In this document: in pieces, positions 1-64,000 of the stretch
Layout of the letters: the number at the start of each line of letters is the position of its first letter
Position numbering within the stretch: position 1 is the stretch's first letter
DNA from: Tilletia caries
Lineage: Eukaryota > Basidiomycota > Exobasidiomycetes > Tilletiales > Tilletiaceae
NCBI GenBank assembly: GCA_032718865.1
Contig: JALUTQ010000039.1
Location: 124,001-188,000 of the forward strand
Length of the DNA stretch: 64,000 nucleotides
Reading direction: 5' to 3'
Position numbers and translations under genes: made by a program
Notes under the pieces: generated by a model
Databases searched by the model: none
Told to the model about the DNA's origin: nothing
What the model saw: the letters and a program-made list of their open reading frames with translations, nothing else

Positions 1-1349
1 CTGCGTCGTCGTCCTCAGCGCCGCCGTCGTCTTCCAAGCCTGCCGCTGCGCCCAAGGAGGAGGAGGAGGAGGAGCCGATGGACACTGCTGAGGACGATGA
101 GAAGAAGGCGAAGGCGGAGGCGGACGCGGAGAAGCAGAAGGGTAACGCGCTCTACCTGAAGAGACAATTCGACCCTGCGATCGAGCACTACAAGAAGGCC
201 TGGGAGCTCCACAAGGACATCACCTACCTGAACAACCTGGCCGCGTGCTACTTCGAGGCGGGCAACCTGGACCAGACCATCGAGACGTGTCAGAAAGCGA
301 TCGAGGAAGGCCGCAAGTTGCGGGCCGACTACAAGCTCGTTGCCAAGGCGTTCGGCCGACTGGGCTCTGCGCACCAGAAGAAGGGCGACCTCGAGTCTGC
401 GATCACGAACTACAACAAGTCCCTAACCGAGCACCGCACCCCCGAGATCCTGAACAAGCTGCGCGAAGCGGAGAAGAACCTGAAAGAATCCCAGCGGGCG
501 GCCTACATTGATCCTGCGAAGGCGGAGGAGGAACGGAGTCGGGGGAACGAGCTGTACAAGGCTGCTGACTTTGCGGGCTCGGTCAAAGCGTATTCGGAGG
601 CGATTAAGCGGAATCCGGATGACCCGCGTGGGTACACGAATCGGGCGAGTGCGTATACGAAGTTGGCGGCGCTGCCGGAGGCGTTGAAGGATGCGGAGGC
701 GGCGATTAAGGTGGATCCTAAGGTGAGGTCTCATCTCCTGTTTCATAGCTTGAGGAAGTTGTGCATCTTTTTTGGCAGGGCTGACTGAATTCTCGTTCCT
801 TCCCAACTTGCGGCCAATTCAGTTCGTGAAAGCGTACATCCGCCAATCGAACGTCCTCTTCAGCATGAAAGAGTACACAAAAGCCCTCGCCGCCATCCAA
901 AAGGCCACAGACGTGAACGAGGCAGCCCAAGCTTCCAACGACCCAGCTGCCGCGGCGAACGCGCGCGAGATCACGAGCACGCAAGACAAGATTATGGAGG
1001 CGCTCTATCAGCAGCGGAGCGGGGAGAGCAATGAGGAGACGCTTGCGAGGGCGATGCGGGATCCTGAGATTGCGCAGATTATGAATAACCCGGTGATGCA
1101 GAATATTTTGCAGCAGGCGCAGACGAACGTGAGTCCTTCTTTTTTCCCTTCCCTTCCCTTCCCTTTCCTCCTTCCCTTCCTCCCTCGATTGGGATCTTTC
1201 GCGAATGGGGGGGTTTGGTGTGAGCTGACTTTTTGTGATTGTTCCCATAGCCGGCCGCGCTGCAAGATCATATGAAGAACCCTACGATCAAGGCGAATAT
1301 CCAGAAGCTGATCGCGGCGGGGGTGATCTCTGTCGGGAACCGGCGCTGA
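1..1349 (+). CDS. STI1: STI1/Hop Hsp90-Hsp70 co-chaperone, 5' end outside window
   Basis: Exons 1-722 (frame open from base 3), 823-1128 and 1251-1349; the introns are GTGAGG..CAG and GTGAGT..TAG and the stop is TGA. STI1 bridges Hsp70 and Hsp90 in the cytosol through TPR domains that bind their EEVD tails. The visible 374 residues start with an Ala/Pro/Glu-rich linker. The TPR2A block follows (EKQKGNALYLKRQFDPAIEH onward), then TPR2B (EERSRGNELYKAADFAGSVK onward, interrupted by intron 1). The protein ends in a C-terminal DP-type domain (RDPEIAQIMNNPVMQNILQQ, then NPTIKANIQKLIAAGVI). The family is usually about 580 residues, so TPR1 and DP1 lie upstream of the window. The frame is intact and identification is firm. 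Confidence 0.95.
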
Positions 1350-1695
1350 AGGAGTCCAACGACGCGTCCAGACGATAATTCCGAGCGCGCCCTCGCGGTT
1401 TTCGGCCACCCGTTTCGATTTTTCACCTCCCCCCCCCCCCCCCCATCTTCGCTTGTCTTCTTTCTGCCGTTCGCTCTCATCACATCTTTCGCTTTTGTCT
1501 GTGACTGCAATTGCATCCCCTTCTTACATACCTGTTGCCTGTGCCGTCGTCTTTGGCTCGTTTCGCGGTGGTCTGTGCTGTTTTATCTCGCGGGAGGAAA
1601 GTTGGACAAGGCAGAAGAAACGTTCAGCTTCACGACGTCGATCATATTCCCCAAGGTCATACAGACAAAGTACATACATCCAAGCGCCCGCCAAA
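1350..1695. other. STI1-RRP45 intergenic spacer
   Basis: This 346-bp gap holds the STI1 3' untranslated region and the RRP45 promoter. It contains a run of 14-15 C at about 1430-1444 followed by a pyrimidine-rich stretch. No gene is seen. Confidence 0.6.
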
Positions 1696-2889
1696 ATGCC
1701 ATCTGCAACACTGCTAGAGCCGTCGCTCACCGAGCGCACCTTCATCCTCCAAACGCTCTCCGTCTCCAACTTGCGCCTCGACGGCCGCTCGCCCGCAAAG
1801 ACACGTCCACTCAGCATCAAGTTCTCCCCAGACCCGGACCAAGTCGGCTGGGCCCACGTCAGTCTAGGCGCGACCCAAGCCATCGCGCAAGTCAGTGCGC
1901 AGCTCGGTCCACCGAGGGACGACCGTCCCAAGGAGGGCGTGCTCGTGATTCAATCGGAGATCAACCCCATTGCGGGGCAGGAGTATGAGGTGGGGCGACA
2001 GTCGGCAGCGGAGATTGTGTTTGAGCAGCGGTTGGATAAGGCTATAAGGAGGACGGAGTGTGTGGATAGGGAGGCGCTGTGTGTCATTGCGGGCAAGAAG
2101 GTGAGTCTGAACCGCTCTCCTCTCCTCTAGCTCAGTAAAAGGGGGGCTGATCCTCCGAGGTTGTTGTGTTGTTACCAGGTATGGACCGTGCGGGTGACAG
2201 TACACGTCCTAGCGGACACAGGCAGCATCCTCGACTGCGCCGTCCTAGCCTCCATCGCCGCGCTCCGCCACTTCCGAAGACCAGACGTAGCCGTCCTAGA
2301 CGCAGACACAGTGCACATCTTCCCCCTCTCCGAACGCGTCGGTCTTCCCTTAGCCATGCAGCACTCGCCCGCCTCGGTCAGTCTGGCGTTTTTCGACTTG
2401 GGCACGGCAGAGGCGAAGGCTGCTGTGGATGCTATGAGGGGGATCACGGTTGCTTCGGCGGCGGCGTCTGCTGTTGCGAAGCGGGAGGGTAGGGGGAGAG
2501 GGGATGGGGATGGGGAGGATGAGGAAGGGGAGGGGGACGACTATGAGGGTGAGGGTGACGATAGTGGAGTTCGGGAAGATACCTTCGCAACGGGCGGTCC
2601 GACGACGACAACGGCCTCCTACCCGACCGAAGGCTTACAACAATCCCGCATCGTCTGTCTAGCAGACCCCAGCACGATCGAAGAACAACTGTGCTCGTCC
2701 TCGCTGGTCTTCGTCCTCAACGCACAACGGGAGATCTGCGTCCTCGACAAAGCGGGCGGGGAACCGCTGCCGGCGGACGTCATCTTGGCTTCCTTACGGC
2801 AGGCTGTTGGGTTGGTTACCGAGTGGAGTCGGGCGGTGGATGAGGCGTTGAGGAGGGATGCGGAGACGAGGGTGCAGGGCGTTTATTGA
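1696..2889 (+). CDS. RRP45: Exosome complex RNase PH-like subunit RRP45 (EXOSC9)
   Basis: Exons 1696-2100 and 2179-2889 (371 aa), with a GTGAGT..CAG intron. The ATG lies in a CCAAAATGCC context. Earlier in-frame sequence exists but lacks family similarity, so this start is preferred. RRP45 is one of six RNase PH-fold subunits of the exosome ring, which degrades and processes RNA in nucleus and cytoplasm; eukaryotic copies are catalytically inactive. Diagnostic stretches are SLTERTFILQTLSVSNLRLD near the N-terminus, DREALCVIAGKK before the intron, and VRVTVHVLADTGSILDCAVL with ALRHFRRPDVAV after it. An acidic low-complexity insert (about residues 235-265) interrupts the second half. The closest alternative would be RRP42/43, but the REALCVIAGKKVW signature fits RRP45. 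Confidence 0.92.
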
Positions 2890-3240
2890 GCCTTTTGGGG
2901 GGGGGGGCGAATGATGAAAACGAAAACACACCTTGGTCATTGAGCTTCGTTTCGTCGGCTGGCGCTCGGCGCTCCCTTGCTTTTCCTTGTCGAGCCAGCG
3001 TCTTCCCAGCGCTGACGTTTGCTTTCTCTGTGGAACCAGCGTCTTCTCATCGTTGACGAGCTCATTTTCCGGCAGCACATCGGTTTGCACCCAACAGGCA
3101 TTCGTTGGTAAGGCTTCTCGGATTGACGCTATTTATTTCCCAGTCCTGTTCTTCTTTCCTCCCCCCTTCCCCCTCCCCCCTCCCTCCAATGGCCAATTAG
3201 CTCCAGTCCTAACGCAGCATCCACCGGCATCAACGAGCAA
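2890..3240. other. Intergenic, G and C/T tracts
   Basis: It starts with an 11-base G run directly after the RRP45 stop, then CT-rich sequence. Words around 2990-3080 (CCAGCGTCTTCCCAGCGCTGACG, split over several short matches) resemble the leader repeats at 4088 and 5337. No independent gene is seen. Confidence 0.4.
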
Positions 3241-3242
3241 AC

Positions 3243-3773
3243 TTCACACCCATTCTACATTTCCCGCCCCAAGCCTCAAGCTCTAGGCCCTTTCGGAACC
3301 AGACTCTGTCAACTCTTCGCCCTCTCAACCACAGCACGCCTTTCCTGAGAGGTATCTCAAGGCGACATGGATCGGGAGCCCCGCCCATCTTTGGCCCATC
3401 ACCTTTTTTTGCGGCAGCAGCAGCACTTGCTCTGGCGGTCACTATCTCTTTCGAAGAACTCGTCTCTTTCCCAGCCACAGCCATCAAAAGCGTCGTTCGA
3501 GTGGTCACCGAACATTCTGATGTGGATCAGACTGTGCAGCTCTTGATCTACGCGTCCTTCATCGTCGACATGATTTTCGGCAGTCTCCAACGGGCGCGAA
3601 CCAATCCGGTTCCCGATGGAGTTTTCAAGGTTCTTGTGATCTTCTGGACGTTCCACAGCATCCTCATCTTATTTTTTCGGAGACAGCCCCTCCAGCGCAC
3701 CAGACCGTCCTCGCAGCTTGAGCCTTCGGCCGACACTCAACTTCTCAGGTGCATCCTCATTCCTCGACCCTGA
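3243..3773 (+). pseudogene. Possible membrane-protein relic, first of three tandem relatives
   Basis: A frame stays open over this stretch and encodes hydrophobic segments (AAAAALALAVTISF, TVQLLIYASFIVDMIFG, VFKVLVIFWTFHSILILFF), but no in-frame ATG is visible nearby. Either an upstream exon is missed or the copy is dead. Its upstream sequence (CATCAACGAGCA at about 3229) is shared with the leader of the gene at 5635. That places it in the same tandem family as the genes at 4365 and 5635. Function is unknown. Confidence 0.35.
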
Positions 3774-4087
3774 AGAACACCTCTCCCATACTGCGACGAC
3801 CCGAGCCCTTGACCGAACAAGTGGCCTTTTCGACTAGCAAGCCCACCCCGTCCAAGCCGGCTTCGGCGAACTTCAACCCACCCCACCTCATCCCACTCCA
3901 CCCGCATCCGTACCCCAGACGCTTCTCCCTAGATCGACCTCCTTTCAGCTCCTTGCGTCGAGATTCAAGTTGCGCGGCAGAAAAGGCGTTGAGAAGGAAT
4001 GCAATGATACATTGCACGGTCTGTATCGACGGGGCATGGAACGCTCGATCAGGTTGACCTTCTTTGCCTTGAATGAGCTGGGTCTGT

Positions 4088-4250
4088 GTCGCCTGCGCTC
4101 TTCTCTTTTCATCTGCATCCAGCCTGACCATCGTCTCTGCCGCTGACGATCTCATTTCCCGGCTGCATCTTTCAGGCCAGGCTGCAGCTGCTCTCTTTTC
4201 TTCCATCGTTTTTTTCTTCCTGTCTGCTTTTCCTTCGCAGCGACCCTGAA
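4088..4250 (+). repeat. Leader repeat, copy 1 of tandem family
   Basis: About 150 bp beginning GTCGCCTGCGCTC and running through CATCTGCATCCAGCCTGACC, ATCTCATTTCCCGGC and TTCTTCCATCG. It aligns with 5337-5480 with small indels. Both copies precede a membrane-protein ORF by a few hundred bases, so they are duplicated 5' regions. Confidence 0.7.
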
Positions 4251-4364
4251 CTGCACCTCTCCCGTTGCACTCGCGAAGGCATCGTTCAGCGAGACCGACC
4301 AAGCGGATTTCACGACCCGTGCGCCTGTTATCAATTGTTTCTCAAACACACTTCTTCGAGCATC

Positions 4365-4916
4365 ATGGTTCCGCCCGCGGCCCGTTCACCTTCCGCACGA
4401 CAGGCTCCACCTCCTCACAGTGCTATCAAGCCTCTCAAGTCTTGCCATCTTCTTCTTCTGCTCTCCGGGTCAGCTTTCGCCTGGTACCTCATCATCATCT
4501 CAATTATACTCGAAGATAACGCCTTTCTGCTGGATGGCTTCGCTCTCAGCGCGTACCTCGTCCTTTTCGGAGCTGCTCAGTCCTCCCGTCATGTCCTGAT
4601 GGTCGTGGCCTCACCTCTGGCCGGGTTCATCATCTTCTGCATAGCTGAAGAAATCGTCCAAGCCATCCTCCAATCCATCCTCCAAGCCATCCTCCAAGCC
4701 ATCCTTCAAGCCATTCTACGAGCCATCCTACCAAACTACAAAAGGTTTATGGTTCTTCTCGGGGTCATAATCGTGGCAGGGCTTGCAACGATCGTCGCAG
4801 GATTAGCAAAACTCATTGGGTATTTAGGAACATGGATTCCTCATCTCGACCCGGGACGCGCCGATTTCGTACTCAGACGAACCTATCGAACCCATCGGAC
4901 CCATCGACCCCGCTGA
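4365..4916 (+). CDS. Hypothetical multi-pass membrane protein with QAIL repeats
   Basis: An ORF of 183 aa from an ATG at 4365; an in-frame ATG at 4335 adds ten residues. I do not recognise a family. Visible are a Pro/Ser-rich N-terminus, hydrophobic segments (CHLLLLLSGSAFAWYLIIIS, LSAYLVLFGAA, AGFIIFCIAEE, FMVLLGVIIVAGLATIVAGL) and an internal tandem repeat of QAIL/QSIL units at about residues 100-125, encoded by AAGCCATCCTCC-type 12-mers. Another frame from about 4832 to 5086 also encodes membrane-like segments (ALWLIFALIFMVVI), so an intron or frameshift near 4830-4910 could extend the protein. It is tandem with the relatives at 3243 and 5635. Confidence 0.5.
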   Translation: MVPPAARSPSARQAPPPHSAIKPLKSCHLLLLLSGSAFAWYLIIISIILEDNAFLLDGFALSAYLVLFGAAQSSRHVLMVVASPLAGFIIFCIAEEIVQAILQSILQAILQAILQAILRAILPNYKRFMVLLGVIIVAGLATIVAGLAKLIGYLGTWIPHLDPGRADFVLRRTYRTHRTHRPR

Positions 4917-5336
4917 GCCTTCAGGCTTCAGGCATTGAAAAGACCGCGGCCCTCTGGCTCATTTTCGCGTTGATCTTCATGGTTGTCATCCGATCCACTA
5001 AGCGTTCCGACAGCGAAAGTGCAGCGGTCCTCATGCTCCTCTTCACGTTCGTCTTCCCAGTCTTCATCGCACACGCTCCGTTCTAGTCCAGCAACTCGAC
5101 CAGCACCTAGCCTTCGTAAAAGCCGTAGGCTGCACTGCTCAGATCGAGCCCTTGAATCACAGCTGTGATCTCGTCTCGTCAGCGTCATTCTCCCATCCGA
5201 GCGCATATTGATTGGTCGCTTCTGCTTTCCTTGCAGCGACCACTTGCTCAAAATCATCGCACAACCACCGACACCAAACGCGACTGACATGCTGAGTCTT
5301 CACATCTGCCTTGGTCAAACTCTTGAGCTGAATTCA

Positions 5337-5480
5337 TGTCGCCTGCGCTCCACTTCATCTGCATCCAGCCTGACCATCATGACCATCTCATTTCCCGGCA
5401 GCATCTTCCAGCCGGGCTGCAGCATCTTCCCTTTTCTTCCATCGCTTTTTTCCTTCCCGTCTGCTTTTCCTCCTCACCGA
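5337..5480 (+). repeat. Leader repeat, copy 2 of tandem family
   Basis: The second copy of the sequence at 4088-4250 (GTCGCCTGCGCTC, CATCTGCATCCAGCCTGACC, TTTCCCGGCAGCATCTT). It lies about 150-300 bp upstream of the WW-domain gene. The divergence suggests an old tandem duplication. Confidence 0.7.
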
Positions 5481-5634
5481 CCACTCGCGTCAGAATCCTT
5501 TCCTCCTCCTCCTCCTCCTCGCCGAAGGCACCATCGACCGACATCAACGAGCAGCACCTTACAAGAAATCCAGACATCTCCTCACTCCTTCGCTGTCGCA
5601 CTTGGATCCTTAGAGCTCCTTTCTCTCGACCGCC

Positions 5635-6672
5635 ATGGCTCGCGCAGGCCGGACACCTGAACGCTCCCAAGCTCCCATCCGAGCTCCTGAAGACCGCCCG
5701 GACGTTCTTCAGCTGCTCTCGTTCTCAGCTTTGGTCCTGTACCTGCTCTTCCTCGGCATCCAAGCCGCCTTCGTTCTTCTTCCGATCGCGGTCGAAGCAA
5801 TCATCGCAGTCTTCGCCTTCTTCGCACTGGGAGCCATCATCGAAGCCGTCGTACCCGTCCAATTCCGACCACGTCTGCGTGAAGGCTTCGTCACAGAGAT
5901 GCAGGACTTGTGGAACGCGCCTTCGGGATCTGGAGAGACCCTTCGATCACTTGCGAGTTACGTTGCGTTCGGAGGTCCCCCCCTGGTTGTTCAGAACTGG
6001 CCGAAGCGGATTCCTATAGACGATCTCGTCATGCACGGCAAGACTGTCATCGAGCTCAACACAGACACCTCAACTCCTGTCCAGAACTCGTCCTCAGCGG
6101 GTGCCACCCACGGTCTCCTCGCTGCGGCCAGTGCATCTTCCGCATCGCTGGCCTCCGCAACTCCCAGCTCAGGACCCAGCGCTTCTGTACCATCACCAGG
6201 ACAACCGCAGGGTACCAGCCCCGCCGCCGCTGCTCATCCAGCTGCTGCCAACCTGCAGCGAGGTCAATCAGCATCCAGCTCTGCAATTCCCACCCCGGAG
6301 CCGAGCACCAGCTCGTCAACGGCACCGTCATCAACTGCTGCTGCAGCAGGCCCAGCTGGGCTACAAGTCCAGCAATCGGCACCACCTGGTCCCTCCGTTC
6401 AGTCTGCCAACGCCAGCAGCTTCCGGTTCTCAGGCGCCAGTGCGGCTGGACTTTCCTGGGGCGTCTCCAATGCAAACCAGACAACCCAATGTGTTGGAAG
6501 GAATTGTTTTTCAACCAAATGTGATGCCCACAACTCGGACGAAAACGGTCCCCTTCCACCTGGTTGGTCGTGGCAGCTCAGTCACAACGGCCGCAAGTAC
6601 TTCATCAATCACAACGAAATTTTTGACATCCCAACTTGGGTCCGTCCTTCGAACGAGGCCACTGCTAAATAA
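5635..6672 (+). CDS. Membrane protein with C-terminal WW domain
   Basis: A single-exon ORF of 345 aa; the ATG context is CCGCCATGG. Residues about 23-66 form one or two membrane segments (LLSFSALVLYLLFLGIQAAF, VEAIIAVFAFFALGAIIEAV). A long Ser/Ala/Pro-rich linker (about 140-290) follows. The C-terminus is a WW domain (about 306-338): LPPGWSWQLSHNGRKYFINH, then the second Trp and Pro in PTWVRP. WW domains bind proline-rich or phospho-Ser/Thr-Pro ligands, so the domain probably recruits partners to a membrane. No known orthologue comes to mind. It is the most complete of three tandem relatives (3243, 4365). Confidence 0.65.
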   Translation: MARAGRTPERSQAPIRAPEDRPDVLQLLSFSALVLYLLFLGIQAAFVLLPIAVEAIIAVFAFFALGAIIEAVVPVQFRPRLREGFVTEMQDLWNAPSGSGETLRSLASYVAFGGPPLVVQNWPKRIPIDDLVMHGKTVIELNTDTSTPVQNSSSAGATHGLLAAASASSASLASATPSSGPSASVPSPGQPQGTSPAAAAHPAAANLQRGQSASSSAIPTPEPSTSSSTAPSSTAAAAGPAGLQVQQSAPPGPSVQSANASSFRFSGASAAGLSWGVSNANQTTQCVGRNCFSTKCDAHNSDENGPLPPGWSWQLSHNGRKYFINHNEIFDIPTWVRPSNEATAK

Positions 6673-6876
6673 TGCTGCCCTGGCCAGCACAGCAGCTGCA
6701 GACCGGGCACGACAGAAATAACCGGGCCCCTGGCCGATGAAATGGCTGGGGTGGACGAGGCGGCCGACAAGGGCACCACCAGCAGCCGGTGCGGCCGGTA
6801 ACACCGCGGCACCAGTGTGTCACTCCTGTCCAGCGCTTCCCACGCTCTCAGTGGATTTTTAGCGACGTGAAATACT

Positions 6877-6946
6877 CTTCCTTCCTTCCTTCCTTCCTTC
6901 CTTCCTTCCTTCCTTCCTTCCTTCCCTCCTTCCTTCCTTCCTTCCC
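6877..6946 (+). repeat. (CTTC)n microsatellite
   Basis: About 17 near-perfect CTTC units with one CCCT interruption. It lies in the 3' region between the WW-domain gene and the convergent ALG9 gene. Confidence 0.9.
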
Positions 6947-7081
6947 CTTCACCTGTACCTGCGAACCTGAAGCCTGAATCCATAAAAGAGCATGTTAGAA
7001 GCATTCATTCCTTTTGATGTGTGCGTGTGTATTGTTCTCTTGAGAAAGACGAAATCAACTTCCCCCTAAGCATGCATCTCC

Positions 7082-9830
7082 TCATCCCCTCCGATTAGCC
7101 CAGCTCTCCTCCCGCTTCGTCCTCAGCAGACAATAATCCCCATACCGCCTCCCACTCTCCCACGCCCCCGCCCCTCCCAGCACAGGTCGAAGAAGCACAC
7201 CAACGACCGCCCGCACAGGCCCGGGGATGTACACCGTCCGATCGAGCACCGCGAGGACCTTATGCACCACTCCAGCAGCGGCCTTGGGTGTGTCTGAGGG
7301 GGTCGAGTCGAGGAAAGGGATGCAGTGCACTCGGCTCCAGCGCTCGGAGTCGATTGCGTGTCGAGGTTCGAGGGAGGATCGGCGCGGGTCTGTCGAGGAT
7401 GCGAAACGGTGCGGGTGGTCGAGGTCGACGAGGTAGTCGCATGTGTTGATGTCGACCTGTGCAGGGCAGGGGAGGGGAGCGGGTGGGTCAGTACTCATCT
7501 TGTGGCCTATTCACAGAATGAAGGAACGGGAAAGGAAGGAAGAGGAAAGGAAGACGTACATATCGATCAGGCTCCTCCCGGTTCATATCATTAAACCCAT
7601 CCTGCACCGTCCTAGTCACATTCTTCCAGCCCCAACTCCAACCCAACGTCTTCTCCAACCCGTTCACAACTCGACTCTCCCACCCGGGCCCGTCCAGCAA
7701 GGTCTCCTCCTCCTTGTTCGAAAAGGCGAAATGCTTGGGAAGGATGCCCTCAAACTCGCTCTTGACAAAATCGACGCCGACGCCGGGAGGGACGAAGAAG
7801 TGGCCGGGGAAACGGTACCACTCCTTCCCATAACACACCCTCAACGGCTCCGGTTGTCCAACCCCCCCAAATTCGGTGAGTAGGATCGACATGTTCACCA
7901 ACCCAGCCAACGAAGGCAAGGCCACAGGCTCGCTCGTCACCCTGAACCAATCGAACAACATCCCCTGCACACCAGCACCACCAAGACCAGCACGAGCAGA
8001 AGCGGCCCTCTCCACCTGTTCGTCCCCCCCGAAGGCCTCCAGGCCCGCTGCCAACCTGGCCTTGGGCACAGCAGCGCTGATGCTAGCGGGGAAGGCCCGC
8101 GAGAGGAGTTGCGGGATTTCGCGGCTGTGGATGTGTTCGAGGATGGCGGTGGGCGCGTAGAAGGAGGATTGGAGGTGGGTTGTCCGCAGCAGGGAGAGGA
8201 CGGAGGTTGTTAGGAGGAGGAGAGTTGTGAGCGTTGAGGGGAGGCGGGATGGGGTTTGCGTGTTCTGCATGGGGTGAAGACTCAGAGCAAGCTGTGAGAG
8301 GGATTGGAACGTTTTTCCGGCAAGTAAGCATTCTAAGAAACGTACCCTGGATGTAGATGAACCTGCGAGGAGCTTCTCCAGCAAGGCTCGCACGAGATAC
8401 ACAGCCACAGCCGCATTGAAGCAGACAAGCGGGTACGCCGGGAACATAAACCTCTCCTCCTTATGGCTCTGCAGCGTCAGCAACCCAAGCCAGAGGTAGA
8501 ACGGCGCCAACCGAATCAGAAGCAAGCCCAACCGCGAGCTCGAGACCAACGCGTCCTTCTTCCCCTTGTTGTTGTTACTGAGCGGGAAGGAGCGCGACGG
8601 TGGACCGAGTTGTTTCGGTTCGACCAGGGCCGTCAGGATCGCGAGTGGCGCGGAGAGAAGCGCGAGTGGCAGCGCAATATTGAACGCCAATCCCAAATTG
8701 GCAAAATAGAAACTCGCAGGTTCGGTCCCGTACAACTCCGGCCCGGCCCCTCGCTTCGCAGAGAGGACGTTGTACAAGACGATCCGAAGGGGCACGACCA
8801 CCACTCGTCCATACGCCAGACTGTCGATGATGGTCGTCACCCCGCCAATAAAGAGTCCGGAAAGGAGCGCACCGTGTACGAATCGCCACAGGCGGGCGGT
8901 GAGGAAGCGGACCCGTTTATGGACAGGTACGCTGTTTCCTGATGGTAGGAAGACTTCCTCTAGGACGAAGGGGAGGGAGAGGACGATGGCGAAGGGCCAG
9001 CCGAGGAGCGCGCCGAGCGCGAAGGTTGCCGTTGCGAGGAAGGTTCGGAGGAAGGGCGTGTGTGCGAGTTGGAGGTTGGAGGGTGCGGGTATTGGGTTCG
9101 GGGAGGGCAGGCGGGACGGGTAGAAGGCGTACGCGCAAGCCAGGGTCGTGGTGTACATCGTAAACGTCGAGGGGAGCAGAGCGGTGGCGGCCGAGCTCAT
9201 GCCTGCGCTTGTGAGCAGGAGGAAGAACAGGTACTTGGACACTCGCGGGTGGATCGACTCGCCGACGGAGACGATGAACTTGGCCTCGATCAGGCTGGAG
9301 ATGACCGCGAGCATGTTACGCAGGATGAAGAAGGTGTCGATCTGCGAAGGGAGAAATTCATGAATCCCTTCACCATTCTTTGAGAGGGCTAACAATGGTA
9401 TGTACATTGAACAAGGCAGATGACTCACCTTGTTGACGGGGACGATGCTCCTTGCGACCTTTGCGAAGCCCAAGTACGGAAGTAAATACGCATAACTCCG
9501 AATAGCGAACTGCGGTGCGTATTCCCACGTCTGAAACGGCATCAACTCCGTCCCTTCCCCCCCCGGGAAGACAAGCAAATGCAACGCCTCCCAATAATTA
9601 AAGACCTCATCGCAATCCGAAATGATCGAGAATCGCGAGGCGAGGAGACGGAGGACGAGCAGGAGACGGAATGCGAGGCCGAAGGTGGGCGTCCAGGTTG
9701 ATGTGAATGATGATGATGATGATGGGGTGGTGTCTTGGAGGAGGTGGTTCGTTTCGCGTTGGGTTGGGGTGGAGGAGGAGGAGCGGCCGCCGGCTTGGCG
9801 GTACCGGCTGGGCGCGGGGATGTGAGCCAT
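7082..9830 (-). CDS. ALG9: ALG9 alpha-1,2-mannosyltransferase (ER)
   Basis: Minus-strand exons 9830-9429, 9341-8346, 8264-7560 and 7456-7082 (825 aa). Introns are GTGAGT..GCAG, GTACGT..GCAG (81 bp, in-frame, inferred) and GTACGT..ACAG. ALG9 is a GT22 multi-spanning ER enzyme that adds the seventh and ninth mannoses from dolichol-P-mannose to the lumenal N-glycan precursor. Family signatures are SDCDEVFNYWEALHLL and TWEYAPQFAIRSYAYLLPYL near the N-terminus, then SHKEERFMFPAYPLVCFNA mid-protein and NTCDYLVDLD near the C-terminus. Hydrophobic helices run throughout. The protein is somewhat longer than the yeast enzyme because of low-complexity N- and C-terminal segments. Identification is firm; intron 2 is the least certain detail. 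Confidence 0.93.
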
Positions 9831-9947
9831 GACTGGGGCCAGTGGCTCAAAGGGACGTTTTCATATGGGCGCGAGACTGTTCAGCTCGATGAGATGGGTG
9901 GCGAGTTTGGTAAAAGGACACGTCGGTGCGGAAGTTGGCCAGTAGGT

Positions 9948-9970
9948 CACGTGAGTCATCCTCCCACGTG
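9948..9970. promoter_or_regulatory. Two E-boxes (CACGTG) upstream of ALG9
   Basis: CACGTG occurs at 9948-9953 and 9965-9970, about 120-140 bp upstream of the ALG9 start. This palindrome is the core site of bHLH factors such as Cbf1; a role here is inference. Confidence 0.5.
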
Positions 9971-10189
9971 TGCGATCTTGGCGTCTCAAATTCGTGTGGC
10001 GCTTTTTCAACTGCGCACCTTTTTCAAAAGACACCACCTCAATTTTGAGCCTGCCGCTTTTTGCCTTCCTTCTTGCGTTTTTTCTCACACTCGCCGCTCG
10101 CCTGCCCGCCCCGCCCGACTTGGTCATCCACGTCACATCTTCGCCGCAGTCAACACCGACAACCTTCGACCACTCGACAAACAAGACAC

Positions 10190-10898
10190 GTAAGTACCAA
10201 TTTTCTCGGACAGGTTTGGCTGTCGCTGCTGCTGCTGCTGCTGCTCCTACGGTGCGGTCGTAGGGAGGAAAGGTTGGCGGCTACCACGGACTGGGTCTTG
10301 CGATCAGGATGCGGCCGGCCTCGGACTCGAAGGACCTCTACGATCACCGACAGCCGTGTGGACCTCTGCTCTCACCTTCCACCACGCGCCAGACAGGCCT
10401 TCGAGTGTTGATGCGGTACTCTCAGCGGAACGTTGCCATCCAGTATGCGGATCGATACCTTTACAGCCCAACAATCGGAATCTTCTTCCTCCTCCCAGCC
10501 AGCCCACACGACTTTGCGGAATCCCGCGGCTTTGCGCATAGCCGTCAACGGTACGCGTGGGATGGCGTGGTGCAACTCGCTCTACAGGTCGGAAAATCGA
10601 CTGCCGACGGACCCAAGTGGCAGAACTGGTGATGCGGACCGTGATTCCTCGGGGAGGGTCTTGCCGACAGCGAAGGGCACTGTGACTGGCTCATACGAGG
10701 GGGGGGGGCACCAGTCATTGCACGCGTAGTGGGCCCTGTGGATCACTGGAAGGGGCGATTGGAGATCGATCTTTTGGGCCGGATTGGGACCACAGCAACC
10801 AACAGCAGCGACAGCACAATCAGCCGGGGGCACAGTCCCGCGCCGCTTGCCGAACCCATGACACTGACTCGATAACCCTCACTTCCATTATGCTGCAG
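10190..10898 (+). other. Candidate long 5' UTR intron of eS28
   Basis: A consensus donor GTAAGT at 10190 follows a pyrimidine-rich leader, and a TGCAG acceptor ends at 10898, 49 bp before the eS28 ATG. The 709 bp between holds only unconvincing ORFs and two short G runs. Ribosomal-protein genes often carry 5' UTR introns, so this is plausible but needs transcript data. Confidence 0.3.
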
Positions 10899-10947
10899 TC
10901 CACCGTCAAGACACCTCCACCCCCGTCTTTCCAACACAAAGCACAAT

Positions 10948-11310
10948 ATGGAGTCTGCCAAGGTCCCCGTCAAGCTCGCCACTGTACGTGTCTCTCCCTC
11001 TCTTCGCACTCCTGTCTCCCCTCCACTGACCCACCACCTTCCTCGCGATGATGAAACAGGTCACCAAGGTTCTCGGCCGCACCGGCTCGCGGGGCGGTGT
11101 TATCCAGGTCCGTGTCCAGTTCCACGACGACAGCTCGCGGTCGATTATCCGGAACGTGAAGGGACCTGTGAAGGAGGGCGACATGCTTGCGTTGCTCGAG
11201 AGCGAGCGTGAGGCTCGGTGAGTACAACTTCGTTCTTCTATCGTTGATATTCTGGAAGCGAGTTTTGTGCTGACTCTCTTTCTCTGATTGACAACAGTCG
11301 TCTGCGATGA
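10948..11310 (+). CDS. RPS28: 40S ribosomal protein eS28
   Basis: Exons 10948-10983, 11060-11217 and 11298-11310 encode 68 aa; each exon is too short to stand out alone. Introns are GTACGT..ACAG and GTGAGT..ACAG. The product matches eS28 nearly throughout: [12 protein letters not shown], then [35 protein letters not shown] and the C-terminal [12 protein letters not shown]. The usual family length is 67-69. eS28 sits at the head of the 40S subunit near the mRNA exit. Both splice junctions restore frame exactly, and the last exon encodes only RLR plus the stop. Confidence 0.96.
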
Positions 11311-11569
11311 AGTGTAGCCTCTGCTTCCCCTTCGTCGTCCATTCTGTCGCACTGCATTCAGGTTCCTATCCCAGGTCGCTTCCCCCACACCTCTTGTATG
11401 CATCCCTCCTTCCTTCTTTCTCTCAACACACACACACTGCATGATTCCATCTTGGCTGTGTGTGATCTGTTGTTCGAATCTCGCCAGTGCACATTGAAAA
11501 AGGTCAACATCCCAGAGAGAGAGCTTGGCAACGGCGTATTGTGAATTACAGGATCGCATAAAAGCACAG

Positions 11570-12333
11570 TCATTTCTGCTGTCGTACCCTGGGATCCCCT
11601 CGATCAGCGCTCTTCTGCAGCTTCTGCTGTCGTTTACTCTGCGCATCTCCCGCTGATGCGCCCGCTGCGGCCTTCTGATTTGCAGCAGCAGCTGCGGCGG
11701 CGGCGGCGGTAGGAGGATTGCGAGTGCCGAGGAGGGAGAGGATGGGGTCTCTGCCGCCGAAGAGGTAGGGTACGACGAGCTTTGTGTATGCGAGGTAGGT
11801 CGCGAAGCCGGGGATCTGGTTTGGAGGAGGAGTGAGGAGTGAGGAATGGGGGGATGGTCATCAGCTGCCAGCCCCCGCGCGCGCGCCTCCAGGAGATCGC
11901 AGGAGAAGGAGAGAGAAACTCACGATGAGGTAGAGGTACCATGCCTTGTCGGAGACGAGGGCGCCTGCGAGAGAGCAGAACCAAGTGACGTAGATGACAT
12001 CAAAGATATAGGGCGTGAGACCCTTCTGCTCGGCGAGATTGACACCGGCACTAGCCATGCCGGTCAACTGGGACCAGAGGAAGAGGGCGATGGCCTGGGA
12101 GAGGAGGTATATGGCGGCGAGCTTCCATGTTGCGGATGCGCGGAAGAGGCCGAAGCGGAGGAGGAGCTGTGCTGCGTTTGAGAGGAGGAAGCCGGCTGTG
12201 AGGCGTTGGAGCGTTTGGGCGTTGGAGGAGGCGGCCTTCTTCGCTGCGCCTTTGGCCTGGGTGTCTCAGAGGGCAGTCAGGGCGCGCGTCTCTCTCATGC
12301 TGTGCTGTGCTGTGCTGTGCATACACTCACCAT
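11570..12333 (-). CDS. SND2: SND2/TMEM208-like ER targeting protein
   Basis: Minus-strand exons 12333-12331 (the ATG alone), 12256-11924 and 11815-11570 give 193 aa. The introns are GTGAGT..CCAG and GTGAGT..CCAG. The TMEM208/Snd2 family acts in SRP-independent targeting of membrane proteins to the ER. The basic start MAKGAAKKAASSNAQTLQRL is followed by hydrophobic pairs (LSNAAQLLLRFGLF, AAIYLLSQAIALFLWSQL) and the conserved LTPYIFDVIYVTWFC. Exon 3 adds IPGFATYLAYTKLVVPYLFG, an Ala-rich stretch and a basic tail (SKRQQKLQK). The codon-long first exon is inferred because no other ATG precedes AKGAAKK in frame. The fit to the family is good. Confidence 0.88.
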
Positions 12334-12532
12334 CTTGGGATCGATGCCGGCCCCAGTCAGTCGTGCAAAGTGCAGGTGGACGAGGTATGGCTGGAGAGAG
12401 CAGGCAATGTGGAGGTGGAGGTGGAGGAAGATCTTCCCACGCTCACACTCACTCACTCACTCACCCACTCACTATCTCACTCAGCACAGGCATCGAATCG
12501 ACAACGACATCCACAGACAGCATTGAGCAACA
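12334..12532. promoter_or_regulatory. Short divergent promoter SND2 / VPS23
   Basis: Only 199 bp separate the two divergent start codons. It contains CTCACTCACTCACTCACCCACTCAC-type CACT repeats (about 12445-12482). Confidence 0.4.
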
Positions 12533-14331
12533 ATGGACCATGCGGTGGTCCAGCGCTGGCTCAAACAAGTCCTCGCCGCCCCATACGCACAAAACGCAGA
12601 CCGCGTATACATCGACGTCGACCGCATCCTCCTCGCCTTCCCCTCCCTCTCCCCACGCACAGAGGTATACACACACGACGACGGCCGCTCACAGCTCCTC
12701 CTCGAACTCAGCGGCACCGTGCCCATCACATACAAATCACACACATACCACATCCCAACCGCGTTCTGGATCCCGCATGAGTACCCGCTCCAGCCCCCGA
12801 TGGTGTATGTGACGCCTACGACGACGATGCTCGTCAGGAAGGGCAGACGTGTCGATCCCAATGGACGCGTGTCTCTTGAGTATCTCGAGAGGTGGGCGCG
12901 GAAGCCTGAGGCCGCGAACTTGCTCGACCTCGTACATGCCTGCCAGCAGGTATTCTCACAACAGCCGCCGGTGTATGCCAAACCTCAGGCTGTGGCTGGT
13001 GCTTCGTCTTCGACCTCATCTTCGTCGCGTGCGCAGTCACCGAAATTGGCTCAAACTCAGCCACAGCCACAGCCCCCGCCGCCGCCATTACCACCAAGCG
13101 CAGGTGCAGGCGCAGGAAGTCCCGCCGTCCCACCCCAACTCCCTCCACACGCTCCCACGGCAGCGACGGCGACTCCCACTCCCACTCCGAATCGGTACCA
13201 CTCCCCCGCCGCGCCTCCCGCTCCGCCCCTGCCCCCTACTACAGCCAGCACGGCGTCTCCGAGAAGTTCGAGCTCGTACGCGCTGCATCAGCATCAGCAT
13301 CAGCAGGGTTCGTATACGTATTCCCAGAGTTCGGGTCTGCCGCCTTCTGCGTATGCTCAACAACAGCAGCAGCAGCAATATCAGCAGCAGCAGCAATATC
13401 AACAGCAGCAGCAACATGTTTCGAGTCCGGCTCCGGCTCCGGGTCCTCCGCCTGTGCCTGCTCTTCCGCACGCTGCGTCTGCGTCTGCTCAGGCGTATCC
13501 TGGCTCGCCGGGACCGGGAATGGGATACGGTAGTGGGCCTGCTAGTCCGGCGATACATCAGCATGGGCAGTTCCAGCGACAGGGAAACCCCGCGCCCGCA
13601 GATCAGGCACCACCGCCACGACCTCCTCCACCTCCTCAATCCATACGCGCCTCCTTGCTCGACACCGACGATCAAGATCCCTCACATTCTCCATCCCCTT
13701 CCTCGCCTACAGTGCCAGGGCCAGGACCGGGACCGGCACCTCAACGCCCGCTCAACCCGGAACTCCAACATCTCCATGACAGCCTCCACGCCCGTCTCTC
13801 AACAACGCTCTCCTCCCTCTCTACAGCGCTCTCGACCTCGAACGGCCAACTGTCGATACTCGTCTCGGACCTCTCGCGCGGCGGCACCGCGATCGAAGAC
13901 GAGCGTACCCGGCTCGAAGCTGTGCGGGATGTCTGTTCGTCCCGCGCGAGGCGGGTGCGGGACGTGTTGTCGAGTGCGGAGCGGTGGAGGCGGGAGGAGG
14001 TGCGCGGTAGGGAAGGAGTTAGGGAGGATGTGGATGGGTATGTAGGTGCGGATAGTCTTGTGGGTGCGCAGCTGTTGAATTTGGTCGCGGAGGATCATGC
14101 GTTGGAGGATGGGCTGTATCAGTTGGGCCGGGCGTTGAATGCGGAACGGCTCGATCTCGACCGGTTCTTGAAGGTGAGTGTTTTTTTCCCCTTCTTTCTC
14201 TCTGATAGTAGGGATGGGTTAAGGCTGACAATTGGGTCTGTTAGCAAACGCGATATCTCGCGCGCGAGCAGTTCATGCGCCGCGCACTGGCACAGAAGAT
14301 CTGTGAGGGCATGCACTGGTCCGTGGAGTAA
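12533..14331 (+). CDS. VPS23: VPS23/TSG101, ESCRT-I subunit
   Basis: Exons 12533-14173 and 14245-14331 (575 aa), with a GTGAGT..TTAG intron. The protein binds ubiquitinated cargo on endosomes and assembles ESCRT-I. The N-terminal UEV domain (about residues 1-145) shows LLLELSGTVPITYKSHTYHI, PTAFWIPHEYPLQPPMVYV and SLEYLERWARKPEAANLLDL; as expected for UEV it lacks a catalytic Cys. A Pro/Gln-rich disordered region with poly-Gln (about 280-300) links to a coiled coil (about 405-500). The C-terminal steadiness box reads ALEDGLYQLGRALNAERLDL and, after the intron, QTRYLAREQFMRRALAQKI. Domain order and length fit the family well. Confidence 0.95.
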
Positions 14332-15029
14332 CGCACACGATTCCCCCTCCTCCGTCCTCGGGGGGGGCAATCGGCCAAGGGGAGTTTTTTTGCAATGCAA
14401 TGTAACCCCTTGTTCTGATTTCTATTTTCCTGCGTGAGGAAGGAGAGGGGTGGGGGTTGTCTAATGCAGAGTTGGGGGAGGGGGGGGGGGGGCAATGGTT
14501 GAGCACAAATACAACAGTTGTGGGTTTGGAGAGAGTGTATTAAATATATAGCACGGGTACGTTGTTGGAGCGGGTGGGCAGGTGGAAGACGAAGTTGGGT
14601 TGGTTCGCTGGTGTTGGCCGTTGGGGTTGGCTGGAGTCCTCGCCCCGATGACTGATATACGTCCCGGGTTTCGAGCTGGTTCGTGAGCATATGAAGCCCA
14701 GATCCGGGTTTTACGAGAGAGCAGAAGGATAGCTCGCGTCCGTCCGTCCGTCCGTCCGGTCCGTTTCCTGGAGATATTTCTGTGATCTGTCCAAGCGCGG
14801 GATGGGGGGAAGGGGAGGGAAGAGCCTCGGGGCCGCCCGCATGGTCTTCCCCTCCCTTGTAGAAGAGGAGAAAGGGTCGAGCTCCTTCCCTGCCCCTCAT
14901 GACCGCCCCGAGCCCGCCCCACCCGAACCCGAACTGGGACCGGGAGCTTGCGGACGGCGCTTCTTGCCCACACTACTACTCGCGGACCCCGCCTCCGCGC
15001 CCGCCGTCGACCCCGCCGCCGACGACTTC
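14332..15029. other. Convergent 3' region VPS23 / MRS2
   Basis: About 700 bp between converging genes, with a G run at 14475-14492 and a (CCGT)n stretch near 14740. Another reading frame (to 14897) could give MRS2 a basic C-terminus if a further intron exists. No separate gene is seen. Confidence 0.4.
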
Positions 15030-17148
15030 TTAGAATCCCACTTCCTCCCCAGGCCAGATATCGACCCTCCCCCTCCCCCTCCCAGATCCCTCCTCTCCCC
15101 CTCCCCCCTCCCCCCACCCCCCACCCCCCGCCCCTGCCGCTTCAACAGCCCCCGCCAGCCCAAACGCGCCCAGCTCCCGATCCCGCACCTCCCGCTCCCG
15201 CTCACGCACATCATACAACGTCCGTTCCTGCCGCCAGCGCGCCTCTTCCGCATGTCGTTCGGCCAGCCAGGCCGCGGCTGCTTGTTCGTACGGGATGTGC
15301 GCTTGTTGCGGAGGTGGGTTTTCAGTTGATGCTTGCGAAGGAGGTGATGAGGACAGCTCCGCCCCCGCCCCCGCCTGAGCAGCCTCCACCGCCTGATCCC
15401 TCGCACACACCTCCGCCTGATGCGCCCTCGCCTGCGCCTGCATCTTCACCTGCACCTGCGCCTCCGCGATCCTCCCCTCCCGCGCCCGTGCCACTTCCTC
15501 CCTCCCGCGCCGGCGCTTCTCGCGCCAGGCGCCGCCGGTGAGGCGGTAGAGCATTTCGGAGATGGTTGTGGTTTTGGAAGAGGAGGAGGAGGTGGTGGAG
15601 GTGGTGGAGGTGGTGGTCGAGGGAGGACGTGTGGATGAGGAGGGGGAGCTTGGTTTGCCGTAGATTTGCCAGGCATCTGCTACGGCGGGTGGCATGCTCA
15701 TCGCGCCCCCCGCCGCGCCAACAGGATGGAACCCGCCCCCGGGTCCAGCACTGGACCCAGCACCCGCACTCCCAAAGCCAGCCTGTGTCCAGCCACTCCA
15801 AATCCCACCGCCACCTCCCGGCTGATGACCCTGGCCCAACCCGACCCTCCTCAACCTGGCCAACATCCTCCACCCCATGGCCATGACCGAGGCGGTGAGC
15901 AGTCCGACAAAGGCAGATACGCCGAGGAAGCCGTGTGGGTTTGATTCCAGGTAGTTGACGAGGTTCATTCCGAAGAGGCCGGAGACGAGCGTTCCTGAGG
16001 AGACGGCGAGGGTGGTGAGGGAGGTGCGGAGGTCGAGGTTGAGCAGGTCGTTCCGATTACCTATAATCAACCCCCCCAAAAAATCAGCATACATTAAGAA
16101 AGTGAGGAAGGAAGGGAGAGAACTGACTGTCAAGGATGAGCTCGACGACCTCCTGTGTGTTCTGGATGTTGGAGGCCATGCTCTCTGCCTCCGAGACCAC
16201 TTCTTCGACCTGTTTCTCGAAGGACTCGAGGAGGAGCTCTAGTTCTTCGACCGAGGAGTTGTTCGGCACGCGCGGGTTGCCTGCTTGGGCGTCTGTGAGG
16301 TACATCAGTGCCATGTCTTCGTCGTTGTCTCTGTGGGTCGAGTGCGCGGAAGTTGAGGAGCGTCAGTTAAAGGAAGGGAGGGGGAAGAGAAGGGATTGGA
16401 AAAAAAAAAAAAAAAAAAAAACTGACAATACTTCGCTGGCAGCGGTCTTGACGCCCTGCGCGCGACGTAGGAAGGCATTGACCTTGCGTGAGTACTGGAG
16501 CAACCTTCCCAGATTCTCCTGATTGATCTGCGACTCGAGTGATTCAAGCAGGTAGTGCACCATATCGCTGGTGAGGTAGAGTTCGGACCTGAGGGCATCA
16601 AGCGCCGAGCTAAGCGCGGTCTCCAGCGCGCGGAATTCGAAGGGCAGCTTGTTCGAGGAGACGGGTGCGCGGAGGTTGTGTTCCAGATTATAGACGAAGG
16701 CGGAGTGGAGCGTCGTATCGGAGCTCCCATACGAGTCGAAGAGGAAGACAGTATCGCGCTTAATCAAGGCGCGAATATGGAGGATATTCACGAGAAAGGC
16801 CTGTTTGCGGGCGAGGATGGTGGGCACGAGATTGGGAATGCGGGAGTCTACCTTGCGTAAATCGCGGGGTTCGAGACCGTGTTGGAGGCAGAGGTCGATC
16901 TTGCGGAAGGCGCCGGAGACGGAGGAGATGCCTGCTGGGGTGAGGACTGTGCAGCGCAGGTTGAGCTCGTTTGCGAGGGAGGAGGTGCCGATGTAGCCTG
17001 GCTGTGGGTTGCTGTTGGTGGTGCTGTAGGATCGTGGGCGGAGTGGTGGTGGTGGGATGAGGAGAGGGTGTGTGGAGAGGAGGAGTGAGCGTGTGGTGAG
17101 CAGGTGCGTGGCTGGTCTGCGCAGCATCTTCAGCGTCAGCGTCAGCAT
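15030..17148 (-). CDS. MRS2: MRS2/LPE10 mitochondrial inner-membrane Mg2+ channel
   Basis: Minus-strand exons 17148-16427, 16330-16128 and 16060-15030 (651 aa). Donors are GTCAGT twice, with acceptors CACAG and TATAG. Intron 1 carries a 21-base T run on the coding strand. MRS2 proteins are CorA-type pentameric channels for Mg2+ uptake into the matrix. The N-terminus is a basic Ser/Arg-rich presequence. The splice 1 product gives DNDEDMALMYLTDAQAG and splice 2 gives ILDSNRNDLLNLDLR, both matching the family. The selectivity motif GMN is present in VSGLFGMNLVNYLESN, followed by a second membrane helix. The last 250 residues are unusual: Gly/Ser-rich, then a charged Ala/Glu/Arg helix. The exact C-terminus is uncertain because another frame to 14897 also looks coding. 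Confidence 0.9.
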
Positions 17149-17260
17149 CAGCCTGGTCGGTGTCGATGTCGAGAAGGACGTGCTCGTCAGCAGCGGCAGC
17201 AGCGGGAAGAATGAGGATGGGCAGCGAGCGGGTCATGGAAATCGATGATGTCGTTCAACT

Positions 17261-17287
17261 CACGTGACTCACGTGACTCACGTGACT
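17261..17287. promoter_or_regulatory. Triple E-box array, CACGTGACT x3
   Basis: CACGTG lies at 17261, 17270 and 17279, an exact 9-bp tandem spacing. It is inside the 276-bp divergent promoter between MRS2 (start 17148) and the epimerase gene (start 17425). A Cbf1/bHLH-type regulator is the obvious candidate binder (inference). Confidence 0.65.
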
Positions 17288-17424
17288 GGCTCGGGTGATT
17301 GCGGGTGCGCGGGGGAACTCGGAACCATGCGATGGAAGATTGATCAACACAACACAGACCCATGGCCCGCGCACTCGACCTCGACCTCGACCTCGCTCTC
17401 CCACTCCCACTCCCACACACAACC

Positions 17425-18926
17425 ATGCCCCGCCTCATCGTCGCCGGTGGCGCAGGCTACATCGGCTCACACGTCCTCCTCTGTCTCCTCCTCACCCGCA
17501 ACTACAACGTCACCGTCATCGACAACTTCCACAACGCCTTCCCAGCAGCCATCGACCGCGTACAGCAGCTCGCCCTCCAGTCCCTGCCCCCCAACGCATC
17601 CGAGCACGACAGGCAGCGCTGCCACATCGACCTCATCAAGTGTGATCTCAGGGATCCCGCCGCTGTCGACGCTGTTTATCAGAAGTATACCGACAGTCAC
17701 GATCCAGTCTGGGCCACCGTCGTCGTAGCAGCCCTCAAGGCCGTCGGCGAGTCCGGCGAGATCCCCATCGACTACTACGCAGTCAACGTAGCCGGCCTCG
17801 TCAACCTCCTCACCTCCATGAAGAAGCACGACTGCTCGCGCGTCGTGTACTCCTCCTCGGCCACCGTGTACGGGATCCCGAAACAGATCCCGATTCCGGA
17901 GGATACCCCGATGAGCGCTGAGAGCGTCTATGGACGCACCAAGCAGATGTCGGAGATGATCTTGAGGGACGTGTGTGATGCATACCCGGAGTGGAGGACG
18001 ATCTCCCTTCGTTACTTCAAGTGAGTCACCCCCTCTCTCTCTCTCTGCACGCGCGCTGATTTTCTCTAAATTCATTACAAAGCCCCGCCGGCGCGCATCC
18101 CTCGGGCGAGATCGGCGAAGACCCGCGTGGGAAGCCGGGAAACCTCCTCCCGCTCCTCGCGCAGATGGCCGTGGGAAAGCATCGCGAGGGCGGTCTTAAG
18201 ATCTTTGGGAATGACTACCCCACCCCGGACGGAAGTGAGTGTTTCCCTCCCCCCATCGCTCGTGGTTGTCCCACATTTATGATTCTTATTTCCCCCCTTT
18301 GTTCGCAGCCTGCGTGCGCGACTATATCCACATCATGGACCTCGCTGAGGGACACGTCAATGCGCTCCAGGCACTCGACCGCGACGAGATCTTCGCGAAG
18401 GGGAAGATCAACACACCCGGTAAATACCGCGCTTTTAACTTGGGACGCGGGTCCGGGATGAGCGTGTTGCAGATGGTGGATGCGATGCGGAAGGTGTCTG
18501 GGTGAGTTTCTTTCTTTTTCTCCGCGATCAACGCGTCTGTTTGGGAAGGGGAGGAGCGGTTGCTGATTCGCGTTTCTCCCCATTTTTTTTTTTGTAGATA
18601 CGAGTTCCCACACCACATCGTCGGCAGACGGTACGTACTATACAATCTCATCGAGAGAGAGAACAAACGCGTCCAAACTCACACACACCCGTCCTCCCCT
18701 CTCATAGGCTCGGCGACGTCCCCGACCTGACCGCAGACCCATCATCAGCAGAGGCCGAGCTCGGCTTCAAGGCCAAGCGAGGGCTTGACGAGATGGTCGG
18801 TTTCTTCCCCCTCTTTCTTCTCCTATTCGCTTAAATACTGACGTTGGGGTTCTCTTTGTGATAAAGGCACGCGATCTGTGGAACTGGCAGAGCAAGCATC
18901 CGAATGGGTACGAGGGTCAGAGCTGA
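17425..18926 (+). CDS. GAL10: UDP-glucose 4-epimerase
   Basis: Six exons: 17425-18020, 18083-18234, 18309-18501, 18598-18630, 18708-18795 and 18867-18926 (373 aa). All introns are GT-AG and frame is restored each time. The enzyme interconverts UDP-glucose and UDP-galactose with bound NAD in the Leloir pathway. The start [16 protein letters not shown] carries the GxxGxxG NAD motif; an earlier in-frame ATG at 17362 would add 21 non-conserved residues. Also seen are [11 protein letters not shown] (active-site Ser), the catalytic YGRTK of the YxxxK motif, [12 protein letters not shown] across splice 1 and [20 protein letters not shown] across splice 2. There is no mutarotase domain, so it is a single-domain GALE unlike the yeast Gal10 fusion. 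One 33-bp exon is notably short. Confidence 0.95.
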
Positions 18927-20036
18927 GGGAGGGGAGAGGAGAATTTCACAAGCTTTGTTCTAGCCTCCATTTTCCCGCCCTTGGCTCCCCCCTGCGAGCC
19001 CTTCGCGTTAGGTCCCCCGGGATCGGGATCTGCAGCCCTCACCCGCGAAGAACGGACGACTCAAATTGTTACAATTGAATGAAGATCTCTCCTTTCCTTC
19101 GTCACGGCTTTATCTTGACCGGGTTTTGCTATACTCGTCCAAGCCTCCTTCCCCCATAATGCATCGCACTACCCACAGAAACCCAAAGTCGTCACTCCCC
19201 TCCCTTCCAAGGTTTTGCAGCCCTCTCTTTTCTTCTCTCTGTGCTGCCTATACTTCTTCGATCAAGCCCTCTCTTCTCCTCCCTCTTATTGCTTGCTCCC
19301 TTAGTCCTTTACCGACGGTTGCCCCTCCCCTCCCCACTCTTTCCTCTCCTTCTTCTCTCCCCCCATTCGTGTGTCTTTCTTCTTCTCCCACTTCTTTATC
19401 CTGGTCGCAAATTTACGATTGGTTCGCTCTTTCTTCCCCTTCTCTCTGGACCTGAACATTCAAAGAGATGTGGGCGATGTGGGTTGATGGTTTGATGTTT
19501 CCTGGTAATTATCGTGTTTACATACAGCATTCTTGACAGGGATGGGGGGCGGGGCAGAGCGGAGCAGAAAAATTTTGATATGTGGGTAGGGAGAGGGAGA
19601 GGGAGGGGAGAGCTTGCGCTTTATAGGAAGGGGTTATCGGACGATGGAGAGTGGAGAGTGGAGATCGAGAGTGTGAAGTGTGAAAGAACAGGGCAAGACA
19701 AAGTGGATCAACGGATCAACATGGATGACGATCAGCGCGCGTTTGTTTGTTATTTTCAATGAAGTGTTGGTTTCATCGACATCGCGCGGTGTGTGGAGAA
19801 GGTCACGTGATGGAATGAATGCTCGGAGCGTTCTGCACCTGACTCGCTCGCTCTCGAGAAAGCACAAAGGGCAACAGCCAACAGGCAACAGCACAGACTG
19901 ACTCTCTCCCACAGAAGGAAGTGAAGCGCTGTTCGCTGTTCCTCACTTAGGCTCAACGCGCGCGTCCCTGCACTCTGCAGCCCCTCCGACTCTCCACGCT
20001 GAACGCTGAGAAAGGGCACGCTCCCCGAGGCTCACC
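18927..20036. other. Intergenic, CT-rich
   Basis: 1.1 kb with the epimerase 3' end and the promoter of the next gene. A strongly TC-rich stretch runs at about 19230-19450 and an E-box CACGTG lies at 19804-19809. The ORFs here are low complexity and I see no gene. Confidence 0.45.
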
Positions 20037-23036
20037 ATGTCCGCCTCCCCTCCCCCATCACCCCTGCACGACCAAGCCCAAGCCCAAGGCCGGCGTCGGC
20101 GCGTAGTCCGAGTCATATCCTCAGCAGCACCCCGCTCCGCCATGCCCACCCCACTCACAGCCCCACCCTCATCCTACAAGAAATCCACATCCACAGCCGC
20201 AGCACGCTCCGCCTCCCTCGCCCTCCAGAAACACATCCTCATGGATCCCATAATCGAGAGCTCCATACGCAACTACCCCGCCTCTGTCACCAACTGGAAA
20301 CTGAGGGCCTTCCATGCCGGCGAGCAGAACGCGCCGCCACATCGCGCTTATTGGGCCAGTGCCCACTTTGGCGTCCTTATCCCGGGAGGCTTGGAACTCA
20401 GGTTGGCTGTCCATCGCGGACGAACTAGGGGCACCTTAACGCCCGAATCAGCAGCGGCGGCGTCCATAGCAACCGTGCATCCTTCCACTTCCACTTCCAC
20501 TTCCACTTCCACCTCAACCTCGTCAACCGACCCACTCAGCATCCCCCACCCCGCCATCCAAGTAGCAATAGCCTATGCGCTCCTGCGCGACAAGCGCAAG
20601 GCGAAGACACGCCGCGGTTCCCATGCGCGCGCGTGGAATGTCACTTCGCGGCCGAGGGACGTGGGCATTGCGCGGTTGATTGATCTGGTGAGGTGGGCGA
20701 GGAAGGCGGTTGTTGAGGTGGTTCGGAGGGACGTTTGGGCTGAAGAGCGCGGGGGGTGGACTACGCTTGTGAGTTCTTTCTCTCTCTCTCTCTTGAGCTG
20801 GCTTACTGACGTTCCCATCTATGGTGCCTCTTAGCTCAAATTCGCCCTCTCCCATAAGAGCGCATCCTACTACCTCGGCTCCAGCACAGCCAGCGGCGCA
20901 GGTGGGCTCAACGCATGGACGACCCTCTTCCTCCAACCCGCTCAGAATCGTCGGTACTTGCCGGCTTCAGCATCGGCCCCCGCCCGCAAGGGTGCTCGAC
21001 GGAAGAGGGACGAGGATGAGAGGTATGATGGGGGGGAGTTTGTTGATGGGGATGAGGAAGAGGAGGAGGAGGAAGTGGAGGAGGGGGACGCGTTGATTGT
21101 TGAAGACTCGAATGAGGAGGGCTCGGCTGCGGCTGGGAGAGGCACAGGCGCGGGCAAAGGTCGCTCCCGTAAGGGGAAGGGAAAGGGAAAGGGTGGGAAG
21201 AGCAAGGAACGGTCCGAGTCGGACGCGGCGGATGAGATCATGTTTGGGTTAAAGACCGATGTGCACAGTGGAGAATTGGAGGACTTATTACGGGTGAGTG
21301 ATAACAAAATCCCCCCCCCCCCCCAAATTCCCACCCCTCCCGCATGTCTTATGCTCAACTCCCCCTGTCACCTGCAGCCATACCTCCACACCACTCTCTG
21401 CGCAGAGTACAAAGCAGCCAGCGCCGCCTTCGACGCCGAACTCAGCCGATGCCTCTCCCAATCCCTCGACGTCGAGTTCTACATCCAGGAAGCCATACGG
21501 CTCGAGACGGAGCATTTTCCCGGGCCCGCGAGTTTCAAGTTGGCTGGGATGGTCGTGCTGCCGTATGAGGAGGCGGGAGGGAGCAAGGGCGGGGATAAAG
21601 AGGTTGTGGTTGTTAGTGATGATTCGGAGGAGGATGTTGATGGTACCCGTGCTGACGGTGGTGGGAAGGCGGGCCGAGGTCGGAGTCGGGGTCGGGCTGG
21701 TACACGTGCACGGGGCCGTGGGCGGGGACGTCCAAGTGGACGTACTGGAACCGGAGATGGCCACCAGGTCAACTCGGAGGCAGAAGCCGAAAACCCCCTG
21801 CTGGGCGCTTCTTCTTCGAGAAGGAGGAACGAGGGTAGTGCTCATCCGTCGTCCCGACGGCGGATTGCTGAGGAGGATGATGAGTATGATGATGACGAAA
21901 ATGATGATCCTGATCTTGCTGCTGCTCTGCTGGCGAGTCAGAATGGGACGGCGGCTGGTACGGGGACGGGGACTGCTCTGGAGGGGAAACTCGCTGCTGC
22001 GCTTGGACCGGTCCAGAGTACTTCGTTCTACGCGAATGGGAACGGGAACTCGAATGCGAATGCGAATGCGAATGCTGCTTCGCTGTCGTACCTGGTCGGT
22101 CTGCGGAGCGGGGCGGCGGCGGCGAGGCATGGGCAGGGGCAGGGGCAGGGGCGCGGACAAGGAGGGGGCAAACAACCGAGTGTTATATCGCTCTCTTCGA
22201 CTGAGGACGAGGACGAGGTAGGCGGCCGGGGGCGAGGACGGCCGACGGAAGAGGAGGAGGATAAGGAGAATCTCCGCCCTGCTCCTGCTCGAGCTCTTTC
22301 TTCTTCTTCTTCTGCGCCGATCGTCGTCGTCACTGCCCAACGAAGTTCGTCGAAGAAGCGGAAGCGGAGGGAGGAGGGGAGTAGCTGCGGTGGTGGAGGG
22401 GATGATGAGGATGAGAATGACTTTATTGCGTTGGAGAGTCGGGTTCAGGATGGTGCGAAGGGAGGTCGAGGACCGGCAGCGGCGCCGGCGCCGGCGGTGG
22501 GGGAGGAGGAGCAAGCCCACAGCCATTCGCCGAGCAGCAGTCGCGGCGGTAATGGAACCGGAACCGGAACCGGTGGACGCTCGAGACGGTCGAACGCGAG
22601 CGTGCCTGCTGCGTCGGTCCGGGCGGACTATGACGTCTCGTACGCACGTCGTCAGAGCCAGAGCCAGGACGATGGAGTTGTGGGCAGTGCTTCTGCTTCC
22701 GCTCCTGGGTGGGGTGAGGGGACGACGTCGCCTTACTTCCAGCGCAGGACGGATGGTGGCGGTTGCGATGCTGGACGAGGACCGGGACGGGGACGGGGAC
22801 GGGGACGGGAGCGGGAGCGGTACGAAGGTGGCGCTGGCGCTGCTATTCCTTCCGTCCTTGTGCAGCAGGAGCTAGAGCAGGAGAGGGAGATGGAGAGGAT
22901 GGAGAGGGGGATGGAGGGGGAGATGGAGAGGATGGAGTACGAGTTTGAGCTTGTCAGTCAGCGGGCTGGTGGTGGGGGTGGGATGAAGAGGCCTGCGATT
23001 CGGTATGGGACTGGGGGAGGGCATGGGCGGCGGTAA
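20037..23036 (+). CDS. Large acidic, RG-rich orphan protein with a UIM-like motif
   Basis: Exons 20037-20768, 20835-21293 and 21378-23036 (949 aa); introns GTGAGT..TTAG and GTGAGT..GCAG. I do not recognise the family. Two segments look folded: residues about 75-150 (IRNYPASVTNWKLRAFHAGE, AYWASAHFGVLIPGGLELRL) and about 400-450 (TTLCAEYKAASAAFDAELSR, DVEFYIQEAIRLETEHFPG). The rest is acidic, Gly/Arg-rich and Ser-rich. Around residues 570-585 an acidic run leads into DDPDLAAALLASQ, matching the ubiquitin-interacting motif pattern (hydrophobic-x-x-Ala-x-x-x-Ser). Basic KR-rich runs such as SSKKRKRREE look like nuclear localisation signals. A nuclear, ubiquitin-linked role is inference only. Confidence 0.7.
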
Positions 23037-23896
23037 GAGGAGGGGGGGGGGGGGGGACGGTTGGGTCCTCTACGTCGACGTAGAGGCATGGAATGTGGAT
23101 AGGGCCGGGAGGGGGGAAACGTCTTCGTGAAGAGAGCCTCGCTGAACGGACGATCAACCATAGATCCACCCACCACCGACCCATTTGAATACGCGTCCAA
23201 GTGACGGTGTACACTATCCGAACGACATACGACACACGAGAAGACAAAACAGGGACGACGAACACACACACACACACACACAACAGCGACAAGACGGCAG
23301 AAGGAGGTCCCTTCTTCCCAATAACAACAGCAGCAGCAGCAGAATCAACTCGCAAGGCAACCTTTTATTTGTATTCTGTTCCCCCATCTCCCAATGTTCC
23401 CCCAAGGCGCACCCATACCACATACAGAGACCTCCCACGCGCCGGTCCGATGTACAATCAGTCAATGAAATGTCACTCAAATAGACCTGGTCACTCTCGC
23501 AATGTATGCATGTACGTAGTCAACTCGGAGGTGCTCGCTACTGGGGGGTTAGGTCTTGTTGATAATCTGTCGGGCCGGCCCCAGTTCAACGTAGTCTTGA
23601 GAACGCTTTCCGTTTCCTTTCTTTTGTCTTCTGTGGAGGATGTTGACAGAGACCGGTGGACAAGTTCGAATTGAAGTAGGCAGGGGGAAGTTTGGCTTCT
23701 TGGTTTTTGCATTGCGTGATGTGGGGACTGCGAAGAGATGGGGGGGTGGGGCACAAGTGAGAGGCGAGTTTTGGGGTTAAGAGAGGGAGGGAGGGAGAGA
23801 GATGTACCGTTCCTCGCTCGAGTGGAGCGTTCCGGGAGCTCGCTCCGTTTTTTCGGACCTTTCAAAGTGTGTTCTTGGAGTGGCATGATGCCAGTA
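23037..23896. other. Convergent intergenic region
   Basis: 860 bp between converging genes, starting with an 18-base run that is nearly all G. It contains (AC)n at about 23262-23282 and a short CAG run. No gene is seen. Confidence 0.4.
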
Positions 23897-24091
23897 TCAC
23901 TTCTTGAGCCGCTGCCGTTCGGAGCGCTGCACCTTGCGCAACTTCTTGAGTTTATGCTTGCGCATCTTTTTCCTCCGCTTGCGCTTCACGCTGTCCAGTT
24001 CGACCGAGGAGGACTCTTCTGCGCGTTGGAGGAGACGGATGGCGTGTTCGAGTTTGTGGAGTATGGGCTGTGTTGATGCTGAGGAGGATGT

Positions 24092-24125
<34 letters not shown>

Positions 24126-24403
24126 AGGTGGGCGGAGTTGGGCTCGTATGATGGGGAGAGGACGTGTGATGGAGCTCTGCCGAGGAGAGAGTGTGTCTGA
24201 GCGCTGCCCCTGGCACTGCTGCTGCTGGAGCTAGCGCTGTAGGTGATACCGCCCTTTGATGACCGCCATGCTCGGGAGCGGTGGAGGAGCGGGGAGGACA
24301 CGGCCCAGGACGTCGGTGTTCGTGGTAGAAGCGCACCGTCGAGCGCCGCTGCTGCCGGGGATGAGCGAGCGACGGCGGAGAGGATGGCGCGGGATGCTTG
24401 CAT
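23897..24403 (-). CDS. Mitochondrial small-subunit ribosomal protein mS38 (COX24/AURKAIP1 type)
   Basis: A single exon of 168 aa. The ATG at 24403 gives a typical mitochondrial presequence (MQASRAILSAVARSSPAAAA); upstream in-frame codons lack an ATG. The C-terminal basic block SVKRKRRKKMRKHKLKKLRK is the hallmark of the mS38/Cox24 family, which is the reason for the call. The family member binds the mitoribosome small subunit near the decoding centre and in yeast is needed for COX1 expression. The middle is low complexity, with an 11-residue glutamine run encoded by CAG repeats. It is divergent from MSC2. Confidence 0.88.
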
Positions 24404-24789
24404 CGCTGGGTTGGACTTGTGTTTGATGGGCAACTTGGCAAGTGAGGCAACAAGTCAGTCGGAAGATCGAGGTGAAGCGCTTGAAGCGCTAGAGCTGAGC
24501 GAGGGAAGTGAATGGTGGGATGGGATGATGGCTGCATGGCAACAGGGGAGGGAGCAGTTTCCCACGCGTGTGTATCAGTTTCTGTGGTAAAATGATTGTT
24601 GATTTGCCGGAGTACCTCACACGCCTTCCTGTGCGACTCACTTCTCACTTGGGGCGGACTGTAGACTGTATGCGGTCCCTGCCCTCGTCCGTCCTTGCTC
24701 CTCTTGGTGTCCAGCTAACTCTTGCCTCCCACCCCTTCCATACCTACTAGTAAGTACCGTGCGCTGCAGTCCGACGCCGCGAGAGAAAG

Positions 24790-27700
24790 ATGGCGTCGTC
24801 TTCCGATCCCCGCACGCGCGGGACCTTCAAGCTGGACAGCATCTACGAAGGCGCACACGCCCTCGGACGCAACCGCATCCCCGTCGACCTCCTCCTCGGC
24901 CTCCTCCTCACCAAGACGGTCCTCGCGTCCGCTGCGCTCCTTGCACGCCATTGGCTGCTGACGAATCACTCGGAGGCGGCGCATGGTGTCAATACCAGCA
25001 GCAGCGACGGCGGCCTCCTTCTTTCCCATGGTGTGAGCGCATGGGCCATCACTACCCTCGCTCTCTCCATTGGCGCTGTCGTACAGGCAGTCTGGTTCCG
25101 CATCTGGGAATGGGCAGCTGTCGTCAAGCGCATGGATCCGCATCTGGCTAAATTACCACAGTGCATCGGCATCCTCGGCGCACTTGTCTTTGTCCACACT
25201 CTCTTATGGATCATGACCCTCTCTCACATCCCTGCCACAAAGTGAGTATCTCTCTCTTTCCCTCTCTCTCTCTCTCTCTGTTTCCATCCCAGTACATGCC
25301 CGCTCATTTGCTCACGCTACCCTCTGTGATCTTAAAGCGTCCTCATCTTCACCCAGTACTGCGACGTCTGGGCAGCCGACATGGTCCGCTCCAACGCCAG
25401 CCGCAAATCAGCAGGCTACAGCATCCTAATCGCCATCCTCATCTCCTTCCTCGCCTCCGTCGCCTCCGGTCCCTCCGACATAACCTCCTCCTTCCTCTCC
25501 CGGCACTCCTCCTCAGCCTTCCCACCCGATTTCGATTATGATGACGAGCTGGATATGCCGAAGAGTTTGAGGGGCGCGAGGCCGGCGGGGTTGGCGCCGC
25601 CGTCGTATTTGCGCGCGGCGTCGGCTATACATGAACAGCGGGAGAAGGGCATCTTGCCTGCGGGCGCATCGTCTCCCCTTGGCGTTCTCGTCGGTCACGC
25701 CCTCCTCGTCCTGTATGCGCTTCTGACGATCGAGAAGGAGCGCGCCATGGTTGTTGCCTCGCGTGAGACGGGCGGTAGGAGGAGGGCGATGGTGTTGGCT
25801 ACGGTCGCTGCGGCTGCTATTACTGTTCCCTTCGGTATTTTGGGCTCTCTCGTGGTGAGTCTGTGTGTTCCCCCTACATATTGACTCCGTTACCCATCAG
25901 AATCTCTTACCGCCTCGCGCCGCGTCTCGAAAACCCAGGGCCTTCCCACCTTCCCTTCTCTCTCCTCCCTCACTCCTTCTCTAAACCCAGCAAACGCAGT
26001 AGGAAGCCACCTGGCCGCCTACGTTCTCATCGCTCTCGGCGTCGTCGTCCTTGACCCCCTGATGGCCACCACCCTCCAAACGCATGCCTCTGTCAAGACG
26101 GGCGTCCAGCACGGGTGGCCGATGGCTGTCCTCGCCTGTATGCTCGTCGGCTTTGTGGGCTTTGGCGTGCCGACGAGTCTGGCTACGATCTGTGCGGGCG
26201 GCTTTGTTGGCTGGGGTAAGTCAGCTGAGGAAGTTTGGCGCGTCGTAAAGACGCAGAGCATTTTGAAAACTAAGTTCCATACCTGTTCTCTCATACAGGG
26301 TTGAACAACATCTTGACGTACTCGCCCGAGTTCAACGGAGGGACCTCCTTCCAGCGGACCCATTCCCACCGTGACAGCGACCTCCGTGGCGTCGACCGCA
26401 ACGCCGACGCAGCCGTCCTCGCCAACCTCGGCCGCTCGACCCGCTCCTTCCTGACCGCCGCCCGCCGACACATCAACACCATCCTCGCCTCCCCGGACTC
26501 CCGCAAGATCTTCCAATTCCTCTGTCTCAACCTCGCCTTCATGGGCGTCCAGCTCGCATGGGGCGTCTGGACGAACTCGTTGGGTCTGATCAGCGACGCG
26601 ATCCACATGTTCTTCGACTGTGCTGCGATTGGCATGGGTCTGTTCGCGAGTGTGATGGCGAACTGGAAGACGGACGGGACGTTCACGATGGGGTATTCGC
26701 GTGTGGAGACGCTCTCGGGTTTCGCGAATGGGGTCTTTTTGATCCTGATTAGCGTGTTTATTGTCTTTGAGGCCGTGCAGCGGATCATTGAGCCGCCGGT
26801 GATGCATAATACGACGCAGCTGCTCGTGGTCAGTGGGATGGGCCTGTTGGTTAATCTGTTCGGGATGTTCGCTATGGGCGGTCATCATCATCATGGACAT
26901 GGACACAGTCATGGACACGATCATGGACACGACCACGGACATGGACATGGACACTCGCACAACATGATGGGTGTTTACCTGGTGAGTCCCTCTCCCTACC
27001 CTTCTATTTCCTGCTCTTCTTCCCTTCCCATCAGCTGAACAACCACTCCTCCTCCGCTCCTCCCCAGCACGTCATGGCCGACACCCTCGGCTCCGTAGGC
27101 GTGATCATCAGCACGCTCCTGATCGAGTACTACGGCTGGACCGGCTTCGACCCGATCGCCTCGCTCTTCATCGCCGTGATGATCGTGGGCAGCGTGATTC
27201 CGCTCGTGCTGGACGCGGGCCGGATCTTGGTGTTGGATCTGGGGGAGGAGAAGGAGAAGGAGGTGCTGGATGCGTTAGCGGAGGTGAGTTGTCGACGCCT
27301 TGCTTTTGATGGCGGTGTCCTGGGGTTCATGGAGCTTTTTGCTGATGATTCGCCGAGTTCTTTGCATAGCTTGAGCATATCGAGGGTGTCGCGTCGTATT
27401 CCAACCCTCGCTTCTGGCCCAAGGATGCCGAGAGCTACATTGGCACCATTGTGAGCAGACCTAACGCTCCTACCCTTTCCTCACGTAAAAAGGAATGCTC
27501 ATTCAACCGTGCTCCTTTCTCTCTTCGCGAACTCTTCTTCTTCGAACTGCGTGCAGAGATTACAAGTCCAAACAGTCTACCTGTCCGAAACTGACGGCCC
27601 CTCGGACAAGATCACACCAGTAACCTCGCTCCTCCCCACCTCCTCCCCCGTGCACAACTTCGGAGGGCCAAACAACAAGGGAGGCGGAGACCTCGCCACC

Positions 27701-28291
27701 GTTGTCGAACCCGAACGACTGGTCCGGACCGTGGAGCGGCATCTGAAGTCTCATATCCACGGACTGCAGAGCGTGACGGTGCAGTTGGAGCTGAGTGCGC
27801 CGTTGCGGTCGCCTGGCGGAGCTGGTGGAGGGGGAGGGGTAGGAGCAGGGAATGGAGGTCTGAGTCCTGTGGACTTGTCCCGCTCGGATAGCGGCGGCGC
27901 CGGTTACGGACTTGGACATGGGCACAGGCAGTACAGCAGCGGCGGCAACAGTAGCAGTCCGACGACAACGTTACTTCCGTACCGACCCGAGTCTAAGATC
28001 TCGCTTGCGTCGCCGGCGTATGGGCCTGGTGAGGGTGCGGGTGGTGGTGGTGGGTTCTGGGGTGGTGCGGATGCTGCGAGGGCGGGGCCGCCGAGTCGGT
28101 CCGGGTCGATGATCAGTCAGACGTCCGTTTCGCCGACGCAGAGTCGGGGTGTGGGACAGGGACTGGAAGGGAATGGGCATGCTCATGCGCATGGGAACGA
28201 GCACAACCATGGTCATGGCCACGGTCACGAGCACAGCCACGGCCACGGCCACGGCCACGGTCACGATCATTCGCATGGTCATGCTCATTAG
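24790..28291 (+). CDS. MSC2: MSC2/ZnT5-type ER zinc transporter (CDF family), intact copy A
   Basis: Seven exons: 24790-25241, 25338-25854, 25939-26215, 26299-26981, 27068-27283, 27370-27450 and 27557-28291 (986 aa). The exon 2/3 acceptor is the least certain junction. Like Msc2 and ZnT5, it has extra N-terminal membrane helices before a cation-diffusion-facilitator core that moves Zn2+ into the ER/early secretory pathway. Two zinc-binding HxxxD motifs are visible: SDAIHMFFDCAA (about residue 513) and HVMADTLGSVGV (about 644). A His/Gly-rich loop (GGHHHHGHGHSHGHDHGHDH, about 605-632) lies between, and the C-terminus is another His/Gly-rich tail (about 949-986). This is the only complete copy; fragments lie at 39.7, 46.4 and 61.1 kb. 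Confidence 0.93.
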
Positions 28292-29460
28292 TATAATCCC
28301 ACATCGTAGGACAGCCAGCCAATCTTATTTCGCTCGTAATAAAGATAATGTAGGGCGTTCACAATCCAAGTCGATCTGATCCCGCAAACGTGTTTGTCTG
28401 GCGAACACTACTGGAGAGGAGGGCGACGGAGCCAAGGAGCACAGGCCGATTAGCAGCAACGTTCTGGCTCGACTGCGATGTTAACTGCTGAGGCGTGATC
28501 GAGAAAGGCGGAAAAGTCGGGCAAGCTGGCTCGCATGAAAGAGTTGGGCAAGCTGGCGCGCATGGAAAGAGTTGGGTAAGCTGGCTCGCAGAGGCATAGA
28601 TGGGTCCTCAAGATCGCGGAGCGCATCTGCCCCATGCCATACCTTCCCTGCCAGCATTTATCTCCTCCTCCTCTTGTACCGTCCTGCGAACAGAGCGTTC
28701 CTATTACCGACCATGGGTGAGCAATACTGTGCGTATGCGAAGGAACCAGTCGCTTTGGGTTGATGGCAGCTATGTAACAAACAAATCGCTTTACTGAAGT
28801 CAGAACTTGGAAAAAAAAAAAACGTTCGGAACGTTCACAAAAAACGTTCTGCTGTTCACTCATCAGACAAGAGAAGTTATGTAAAGGGGGAGGGTGAGGA
28901 TCAGACAGTCACCACGGGATAAAGATGATATTGCGGTGGTGGACTGTGGAGAGAAAGAGCGGGAGAGAGGGAGAGAGGCAGAGAGGCAGAGAGGCAGAGA
29001 GGCAGAGAGGCAGAGAGGAAGAGCGAGGCAGGAGAACGGCGTGTATACCACCACTCTCGGAAGCAATCGGTTTGAGTAAAACAGCGGCGACGGGCCGTGC
29101 GTTTCGCCCGTGGTGCTTGATTCTTGTTCTCGACTTCAGCGAGCATGTGTTGGTCACCCTTTGATCAATTGAGTTTTCTTCGAGCGGGGTAGAGGTTCAG
29201 CTGGGCAAGGTGCGGCTGGCGAATCGAAGGCGGCGATGTCAACCTCGTAGATGGCCTTGCTTCGAGTGGTCGAGAAAGATACGAACAGCCGGCTGTGGAA
29301 CCGCAGCTCGATCCGGTGGACTCTTTAGATGAGGGCGATGGTATTGGTCGAGGGTAGTCGACAGTGGGAATAGGTTGATGGAGAGAATGTGTGGGCGAGT
29401 GCCAGGGACGGTGAGGTGGAGGGGGATCGTCGGCTGGCGACAGCGGCAGTGCAGGTGGGA
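28292..29460 (+). repeat. Module tail, copy A
   Basis: Non-coding sequence between the MSC2 stop and the secreted-protein stop. It recurs at 40811-42075, 48164-49455 and, inverted, at 58511-59460. Shared landmarks are AGCCAATCTTATTTCGCTCG, an AACGTTCGGAACGTTC palindromic stretch near 28823, AGTCACCACGGGATAAAGAT at about 28908, the GA-rich microsatellite, and the block before the SSP gene. No ORF in it is conserved in frame across copies. Confidence 0.9.
28958..29021 (+). repeat. 8-bp microsatellite (GCAGAGAG)n, copy A
   Basis: About six units of GCAGAGAG preceded by GGGAGAGA units. This is the short allele of the array that is expanded in copies B and C. Confidence 0.9.
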
Positions 29461-29476
29461 GGGCGATAGGAGCTGT

Positions 29477-29909
29477 TTAGCAATCCAAGTCCTCCTCATA
29501 GCAAATGACGCCCTTAACGCCGGAGACGACATATCCACCGAGTTTGCAGGCATTGTCGCAGAAAGCCTTGTCATTGTTGCGGTCCTTCATACAGCCGCCA
29601 TGGCAGCTGCCGTCCTCGGGATAATTGCGAATCCATGTCTTGCAAAGGCAACCAAAGTAGTTTTGCTGAAAGATTTCTTTTTGATGCTGGGTGGCAACAT
29701 TCTCTGAACCTTTGCAGTTTGCGCTCGCCTTTCGGACGCACTCGTCGACCCAGCCGGCGTTCTGCAGAAGACAATCAACACATGTAAAATCGTCAACTTC
29801 CATCTCCTACTACTTTTCGAGGGAGTTCTGAGGGTATACGTACTATGGCTGTGACGGGCCCGGAGATGACCAGGACGAGGAAGGCTGAGGTGACAATGGA
29901 GGCTCGCAT
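29477..29909 (-). CDS. Small secreted ten-cysteine protein, paralogue 1
   Basis: Minus-strand exons 29909-29844 and 29761-29477 (116 aa); intron GTACGT..GCAG. Residues 1-22 are a signal peptide (MRASIVTSAFLVLVISGPVT), and the intron falls exactly at its end. The mature part has ten Cys in the order of its paralogues at 49456 and 58083; conserved stretches are QNYFGCLCKTW, CHGGCMKDRNN and KAFCDNAC. I recognise no named family. Length, signal peptide and Cys content are those of effector-like or apoplastic proteins (inference). It is convergent with MSC2 across the repeated tail. Confidence 0.85.
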
Positions 29910-30065
29910 TGTGCAAAGTTGATCTTGATGGGTGCTATGGGTGGGAGATACACGAGCCAAGATGCGAAGCGTCAAAGTGTTTGGGTACGAAGAGGACAGG
30001 ACTGAAGAGTAAGAAGAGGAGGGAAAGGTAATTGGTTGTCAACAGATGTCGACTCCCGCAGCTGC

Positions 30066-30071
30066 TTTATA
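30066..30071 (-). promoter_or_regulatory. TATA box of secreted protein 1
   Basis: TATAAA on the minus strand (+ strand TTTATA), about 157 bp upstream of the ATG. The matching site in paralogue 2 (50032-50037) is at the same distance, and the sequence around both is conserved. Confidence 0.6.
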
Positions 30072-30480
30072 CCTACAGCAGGCCCTCACTCCTCAGTCTC
30101 TTATCATCTTGCCGGACAACTCCCCGAGACAAGAGAAATGAGTCGGCTGCGCCCAAGATGGATGTCCGACGTGACGAACTCATCGGGGCATTGGTCAGAG
30201 ATTGAGGTACGGCTCTGGCGCGGCTTGTGTTACAGTATACATAAATACTAGTGGTACGCGGCGCCCGGTGGGCGCCTCTCAGACTGGGAAGAACGGTGAA
30301 AGAGATTCTATTCAAACAAAATATATGGCGTTTCGTGGGTGACCGTCATTTCGTGGCCGTGGGTTTCGTTGGTGGTGGTAACGTGGAAGCCGAAGTAGTG
30401 ACATCGCTGTGGGTGTACAGGATCGATGTTCTTCCCACTCCGGCTATCCCACGGCCCGAATCGGAAGCAATGCATTTCTA

Positions 30481-30662
30481 TCACCTGGGCGGGGGGACTT
30501 CGCCCCCGGACCCCAAAAGTCCAACTGTACGAAGTACATCAGTCGTCTGGGTTGAAGAAATGTGTCGCTTCCAATACAGGAGCAAAGGTAGGTTACATAA
30601 AGGTCACGACTATGTATGGCATTGGGGGGGTCCGGGGGGGCGAAGTCCCCCCGCCCAGGTGA
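30481..30662. mobile_element. Small GC-rich MITE-like inverted-repeat element
   Basis: The 182-bp segment begins TCACCTGGGCGGGGGGACTT and ends with its reverse complement; the arms continue imperfectly (CGCCCCCGGACCCC) for about 35 bp. The interior is about 110 bp and non-coding. A clear target duplication is not visible. It lies 28 bp left of the pogo-like transposon. Confidence 0.6.
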
Positions 30663-30690
30663 CCGTGCCGGCCCGGCGACGGTGTGTGTG

Positions 30691-32739
30691 TACTCGGGCC
30701 CAACGGTGGTTGAACGTTGTTCCCATTTTTCGCTGACACAAAAAAGCCCTCCCTCCAGGGAGGGCCTGCAAGCTCAATGAAGAATACATGCTCAATGAAG
30801 AAATCAAAGATGAGATCCATTCCATAACATTGGCAAGACCGCACAGCATCCATATTCCCTACACAGCATCAAACAGGTACTTAAAACTCACCAATGCCTT
30901 CAGCGTACCAGGAAGAAGAAGAGCGCGTTCTCTGCGCGGTAGAAGAAGCGCAAAAGTCGGAAGGCAAGATCAATCTCTCCGCCATTGCGAGAAAACATAA
31001 CGTCGATGTGCAGCGCCTCACTCGTCGCTACAACGGCAAGGCAAGCAAGAGCACGCGCGCGCCCACCAACCGGAAGCTGAACGACACAGAGGAGAAGGTG
31101 CTCTTGGCGTGGATTGGTATCCTCGACGGTCTGGAGATATCGGCTCGTCCTCGACTGATCCAGGCATCTGCAGATCAAATTCTGCGCGACGCGCACACCG
31201 ATCCAAACACGGTGCCGCTCACAGTCGGCGCGCACTGGGTAGAGAATTTCATCAAGAGGAACCCCGAGCTCAGCAAGGGCAGACAGAAGTCCAGGGAACT
31301 GTCTCGAATGACCCAGGATCATGCGACATTGCTCAGGTTCTACGAAAGGCTTCACAAGGTCATCCAGCAGCACGGAATCTTGCCGGACGATATTTGGAAC
31401 ATGGATGAGGTCGGCTTTCGTGTTGGAATTGGGGGGGAACACAATGGATAGTGACGCTCTGCCCCTCGCGAGAAGCGCACTTGGCGAGCGAAACGAATCG
31501 CGAAACGGTTACCTGCGTCGAGGCAGTCAACGCGACTGGATCGGCAATTTCTCCAATGGTCATCATGTCCGGTATTCAGCATTCCGAATCATGGACGAAC
31601 AATTCTGCGCCCGGAGACACTCTTCTTGCGGTATCAGACAAAGGCTATTCGGACGACATCTTGGCTTTGCGTTGGATCGTTCACTTCAACAATCGCACGA
31701 GACGAATGACCAAAGGATCCAAACGTCTGCTCATATTCGACGGACACGGCTCACACTGTACAAAACAGTTCATCGACTTTTTGCGACCAGCAAGAAATAA
31801 TCCCCTTCAGCTTGCCGCCACACTCCTCACATATCTTGCAGCCTCTGGACGTTGCAGTCTTCCAGCCCTACAAGCATTGGCATCGCGAGGCAATCGATGC
31901 TGCAACGAGGACTGGATGTACGAATTTCAGCAAAACCGAATTTTTGGCCGCTTTAAACGGCATCCGCATGCACACGATGAAGGCAAACACGATCAAGACA
32001 GGATTTCGCCGCACAGGAATACACCCCTATGACCCTACGCAAGTTCTCTCCAAGTATCCCAATCCTACTTCACAATCATCCATGCCGCCTCCAATTTCTT
32101 TTTCCACACCGCCGGGCTCCCCAGGTGTTCCTTCGACCCCGCGAACTATTCGCACGCTGTCCAGATCTGCTCAACAAATCGAGGATCGATATGGTCTTGA
32201 ACTCTCCCCTTCCGTGTCCAGGTTCATCCGAGGATCTCTGCAACAAGCGCGCACAGGTCAACTTGCGGTAACCGCACTTGAAGCTCAAACCTCGGCGCAG
32301 CAAGAATGACACAAGCGGAACGAACGACAGAGAAAGGTTGTACAATCTGGAGGTGTGCTGTATGCACACGAAGCGCGAGAGATTGCGAAGGAGAAAATCG
32401 AGAAGGAAAAGAGGGAGGAGGTGCGACGAGAGTGGGTGCTGTTCAAACAGGAGGCCGAGAACAGGAAGTCAAAAGGTTGGCGAAAACTGTTTACGGAGGT
32501 GCGAAGGGAGGCGATGAAGCGTAGGAGGATCGCGGATAGGCAGTGGGGTGTACAGAGTAGTCAAATTGTGGATGCAGACATGGCAGCGTCGGAGAAATGA
32601 TGTTATGGAATGGATCTCATCTTTGATTTCTTCATTGAGCATGTATTCTTCATTGAGCTTGCAGGCCCTCCCTGGAGGGAGGGCTTTTTTGTGTCAGCGA
32701 AAAATGGGAACAACGTTCAACCACCGTTGGGCCCGAGTA
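30691..32739 (+). mobile_element. Pogo-like (Tc1/mariner superfamily) DNA transposon
   Basis: Two 140-bp inverted repeats, 30691-30830 and 32600-32739 including the TA at each outer end, match almost perfectly. The outer ends read TA-CTCGGGCCCAACGGTGG and the inverse, so TA is the target duplication. Each arm contains a perfect hairpin GCCCTCCCTCCAGGGAGGGC. The interior is filled by one transposase reading path (30894-32600) whose last stop abuts the right arm. Near-identical arms imply recent insertion. Confidence 0.93.
30894..32600 (+). pseudogene. Pogo-like transposase, three lesions
   Basis: Segment 1 (30894-31451) starts with an HTH/CENPB-like region (INLSAIARKHNVDVQRLTRR, then WVENFIKRNPELSKGR) and ends just after NMDEVGFRVGIGG. 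Segment 2 (from about 31441) holds the second catalytic Asp in LLIFDGHGSH. Segment 3 (from about 31780 to 32309) has PPHSSHILQPLDVAVFQPYK, with the third acidic residue, and IKTGFRRTGIHPYDP. A Lys/Glu-rich tail continues in the same frame to 32600 after a TGA. The lesions are a one-base shift at a seven-G run (about 31431-31437), a one-base shift at a five-T run (about 31780) and the in-frame TGA at 32307. The DDE residues survive, so loss of function is recent or partly sequencing error. Confidence 0.85.
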
Positions 32740-33185
32740 GACGAAGCTGCCTCCCAAAGAGTGGTTTGTAAGGTTTCTAACGCGCCGCGTGGCAAAAGCA
32801 ACAAATCAGTTGTAACTGTCTGAGCTCAGGTTTGTAGTCCTCATTACAATGTGGTGTAAGCTTCCTGAAATGAGGAGATTGCCTTTTAGTGGGAAGATGT
32901 AGGGGTATTCGCCAGTTCTAGGCAGTAGATGAGGTACTGCAACGATACAGGAGGGGGACAGTGAGTGGGTCGGAAACTGGCAAGTTTTTGACCATGAACA
33001 CCACACCACTCGAAAACTACCTCACAAACACACAACACGCAAAGAGAAGAAACATAGCTAGCATAGAGATCTACTACCTCCCGCTTCTTTGGGGTCGTTT
33101 GATTGTGTGGTTGCTGAGAGCGAAGGTGCAGTAGATTTGTACGGTGGTGATGTTTTTGGACAGTGAGTGGGTCAATTGAATCGGG
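32740..33185. other. Repeat-flanking spacer
   Basis: No gene. It carries the word GGACAGTGAGTGGGTC at 32956 and 33158. The first, with its flank (CGATACAGGAGGGGG), recurs inverted at 39678-39706. Confidence 0.4.
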
Positions 33186-33418
33186 AGTTGGATATCTCCC
33201 CTGAACGGGCGAGAACGGGAAGCAGACAAGAGGTATCCGACGCCAAAGGAGAGTGTGGATTGTACCTAGAAGGGACTGAAGTACAAGCGGAATGCGATAT
33301 GATAGACAGGATGAAAGGTGAAGCTGAGAAGCTCAGAAGGGGAAGAAAAGGTGCTCGACAGACTACGAGACTACCGGAAGAGACCACTCCACAAGTGCGT
33401 GGACCGGTGGTTTCCAAC
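33186..33418 (+). repeat. 233-bp repeat, copy without tRNA head
   Basis: Nearly identical (two or three mismatches) to 38988-39220, same orientation, exactly 5802 bp apart. This copy lacks the tRNA-like sequence that precedes the other one, as expected for a 5'-truncated SINE. Confidence 0.85.
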
Positions 33419-36400
33419 TCTCCCACCTCGAGTACCCTGTTCTGACAATGAGGGTCGCCTAGTTGACCGTGCTGAGGCGTGTATCCTAGCTCTCCAGACC
33501 TGTAGTCGCCGGGGGTTTTATGATTCGTTATCGTACGTGTCGTAAATGAAGCGAAATGAGTGTGTGTGCGTCGACTGCTGATGCTGAAGTCGATGTGCCG
33601 AACGACGGTATGTTGATGATTGATGATTGAGCGATGAGGGGGAACCATGATAGCGCATGAGGGTGGCTCGTTGTGGATGTCAGTCCGATGGCCGTGTAAT
33701 GCAGTAATGGTGCCTGTTGCTGGCTCGGGGGTTGTCGCGCGGCGCGCCCATATGCCGATGTGTCGATGTGCCGAACCCCGACCTGCTCCCACCGTTCCTG
33801 CATGCCAACGCACTACACCACCTTGCTGATCACCGTCCACCGATAATCAGCCATATCCCACATAACCTCATCCTGCATCCATCATACACTACCGTCCTGC
33901 TCCCATGATGCCTCGCACCCTGCCATACCACCTATCCCAAGCCTGAAGCCACCAGTGCCGATGAGCCCATGTACCGTATTCCACTGACCCAAATCCAAAA
34001 ACATCCAACTTGTCGTCCTTTGTCCGGCGCTCACTGCTCGGGTGCCAGAGCACCGACTAGTCGACACCGATGGGGCCGAGCACGAGCCTGGGAGTGCGCA
34101 AGAGGGAGGAAGGATAAACAGGGTCCTGTGCTGCATGGCGTGCTGGTGGTCCTTGTTTCGCGTTTGGTGCGTGTGTCTGTGCACGGGTTCGAAGCGCTGG
34201 AGCTTCCAAGGGCATTGCACCAGTGGCCATAGATGTACTGCTCCGACGACCTGATGTATGCGTCTTGAGCGGATGTTGACCATGTGAACTTGTTGCTCGA
34301 CGTCCTGAGCGACCGAGACTTGCTGAATGGGCCGATTCTGGACGTGGTGGTGGAGCGTGAGGACTGAACGCGGGACGCGCGTTTCCTTTTGCTGTTGATG
34401 CTGCCGCCGGCGTCAATGCCGACTGCGGCCCGATCCTCCGAACCACTCGTCATCGATCGTACGGCCTATTCTTGATGCTCCCACCGCTCGCATACATCCT
34501 CATCGAGGAGATGCCACTCACACCAGCTGCTGAGACCGCCCTACAGCTCGTCCACCTAGGACTGAGCTACTGCTGTCTCGTGCCAGTCTGGTCATGCACT
34601 CCTGCCAAGCGCCAGTTTCCCAGCCCATCCGTACCACCTCTGCTCCTGCCTCCTGAGGCACGCCATTGCCGCCTCAACTGAGCATCTCCCTTCTTTCCCA
34701 TGCCCTCTCAACCATGCCATTCACTGCTCCCACCGATCCTTGTACGTCCAGCCAAGAGAAAGTCGTGCCTGGGCTGCCGCATGATTGCTCCGGACGCCGA
34801 CGACTGGTCGAGTCCCGATGAGCACGGTGGCCCGAGGAGAGAACCTTGCGTGTGGTCGTTGCAGAAGACGGTTGTCCGAGTTGTGATTGAGTTGAGACTC
34901 GAGGCCAAACAGTGGCACCAATGGCGCTCCTGCGTGGTTCGGGAAGAGGGATGCCTGTACTCCATCTGGGAGACTTCGTGCTGTGTGGTGTGATGCTGGA
35001 ACTGTGCGCTGGCTGCTGCCGTGCGTAATACCTGTCGCGGCGGCGCACGGAGAGGCTCGTGGGCCGTGTGGTGATGGTGTTGTGGTTGTTGACTTGTTGT
35101 GTTGTGTCGTTGACTCGGACCGGTTGTGAACAGCCCTATGCCGTTCCGGAGCCGAGGTCCCACTCTGCGCAGTGCGCACTACCACACCACAACTCGCACT
35201 ATCCCATACACCGCCCCAATGCCTTCCATTCTCCGCAGCCGTGCCATACTGGCTGATCAATGCGCCATGATGATGCGCTTGATTCCACGCGAAGGTTTCG
35301 CAGCTTCTCGGTTGCTGTGGACCACTTGTAATCTGTGAGCCGGCGCCGAAACGATCGGTCGCCGCTGGTGGGTGGAGCTCTGCGCACGCCATGAGTATGG
35401 TCGCTGCGCATCCCCGGGTCTCCGATGGTGCTGAGACACCGGCTGCTGCTGTCATCTGTGGACATGACTCGTTCGTGGCTGGGCAGTCTTCTTGCGCCCG
35501 ATGCTCGACGATGCCGAACCTTGATAACCCAGACGACATCGTGTCTGCGCTCTTGTGAGCTCGCTGTATGCAGCTCGACGTCGGCCTTACACGTCCGCCA
35601 TGTCTGCCGACTGCCGATTGCCGAGAGCAGGGATGCTCGCGGCTCGCTGTCTGCTGGTTGCTCCGTCGAGTAATCGAACTTGAGGCCTGAGCCCGAATGC
35701 GCCACTGATGTCCGCAGCTTGTGTTCGTCCTCCCCGCGTATGCTGCGTGAGGAGCTGCCCCGACCGCCGACGGTCCCGAGGCTGAGCGAGGAGAGAGAGG
35801 AAAGGGGAAGAAGGAATGTTGACCGCGCAAAGCAAGTCGACGGATGTCGACTCCTGCTTTCTGGTGTGGCGTGGGTGGCGGTCCTCCGAGCAATGGCTGG
35901 CTCGATCCTGAGTCGGTTCTTCAATCCTGCGGACTAGTATCCACTAGCTCCGCACGTCACCCCGTTGTGGGTGATGCTCCCGCAGCCGACCCACGCCGCG
36001 CTGCCTCTCCTGCTCGTCGTCCACCGACCACCAATACCCAAACCGATCCCCTCCTCTGCCCACAGTCGCCCAATGCCCGCATACACGTGATGATGTGTCA
36101 GGCACGCATGCCGTCGACAGGGACAGGATTCTGGGACAGAAGGAGTGTGCTTGACGCCCGAGACATGGGTAGTGACTCGGAGCGCGCGCAAAGGGAGGTA
36201 AGGCATGGTGTCAGCGTACGTCCTACAGTGTGGTGGCTCATTCTGATACTCACCGGTAGGAGGTGTCCCCATCCCGCCAAGCGGTACAAGCCGAGGCTTG
36301 GAGGCAGGGTGTGGGGACTGTGTTCCGGTCATCAACCGGACACGGTATGGCTAGTAGACCAGGGACGCCGCTCGCGCCCTGTTCGCCATCCCGGCACGAC

Positions 36401-37878
36401 GCGAAGCCGAGAGAGAGGGTGTGGTGGGTGTGGAGGAAACTGCACTGTTGTGTTGGTACATGCATGGGGAATTGCCCCGCATATATTGCGCCAATGCTAG
36501 GCTCGGCCGCGAGGCCTCACCAGACGTTCTCCTCACTCCCAATGAACTGAACCACTCGTCCATCTCTGCCGCTACCGCTGTCGCCTGAGGGAATATGCAC
36601 GCCGCCCATGCGGATGTGCTCCCTCGAACGATGCTGCTGATTGCAATCGTTCATCCTTGAGATAGCCCTGTGGGCACTTGGCCGTGGCCATGACCTTTTG
36701 GCTCCGACGGGCGTTTGTCGGATGCCACAACGCCGAACTTGCGTAGACCCGTCGATCCACGCTGGTTAGGCGCCGGGTCGACGCCAGCGATGCTACTGTG
36801 CATGCCCCCTTCACGGTCAACCCGTATCGGTGTCAGCGGCTTTTACGTCTCCGCTGCCCCACCAATCTCGTTGACATCAGCGAGGCCATATGGCCCGCGT
36901 TCCTTGCCAACCCGTCCAGCAACAACGGCGGTCCCGAGGCCGTCTTCGGTCGCCAGGTCCCGACCCAGGTGTCCTGTGTCGGTCGCCCGAGGGAGTGATG
37001 GTGGCGATCCTCTACTCCTTCCCAGACTACATGTATGATGGAACCAGGACAGGCGCGTACCAGCCGCCCTGTCCCCCGTTTGTACGACTCTTGTCGACCG
37101 AGTCGTATTGCCTGTGCCGGGCATGATCTTGTCGGCGAGGACTGCCATTCCTCGTGCGCCCACGCGCGCATCGAGAGCAGCTCGAGCCCCGGTGCCTTCT
37201 TGAAATTGATGCACGGCTCGGTGTCGCGTCGCAGAAGGTGCTTGTCGTCTTCGGTTTTGGCGGGTCTTCGACCTGTATTTCCATTCGCCAGACCGAGTGC
37301 ATCTTCTGCCTTGAAGTTGAGGTCCACCAATGTGCTGGTACCTCTCGCGTCTTCCGTGCTTGGGCTCATGTTCTTGCGCCAAGCCGAAGACCGCCAACCG
37401 GCTCCATCACGTCGCAGGAGAGCTTGCGCCGCTCCCTGTCTGCCGCAGACCGTGACCTATGAGCGGAAACCGGAATGTGTTGGAGTGTCGGAAGCTTGAG
37501 ACCTGAAGTCGTCTCTGCCTCGTTCCGCTCCCGAATGATCTCCGACCTTGCGAGCGCGCCCAACAGCATCCTTGGGTCGCCATCGGTGGATCCTTGAGTC
37601 GCCGAGCACTGCTGGTCACCGTAAACTGCTGGTGCCCTGCCTGCCGCTCGCGCGCCTTGACCTGGGATCCGAGGTGAATGGATCCCGACCTTGCCTTGCG
37701 CCGAGCCGTAGGAGCTTGCCAGTGACGGCATCGAGCTCCTCCTTGCTGCTCAGGCGCTGGACCGTAGGTCTCCGCGCGGTGCTCGCCGCCGAGACACCGC
37801 TTCCACACGTAGTGGACTCCGTCGCCGCAATCCGTCCCATTCCTCCTATGTGGTGTCCGTGGGCCATCTGCCCTGGTA
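33419..37878. other. 4.5 kb without recognisable gene
   Basis: Many overlapping ORFs occur on both strands, the longest about 390 codons on the minus strand (34721-35893). None shows a domain, a signal peptide or a credible composition. Codon-like periodicity is broken repeatedly, which suggests an old, mutated repeat such as a retroelement, but I found no reverse transcriptase, integrase or protease motif to prove it. Confidence 0.4.
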
Positions 37879-37886
37879 CCGGCCAC

Positions 37887-38683
37887 TAAGGATGGGCGCG
37901 GAGTAAGCCCCGGAGTGGGTTTCCCGGAGTTCCCCGACTAGTCGGGGCCTCACTCCGGGGGAGTACAGAGTACGGAGTGCATTTTCGAGGATTTACTCCC
38001 GCTGATTGAATTCTGCAGGAGTACGGAGCGCAAGCCTGTCATGTCCCCGGAGTACGGAGTACGGCAAGGCCTGGAGCTGATTTTTCCCCGGAGTACGGAG
38101 TGACTAGCTCGAATGCCAGACGGAGTGCGGAGTTTCGCCGAAACTCCGGGGCGCTCCGGGGCCGTCCCTTTTTCAAAATCAGGTCGCAATTTTTTTAAAA
38201 TTTCAGTCAGAAATGGTCATATTTTGCTCTGATTTTTCAAAAAAAATTTAGCAAAAATTCTTTTTCAGACTTCTTATTTGGGGTTCATATTGTGTGTTGT
38301 TGAGCTGTACGACTGCCAACGATGATTCTGTCGAACAAACACGTGGATGGAAGGGCGGCAATCAATGTAAGGGTCCCGATTTCTCAAGTTTTTGTAGGAC
38401 CTCTGCGAACGTTCCCCGGAGTACGGAGTTTCGGGGGGAGTAGTCGCGCTCCGTCACCCCGGAGTGCGGAGTGGACTTTGAAATTTATTGAAATTTAGCC
38501 GGAGTACGGAGCTGGCGCAATGAGATGGGGAGATTTTGTGCGGAGCGCGGAGTGGAGTTGGGGCGACTGCCTAAAAATGAGCGGAGTACGGAGCGCGAAA
38601 ATGCATCTGAAAATCAGCCGGAGTCAGCCGGAGTAGGGGCCCCGGAGTACGGAGCACTCCGGGGCCCTCCGCGCCCATCCTTA
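37887..38683. mobile_element. hAT-type non-autonomous element with 8-bp target duplication
   Basis: A 797-bp element bounded by TAAGGATGGGCGCGGAG and its inverse; the 17 terminal bases are perfect and similarity continues (CCCCGGAGTG). It is flanked by exact direct repeats CCGGCCAC at 37879-37886 and 38684-38691, an 8-bp duplication typical of hAT transposons. There is no ORF of note. The subterminal parts carry at least seven copies of GGAGTACGGAG, all on the plus strand, around an AT-rich core (about 38165-38390). Confidence 0.88.
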
Positions 38684-38691
38684 CCGGCCAC

Positions 38692-38948
38692 CGTATCGAA
38701 AACCTTGCTGCGCCGTTCTTGACCGAGGGCCGAAGGCTGCCGAAGCTTGAAGCTGGCCGATTTGCGCAGAGTCGCGCTACTGCTTGACTAAAGATCGGCG
38801 CGTCGGACTCTTGTAAGCGCGCAGGGTACCGACCGCGTTCCGAAGCGCACCAGCTGTCTGTAGGGGAAAGGGAAAGAGAGAAAGGATGGAACTTGACGAT
38901 ATCCTTGACAGAGTGTCGGCCCTGGAGCTCTTGTCTTGGGCTCTTGGG
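38692..38948. other. Spacer right of the hAT element
   Basis: It continues the sequence interrupted by the element; no gene is seen. Confidence 0.3.
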
Positions 38949-39220
38949 GCTCCTGTAGCTCAGTGTAGAGCTCTTGGACTCATAACCAGTTGGATATCTC
39001 CCCTGAACGGGCGAGAACGGGAAGCAGACAAGAGGTATCCGACGCCAAAGGAGAGTGTGGATTGTACCTAGAAGGGACTGAAGTACAAGCGGAATGCGAT
39101 ATGATAGACAGGATGAAAGGTGAAGCTGAGAAGCTCAGAAGGGGAAGAAAAGGTGCTCGACAGACTACGAGACTACCGGAAGAGACCACTCCACAAGTGC
39201 GTGGACCAGTGGTTTCCGAC
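38949..39220 (+). mobile_element. tRNA-Met-headed SINE-like repeat
   Basis: Positions 38949-38988 read like the 5' half of an elongator tRNA-Met: an acceptor-like 7-mer, TA, a D-arm GCTC-AGTGTA-GAGC (with box A TAGCTCAGTGTAG), then TTGGACTCATAA with the CAT anticodon. The 3' side of the anticodon stem is already degenerate (CCAG). The sequence runs directly into the 233-bp repeat shared with 33186-33418. No intact T-arm follows, so this is not a functional tRNA gene. Confidence 0.55.
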
Positions 39221-39713
39221 TTCGGGCGATCGATCGCGAAGCTCTTCTGAGTGAAGTTTGTCTCATCCAAAAGCGCTCATGCCGGATCGAACATCGACCC
39301 CCCAAAACTCGCTAACCACCCCTGCACTCCAGACCACCCAGCTCCTCAACCAGTGGACCAATTCACCTCAATACACCTGCTACGTTTTCTTCTTAGATAG
39401 TACTCCAAACTCTTTCTCTGTTCTGGCACTGCTTATTCAGGTGGATTTGGTGTGGTTGGTGTTCAAAGTCGTTGTACAATTTTTTTTCAATGAATCTCGA
39501 AATCTCAGATCGACCTCGACCTGCTCGAAGCACCATAGCTCAGCCGTTAGCAAGGAAAGTACGTCTCAAATTTGCATGGCGGGGTCGCTGTGGGCTAGGG
39601 GATACAGTCCATGTGTTTGCGGCTACTTTTGTTGTGTTGTGTGGGAGTTATGGTGACCGACCCACTCACTGTCCGACGACCCACTCACTGTCCCCCTCCT
39701 GTATCGCCGAGGC
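39221..39713. other. Spacer with short repeats at the copy B breakpoint
   Basis: No gene. Two GACCCACTCACTGTCC words (39659 and 39678) lie just left of the point where MSC2 homology starts (39714). Confidence 0.4.
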
Positions 39714-40810
39714 TTCCGCTCGTGCTGGACGCGGGCCGGATCTTGGTGTTGGATCTGGGGGAGGAGAAGGAGAAGGAGGTGCTGGATGCGTTAGCGGAGG
39801 TGAGTTGTCGACGCCTTGCTTTTGATGGCGGTGTCCTAGGGTTCATGGAGCTTTTTGCTGATGATTCGCCGAGTTCTTTGCATAGCTTGAGCATATCGAG
39901 GGTGTCGCGTCGTATTCCAACCCTCGCTTCTGGCCCAAGGATGCCGAGAGCTACATTGGCACCATTGTGAGCAGACCTAACGCTCCTACCCTTTCCTCAC
40001 GTAAAAAGGAATGCTCATTCAACCGTGCTCCTTTCTCTCTTCGCGAACTCTTCTTCTTCGAACTGCGTGCAGAGATTACAAGTCCAAACAGTCTACCTGT
40101 CCGAAACTGACGGCCCCTCGGACAAGATCACACCAGTAACCTCGCTCCTCCCCACCTCCTCCCCCGTGCACAACTTCGGAGGGCCAAACAACAAGGGAGG
40201 CGGAGACCTCGCCACCGTTGTCGAACCCGAACGACTGGTCCGGACCGTGGAGCGGCATCTGAAGTCTCATATCCACGGACTGCAGAGCGTGACGGTGCAG
40301 TTGGAGCTGAGTGCGCCGTTGCGGTCGCCTGGCGGAGCTGGTGGAGGGGGAGGGGTAGGAGCAGGGAATGGAGGTCTTAGTGCTGTGGACTTGTCGCGCT
40401 CGGATAGCGGTGGTGCCGGGTATGGACATGGGCACAGACAGTACGGCAGCGGCAACGGCAACAGCAACAGCAGCAGTCCGACGACAACGTTACTTCCGTA
40501 CCGACCTGAGTCTAAGATCTCGCTTGCGTCGCCGGCGTATGGGCCTGGTGAGGGTGCAGGTGGTGGTGGTGGGTTCTGGGGTGGTGCGGATGCTGCGAGG
40601 GCGGGGCCGCCGAGTCGGTCCGGGTCGATGATCAGTCACACGTCCGTTTCACCGACACAGAGTCGGGGTGTGGGACAGGGACTGGAGGGGAATGGGCATG
40701 CTCATGCTGATGCTGATGGGAACGAGCACAACCATGGTCATGGCCACGGTCACGAGCACAGCCACGGCCACGGCCACGGTCACGATCATTCGCATGGTCA
40801 TGCTCATTAG
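39714..40810 (+). pseudogene. MSC2 3' fragment, copy B
   Basis: Homology to the intact MSC2 starts abruptly inside exon 5 (TTCCGCTCGTGCTGG, equal to 27198 onward) and continues through both following introns to the His/Gly-rich C-terminus and TAG at 40808-40810. Identity is very high, with small differences (for example HADADGNEH in the tail and a few substitutions near 40378-40470). There is no promoter, start codon or transmembrane part, so it cannot make a transporter. Confidence 0.92.
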
Positions 40811-42075
40811 TATAATCCCACATCGTAGGACAGCCAGCCAATCTTATTTCGCTCGTAATAAAGATAATGTAGGGCGTTCACAATCCAAGTCGATCTGATC
40901 CCGCAAACGTGTTTGTCTGGCGAACACTACTGGAGAGGAGGGCGACAGAGCCAAGGAGCACAGGCCGATTAGCAGCAACGTTCTGGCTCGACTGCGATGT
41001 TAACTGCTGAGGCGTGATCGAGAAAGGCGGAAAAGGCGGGCAAGCTGGCTCGCATGAAAGAGTTGGGCAAGCTGGCGTGCATGGAAAGAGTTGGGTAAGC
41101 TGGCTCGCAGAGGCATAGATGGGTCCTCAAGATCGCGGAGCGCATCTGCCCCATGCCATACCTTCCCTGCCAGCATTTATCTCCTCCTCCTCTTGTACCG
41201 TCCTCCGAATAGATCGTTCCTATTACCGACCATGGGTGAGCAATACTGTATGTATGCAAAGATACCAGTCGCTTTGGGTTGATGGCAGCTAATAGCTATG
41301 TAACAAACAAATCGCTTTCCTGAAGTCAGAACTTGGGGAAAAAAAAACGTTCGGAACGTTCCCAAAAACGTTCTGCTCTTCACTCATCAGACAAGAGAAG
41401 TTATGTAAAGGGGGAGGGTGAGGATCAGACAGTCACCACGGGATAAAGATGATATTGCGGTGGTGGACTGTGGAGACAAAGAGCGGGAGAGAGGGAGAGA
41501 GGGAGAGAGGGAGAGAGGCAGAGAGGCAGAGAGGCAGAGAGGCAGAGAGGCAGAGAGGCAGAGAGGCAGAGAGGCAGAGAGGCAGAGAGGCAGAGAGGCA
41601 GAGAGGCAGAGAGGCAGAGAGGCAGAGAGGAAGAGCGAGGCAGGAGAACGGCGTGTATACCACCACTCTCGGAAGCAATCGGTTTGAGTAAAACAGCGGC
41701 GACGGGCCGTGCGTTTCGCCCGTGGTGCTTGATTCTTGTTCTCGACTTCAGCGAGCATGTGTTGGTCTACCCTTTGATTCGCACTTGAGTTTTCTTCGAG
41801 CGGGGTAGAGGTTCAGCTGGGCAAGGTGCGGCTGGCGAATCGAAGGCGGCGATGTCAACCTCGTAGATGGCCTTGCTTCGAGTGGTCGAGAAAGATACGA
41901 ACAGCCGGCTGTGGAACCGCAGCTCGATCCGGTGGACTCTTTTGATGAGGGCGGTGGTATTGGTCGAGGGTAGTCGAGAGTGGGAATAGGTTGATGGAGA
42001 GAATGTGTGGGCGAGTGCCAGGGACGGTGAGGTGGAGGGGGATCGTCGGCTGGCGACAGCGGCAGTGCAGGTGGG
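40811..42075 (+). repeat. Module tail, copy B
   Basis: Collinear with 28292-29460, with the same landmarks. It is longer, mainly because of the microsatellite. Confidence 0.9.
41486..41632 (+). repeat. 8-bp microsatellite (GCAGAGAG)n, copy B
   Basis: About 15 GCAGAGAG units after three or four GGGAGAGA units. It is more than twice as long as the array in copy A. Confidence 0.9.
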
Positions 42076-42129
42076 CGAGCTGACGGGCGACGGGAGCTGT
42101 CTGGGATTTGACTGGGTCGTGGCAAGGTA

Positions 42130-42352
42130 TGCTTCCATCAGTCCTGGAGATATCTTCTCCGCGAGCGCATTGATCTGTCCATAAAGCGTCGTTGTTGCGA
42201 TTCCTCATGCAGCCATCATGGCAGCTAGGGCTATTACCATCGGGCTTGCAATTGAGTCAACCATTGGTCATCCACCGGACGCAAAGGAAACCAAAGTAGG
42301 TTTCCTGCGAAGCGTTGACCTGATCTTTGTTGGCCCCATGCTGCATGCAAGC
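42130..42352 (-). pseudogene. Secreted ten-cysteine protein, dead paralogue
   Basis: One minus-strand frame retains family landmarks: ETYFGFLC (the first of the paired Cys is now Phe), CHDGCMRNRNNDA and a final CARGED. A TGA at 42257-42259 interrupts it, the FCD motif is lost, and no signal-peptide exon lies upstream. It occupies the position next to tail B where the intact paralogues sit in copies A and C. Confidence 0.82.
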
Positions 42353-43618
42353 TGGTCATAGCCCTACGACTGCTCGCTAACGGCGGCATCTCGCGCATGA
42401 TCTTGAGACCAAAGGGTGAGGTGTGCGGGATAGATAGAAGACTGTGTATCAAGAAGCTGGAGAGAGAGGACGTGAGCAGGAAGGGTGCTTCACACGCGCG
42501 CAGATTATGGTTACGCAGACGCTGTTTTGGAAAAAGGAGTATCAAGTACATACGTGGTCCATGTATGCGCCGCGTCCCACAAAGCGAATGACTTCATGAG
42601 GTCTTGTTCAGCAGTAGGAAATGCCACTCACATATCTACACTGGGAAACATCTATGCCTCTGGGACGACGGCAACGATCGTCCGCTCGTGCCGCTTCGCA
42701 GTGTCCTACGAGCAAGAGCAAGTAGTACAATGGTGGTCTAACGAGGAAAAGGGGAGGGAAGGAAGGAAGGTGTGACAATGACTCAGTAATTACACAATCA
42801 CTCATTATGTACTCATTGACTCCACAGAACTCTCTGAGATAACCCTGAGCTCGCGGGTACTGGCCCGAACGTGATTCGCATCATGGACGAGCTCGCCGCC
42901 GCTGCTGGCCGCCGTCGTCTACGGTCTCAACTTGAAGGGGCAACGGCGAGAAGAACGTCCCAACTTCGACCTCGGAGGAGGCACGATGTCTCGTTCCTCA
43001 CTGCCGTACCCATCGAGGACCGCATCTTCGAGGTCAAGGCTCAGCCAGTGGCACTCACTTACAGGTGGTGAGAACTTCGATAACCGGGTCGTGGGTCTAC
43101 GTCGTATGTATTCACCGTCCACCATCCAGCGACAAGGGCACTGCCTGGAGAACAAAGGGAGAAATGGCTGTCTGTTTATCCGACCCGGGTCCCGGATCCG
43201 CATTTGTTTCATTTGCTGTGCCTGGCAGGCGGCAGCTCGCTCGGAGTCCAAAATCTCATCCGAGTCAGGCACCACCAACTGACAGCTCCTCTATCTGGAG
43301 ACTACTGGACTTCAGATCTAGACTACCGCCACAGGCCACAGCTGCTCCCTACTCCCTCCCGAGTTCCGTAATGTACTCACATGCAAGGCACACACAGCAT
43401 ACAGGTAACAGGATACAGAAACTCCGCGAAACACGGCTGCAGACCGTTTTCTCTCAAATCCCGGATTCCAGCGCTCAGCTTCCTTCCTTCTTTCCCTCTT
43501 CAGGATGCCTGACCGAAACGCATAAAAGAAAGCCCTCGCGGGTCGCAGCTGACGATTCTTTTACCTCCTTACCTTCCTCTTTCCGTCACATCTCCTCCCC
43601 TCCCCTTCTTTCTCCGTC
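42353..43618. other. Intergenic, no gene recognised
   Basis: 1.27 kb with only short ORFs. The last 100 bp are pyrimidine-rich and lead to the ATG at 43619. Confidence 0.35.
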
Positions 43619-45977
43619 ATGGTCAGTTCGGTATTCCTCGCCCGCGCGCTCGCCGCCGCTGCGACCCTGATTTCCCTCGCCGCCGCCTATCCAGGCGTGG
43701 ATCCCGTCAACAACCGCCGGGGTGGACACAAGTACTCCTCGTACAACGGCACTCTCCTCAGTCGCGGTACGATCCCCTTCACGGCACCGGTTACGGCGGG
43801 AAAAGCGTGCACCACAAGTACCGACTGCGGTGTCGATGCCCCCACATGCGAGTTTCCCTTCCTCTTTCAGCCCGCACCCTACAATCAGCCTCAGCGCATC
43901 TGCATGAAGTCACCTGTCTACAACACTTGCAGCGCTGACAGTGAGTGCACCACGAACAACTGCGCCAGCTACGGCCGGTGTTCCCCCGATGACGGCGGCT
44001 GCACTGCCAACTTTTGTCCCCAGGTACCCACCAACACGATGCACTGCAAGTATGACATCGACTGTGATGGCAGAGGTCGATGCGGAACTAGCCGCGATGT
44101 TCGCACGTGAGTATTCTCAGGTTCTTCTGCCTCTGACCTTTCAAAAGGCTTACACGGTTTTCTTTCTCGGCCCTAGCGACGGCACTTCTCTCGAAGGCAG
44201 ATGCCTCATCACCGGCGGTTACCCTTGCACCGACAGTGCTGACTGCCAGAGTGGAACTTGTCAACAGAACGGCTACTGTGCCTTAGACGAGATTCTCGGC
44301 CTCCCAGCTCCCAACGAGTACACTTGCGGTGGGCAATTTCGACAGCGATCCCTGGGGTACGCGGCGGCGACCGAACTCCTGGACGGCACTTTCGCGCAGT
44401 CGACCCAGCTATACGGGTTTCGCTACTGTGGCTGGCGCGACACCGACAACTTCTGTACCTCCGATTCAGAATGTTTGAGTGGCTTCTGCACTGATCCTCG
44501 TGGTGATGGCGTCCTCCGATGCGGCGGCGGTGCAGATGTCGGTACGGCCTGCTCGTCGAGCCTCGAATGCCATACAGGTCGCTGCGCCTATGCGAACAGC
44601 GCGTCCCCTGGCCCCTCCTGTAGGTTCCAACCTGTCGGTGGACCGTGCCAAGCGGCGAGCTCCTGTGGCTCCGGCAAGTGCAGCTATGGCAAATGCCAAG
44701 CGTCGGACTTGGCTGGTCGGTGCTACTACAACTCGGACTGTTTGTCGAAAAACTGCCATGACGGTGAATGTGCACCAGTCGTTGTGATTACCACGACCAG
44801 CACTGCCACGACCTCTCTCACGTCCACGTCGACCACAGACACGTCCACGTCGACCACAGACACGTCCACGTCGACCACAGACACGTCCACAACGGAGACA
44901 TCGATGCCGATCAGCACGAGCACGTCCAGCACTACTACTCCTACCACCACTACCGCCACCGCCACAATAACGACAACGTCAACAACAACAGCAACAGCGA
45001 CGTCAACAAGCTCGTCCTCGACTGTCACAAGCACGACCACGTCGAGCTCAACTACGACCTCGTCTTCGTCGAGCAGCACTACCACGACGCCGAGCTCCAC
45101 AAGTACGTCGTCGAGCAGCACGACCGCAACACCAAGCACCACGAGCACGAGCACGAGCACGAGCGCCTCCTCTTCGACGACTACCTCGAAGCCTGCTACG
45201 ACGTCGGCTACGACCACGTCTTCGTCCACGACGACCTCGAAGCCAATAACTACAAGCACAAGTACCAGTGCGTCGACGACGACGACAACCTCGAAACCTG
45301 CCACGACGTCAGCCACTGCCACGTCTTCGTCCACGACCTCGAAGCCAGTAACTACAAGTACAAGCACGAGCACGAGCACGTCGACTTCGACGTCGACATC
45401 AAAACCTGCCACGACGTCAAAGTCGTCCACGAGTTCCAGCTCCACGATGACAACAACTACACCCAAGGCAAGCACGACTTCGAAGGCGAGCACCTCGTCG
45501 TCTGTCACGACTTCGAAGGCCACGACCAGCTCGGCCACGACCACTTCGAAGACATCAACGACCTCGAAGGCCGCCACCACTTCATCCACGACGACCATGC
45601 CAACGAGTACAAAGACATCGAGCAGCGCAACCACGTCCAAGCCCAGCAGCACCAGCACCAAAGCTATCACTACCATGTCTTCCACCACTACCAAGGCAAG
45701 CACGATCACATCCAAGCCCACCAGCATGACCAGCACCACCTCAAAGTCCACCAATACATCGACGGCGACTCCTTTGCCAAACGGCGCCGCGTGTGGCTCA
45801 AATTCGTTATGCCAGTCCGGCTACTGCCGCGCTAAGCTCAATTCGGACGGGACACGCTCGAAGGATGCAACCTGCGACGTAAAGAAGGCGAGTGGCGCCG
45901 CCTGCTACCAGAACGCGGGATGCGTGAGTGGGACGTGCAACATCGCCAAGGGGGACATAAATGGAGCCTGCAAGTGA
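43619..45977 (+). CDS. Secreted cysteine-rich, mucin-like Ser/Thr protein
   Basis: Exons 43619-44106 and 44177-45977 (762 aa); intron GTGAGT..CTAG. A signal peptide (about 1-23, ending SLAAA) is followed by many Cys pairs of the type C-x-S-D-S-E-C-x-x-N-x-C up to about residue 370, for example CSADSECTTNNC, CTDSADCQSGTC, CTSDSECLSGFC and CYYNSDCLSKNC. About 320 residues of almost pure Ser/Thr with Lys and Pro follow, partly as STSTTDT repeats. The protein ends with two more Cys modules (GSNSLCQSGYC, YQNAGCVSGTC). The Ser/Thr tract is probably heavily O-mannosylated, so the protein is likely cell-wall or extracellular. No GPI signal is seen. Substrate or partner is unknown. Confidence 0.85.
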
Positions 45978-46379
45978 GACTGAGGGCAATCTGTGATCCG
46001 AACCGGCTACCTCCGCCCATCCGCTTGACACTTGGCACCTTCCATCGCCTTCGGAGTTTCATCCACTCGTTTGCCCGCCTTTCCGACGGGGCCTTCGCCT
46101 CGGAACGCCCTTCTCCCACTCTTTCATCTCACGCCACATTTCTTACGGATTCTTTTTGGTTCTATCGTCACCGGAACTCTTGTATCGTCACTGGACCGCA
46201 CCATCACTTACACTACAAAGTCAATCTACATATCTCAGACTCCTTGCTGAACTCTGAACGCTGGTAGCTGATGCCGTTAATCCGCGAATTTACCCTGGTA
46301 CGACTTAGAGCTCAGAGCCTTGCCCATAATTTGTAAACGAGAAGTGCCCTGCACCTTGGTGCCGCACCCGAGGATAACG
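45978..46379. other. Intergenic, no gene recognised
   Basis: 3' region of the mucin-like gene up to the start of MSC2 homology in copy C. Confidence 0.35.
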
Positions 46380-48163
46380 TTGCAAATAAGCCGCAAGAGC
46401 TTCCAGTTCCTCTGTCTCAAATCTCAAGCTGGCCTTCAGGGGTTGCCAGCTCGCGTAGGACGTCTGGGCGAACTTGTTGATCAGCGACGCGATCCACATG
46501 TTCTTCGACTGTGCTGCGGTCGGCATGGGTCTGTTCACCAGTGTGATGGCGAACTGGAGGACGGACGGGACGTTCACGATGGGGTATTCCCGTGTGGAGA
46601 CGCTTTCTGGGGTTGCGAATGGGTTCTTCCTGATCATTAGCGTGTCATCGGCTTCGCTCCGTGCAGCGGATCATTGAGCCACCGGTGATGCATAATACGA
46701 CGCAGCTGCTCGTGGTCAGTGGGATGGGCCTGTTGGTTAATCTGTTCGGGATGTTCGCTATGGGCGGGCATCATCATCATGGACATGGACACAGTCATGG
46801 ACACGATCATGGACACGACCACGGACATGGACATGGACACTCGCACAACATGATGGGTGTTTACCTGGTGAGTCCCTCTCCCTACCCTTCTATTTCCTGC
46901 TCTTCTTCACATCCACCGAAACACTACTCCTCCTCCTCCGCTCTTTCGCAGCACGTCATGGCCGACACCCTCGGCTCCGTAGGCGTGATCATCAGCACGC
47001 TCCTGATCGAGTACTACGGCTGGACCGGCTTCGACCCGATCGCCTCGCTCTTCATCGCCGTGATGATCGTGGGCAGCGTGATTCCGCTCGTGCTGGACGC
47101 GGGCCGGATCTTGGTGTTGGATCTGGGGGAGGAGAAGGAGAAGGAGGTGCTGGATGCGTTAGCGGAGGTGAGTTGTCGACGCCTTGCTTTTGATGGCGGT
47201 GTCCTAGGGTTCATGGAGCTTTTTGCTGATGATTCGCCGAGTTCTTTGCATAGCTTGAGCATATCGAGGGTGTCGCGTCGTATTCCAACCCTCGCTTCTG
47301 GCCCAAGGATGCCGAGAGCTACATTGGCACCATTGTGAGCAGACCTAACGCTCCTACCCTTTCCTCACGTAAAAAGGAATGCTCATTCAACCGTGCTCCT
47401 TTCTCTCTTCGCGAACTCTTCTTCTTCGAACTGCGTGCAGAGATTACAAGTCCAAACAGTCTACCTGTCCGAAACTGACGGCCCCTCGGACAAGATCACA
47501 CCAGTAACCTCGCTCCTCCCCACCTCCTCCCCCGTGCACAACTTCGGAGGGCCAAACAACAAGGGAGGCGGAGACCTCGCCACCGTTGTCGAACCCGAAC
47601 GACTGGTCCGGACCGTGGAGCGGCATCTGAAGTCTCATATCCACGGACTGCAGAGCGTGACGGTGCAGTTGGAGCTGAGTGCGCCGTTGCGGTCGCCTGG
47701 CGGAGCTGGTGGAGGGGGAGGGGTAGGAGCAGGGAATGGAGGTCTGAGTCCTGTGGACTTGTCCCGCTCGGATAGCGGCGGCGCCGGTTACGGACTTGGA
47801 CATGGGCACAGGCAGTACAGCAGCGGCGGCAACAGTAGCAGTCCGACGACAACGTTACTTCCGTACCGACCCGAGTCTAAGATCTCGCTTGCGTCGCCGG
47901 CGTATGGGCCTGGTGAGGGTGCGGGTGGTGGTGGTGGGTTCTGGGGTGGTGCGGATGCTGCGAGGGCGGGGCCGCCGAGTCGGTCCGGGTCGATGATCAG
48001 TCAGACGTCCGTTTCGCCGACGCAGAGTCGGGGTGTGGGACAGGGACTGGAAGGGAATGGGCATGCTCATGCGCATGGGAACGAGCACAACCATGGTCAT
48101 GGCCACGGTCCCCAGCACAGCCACGGCCACGGTCACGATCATTCGCATGGTCATGCTCATTAG
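46380..48163 (+). pseudogene. MSC2 3' fragment, copy C
   Basis: Homology starts inside exon 4. The first 300 bp are diverged, with deletions and frame changes (stop at 46677). From about 46680 to the TAG at 48161-48163 the sequence is almost identical to 26783-28291 of the intact gene, introns included. The second zinc motif HVMAD and both His-rich regions are kept, but the N-terminal half and the frame through exon 4 are lost. The tail is four residues shorter in its His/Gly repeats. Confidence 0.92.
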
Positions 48164-49455
48164 TATAATCCCACATCGTAGGACAGCCAGCCAATCTTAT
48201 TTCGCTCGTAATAAAGATAATGTAGGGTGTTCACAATCCAAGTCGATCTGATCCCGCAAACGTGTTTGTCTGGCGGACACTGGAGAGGAGGGCGACAGAG
48301 CCAAGGAGCACAGGCCGATTAGCAGCAACGTTCCGGCTCGACTGTGACTGCGAGCGCTGGACTGTCATTGTCATTGACGGCGCTAGAAGAGCGGGACAAG
48401 CTGGCTCGCAAAGGTATACCAGTCAAACACCGTTTCGTGTTTGACTGTAGATGGTCCCCAAGATCGCGAAGCGCATCTGCTATCTGCTATACCTTCCCTG
48501 CCAGCTTTTCGTCTCGTACTCTTGTACCGTCCCGCGAACAGAACGTTGCTTTTCTCGACCAAGAATGAATCATGTGTACTGTATGTAGGTAGCAGTCGCT
48601 TGGGTTGATGGCAGCTATGTTACAAACAAATCGCTTTCCTGAAGTCAGAACTTGGGGAAAAAAAACGTTCGGAACGTTCCCAAAAAAGTTCTGCTCTTCA
48701 CTCATCAGACAAGAGAAGCTATGTAAAGGGGGAGGGTGAGGATCAGACAGTCACCACGGGATAAAGATGATATTGCGGTGGTGGACTGTGGAGACAAAGA
48801 GCGGGAGAGAGGGAGAGAGGCAGAGAGGCAGAGAGGGAGAGAGGGAGAGAGGGAGAGAGGGAGAGAGGGAGAGAGGGAGAGAGGGAGAGAGGGAGAGAGG
48901 GAGAGAGGGAGAGAGGGAGAGAGGGAGAGAGGGAGAGAGGGAGAGAGGGAGAGAGGGAGAGAGGGAGAGAGGGAGAGAGGGAGAGAGGGAGGAGAAAGGC
49001 GTGTATATCACCACTCTCGGAAGCAATCAGGTCGACAATAAGAGCTGCGATGGACATTCTGTTGGCCTCGTGTTGCTCGGTGTTGCTCGATGAAGACCTC
49101 GACTCGAGTGAGAATGCGTTGGCCTGCGCTTTGATTCGCAGTGGCGTTCTCTTTGAGCAGGTGGAAGTACAGCTGGCCAAGGTGCGGTAGACGAATCGAA
49201 GGCGGCGATGTCAGCCTCATAGATGGCCTTGCTTCGAGTGGTCGAGAAGGATCCGAACAACCGGCCGTGGAGCTGCAGTTTGATTCTGGCAGTGTTCTTT
49301 TCTTTGAAGAGGAGAGTCGTTTTTGGCCGAGGGTGGTGGGGAATGGAGTGAATGTGCGGGCCAGTGTCAGTGCCAGGAGCGGCGAGGTGGAGGGAGATCT
49401 TTGGTTGGCGACAGCGGCAGTGCAGGTGGGCGAGCGACAGGACGATAGGAGCTGT
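48164..49455 (+). repeat. Module tail, copy C
   Basis: Collinear with tails A and B. Differences cluster at about 48340-48480 and 49025-49130, where it is clearly more diverged than B is from A. Confidence 0.88.
48804..48992 (+). repeat. 8-bp microsatellite (GGAGAGAG)n, copy C
   Basis: About 20 GGAGAGAG units with two GCAGAGAG units at the left. The expanded unit differs by one base from the unit expanded in copy B. Confidence 0.9.
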
Positions 49456-49876
49456 CTAGCATGTTGTCATCTTCTTGCAAGGGATTTTGCTGTTGTTGGG
49501 ATCTGCACCCCTACTGCAGGCCTTGTCGCAGAAAGCCTTGTTTTTGTGGTCTTTCATGCAGCCTTTATGGCAGTCTTTGTCGAGGTAATTGAGATACCAT
49601 GCCTTGCAAAGACAACCGAAGTAGTTCTCATTCCAAACTCTGGACTGTTCCGTGTTGGCCCCTTTTTGCATGCCGGCTTTGCAATTGTCGACCGCCGTAT
49701 CGTGACAGTATTTCATCCAACCCCAATTCTGCAGAGGCCAATCACAACATATGGAATGGTCAATATCCATATGCTACTATCTCTCGAGGGAGCACTGAAG
49801 TTTTACGCACTATGGCTGTGACCGGACCGAAGAAGGCCAGGACGAGGAAGGCTGAGGTGATGACGGCGGCTCGCAT
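49456..49876 (-). CDS. Small secreted ten-cysteine protein, paralogue 2
   Basis: Minus-strand exons 49876-49811 and 49728-49456 (112 aa); intron GTGCGT..GCAG at the same place as in paralogue 1. The signal peptide is MRAAVITSAFLVLAFFGPVT. The ten Cys align with paralogue 1; shared blocks are ENYFGCLCKAW, CHKGCMKDHKNKAFCD and the late C-x(n)-C end. The mature protein differs from paralogue 1 at most non-Cys positions while the signal peptide and promoter are conserved. That contrast suggests diversification of the exported part. No known family is recognised. Confidence 0.85.
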
Positions 49877-50031
49877 TGTGCAAAGTAGCTTGATGGGTGC
49901 TGTGGGTTGGAGATGCACGAGGCAAGGTGCGAAGCGCCAAAATGTTTGGGTACGAAGAGGATAAGACTGAAGAGTAAAGAAGATGAGGGAAAGACAGTGG
50001 CTGTCAACAGAAGACGACTTTCGCAGTTGGT

Positions 50032-50037
50032 TTTATA
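50032..50037 (-). promoter_or_regulatory. TATA box of secreted protein 2
   Basis: TATAAA on the minus strand about 156 bp upstream of the ATG, matching the position in paralogue 1. Conserved promoter sequence extends to about 50160 (GCGCGGCTTGTGCTACAGTA). Confidence 0.6.
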
Positions 50038-50159
50038 CCTTTCATCATTCACCGAGACAGGCATCTCCCCCAGGTAGGAGAAATTAAGTCGGCTACGCGC
50101 CAAGATGGATGTAGTCAGTTCAGAGATGAGGTTACAGCGCGGCTTGTGCTACAGTATAC

Positions 50160-51697
50160 ATATTCCGTCTGGCCAGACCACATCGATCGCTTACGTGACA
50201 TTACGCTTGTAGCAGCAGCGCCCGCACTCTGCAGCTGCAGTCTCGTTGCCTACAACGAGACCCGCAAAAATTTCGGTTTCCCTGTAAACAAGGAAGAAGA
50301 GGAAGCCTGTTCTCAGGCTGAGATCCAAATTACGAGAACGAGCGTCCGAGCCCTCAGTATGGAACAAGTCATGGACTGTGTCTATCCACCTTCGCAAGGA
50401 ACGCGTTTCCGCCAACCAGTGAGCAGGAGCTAGCAGTGGATAGAGCGACGAGTTGTTGTCAGCAAGGTTGCTTGCGTGCAGCAGAAGATCGTCGGGATGA
50501 CAGAAACGTACACTAGAAAGCACACTGAGCTGCGCGATGAATCGCAGTGTGGATGCTGGTTCTCGATGCTGTTTCATGAGGCATGAGGGCTCGAAGCTTG
50601 AAGCTTGAAGGAAGAAGAGCTGGACGTCGAATGGTAAACTGCGGAAGGCTGGGGAACAGAAAGCCAGGCTCGACGATGACGACGCACGGAGAGTGGAAGA
50701 AGCTGAGAGTGAGAAAAACAACTCAACCTGTCTCGTCGTAGTCGCCCCTACTTCGCCCATCCGTCCGAGTCGCCGTCCTAAGGACGTGGGGAGAGAGGGA
50801 TCAAAAGCAGACTGGTTTTAGTCAGCCCTCGACATACGTCTCGCTGGAAGTTTGGCCATGTCGCGACTCACGATTCTGTTCCTTCGGACGGTAGGCCGGC
50901 CTTCTCAGTAGCAATGCACCTGCCCGATAGAAGCCTAAGGAGAGGGCGGGCCGTTGCCTGCTTGCTCAGACAATCGTGTGGAAGGAGTGACGGAAGTGTG
51001 AGCAAATAATGCGAGGAGTGTGAAGGTAGAAAAGAGACATTAGCACATCGAAAGTTCGCATACCGTACTTGATGTGAATACGCATGGCGGTCTATAGATC
51101 TGGGTTTCATGTGCGTATCCGGACTTGGAGTGACCGTGGTCTGTGGTCTCGTTTGCACCTGATGATGGGCGTTGCAGCTCGCTTCGATCCCAAGCGAAGC
51201 TATGTCAGAAGTATGAGCAGAGAAAACGCAGTCCGAATGATATACGGAGCGCCTGCTCCTGTATTACGCGCAAGGCCGGGGCCGGATGTCCACTGGAGGG
51301 CTATCATTGTGAAGCATGCCCTCCGGGAATGCGCCTCACCAGTTTCCGCTGGCAAGTAGAGTTGCGGCAGAGACCGGGTGAGAATGGACGCGCAGTCAGT
51401 AGTCAGTATGAATGAAAAAAAAAAAAAACGCAGGATGCCTTCCTCTGGAACGACCTTCGCCGCTTCGCCGTTGGCAAGTAAAAAGCGGCAGGCTTTGTTG
51501 TTGGAAGGGAAGCTGCAGCGCTGCAGAGCCCGTGGGAAATCCAGTACACGAACGGCTCGGATCGAACGGTTTGACATGCAAACGGCTCAAGTCGAACGGG
51601 TGAGCCGTCTGTGCACCGCTCAACTTCAGAGGTGAGAGCGAGGAAGAGAAAGTACACATGGACCTGGCACGCTTGGGACGAGGAGACAGTATCGTTC
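50160..51697. other. Intergenic, no gene recognised
   Basis: 1.5 kb between the paralogue 2 promoter and the gluconokinase 3' end. Only short ORFs and an A run at 51416-51428 are visible. Confidence 0.35.
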
Positions 51698-52944
51698 TTA
51701 TTGCATCACCCCTGGTCGATATCTGGGACCACATATGGTACCAACTCGTTCGGCGATCAGGACATCCGCGCGATGTTCAACATCGATCTTTGATCCGACC
51801 CCGTCAAGAGTAAGAACGCCCGGCTCGTTTTTCTCGTCGGGCTCTTCGAGTGTCTGTCAGATCTCAAACAAGACTGATGTTGAGATCGGCTCGCGGCTCC
51901 TGGATTCCCATTATTCAGCGTGGTTACGACACGTACCTCTAACTGAGATCGTAGCATGGACTCCTTCATGAAGTGAGCTTTGCGTTCATGCATGCGGCGG
52001 ATGAGCTCCTGCTCTGGCACCCGAATGTAGAGAAAGTATCTGGAGTGGGAAGGGGTTCAGCTTCTGCGCGCCGCATATCATCGCCTCCCCCACAGTCATT
52101 GATGTACATTCACCGACTCACACGTCTAAGCTCTGTCCTGGAATCTTCGAGGGATGGTCTGCGTCTGGGTACGTCTCGCAGTTGGAATCGGCCCGTAGGA
52201 GGTTTCTGTAACGGCGTTTGAGAGCGGAACATGCAATCAGGCAAGCTCGGCGTGGTGAAGGCGAAGGCGAGGAGGCGTGATCGTAATTCTGTGATTGGGA
52301 AGCATTGGACCCTCCGACTTCGTTTTGATGCGATGTTCTGTTGTACCCTTTTTTCTTGTCTTCTGCGCGGACTTGATCGTAATCATCGGCATCCGGTTGC
52401 TTGGACGTTTCAAGGACTTCGGCCATCCTCCTCACTTCCTTCTTGTGTGCCTCTTTTCCATCTCGACCTGCCTCTTCTACTGCTTGATTCTCTGCACTTC
52501 GAAGGACTCCGCTAACGGCGATAGCATCATCCGTGAGCTCGAAGGCAGTGTGTCGGATCCGTAGGAGCCAGGGCAATCGGTCGTCGTCGTCCAGTGGCAT
52601 GCCTGCCGACATCTTTGAAACGTTTGCGGGAGGATGAAGGTCGTCTCCGTCGACGAAGGGCTGTTGATGATAAAGAAAGTGTCAGAGGACGGTTCGGCCG
52701 GTGTTACTGCTTCCGGCTGATTTGCACAGTTACACCCACAATACCGAAACGCTCGCCGAGACTGATTCCTAGGGTGCTCTTTCCGGTTCCGCTCGTACCC
52801 TTTCGTTGCATGAGAACCATAACGAAGGGCGGTCAGCTCGGATCTTGGTCTATCGGAAAGAAGGGCGAGGCTCACCATGACGACGATGAGAACGCCTCGC
52901 GGCGATGGTCCTGGCACAATGCTCGTTTCCGATAGGGACGACAT
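51698..52944 (-). CDS. Gluconokinase
   Basis: Minus-strand exons 52944-52876, 52799-52740, 52660-52122, 52039-51937 and 51853-51698 (308 aa); no single exon stands out, but together they rebuild the family. It phosphorylates D-gluconate to 6-phosphogluconate, feeding the pentose phosphate pathway. The P-loop GTSGTGKST forms across intron 1. Then come PFVDGDDLHPPANVSKMSAG, PLDDDDRLPWLLRI, ACSALKRRYRNLLR, YFLYIRVPEQELIRRM, AHFMKESMLRSQLE and TLEEPDE, in the family order. Usual length is about 170-200. The excess is a low-complexity insert, part of which (52289-52435, GTGAGG..ACAG, 147 bp) may be an unspliced in-frame intron. Confidence in identity is high; that detail is open. Confidence 0.88.
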
Positions 52945-53270
52945 CGTTGCGACTAGAGGAATAAGAATCAGGATGGAGGATGGGAACAGAAAGAGAGAAG
53001 GGTGTCAACTGTCAGCTCGATCATGGGCAGTCAGAACATGGTCCATATTGACGACGTTTGGGGGGTTAGGGTTACGAAGGTGTCGAGGTGAGACTGGCCC
53101 GATTGCCGACGGTTCGGAGCCTTTTTTGACGTGAGCTATTTATCCGAAACAGCCGCAGCTGTACCCTTGTCCCATGGCCTCAACGATGTTTACTGTGCTC
53201 GATACATTCCCATCCCACAGTTACTACTAAGCAAGACGCGCACGCATAGCCACGCAGACCCGCACTGGAC
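52945..53270. promoter_or_regulatory. Divergent promoter gluconokinase / 5-phosphatase
   Basis: 326 bp between divergent start codons. No distinct motif stood out. Confidence 0.35.
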
Positions 53271-56200
53271 ATGGACAGCCAGCAGCAGCAGCAGCAGCGC
53301 ACGCACGACCGCGAGCAGCAGCCTCAGCGCACCCCGCCCCCGGCGGCGGCGGCCAGCGGTGACAATGAGGAAGCGACCAGTGCACAGCAGCAGCCCTCGG
53401 TCTCCTCCCTTCGCTCCCGCTTCGAACAGATGGAGACAACGGTGTCAAAGCCATCACCCGCCATTTCATCTCCCCCGCCTCCGTCTCCCAGACCAGCCAG
53501 ACAAGGTCATGTACATCACCTCTCCCAGCAATTCTCAATGGCAGCACCAGTCCGACCCCAACAGCCCGCCAGACCCGAAAGCACATTCAGCGTCAAATCG
53601 AAGATCAGTCTGCCGGACGGGAGCATCGCCGCCCTTGGTTGGGCTGACGGAACTACGCCAAGTCCAGCTATGACCCCATCCCATCTCGAAAATACCCCGG
53701 CTCTTCCATCACCGCCGCCCCTTCCTCAGACCCAAGCCATCGCCGGTTCTGCACAGCTACCGGCTCCCAAGCTTCCGCCGCGGCCAGAAGGAATTGCTGA
53801 GCAGCATATGTCACCGCCCTTGGCCCCTCCCCAGCGCGCTCCACCACCGCCTCCCGTGCCGGGGCCAAAGCCTGCTCCTTCTCCTCTAACCATCTCAACA
53901 TCAACCTCGCCCTCAAACACAATCACCCCTGCGGCTTCCGTACCTCATCGACCTCCTCCGCCCCCGCCATCTCCACTCTCTTCTTACAGTAAACCTGCGC
54001 CTCCACCGGTTGCGCACCCATCAGTACCGATCTCAAGTCCCATCTCCATCACAGGGAACGCCAACCGGCCACCCATCCCCATTTCCGCCTCATATACAGC
54101 TCCCAAGCCGGCGCTGCATCCTTCCTCGTCGTCATCGTCAGCATCGTCAGCATCCGCAAGCTCATCGCGCGCATTCCCTCCGCCGCTTCTTCGCTCACAA
54201 CACTCTCACCACGTCCCACTGTCCACCAGCCCCGGCACTCCCGGCGCTGGCCTCATGCCGCCCGCCAGTCACTGGGGTCAGAGAGCAGCAAGTCCCACGA
54301 GCTCTACATCTGTCACCGAGGACGAAGATGAAGAGGGCGAAGACCTCTTCAGCGCGTCTTCAGACGATGATGCCGCCGGCGAATACCTGGGGGATGTCCT
54401 GGCAGATGACGCTATCACCTCGCCCGACGGCACTCCCATGTCCCGGCATCTCAGTCTCCGTCGGTCTCCAGGGGGCAAGCACGACCGGAAGCGATCGATT
54501 GGAGCCAGGAAGGCGCTCGAATCCGTCACCTCAACGACTACGTTCTTATCCCGATCCATGTCGATGCGCACTCCAACCACCAGTCAAGGTTCGAGCCAGG
54601 CAGCGCTCATCTCCCTCTCCCCGCCCGGATCATCAGCGAGCTCTCGGCCATGCTCCAGTGGTGGCACCACTCCTGTTCGTGGAGCGACCATTGCAGTGGG
54701 TGGAGGTCTTCGATCTTCCGCCTTGTACACACGAGGGCTCGTAGAGCATTTCCCAGACGCCACTCACGTCAATCGTCGTCCACCCTCCTTCTGCCCACCC
54801 CGCTCGGCCATCGCCAAAAGCGAGTTTGTCGACTTTGATGTCTGTGGCTCTGTCGTTGTCACAGCGACACACGAAGGCAAGGTCAAAGTATACAAGTTGC
54901 CTACCACAAACGCCAACACGTCCCATTCGGGCAAAGGACTCTCACCAACCATCAACCAGAAATCACCCAATCACCAAATATATTCGGGATCTGGAAAGTA
55001 CGCCGGAGCGGACAAGGTGTTCGAAATCGAGATTCGCGGGTCGAAAGGTGGAGTTGAAGGAGCGGGCGGGCGAGAGAAAATCACTGCGCTTTCATTCCGC
55101 TGCCCCGCCCCCGCTGAAACACACGCGGCCTCACGAAAAACGATGGGCCGGTATGTATGGGTCGCGACCAAAGATGGTGGGATATACGAGATTGATCTTT
55201 CGGAGGCAAGGGTTGTGGACAACAAGATGAATCTACATTCGACGGCGATCATCCTGCTCGAGCGGGTCGGGGATAAGATGATTTCGCTGGATGACGGGGG
55301 CAAGATCAGTACGTGGGTTGCCACGCCGTCCGCAGCGGCGGAGGGGAACGGCAAAATGGACGCTTCTTGTGTCACCCTCCAGACGAAGCCATCTACGCAG
55401 CGAATCGGACTAGACAAGCACGCATGCCCACTTATTCTGGGCGACCAACTCTGGATTTGCACCGGACCCCATGCGAACAATCACGGAAACAATAACAACA
55501 ACACTGGGGGCAACAGCTTTGGCGGACAGGGTATACGCGGTCACCCCAATGCCGTCAGTGGGTTGCGCATCTCGATATACAACCCACCTTTCGTCGAGAA
55601 TCGAAACTTCAGTGCCGTCTCTCGACCCGTGAGTCTTCCTCGGGACATGCCATCCGCCGGAGAGGTCGGGCCTGTGAGTTCAGGCGCTACGATCCCTTCG
55701 AGACCCGAGCTTGTCTACCTCGGACACGAGTCCGGACATGTGACCGTCTGGTCCAAGTCGACGTTTACGTGCGTTGCGATTCAGCGGCTCGGCAGGCATT
55801 GTGTGGTGGCCATGGCGGGTGTGGTTCGGTACCTCTGGGTGGGCACGCGGGCGGGCGAGATGTGTGTCTACGACCCGGGTGAAGACATCACTACTCCCAA
55901 CTGGCGCCTGCTGAAGAAGTGGACTGCGCACAAGGAGGCGATCTTCAAGCTGCTCGTCGACCGGGCCGCGTCGGAGGTGCCTCAGTTGCAAGTCGGCAGT
56001 GCGGGCGAGGATGGCTGTGTCCACTTCTGGGATGGGACGTTGCTTGCCGACTGGCTCGACAAGGCCGTCCTCTGCCGCGAGGCCGAGTTTTGCACCTTCC
56101 GCTCGTTACGATGTCTGATCACGACCTTCAACATCGACGCCGCCTGCCCGCTCGACCTGCAACGCGGCGGCGCATCCGAGAACGTCGACTTCCTCGAGAC

Positions 56201-57614
56201 GCTCATCACGAACGCGACCCGAAAACACGGGGCCGACATCCTCGTCTTTGGGTTTCAGGAGCTCATCGACCTTGAGAAGAAGAGTCTGACGGCCAAGACG
56301 TTGCTCGTGGGAAAGAATCGCCTGGCGGATAAGATGGGCGCGAAGATCTCGGCCAATTATCGGCAGTGGTACGAAGCTCTCACCCGGGCGGTCATGATCT
56401 ATGGCCCGAAAGACCAGCCGTACAAGGTCATCGCGTCCGACTCGCTCGTCGGCCTCTTCTCTCTGGTCTTAGTCCGGCAGTCCGAGAGTAGCAACATTCG
56501 GGATGCAGCGACGGGTGTGACGAAGGTTGGGCTGGGGGGCCGGTATGGGAATAAAGGGGCGATTGCGACGAGGTTTGTGGTGGATGATACCAGTGTCAGT
56601 TTTGTGAACTGTCATTTGAGCGCGGGACAGCGGGCGGTGAAGCGGAGGAACGAGGACGTGGCCGATGTGAGTTGTTCACTTCCTCATTCCATGCCCACTC
56701 TCAGTAGGATGAATATAGTGGGGGCCGCAAAACTGAACATCGCTCTTTTTCTTTTCTTCCCCAGATCTTGGAGGATCCAGACGTATTCGAGCAGCCGATA
56801 GAGAATACGGATGCCTTTGTTCCGGGTGGTGACGGTCGGATGATCTTGGATCATACTTTGTGTTTCTTCAGCGGGGATCTTAACTGTGAGTTTTCCTCCC
56901 GCGCGCACAGCGTGTACCCGACATAAACTCTGGCTGAACACACATTTTTTGTCTGCCAACGATATGGTATCAGACCGAATAGACGAGCGACGTGACACTA
57001 CCATTTCCCTCATTCGAGATCGCCGGCTCGAACATCTTCTTGCCCTAGACCAGCTCCGGACGCAGATGGCCACCAACCCGACGTTCCGACTACGATACTT
57101 CACCGAAGCTGGGCCACCAAGATTTGAACCGACGTACAAATATGACAAGCACACGCACGAGTGGGACTCGTCCGCCAAGCAGCGGATACCGGCGTGGTGC
57201 GATCGGATACTGTGGCGAGAGCAAGGTGCTGATTGGAGTCGGGCCCGGCTCACCTGGGCCCCTACTGCGCAGTCGTCGCTCAATGTGGGCGATCAAGTCG
57301 GCGAGGAGAATGACGACAACGACACGCCCGATCAGGAACATCCTCCCCCTCCCTCCCATTCCAATTCCACTCCTACCCGTCCGACTGGTAGACATCCCGG
57401 ACCCGTCTCCGGCCAGGGACACGTCCGTGTTCTCGGCTATCGACGCTGGGAAACGACGATCTCGGACCACCGACCGGTCACTGGCCTGTTCGAGATCAAA
57501 GTGCGGAGGGTGCAGCCGGAGCAGAAGGAGGATGTGTTGGCGCAGTTGAAGGAGGAGTGGAAGGAGGTGGAGAGGGAGATGGTCGGGCTTGCAAATAGCT
57601 TGTGGTGGCTGTAA
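53271..57614 (+). CDS. Inositol polyphosphate 5-phosphatase with WD40-like propeller
   Basis: Exons 53271-56666, 56765-56885 and 56974-57614 (1385 aa); introns GTGAGT..CCAG and GTGAGT..TCAG. Residues 1-470 are disordered, with a Gln-rich start, Pro-rich tracts and an acidic patch. About 500-930 looks like a beta-propeller (VDFDVCGSVVVTATHEGKVK, YVWVATKDGGIYEIDL, VGSAGEDGCVHFWDG). The catalytic domain follows, with FGFQEL, RYGNKGAIATRF, NCHLSAGQRAVKRR, GDLNYRID (Tyr split by intron 2), RIPAWCDRIL and SDHRPVTG. All expected catalytic residues are present, so it should remove the 5-phosphate of phosphoinositides or inositol phosphates. It lacks a Sac1 domain and resembles the WD-repeat 5-phosphatases of plants and fission yeast rather than synaptojanins. 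Confidence 0.93.
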
Positions 57615-57805
57615 ATTTTGGGGGTGGGTTGGTGGCATAGAAGCAAATAAGAGCAAGGGGCGTTCCTATACCGTTCCTTCCCTCACAGCTCCACCTTCTT
57701 ACGTTTGGATGCATGACATCCATGCCGCGCTTGAAGACTTGACTGATGCAGTGCGCTCAGTATGCGAGTACGAGCTACGAGCTCTCTCTGCATCATCGCC
57801 AGCTC

Positions 57806-57965
57806 ACGACGCTCAACACGCTCCAGGCGAGCAACAAGTCGATCACACATCAGACACGGGGTCTCTGACTCCTTCTCACACTCCCCTTCCCCTTCCCCCT
57901 CGTCGGCTCCTTCTGACCAACGTTGAAGCGCTAATCATCTCCCCATTTTCACAGCTCTCGATTGC
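57806..57965 (+). repeat. Promoter segment of secreted protein 3, duplicated at 62360
   Basis: Starts CGACGCTCAACACGCTCCAG, continues through GGCGAGCAACAAGTCGATCA and ends TTTTCACAGCTC. Its relative at 62360-62512 follows the same order with about 80-85% identity by eye. Confidence 0.8.
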
Positions 57966-58082
57966 CTTTCCCTCCCCTTCTTTCTCTCCAGTAGTCTTGT
58001 CCCCCTTCCACCCAAACACTTTGGCACTTCACATCCTGCCTCGTACATCTCTAACGTCACCCATCACCATCTACTTTGCACA

Positions 58083-58510
58083 ATGCGAGCCGCCGTTGTC
58101 ACAGCCTTCCTCGTCCTGGCCATCTGTGGTCCTGTCACAGCCGTAGTACGTGTACCCTCAGAACTCCTTCGAACAGTAGCAGGAGAACGAAGTTGACCGT
58201 TCTCTGTGTTGATTGTCTTCTGCAGAACACCGACTGGGCTGACGGATGTTACCAGCGAGCAACTCGCTCTTGTGCAAAAGGCATGCAGTCCGGAGCCACC
58301 AAGGAACTGAACGACGCTTGGCAGCGAAACTACTTCAGCTGCCTTTGCAACAAATGGGCAGACCTTCAACCTGGTTCGCACTGCGAGGAAGGCTGCATGA
58401 AAGATCGCAACGACAAGCATTACTGCGACTATGCCTGCGCACGCGGGGGAGATTTCGAAATACCTGTGGGGGGCATGTTGGCATTCTGCAAGCTCCCAGT
58501 CCGTTGCTAG
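58083..58510 (+). CDS. Small secreted ten-cysteine protein, paralogue 3
   Basis: Exons 58083-58145 and 58226-58510 (115 aa); intron GTACGT..GCAG after the signal peptide, as in paralogues 1 and 2. The signal peptide is MRAAVVTAFLVLAICGPVTA. The ten Cys keep family spacing; shared blocks are QRNYFSCLCNKW, CEEGCMKDRND and YCDYACARGG. It is the only copy on the plus strand, because its whole module is inverted. An internal Lys-rich stretch is lacking and function is unknown. The three mature sequences are all different, while the splice sites and 3' flank are conserved. Confidence 0.86.
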
Positions 58511-59460
58511 ACAGCTCGCATCGCCCCGTCGCTCGTCCACCTGCACTGTCGCTGTCGCCAACCGAAGATCTTCCTCCACCTCGCCGTCCCTGGCACTCGC
58601 CCACACATTCTGCCCATCAACCTATTCCCATTCTCCGCCACCCTCGATCAATACAACTCCCCCCTTCAAAACAATCCACCAAATTGAGCAGCAGCTCCAC
58701 GGTCGTTTGTTCGGATCCCCTCCGACCACTCGAAGCAAGGCCAACCACGAGGTTGACATCCCCGCCTTCGATTTGCCAGCCGCACCCTGGCCGAAGAGAA
58801 CTCCTCTGCGAATCAAAGGGAAAGCCAACACATACTTGCTCAAGTCGAGGACAGGATCGAGCAACATGAGCGAAACGCAAGGCCGTCGCAGCTGTTACTG
58901 TCGGATGGATTGCTTCCGAGAGTGGTGACATACACACCCCTCCCCTCTCTCCCTCTCTCCCTCTCTCCCTTTCTCCCTCTCTCCCTCTTGTCTCCCGCTC
59001 TTTATCTCCACCACCGCAATACTATTATTACTCCATGACGAACCCTTGGTACTCACGCCTCACCCTCCTACTTATTCCTCTTGTCCGATACATGAACAGC
59101 AGAACGTTTTTAAGAACGCTCCGAACGTTTCTTTTCCGAGTCCTACATAACTTCAGGAAATGAATTTTTTGTTGCCTGCCATGATATCTACATACAGCAT
59201 CGCTCACCCATGACTCGAGAAAAGGAACGCTCTGTTCGTAGGGCAGGACGAGGGAAGGATGCAAAGGCTGGTAGAGTAGGTATATCATATTATAGCAGAT
59301 GCGCTTCGCAATCTTGAGAACACCACATACCTCTGCGAGCCAGCTTGCTTAGTGCTTCCAACGTCTTCGATCACACCTCAGCGATCGACATCGCAGTCGA
59401 GCCGGAACGTTACTGATAATCGGTTTGCGCTCCTTGGCTCTGTCGCTTTCCAGATCATCT
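58511..59460 (-). repeat. Module tail, inverted copy D
   Basis: Reverse complement of the tail at about 28425-29470, from the secreted-protein stop through a shrunken CCCTCTCT array (58942-58990) and AACGTT-rich part to TTGGCTCTGTCG near 59450. MSC2 exons are absent beyond it. It is the most diverged of the four tails. Confidence 0.85.
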
Positions 59461-59719
59461 GAGAAATAACTAATGACTGCTGTTGGGCTGTTCAACAATG
59501 GGATTGCTCGAACATTTAAGCGTTGCTGAGAAGGACGAAGGACAGCGGTGGTTAAGGATTGAAAAGGGCATGGCGGATACGAAACGATAGGGCTGTGTGT
59601 ATGGAGATGAAAGAAAGGCGATCATCCAGCATCCTATTGTGGGTACCCATCAAGCCGAAGAGCGACGTTTCGGATGTTCGCGATGGCAGGTAGACGAGCG
59701 CCAGAGCCACCTTTCAATT
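59461..59719. other. Spacer, no gene
   Basis: Short region between tail D and the cutinase-family stop codon. Confidence 0.3.
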
Positions 59720-60472
59720 TTACTCCGCTCCCTTGCCGGCCTTCCCTCCGAGCTTCTGAGTCAAAAACTTGGCCCCCGCATCCTGGACCTGAGCCGATGA
59801 CTTGTACACTTTGTGGGGGCCGAAGTCTTCACTCGACGACTTTGAGTACTGGCAGACCTGGTCCCCAAGGGCGCAGATGTTGAGGACTTTCCCATCTTTC
59901 GCCCACGGGGTGATCTTCTCGGAGCCTGGGAAGCCAACCTCCTTAACGCCAAAACCTTGGGCCCCGTCCGTGGAATTGCCTTCGTGGTCATCGATGTTGC
60001 CGGGCAGGTGGGGAAGATGGTAAGGATCGCCGAGCAGAACGATGGCCTTGATCGCCTCGTGGAGCGGATCGTCCGTGCCGACGTTCGCAAGAGCCTTCCA
60101 GGTCACCGCGGCGCCCTGGCCGTATCCGACAAGAGCGTACTTCTGCTTCGGGCACGAAGCGATGCCTTGCTTGAGGTAGTTGTGCACCCATGCTGCACCG
60201 ACGCCGGCGCTAACCTGGAATTGGAACGAGGCCGGGTACACGGTCTGTGCGCTGGTTCCGCCGGGGAGGGCACTGAGCGTCTTCTGGATCATGCCTTTGG
60301 ACGCGACCGAAGGACCCTGGGCCTCGGTCGTAGCGCGAGAGTCGATGATGACATAGTCATGGCAGCCAGCAGCGGAGTTGAGCTCCGCATGTTTGTTGAC
60401 CGACGCGGCCTCTGCGACGTTGAGGAGGGAAAGCGCGAAGGTAAGGAAGGCAGTCGATGAGGCGAGCATCAT
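59720..60472 (-). CDS. Cutinase-family (CE5) secreted protein lacking the nucleophile serine
   Basis: A single exon of 250 aa from ATG 60472. Upstream in-frame sequence is 5' UTR-like, and the chosen start gives a signal peptide (MMLASSTAFLTFALSLLNVA, cleavage near residue 22). The fold signature is the cutinase/acetylxylan esterase alpha/beta hydrolase: VIIDSRATTEAQGPS, the elbow KYALVGYGQGAAV, VLLGDPYHLPH, ICALGDQVCQ with the acidic residue (Asp204) and FGPHKVY with His220. Cys37, 107, 200 and 207 suit the usual disulfides. The elbow reads GYGQG where the family has GYSQG: the nucleophile position 118 is Gly (GGC at 60121-60119), one base from Ser. The frame is otherwise intact, so it may be a binding protein or an inactive enzyme. 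Confidence 0.88.
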   Translation of the reverse strand: MMLASSTAFLTFALSLLNVAEAASVNKHAELNSAAGCHDYVIIDSRATTEAQGPSVASKGMIQKTLSALPGGTSAQTVYPASFQFQVSAGVGAAWVHNYLKQGIASCPKQKYALVGYGQGAAVTWKALANVGTDDPLHEAIKAIVLLGDPYHLPHLPGNIDDHEGNSTDGAQGFGVKEVGFPGSEKITPWAKDGKVLNICALGDQVCQYSKSSSEDFGPHKVYKSSAQVQDAGAKFLTQKLGGKAGKGAE

Positions 60473-60615
60473 GTTCGTTGGAGCGAGTTGTAAGTTGAGA
60501 GCTGTTGGGCGGGAATGTGAGAGACGAGGTGGAAAAGATGTGTGATATAGGAAGAAGTGACAGAGTCGGTGGGGAGAGCAAGTCAGCGAATCCAGAGGGC
60601 CAACCCTGCCAGAAT

Positions 60616-60621
60616 TTATAG
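60616..60621 (-). promoter_or_regulatory. TATA box of cutinase-like gene
   Basis: TATAAA on the minus strand (+ strand TTTATA), about 144 bp upstream of the ATG at 60472. Confidence 0.5.
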
Positions 60622-61133
60622 CTCTGGCGAAAAGGCATCCGAGGCATCCGCTCAGCCTTATCGTACCTGTAGCTTCGACTGCGGCAACAACAGAAAGAAG
60701 GGCGGAGTCTGAAGCGGAAGAGACATGCACTCAGGGCCTGCAAATGGAACGTTGAGTGGCTCCATCAGACCTCATATGCCAGCGGTTCAGCATCGGAAGT
60801 CGACCTCGCCAACTCCACCCTCTCACTCGTGGTTGTTCTTTCTTCTTCCAGCTCGGGTTCTTTTCATCTCCTTCTCATTCTCCCAACCGCCTCGCTGTCC
60901 TCTCTCGTCCCATCTATGTACCCTTCTCGTCCTTCACCGCTTCATCTCTATCTCTATAAAAGGGGCGAACTCGTACCTAGCATCCCCTCTGACCTCTGGG
61001 CTCTAGGTGACAGCCTTCGTCGGCGGAGGGTCGGTCGTCGCTAATTCGGTACATTGATATTGGCGGGCGCCAATCGCGATACGCTGACTGGACCGTGTAT
61101 AGAGGTGACCTCCTCTCGCACAACGATACTAGG
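60622..61133. other. Intergenic, no gene
   Basis: It contains a plus-strand CTATAAAAGG box near 60955 with no recognisable gene downstream, and CT-rich sequence. Confidence 0.35.
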
Positions 61134-61805
61134 CTGAGGAGGAGTGCCGGGAGAGAAAGGAGGATGTTATGTCTGTTGGACCGGAGGCGACGGAGGGGAG
61201 GAAGGATATGAGGATGACGATGGAGATACTTTGGCCTGCTGATTTGCGGCCGTTGTGGAAGCGGACCATGTCAGCTGCCCACACATCACAGCACTGGGTG
61301 AAGATGAGAACACTAGCAGACTCACAGAGGATAGTGTGAGCAAATGAGCGTGTGCGCTTGGGACTTGGAAAGAGCGACAAAGGAAACTCACGGTGTGGCA
61401 GGGATGTGGGAGAGGCTCATGATCCACAGGAGGGTATGGACAAAGACGAGTGCGCCGAGGATGCCGATGCGCCATTTCCAGTTGCGGAACCAGACGGCCT
61501 GTACGAGGGCACCGATGGTGAGGGCGAAGGTGATTAAGACCAATGCGCTGACGCCGAGGCAGAGGAGGAAGCCACCGCCACCACTGCTGTTGTAGGTGTT
61601 GATGCCGTGGGCAGCTTTGGAGTGGTTGGTGAGGGGCTAGTGACTTGTGAGGAGCGCTGCTGATGCAAGGACAGTCTTTGTGAGGAGGAGGCCGACGAGG
61701 AGGTCGACAGGTATGCAGTTGCGTCCATCCCAGAGCATGTGCACCTTCATAGACGCTGTCCAGCCTGAACGTTACCCGCATACGAGGATCAGAAGACGAC
61801 ACCAC
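61134..61805 (-). pseudogene. MSC2 5' fragment, inverted copy E
   Basis: On the minus strand it matches exons 1 and 2 of the intact gene: SSSDPRMRVTFRLDSVYEGA at the start and FLPSVASGPTDITSSFLSRH near the end. Homology stops at about 61134, within exon 2. Small indels break the frame shortly after residue 25 and again later, and part of exon 1 is deleted. It is more diverged from the intact gene than copies B or C, so it is the older fragment. Confidence 0.88.
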
Positions 61806-62359
61806 CCCGCAGCTTCAAACTGAAAGTAGGGCAGAGATGAGAGGCAAGGGTTAGCCGGACACCAAGAACAAAAGGAAGGAGGAAGGAAAGACAAGGGCAG
61901 GAGCCACATACACAGTCAGCTGTTGAGTCTTACAAGAGGGCGTGACCTTGAACGCCAGAACGCCTAATCCCGATGCTTGATTTTAGGGGGACCACGCCGA
62001 AGTGCTCCTGTGTGCGTTGGAGCGGGTATTCAAGGACCTATTGAGAGAATGCGGGACGGTGGCTGAGTCCAGGCGTCATGCGTAATGAGTAATCAGTAAT
62101 CAGTAATGGGTTTATGTTCCTGATGACTATCCGCTGGCGTGGGAATTTGTGTATGCGATGCCAGGACGTGAACGTGTGAACGGTGAAGTGCTTATTTGCA
62201 GCGTTCTTAACGTAGTTGCGAACATACAATTGACCAGCCACTCGACATTTTCATCATCCACTCGCACACCTTCTCCCTCACACACAACAACGTTCTATAG
62301 TTGGTTAACCCCCTCCAACGCGAACTGTAGACCGCCTCTGCCTTCACAATCGACACTCC
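61806..62359. other. Intergenic, no gene recognised
   Basis: Only short ORFs; a TAATGAGTAATCAGTAATCAG-type short tandem lies near 62083. Confidence 0.35.
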
Positions 62360-62512
62360 ACGACGCTCAGTACGCTCCAGGCGAGCAACAAGCCGATCAC
62401 ACATTAGGCACGCCATCTCTGACTCCCTTTCACGTCCCTCTTCCCCTCGTCGACGCCTTCTAACCAAAATTGAAGCACTGACTGTTTCCCCTTTTTCACA
62501 GCTCCTGTTGTC
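62360..62512 (+). repeat. Orphan copy of the secreted-protein 3 promoter
   Basis: Relative of 57806-57965 (CGACGCTCAGTACGCTCCAG through TTTTTCACAGCTC). A TTTTATA box follows at about 62521, but no signal-peptide ORF of the ten-cysteine family follows, so it is a remnant or a promoter of nothing recognisable. Confidence 0.75.
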
Positions 62513-62852
62513 TCCTTGCCTTTTATAGGCTACAGGTCCAGGTTTCCATACGACCGTGCAGAATCGTGCGCGTGCCCGAGACGTATACGTGCTGTTGTTG
62601 AAGCTGAAACCTTCCTCAGGCTTTCAGCTTCCGCTCTGCCCCGACTAAATACATATACGTTCGCGTCTCACCAGGCTCCGCCACGAAAGGACAACCAAGG
62701 ACAGCTATTCGCTGCTTTCAAGTCTGAAAGAGGATCTGACCCGGGTGCTTTTCTATCTGCATGTGTATGTGATGATTCCGCGCAACATATCGTTTGAGAT
62801 CCCTCACGAAGTACGTAAAGGATATGGGTTGCCGAAGGCTAAATACAGCAGA

Positions 62853-63328
62853 CTATTGTGTTCGATTTACCACGTTCAGGTGCTTGTTACACGGGCTCTT
62901 GGTGATGCAGAGATGACTCTTACTCAGAAGCACCGCACCCGTTATAGGAGCCGCGAACCCGAGCGTTACGATGCTGAACACCTTCAGAGGCATGCCATAT
63001 TTTCCAAGATCTCGCTGCTCCAAGCTCGATGTACGACCCTCTCCTCCCCGACCCAACATCGGCGTAAGTCGCTGCTCTCTTTTGATGTGACTTGATGATG
63101 TCTTGTCCGCATCTGGGGCCTTGATGAGGATGAGAATCCGAGGGGAATCGTATTTGCTTCCCTAAAAGGCATCGATTGTAAGTGTCAGGTTGAGGGTGAG
63201 CTGCGAGAGGAGCACAAAGAGTTGTGGTATGTCCAGAATGAACTCACCATGATCGGCTGCGCATACCCACTGCTGAGGAGGGCGAGGCAGGCAAGAGTGC
63301 CGTATACAATCGAGGAAGCTCGAACCAT
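62853..63328 (-). CDS. Small signal-peptide protein, unknown family
   Basis: Minus-strand exons 63328-63248 and 63161-62853 (129 aa); intron GTGAGT..TTAG (86 bp). Exon 1 encodes a convincing signal peptide (MVRASSIVYGTLACLALLSS, cleavage after GYAQ). Exon 2 stays open for 103 codons and joins in phase: GSKYDSPRILILIKAPDADK at its start, a Lys-Arg pair (possible Kex2 site) near residue 55, a hydrophobic stretch VFSIVTLGFAAPITGAVLL, and two Cys near the end. The intron right after the signal peptide recalls the ten-cysteine family but the sequence is unrelated. The acceptor choice is inferred; another at about 63195 would stop early. Confidence 0.5.
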
Positions 63329-64000
63329 TGTCGATTTAAAGTTGGCGGGCGAGGGACTCTGGAAGTGAATGTGGATGTAGATGTGGGTGTGGATTGAGCA
63401 GTCGTGCTGGCAACGAAAGCAGAACCGGCTGCTGGTGAGAAGCCACGTCGGAAGGAGTGAAGTGAGGAGGAAATGTGAGCAGGTCCAGCTGCGAGGAGAA
63501 AGGTAGGAAGAGTTGTGCTGGGAAGCAGAGGTGAGGGGTTCGTGTGGGCGGCGAAACGAGAGGCGTGTCTTCTTATACACGAATTGCCCAATCGACCAGG
63601 TCTGTACGACCTTGATCGGCGTCTTCAGCCTCGAGTGCCAGCGCATTTGATTCAGGGAATGTGAGTTGAGAAAGCAGGCGGTTCGTGCATAAGGAAGGCT
63701 AAGTGTGCTAAGTGTGACGGCCGTATTCAAGCATTTCATCACCGAGGTCATCTTCTCAAATGATTAAGGGGTTTCGTCAGATCCACGACAAGTGTGAAGT
63801 GAGATGAAAAAAAGGTGACTCGCTCCCGTTGAAATGAACACCCCCGAATCACCGCGTCCACGACAGACACGAAGTGCACGAAATGAGAAAGACAGCCATA
63901 CGAGCTCCCTTCAGCTCCGCGTCGGAAGCCTGCTCTGCACAACCACGTCCTCGCCATTAAGCGCTCTATGGAACATGCCACGGACATCAGCAAAGCAGCA
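63329..64000. other. Right edge, no gene recognised
   Basis: Promoter region of the small protein and 400 bp beyond; ORFs to the window edge are short and without features. Confidence 0.35.

What the first reader, a model, noticed from the sequence alone, without database searches (positions are those of the whole stretch)
26783..59460. A gene-end plus secreted-protein module copied four times within 32 kb
The unit is MSC2 3' exons, then a 1.2-1.3 kb non-coding tail, then a convergent ten-cysteine secreted-protein gene. It occurs at 27-30 kb (A), 39.7-42.4 kb (B), 46.4-50.1 kb (C) and, inverted and without MSC2, at 58.1-59.5 kb (D). Left breakpoints differ (inside exon 5 in B, inside exon 4 in C), so the copies are not simple unequal-crossover products with one junction. 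The transporter end seems to ride along as passenger sequence while the secreted gene diversifies. I know of no described cassette of this kind.
Basis: partly seen in the sequence, partly recalled or inferred. Interest (0 to 1): 0.82.

Follow-up and report, generated by a model that had tools for sequence, protein, structure and literature searches.

The report
Duplicated secreted-gene cluster in wheat bunt
In the wheat bunt fungus, a small secreted-protein gene has been copied again and again along one chromosome stretch, dragging along broken ends of ordinary genes it sat beside, while its protein-coding core changed faster than the DNA around it.

Summary
The four copies are real, but the unit is not a transporter-end cassette. 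The genome matches the long-read assembly of Tilletia caries TC1_MSG. All copies share an orphan ten-cysteine secreted-protein gene (SP). The "non-coding tail" is a patchwork of dead gene pieces: the end of an unidentified gene X (apparently intact 40 kb from A) and a GABA-aminotransferase fragment (parent on another contig). A fifth copy, E, 115 kb beyond D, has SP, the aminotransferase piece and the gene X end, but no MSC2. The MSC2 end is only the latest layer; D carries an MSC2 5' remnant and a cutinase gene. A and B were probably neighbours about 0.5 kb apart before transposons inserted. Identity is stepwise: A and C are identical for 904 bp across introns and exons, then mostly 61-87%. 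This fits recent gene conversion over old copies. Among A, C, D and E the SP mature exon is 1.7-2.6 times more diverged than all flanking non-coding DNA, though not clearly more than the distal tail in pairs with E. B's SP gene is broken. Best reading: a birth-and-death cluster of an effector-like gene, resembling a primate core duplicon in miniature.

The parts
24790..28291 (+). MSC2-type zinc transporter gene, copy A, intact reading frame, 7 exons, 986 aa
   Evidence: Exon model; Cation_efflux E 5e-34; 98% to a T. controversa protein, 75% to a T. horrida protein named putative zinc transporter msc2; only full copy found in the genome
28411..28720 (+). Decayed 3' end of gene X in tail A (two blocks 28411-28548 and 28603-28720; about 346 bp of the parent missing between them)
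   Evidence: DNA match to the parent at C34:192-195 kb, 74% and 71%
29017..29301 (-). Decayed 4-aminobutyrate aminotransferase fragment in tail A
   Evidence: 75% to the parent at C35:865.8-868.7 kb; parent is Aminotran_3, best PDB matches GABA aminotransferase
29477..29909 (-). SP-A, ten-cysteine secreted-protein gene, 2 exons, 116 aa
   Evidence: Gene model; identical to P0001 annotated in T. laevis
39714..40809 (+). MSC2 3' fragment, copy B (from inside exon 5)
40930..41239 (+). gene X end fragment, copy B
41629..41917 (-). aminotransferase fragment, copy B
   Evidence: 76% to the parent
42137..42337 (-). SP-B, broken relic (in-frame stop, no model found)
46391..48163 (+). MSC2 3' fragment, copy C (from inside exon 4; first 270 bp degraded, the rest nearly identical to A)
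48280..48592 (+). gene X end fragment, copy C
48979..49275 (-). aminotransferase fragment, copy C
   Evidence: 76% to the parent
49456..49876 (-). SP-C, intact, 112 aa
   Evidence: a T. controversa protein differs at 2 residues (P0002)
58083..58510 (+). SP-D, intact, 115 aa
58692..58943 (+). aminotransferase fragment, copy D
59216..59451 (-). gene X end fragment, copy D (nearly the same left edge and the same internal gap as A-C)
59723..60472 (-). Cutinase gene lying between the D tail and the MSC2 5' remnant
   Evidence: Pfam Cutinase E 2e-22; paralogue at C22:1035 kb, 79%
61131..61912 (-). MSC2 5' remnant of copy D
   Evidence: 70% to 24667-25519
61970..62700 (+). Aminotransferase 3' end and downstream flank beside copy D (a second piece at 57782-57976)
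   Evidence: 68% and 73% to the C35 parent locus
30688..32742 (+). Tc5/pogo-type transposon between A and B (143-bp inverted ends, 99%, TA on both sides)
32948..39701 (.). Short inverted-repeat element with TA on both sides, enlarged by a nested LTR-like element (234-bp repeats, 99%); abuts the left edge of copy B

Best explanation
This is a birth-and-death cluster of an effector-like orphan gene (SP) that spreads along one chromosome stretch by segmental duplication.

SHOWN: five copies (A-E) share SP plus a dead aminotransferase piece. Four (A-D) share one gene X remnant with one internal gap. Two (B, C) also carry MSC2 3' exons like those of A. Identity among A, B and C is patchy. The SP mature exon is more diverged than the non-coding DNA around it.

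INFERRED: successive rounds copied SP together with what lay at its 3' side. First this was an aminotransferase fragment, then the end of gene X, then the end of MSC2, so the tail is a layered record of former neighbours. Ectopic gene conversion then re-homogenised the MSC2 and tail parts of A, B and C. Such tracts were not kept in the SP exon, where diversifying selection favours differences. Transposons inserted later and pushed A and B apart. Some copies died (B, and remnant H). The SP product is probably secreted, disulphide-rich and acts at the host interface; that last step is untested.
For: Copies and passengers. Shared gene X gap in A-D but not E. Patchy identity: A-C run of 904 bp at 27323-28226 (part of intron 5, exon 6, intron 6, most of exon 7), A-B 539, B-C 664, each 0 of 2000 shuffles; A-D run of 28 bp, reached in 185 of 2000. 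The A-B tract ends at 29459, 18 bp from the SP-A stop codon at 29477. SP mature exon against neighbouring non-coding DNA (aminotransferase piece, 3' flank, intron, 5' flank): ratio 2.3-3.0 and 2.2-2.8 on a re-alignment; with the distal tail added 1.7-2.6, lower 95% bound at least 1.3 in 6 of 6 pairs. Site model with positive selection better than without, 2 dlnL 17.5-18.5 over three trees (home-made code). A-B spacer without the insertions is 463 bp. SP family found only in T. laevis, T. controversa and T. caries, 5 proteins. Nine cysteine columns invariant in six members, ten in four.
Against: Against the distal, gene X-derived part of the tail alone, the SP exon is faster in the three pairs among A, C and D (1.9-2.4) but not distinguishably so in the three pairs with E (1.2-1.3, intervals include 1). 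Third codon positions of the SP exon (p 0.43-0.47) also exceed the adjacent flanks, so amino-acid selection alone does not explain the contrast; younger, converted flanks, a higher mutation rate or misalignment may contribute. The one-ratio model gives omega 0.41-0.42. D's cutinase joins at nearly the same base as MSC2 does in A, which the layering model does not predict. Secretion, expression and host role are untested. No other Tilletia genome could be compared for gene order.
Confidence: 0.75

Rival explanations
1. A defined mobile cassette (transposon that captured gene ends, such as a Pack-type TIR element or Helitron) copies the module.
For: Four copies share nearly the same left edge of the gene X fragment; transposons are abundant and one abuts B.
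Against: Right edges of similarity differ between copies. E keeps a much longer gene X piece. No inverted repeats of 10 bp or more were found at the unit ends in A or C. The TA-flanked element beside B is an insertion near the junction, not a border shared by the copies.
Confidence: 0.07
2. Assembly or polishing artefact: copies B and C, or their near-identity to A, were produced by the assembler.
For: Short-read polishing (POLCA, per PMC10684912) can make very similar repeats more alike.
Against: The matching assembly is from 317x Nanopore reads (passage of PMC10684912). C and D differ from A by 13-46% in most windows of tail and SP, B differs from A by 38-56% in the SP region, and the flanks are distinct. 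A T. controversa protein matches SP-C at all but 2 residues, so SP-C exists in another species.
Confidence: 0.06
3. Ordinary recent tandem duplications without gene conversion: B and C are young copies of A's MSC2 end, joined by chance to older SP copies.
For: A and B are adjacent once insertions are removed.
Against: A-C identity alternates along one colinear block: 98-100%, then 61-71%, then 93-98%, then 70-87%. C's MSC2 left end is itself degraded (75-95% with indels). Several separate joins at homologous positions would be needed.
Confidence: 0.12

Closest known systems
Primate core duplicons (NPIP/LCR16a)
   Same: A core gene shared by all blocks, mosaic flanks made of parts of other genes, spread mainly along one chromosome, fast evolution of the core gene (passages of PMC7419210 and PMC6920530)
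   Different: Here the blocks are 1.8-4 kb, whereas the cited passages speak of flanking segments of about 15 to 180 kb; the copies are old (about 70-80% outside converted tracts); the core is a small secreted protein in a fungus
Smut effector clusters (Ustilago hordei UhAvr1 locus, U. maydis cluster 19A)
   Same: Clustered small secreted-protein genes among transposons with TE-assisted change (passages of PMC4081816)
   Different: No non-Tilletia relative of SP was found in the searches run. The passages seen do not describe gene-end hitchhiking. In T. controversa OR, effectors were reported as not clustered (PMC9172201 passage)
Accelerated venom-gland isozyme genes (snake phospholipase A2)
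   Same: Coding exon more diverged than introns and flanks (a recalled pattern; of PMC4280545 only the listing and passages were seen, and they do not state it)
   Different: Different protein and organism. Third positions here are raised too, so selection is not the whole cause
TcSCP_9014, T. controversa effector
   Same: Small cysteine-rich secreted Tilletia protein
   Different: 146 aa and six cysteines (PMC11174917 passages) against 112-125 aa and ten mature cysteines in SP A, C, D, E and G

Membership tests
Core duplicon | One core segment present in every block | tested here: met
   SP is present in all five tail-bearing copies A-E (broken in B) and as a promoter/signal remnant in H
Core duplicon | Mosaic flanks derived from other loci, including parts of genes | tested here: met
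   Aminotransferase (C35 parent), gene X (C34:193 kb parent), MSC2 (A)
Core duplicon | Copies largely on one chromosome | tested here: met
   The composite copies found lie on contig C34 between 152 and 299 kb; SP-only relatives are on C28
Core duplicon | Positive selection on the core gene | tested here: inconclusive
   2 dlnL 17.5-18.5 for M2a over M1a but M0 omega 0.41-0.42; third positions raised too; yardstick-dependent ratio
Core duplicon | Large, recent (high-identity) interspersed blocks as in primates | tested here: not met
   Blocks 1.8-4 kb; about 70-80% identity outside converted tracts. So it works like a core duplicon but is not filed as one
Small cysteine-rich secreted effector | Short, cysteine-rich | tested here: met
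   112-125 aa in the A, C, D, E, G models; nine cysteine columns invariant in six members, ten in four
Small cysteine-rich secreted effector | Functional signal peptide / secretion | not testable with these tools
   A conserved hydrophobic N-terminus is visible; no predictor or assay available
Small cysteine-rich secreted effector | Lineage-restricted orphan | tested here: met
   5 proteins, all Tilletia laevis, caries or controversa (the search needs shared 5-residue words); no Pfam family above its cut-off for SP-A, C, G
Small cysteine-rich secreted effector | Expression and action in the host | not testable with these tools
   No expression data
Gene-capturing transposon (Pack-TIR / Helitron) | Fixed shared termini on both sides | tested here: not met
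   Right edges and E's left edge differ; no inverted repeats of 10 bp or more at the unit ends in A and C
MSC2 zinc transporter | Cation efflux domain and full-length similarity | tested here: met

The most novel reading that the evidence does not exclude
A fungal core duplicon with built-in division of labour: ectopic conversion keeps promoter, signal exon and near 3' region of the SP copies alike (they are less diverged than the distal tail), while the mature exon is spared (or mutates faster), so the cluster keeps a common expression frame and diversifies only the cargo. The embedded dead aminotransferase piece would be a ready clock for it.
Probability: 0.25. Interest if true: 0.72.

Novelty: new variant of a known kind. 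Interest (0 to 1): 0.5.

Why it matters
It gives a readable order of events for the birth of an effector-like cluster in a genus where one survey reported no effector clustering (T. controversa OR; PMC9172201 passage). Each dead gene end is a layer in that order. The pseudogene pieces inside each copy serve as internal yardsticks against which diversification of the secreted protein can be measured. It also warns that MSC2 fragments and dead exons in such regions can be mis-annotated as genes or taken for a functional cassette.

Tried and rejected
Tail as a novel non-coding element: rejected; much of it resolves into gene X, aminotransferase and SP 3' flank. RNA families: 0 matches at gathering score in the window (4227 families). 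tRNA: 0.

Fixed mobile unit: no shared termini found.

Gene X identity: no Pfam, no PDB sequence match at E <= 0.01. NG86 dS values (0.87-1.30) were not used as a clock because they are near saturation; YN00 failed for 3 of 6 pairs. Synonymous differences at conserved codons were 59 of 206.

Yardstick for the SP exon: my first pool left out the gene X part and distal tail.

Direction of conversion: one repeat-rich stretch of MSC2 exon 7 in B resembles the T. controversa protein more than A and C do. This hints that the A-C state is derived, but P0006 has a different C-terminus and two other B residues do not follow, so it was left open.

Literature: "core duplicon", fungal, effector: the listing shows one paper holding all three terms, on a human proteome. 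Tilletia caries with gene conversion: 2 papers, listing only. Listings (5 papers; 4; 5) showed no title on this arrangement; two searches returned 0 papers. These searches cover only the held open-access library.

My notes (entry 3) say 17 copies of a repeat in D's insert; the table shows 15 near-full rows plus one partial. The report uses 15.
Full report
WHERE IT IS. The window is G000:C34:124001-188000 of a 38,104,258-base, 40-contig genome. That the genome is this assembly is an inference from the match; size and contig number differ slightly. SP-A is identical to a protein annotated in T. laevis.

THE OBSERVATION. MSC2-A has an intact seven-exon frame of 986 aa with a cation efflux domain and is the only full copy found. 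Two statements need correction. The secreted gene of B is broken: only residues 22-83 of the 94-residue query are recognisable, with a stop. D is not free of MSC2: its 5' part survives at 61131-61912, 70% identical, with a cutinase gene between it and the D tail.

WHAT THE TAIL IS. Searching the whole genome with the tail and aligning the hits shows that much of it is a patchwork. Bases 28411-28720 are the decayed end of a gene X; an open frame of 665 aa at C34:192.9-194.9 kb covers the first block. Gene X has no Pfam or PDB match. Bases 29017-29301 are a decayed piece of a 4-aminobutyrate aminotransferase, whose apparently intact parent is on C35. The pieces carry frame breaks (tblastn). About 130 bp next to the stop codon recur in the other SP copies and probably belong to SP itself.

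OTHER COPIES. E, at C34:297-299 kb, has a longer decayed gene X end, the aminotransferase piece and an intact SP, but no MSC2. H, beside gene X at C34:192 kb, retains only the SP promoter and start. F and G on C28 are SP genes for which the tail search gave no match. One search listed 7 SP matches in the genome at E <= 0.1: A, B, C, D, E, F, G. Four further, weaker places appeared when G was the query (C36:701 and 709 kb, C28:1140 and 1206 kb). Of the five copies with SP and aminotransferase piece (A-E), three carry the MSC2 3' end. A, B, C and D, but not E, share an internal gap of the gene X piece and nearly the same left edge.

ORDER OF EVENTS (inferred). SP became joined to an aminotransferase fragment, then lay beside gene X, then beside MSC2; B and C were copied from the MSC2 site. 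D has extra aminotransferase flank on both sides (57782-57976 and 61970-62700), which suggests that an aminotransferase-SP tandem was once duplicated. Between A and B lie a stretch of about 180 bp bounded by inverted repeats, a Tc5/pogo-type transposon, and a TA-flanked short element that appears to be enlarged by a nested LTR-like element. Without them the A-B spacer is 463 bp, so they were probably neighbours in tandem.

MOSAIC IDENTITY. In 100-column windows A-C runs at 75-95% up to 26780, 98-100% to about 28460 (except one window at intron 4, 85%), 61-71% to 28760, 93-98% to 28950, then 70-87%, and 54-70% across the SP mature exon. A-B is 92-100% from 27198 to 29459 and then falls to 44-62%. 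The longest identical runs were 904 (A-C), 539 (A-B) and 664 (B-C) bp, with 0 of 2000 shuffles reaching them. For A-D the run was 28 bp, reached in 185 of 2000 shuffles, so D shows no recent exchange with A. The 904-bp run spans introns as well as exons, so it reflects recent copying, not coding constraint. The A-B tract stops 18 bp short of the SP-A stop codon at 29477. Patchy identity in a colinear block is the usual sign of gene conversion; direction is not settled. Short-read polishing may have sharpened identities near 97-100%, but should not create such blocks out of 75% similar sequence.

A FAST CORE. Among A, C, D and E the mature exon differs by 40-44% of bases. The aminotransferase fragment differs by 20-27%, the 3' flank by 13-19%, the 5' flank by 12-22%, the intron by 15-31%, the signal exon by 11-15% and the gene X block by 23-33%. 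The corrected ratio of mature exon to the pooled adjacent non-coding DNA (without gene X) is 2.3-3.0, 95% lower bounds at least 1.75, in 6 of 6 pairs. A re-alignment that adds the distal tail gives 1.7-2.6, lower bounds at least 1.3, in 6 of 6 pairs. Against the distal gene X-derived part alone the ratio is 1.9-2.4 for the three pairs among A, C and D, but 1.2-1.3 with intervals including 1 for the three pairs with E, where alignment is uncertain. Restricting the exon to 71 well-anchored codons still gives 35-42%. A codon site model (home-made, four sequences, 86 codons) prefers a class with omega above 1 (2 dlnL 17.5-18.5 over three trees), but the one-ratio estimate is 0.41-0.42 and branch lengths are saturated. 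Third positions are raised as well (0.43-0.47), while synonymous differences at conserved codons are 59 of 206. My reading is that two things act together: selection for change in the protein, and near flanks made younger by conversion. A local rise in mutation rate is not excluded.

WHAT SP MAY DO. It has a conserved hydrophobic start with an intron after it; nine cysteine columns are invariant in six members and ten in four. Searches of 5.8 billion proteins found only T. laevis, T. controversa and T. caries members (5 proteins), whereas MSC2 is found in T. indica, T. horrida and T. maclaganii too; the search misses relatives without shared short words. SP-C has a T. controversa counterpart differing at two residues, so the duplication that made it is older than the split of these bunts. 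A four-sequence model is mostly helical at moderate confidence with no clear PDB relative. An effector role is plausible and untested.

COMPARISON. The arrangement works like the core duplicons of primates, where a fast gene is shared by all blocks and the flanks are mosaics of gene parts (passages of PMC7419210 and PMC6920530). It fails the size and recency part of that definition, so it is not filed as one. Clusters of secreted genes shaped by transposons are known in smuts (UhAvr1 locus, passages of PMC4081816). For T. controversa OR the survey of PMC9172201 reported no clustering of effectors (passage); here six copies of the family (A-E and H), two of them dead (B, H), lie within 150 kb.

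VERDICT. Real, and well explained as a mosaic birth-and-death cluster with gene conversion; the MSC2 end is a passenger and not part of a cassette. Interest is moderate.

Noticed in passing
window 42880-43110: Short stretch between B and C that reads like a decayed Hsp70 fragment (by eye, no search run), another dead gene piece in the cluster.
   Followed up: no
window 43619-45977: Gene for a secreted-looking, cysteine-rich protein with a long Ser/Thr-rich tandem-repeat region just left of copy C; one ORF of it (44768-45832) has no Pfam match.
   Followed up: partly
genome-wide, e.g. C1:861237-861931 (L065): Motif CGACCCACTCACTGTCC occurs 48 times in the genome with 0 matches of the backward control, mostly as inverted pairs 660-690 bp apart; ends TA|CAG in the copies looked at: a short inverted-repeat element family.
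   Followed up: partly
window 33186-33419 and 38988-39221: 234-bp direct repeats, 99.1% identical, bounding about 5.6 kb; the one long ORF tested there (34724-35893) has no Pfam match. LTR-like, nested in the element above.
   Followed up: partly
window 37900-38700: Array of interspersed CCGGAGTACGGAGT-like repeats inside that element (by eye).
   Followed up: no
window 60760-60990: 230-bp piece between the cutinase and the MSC2 5' remnant occurs at 15 other places at 82-83% (a lower bound), several in pairs about 6.6 kb apart, so probably an LTR of a retrotransposon.
   Followed up: partly
window 57782-57976 and 62252-62595: Two copies of the region downstream of the aminotransferase gene flank copy D.
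   Followed up: partly
window 53271-56801: 1176-aa ORF with an endonuclease/exonuclease/phosphatase domain and weak WD40-like matches, perhaps an inositol phosphatase, between C and D.
   Followed up: no
C36:701098, C36:709748, C28:1140510, C28:1206533-1206856: More distant, weakly matching relatives of the secreted-protein family.
   Followed up: no
window 27862-28260 vs 40381-40790: MSC2 exon 7 in copy B stays in frame with in-frame indels and partly resembles the T. controversa protein more than A does.
   Followed up: partly
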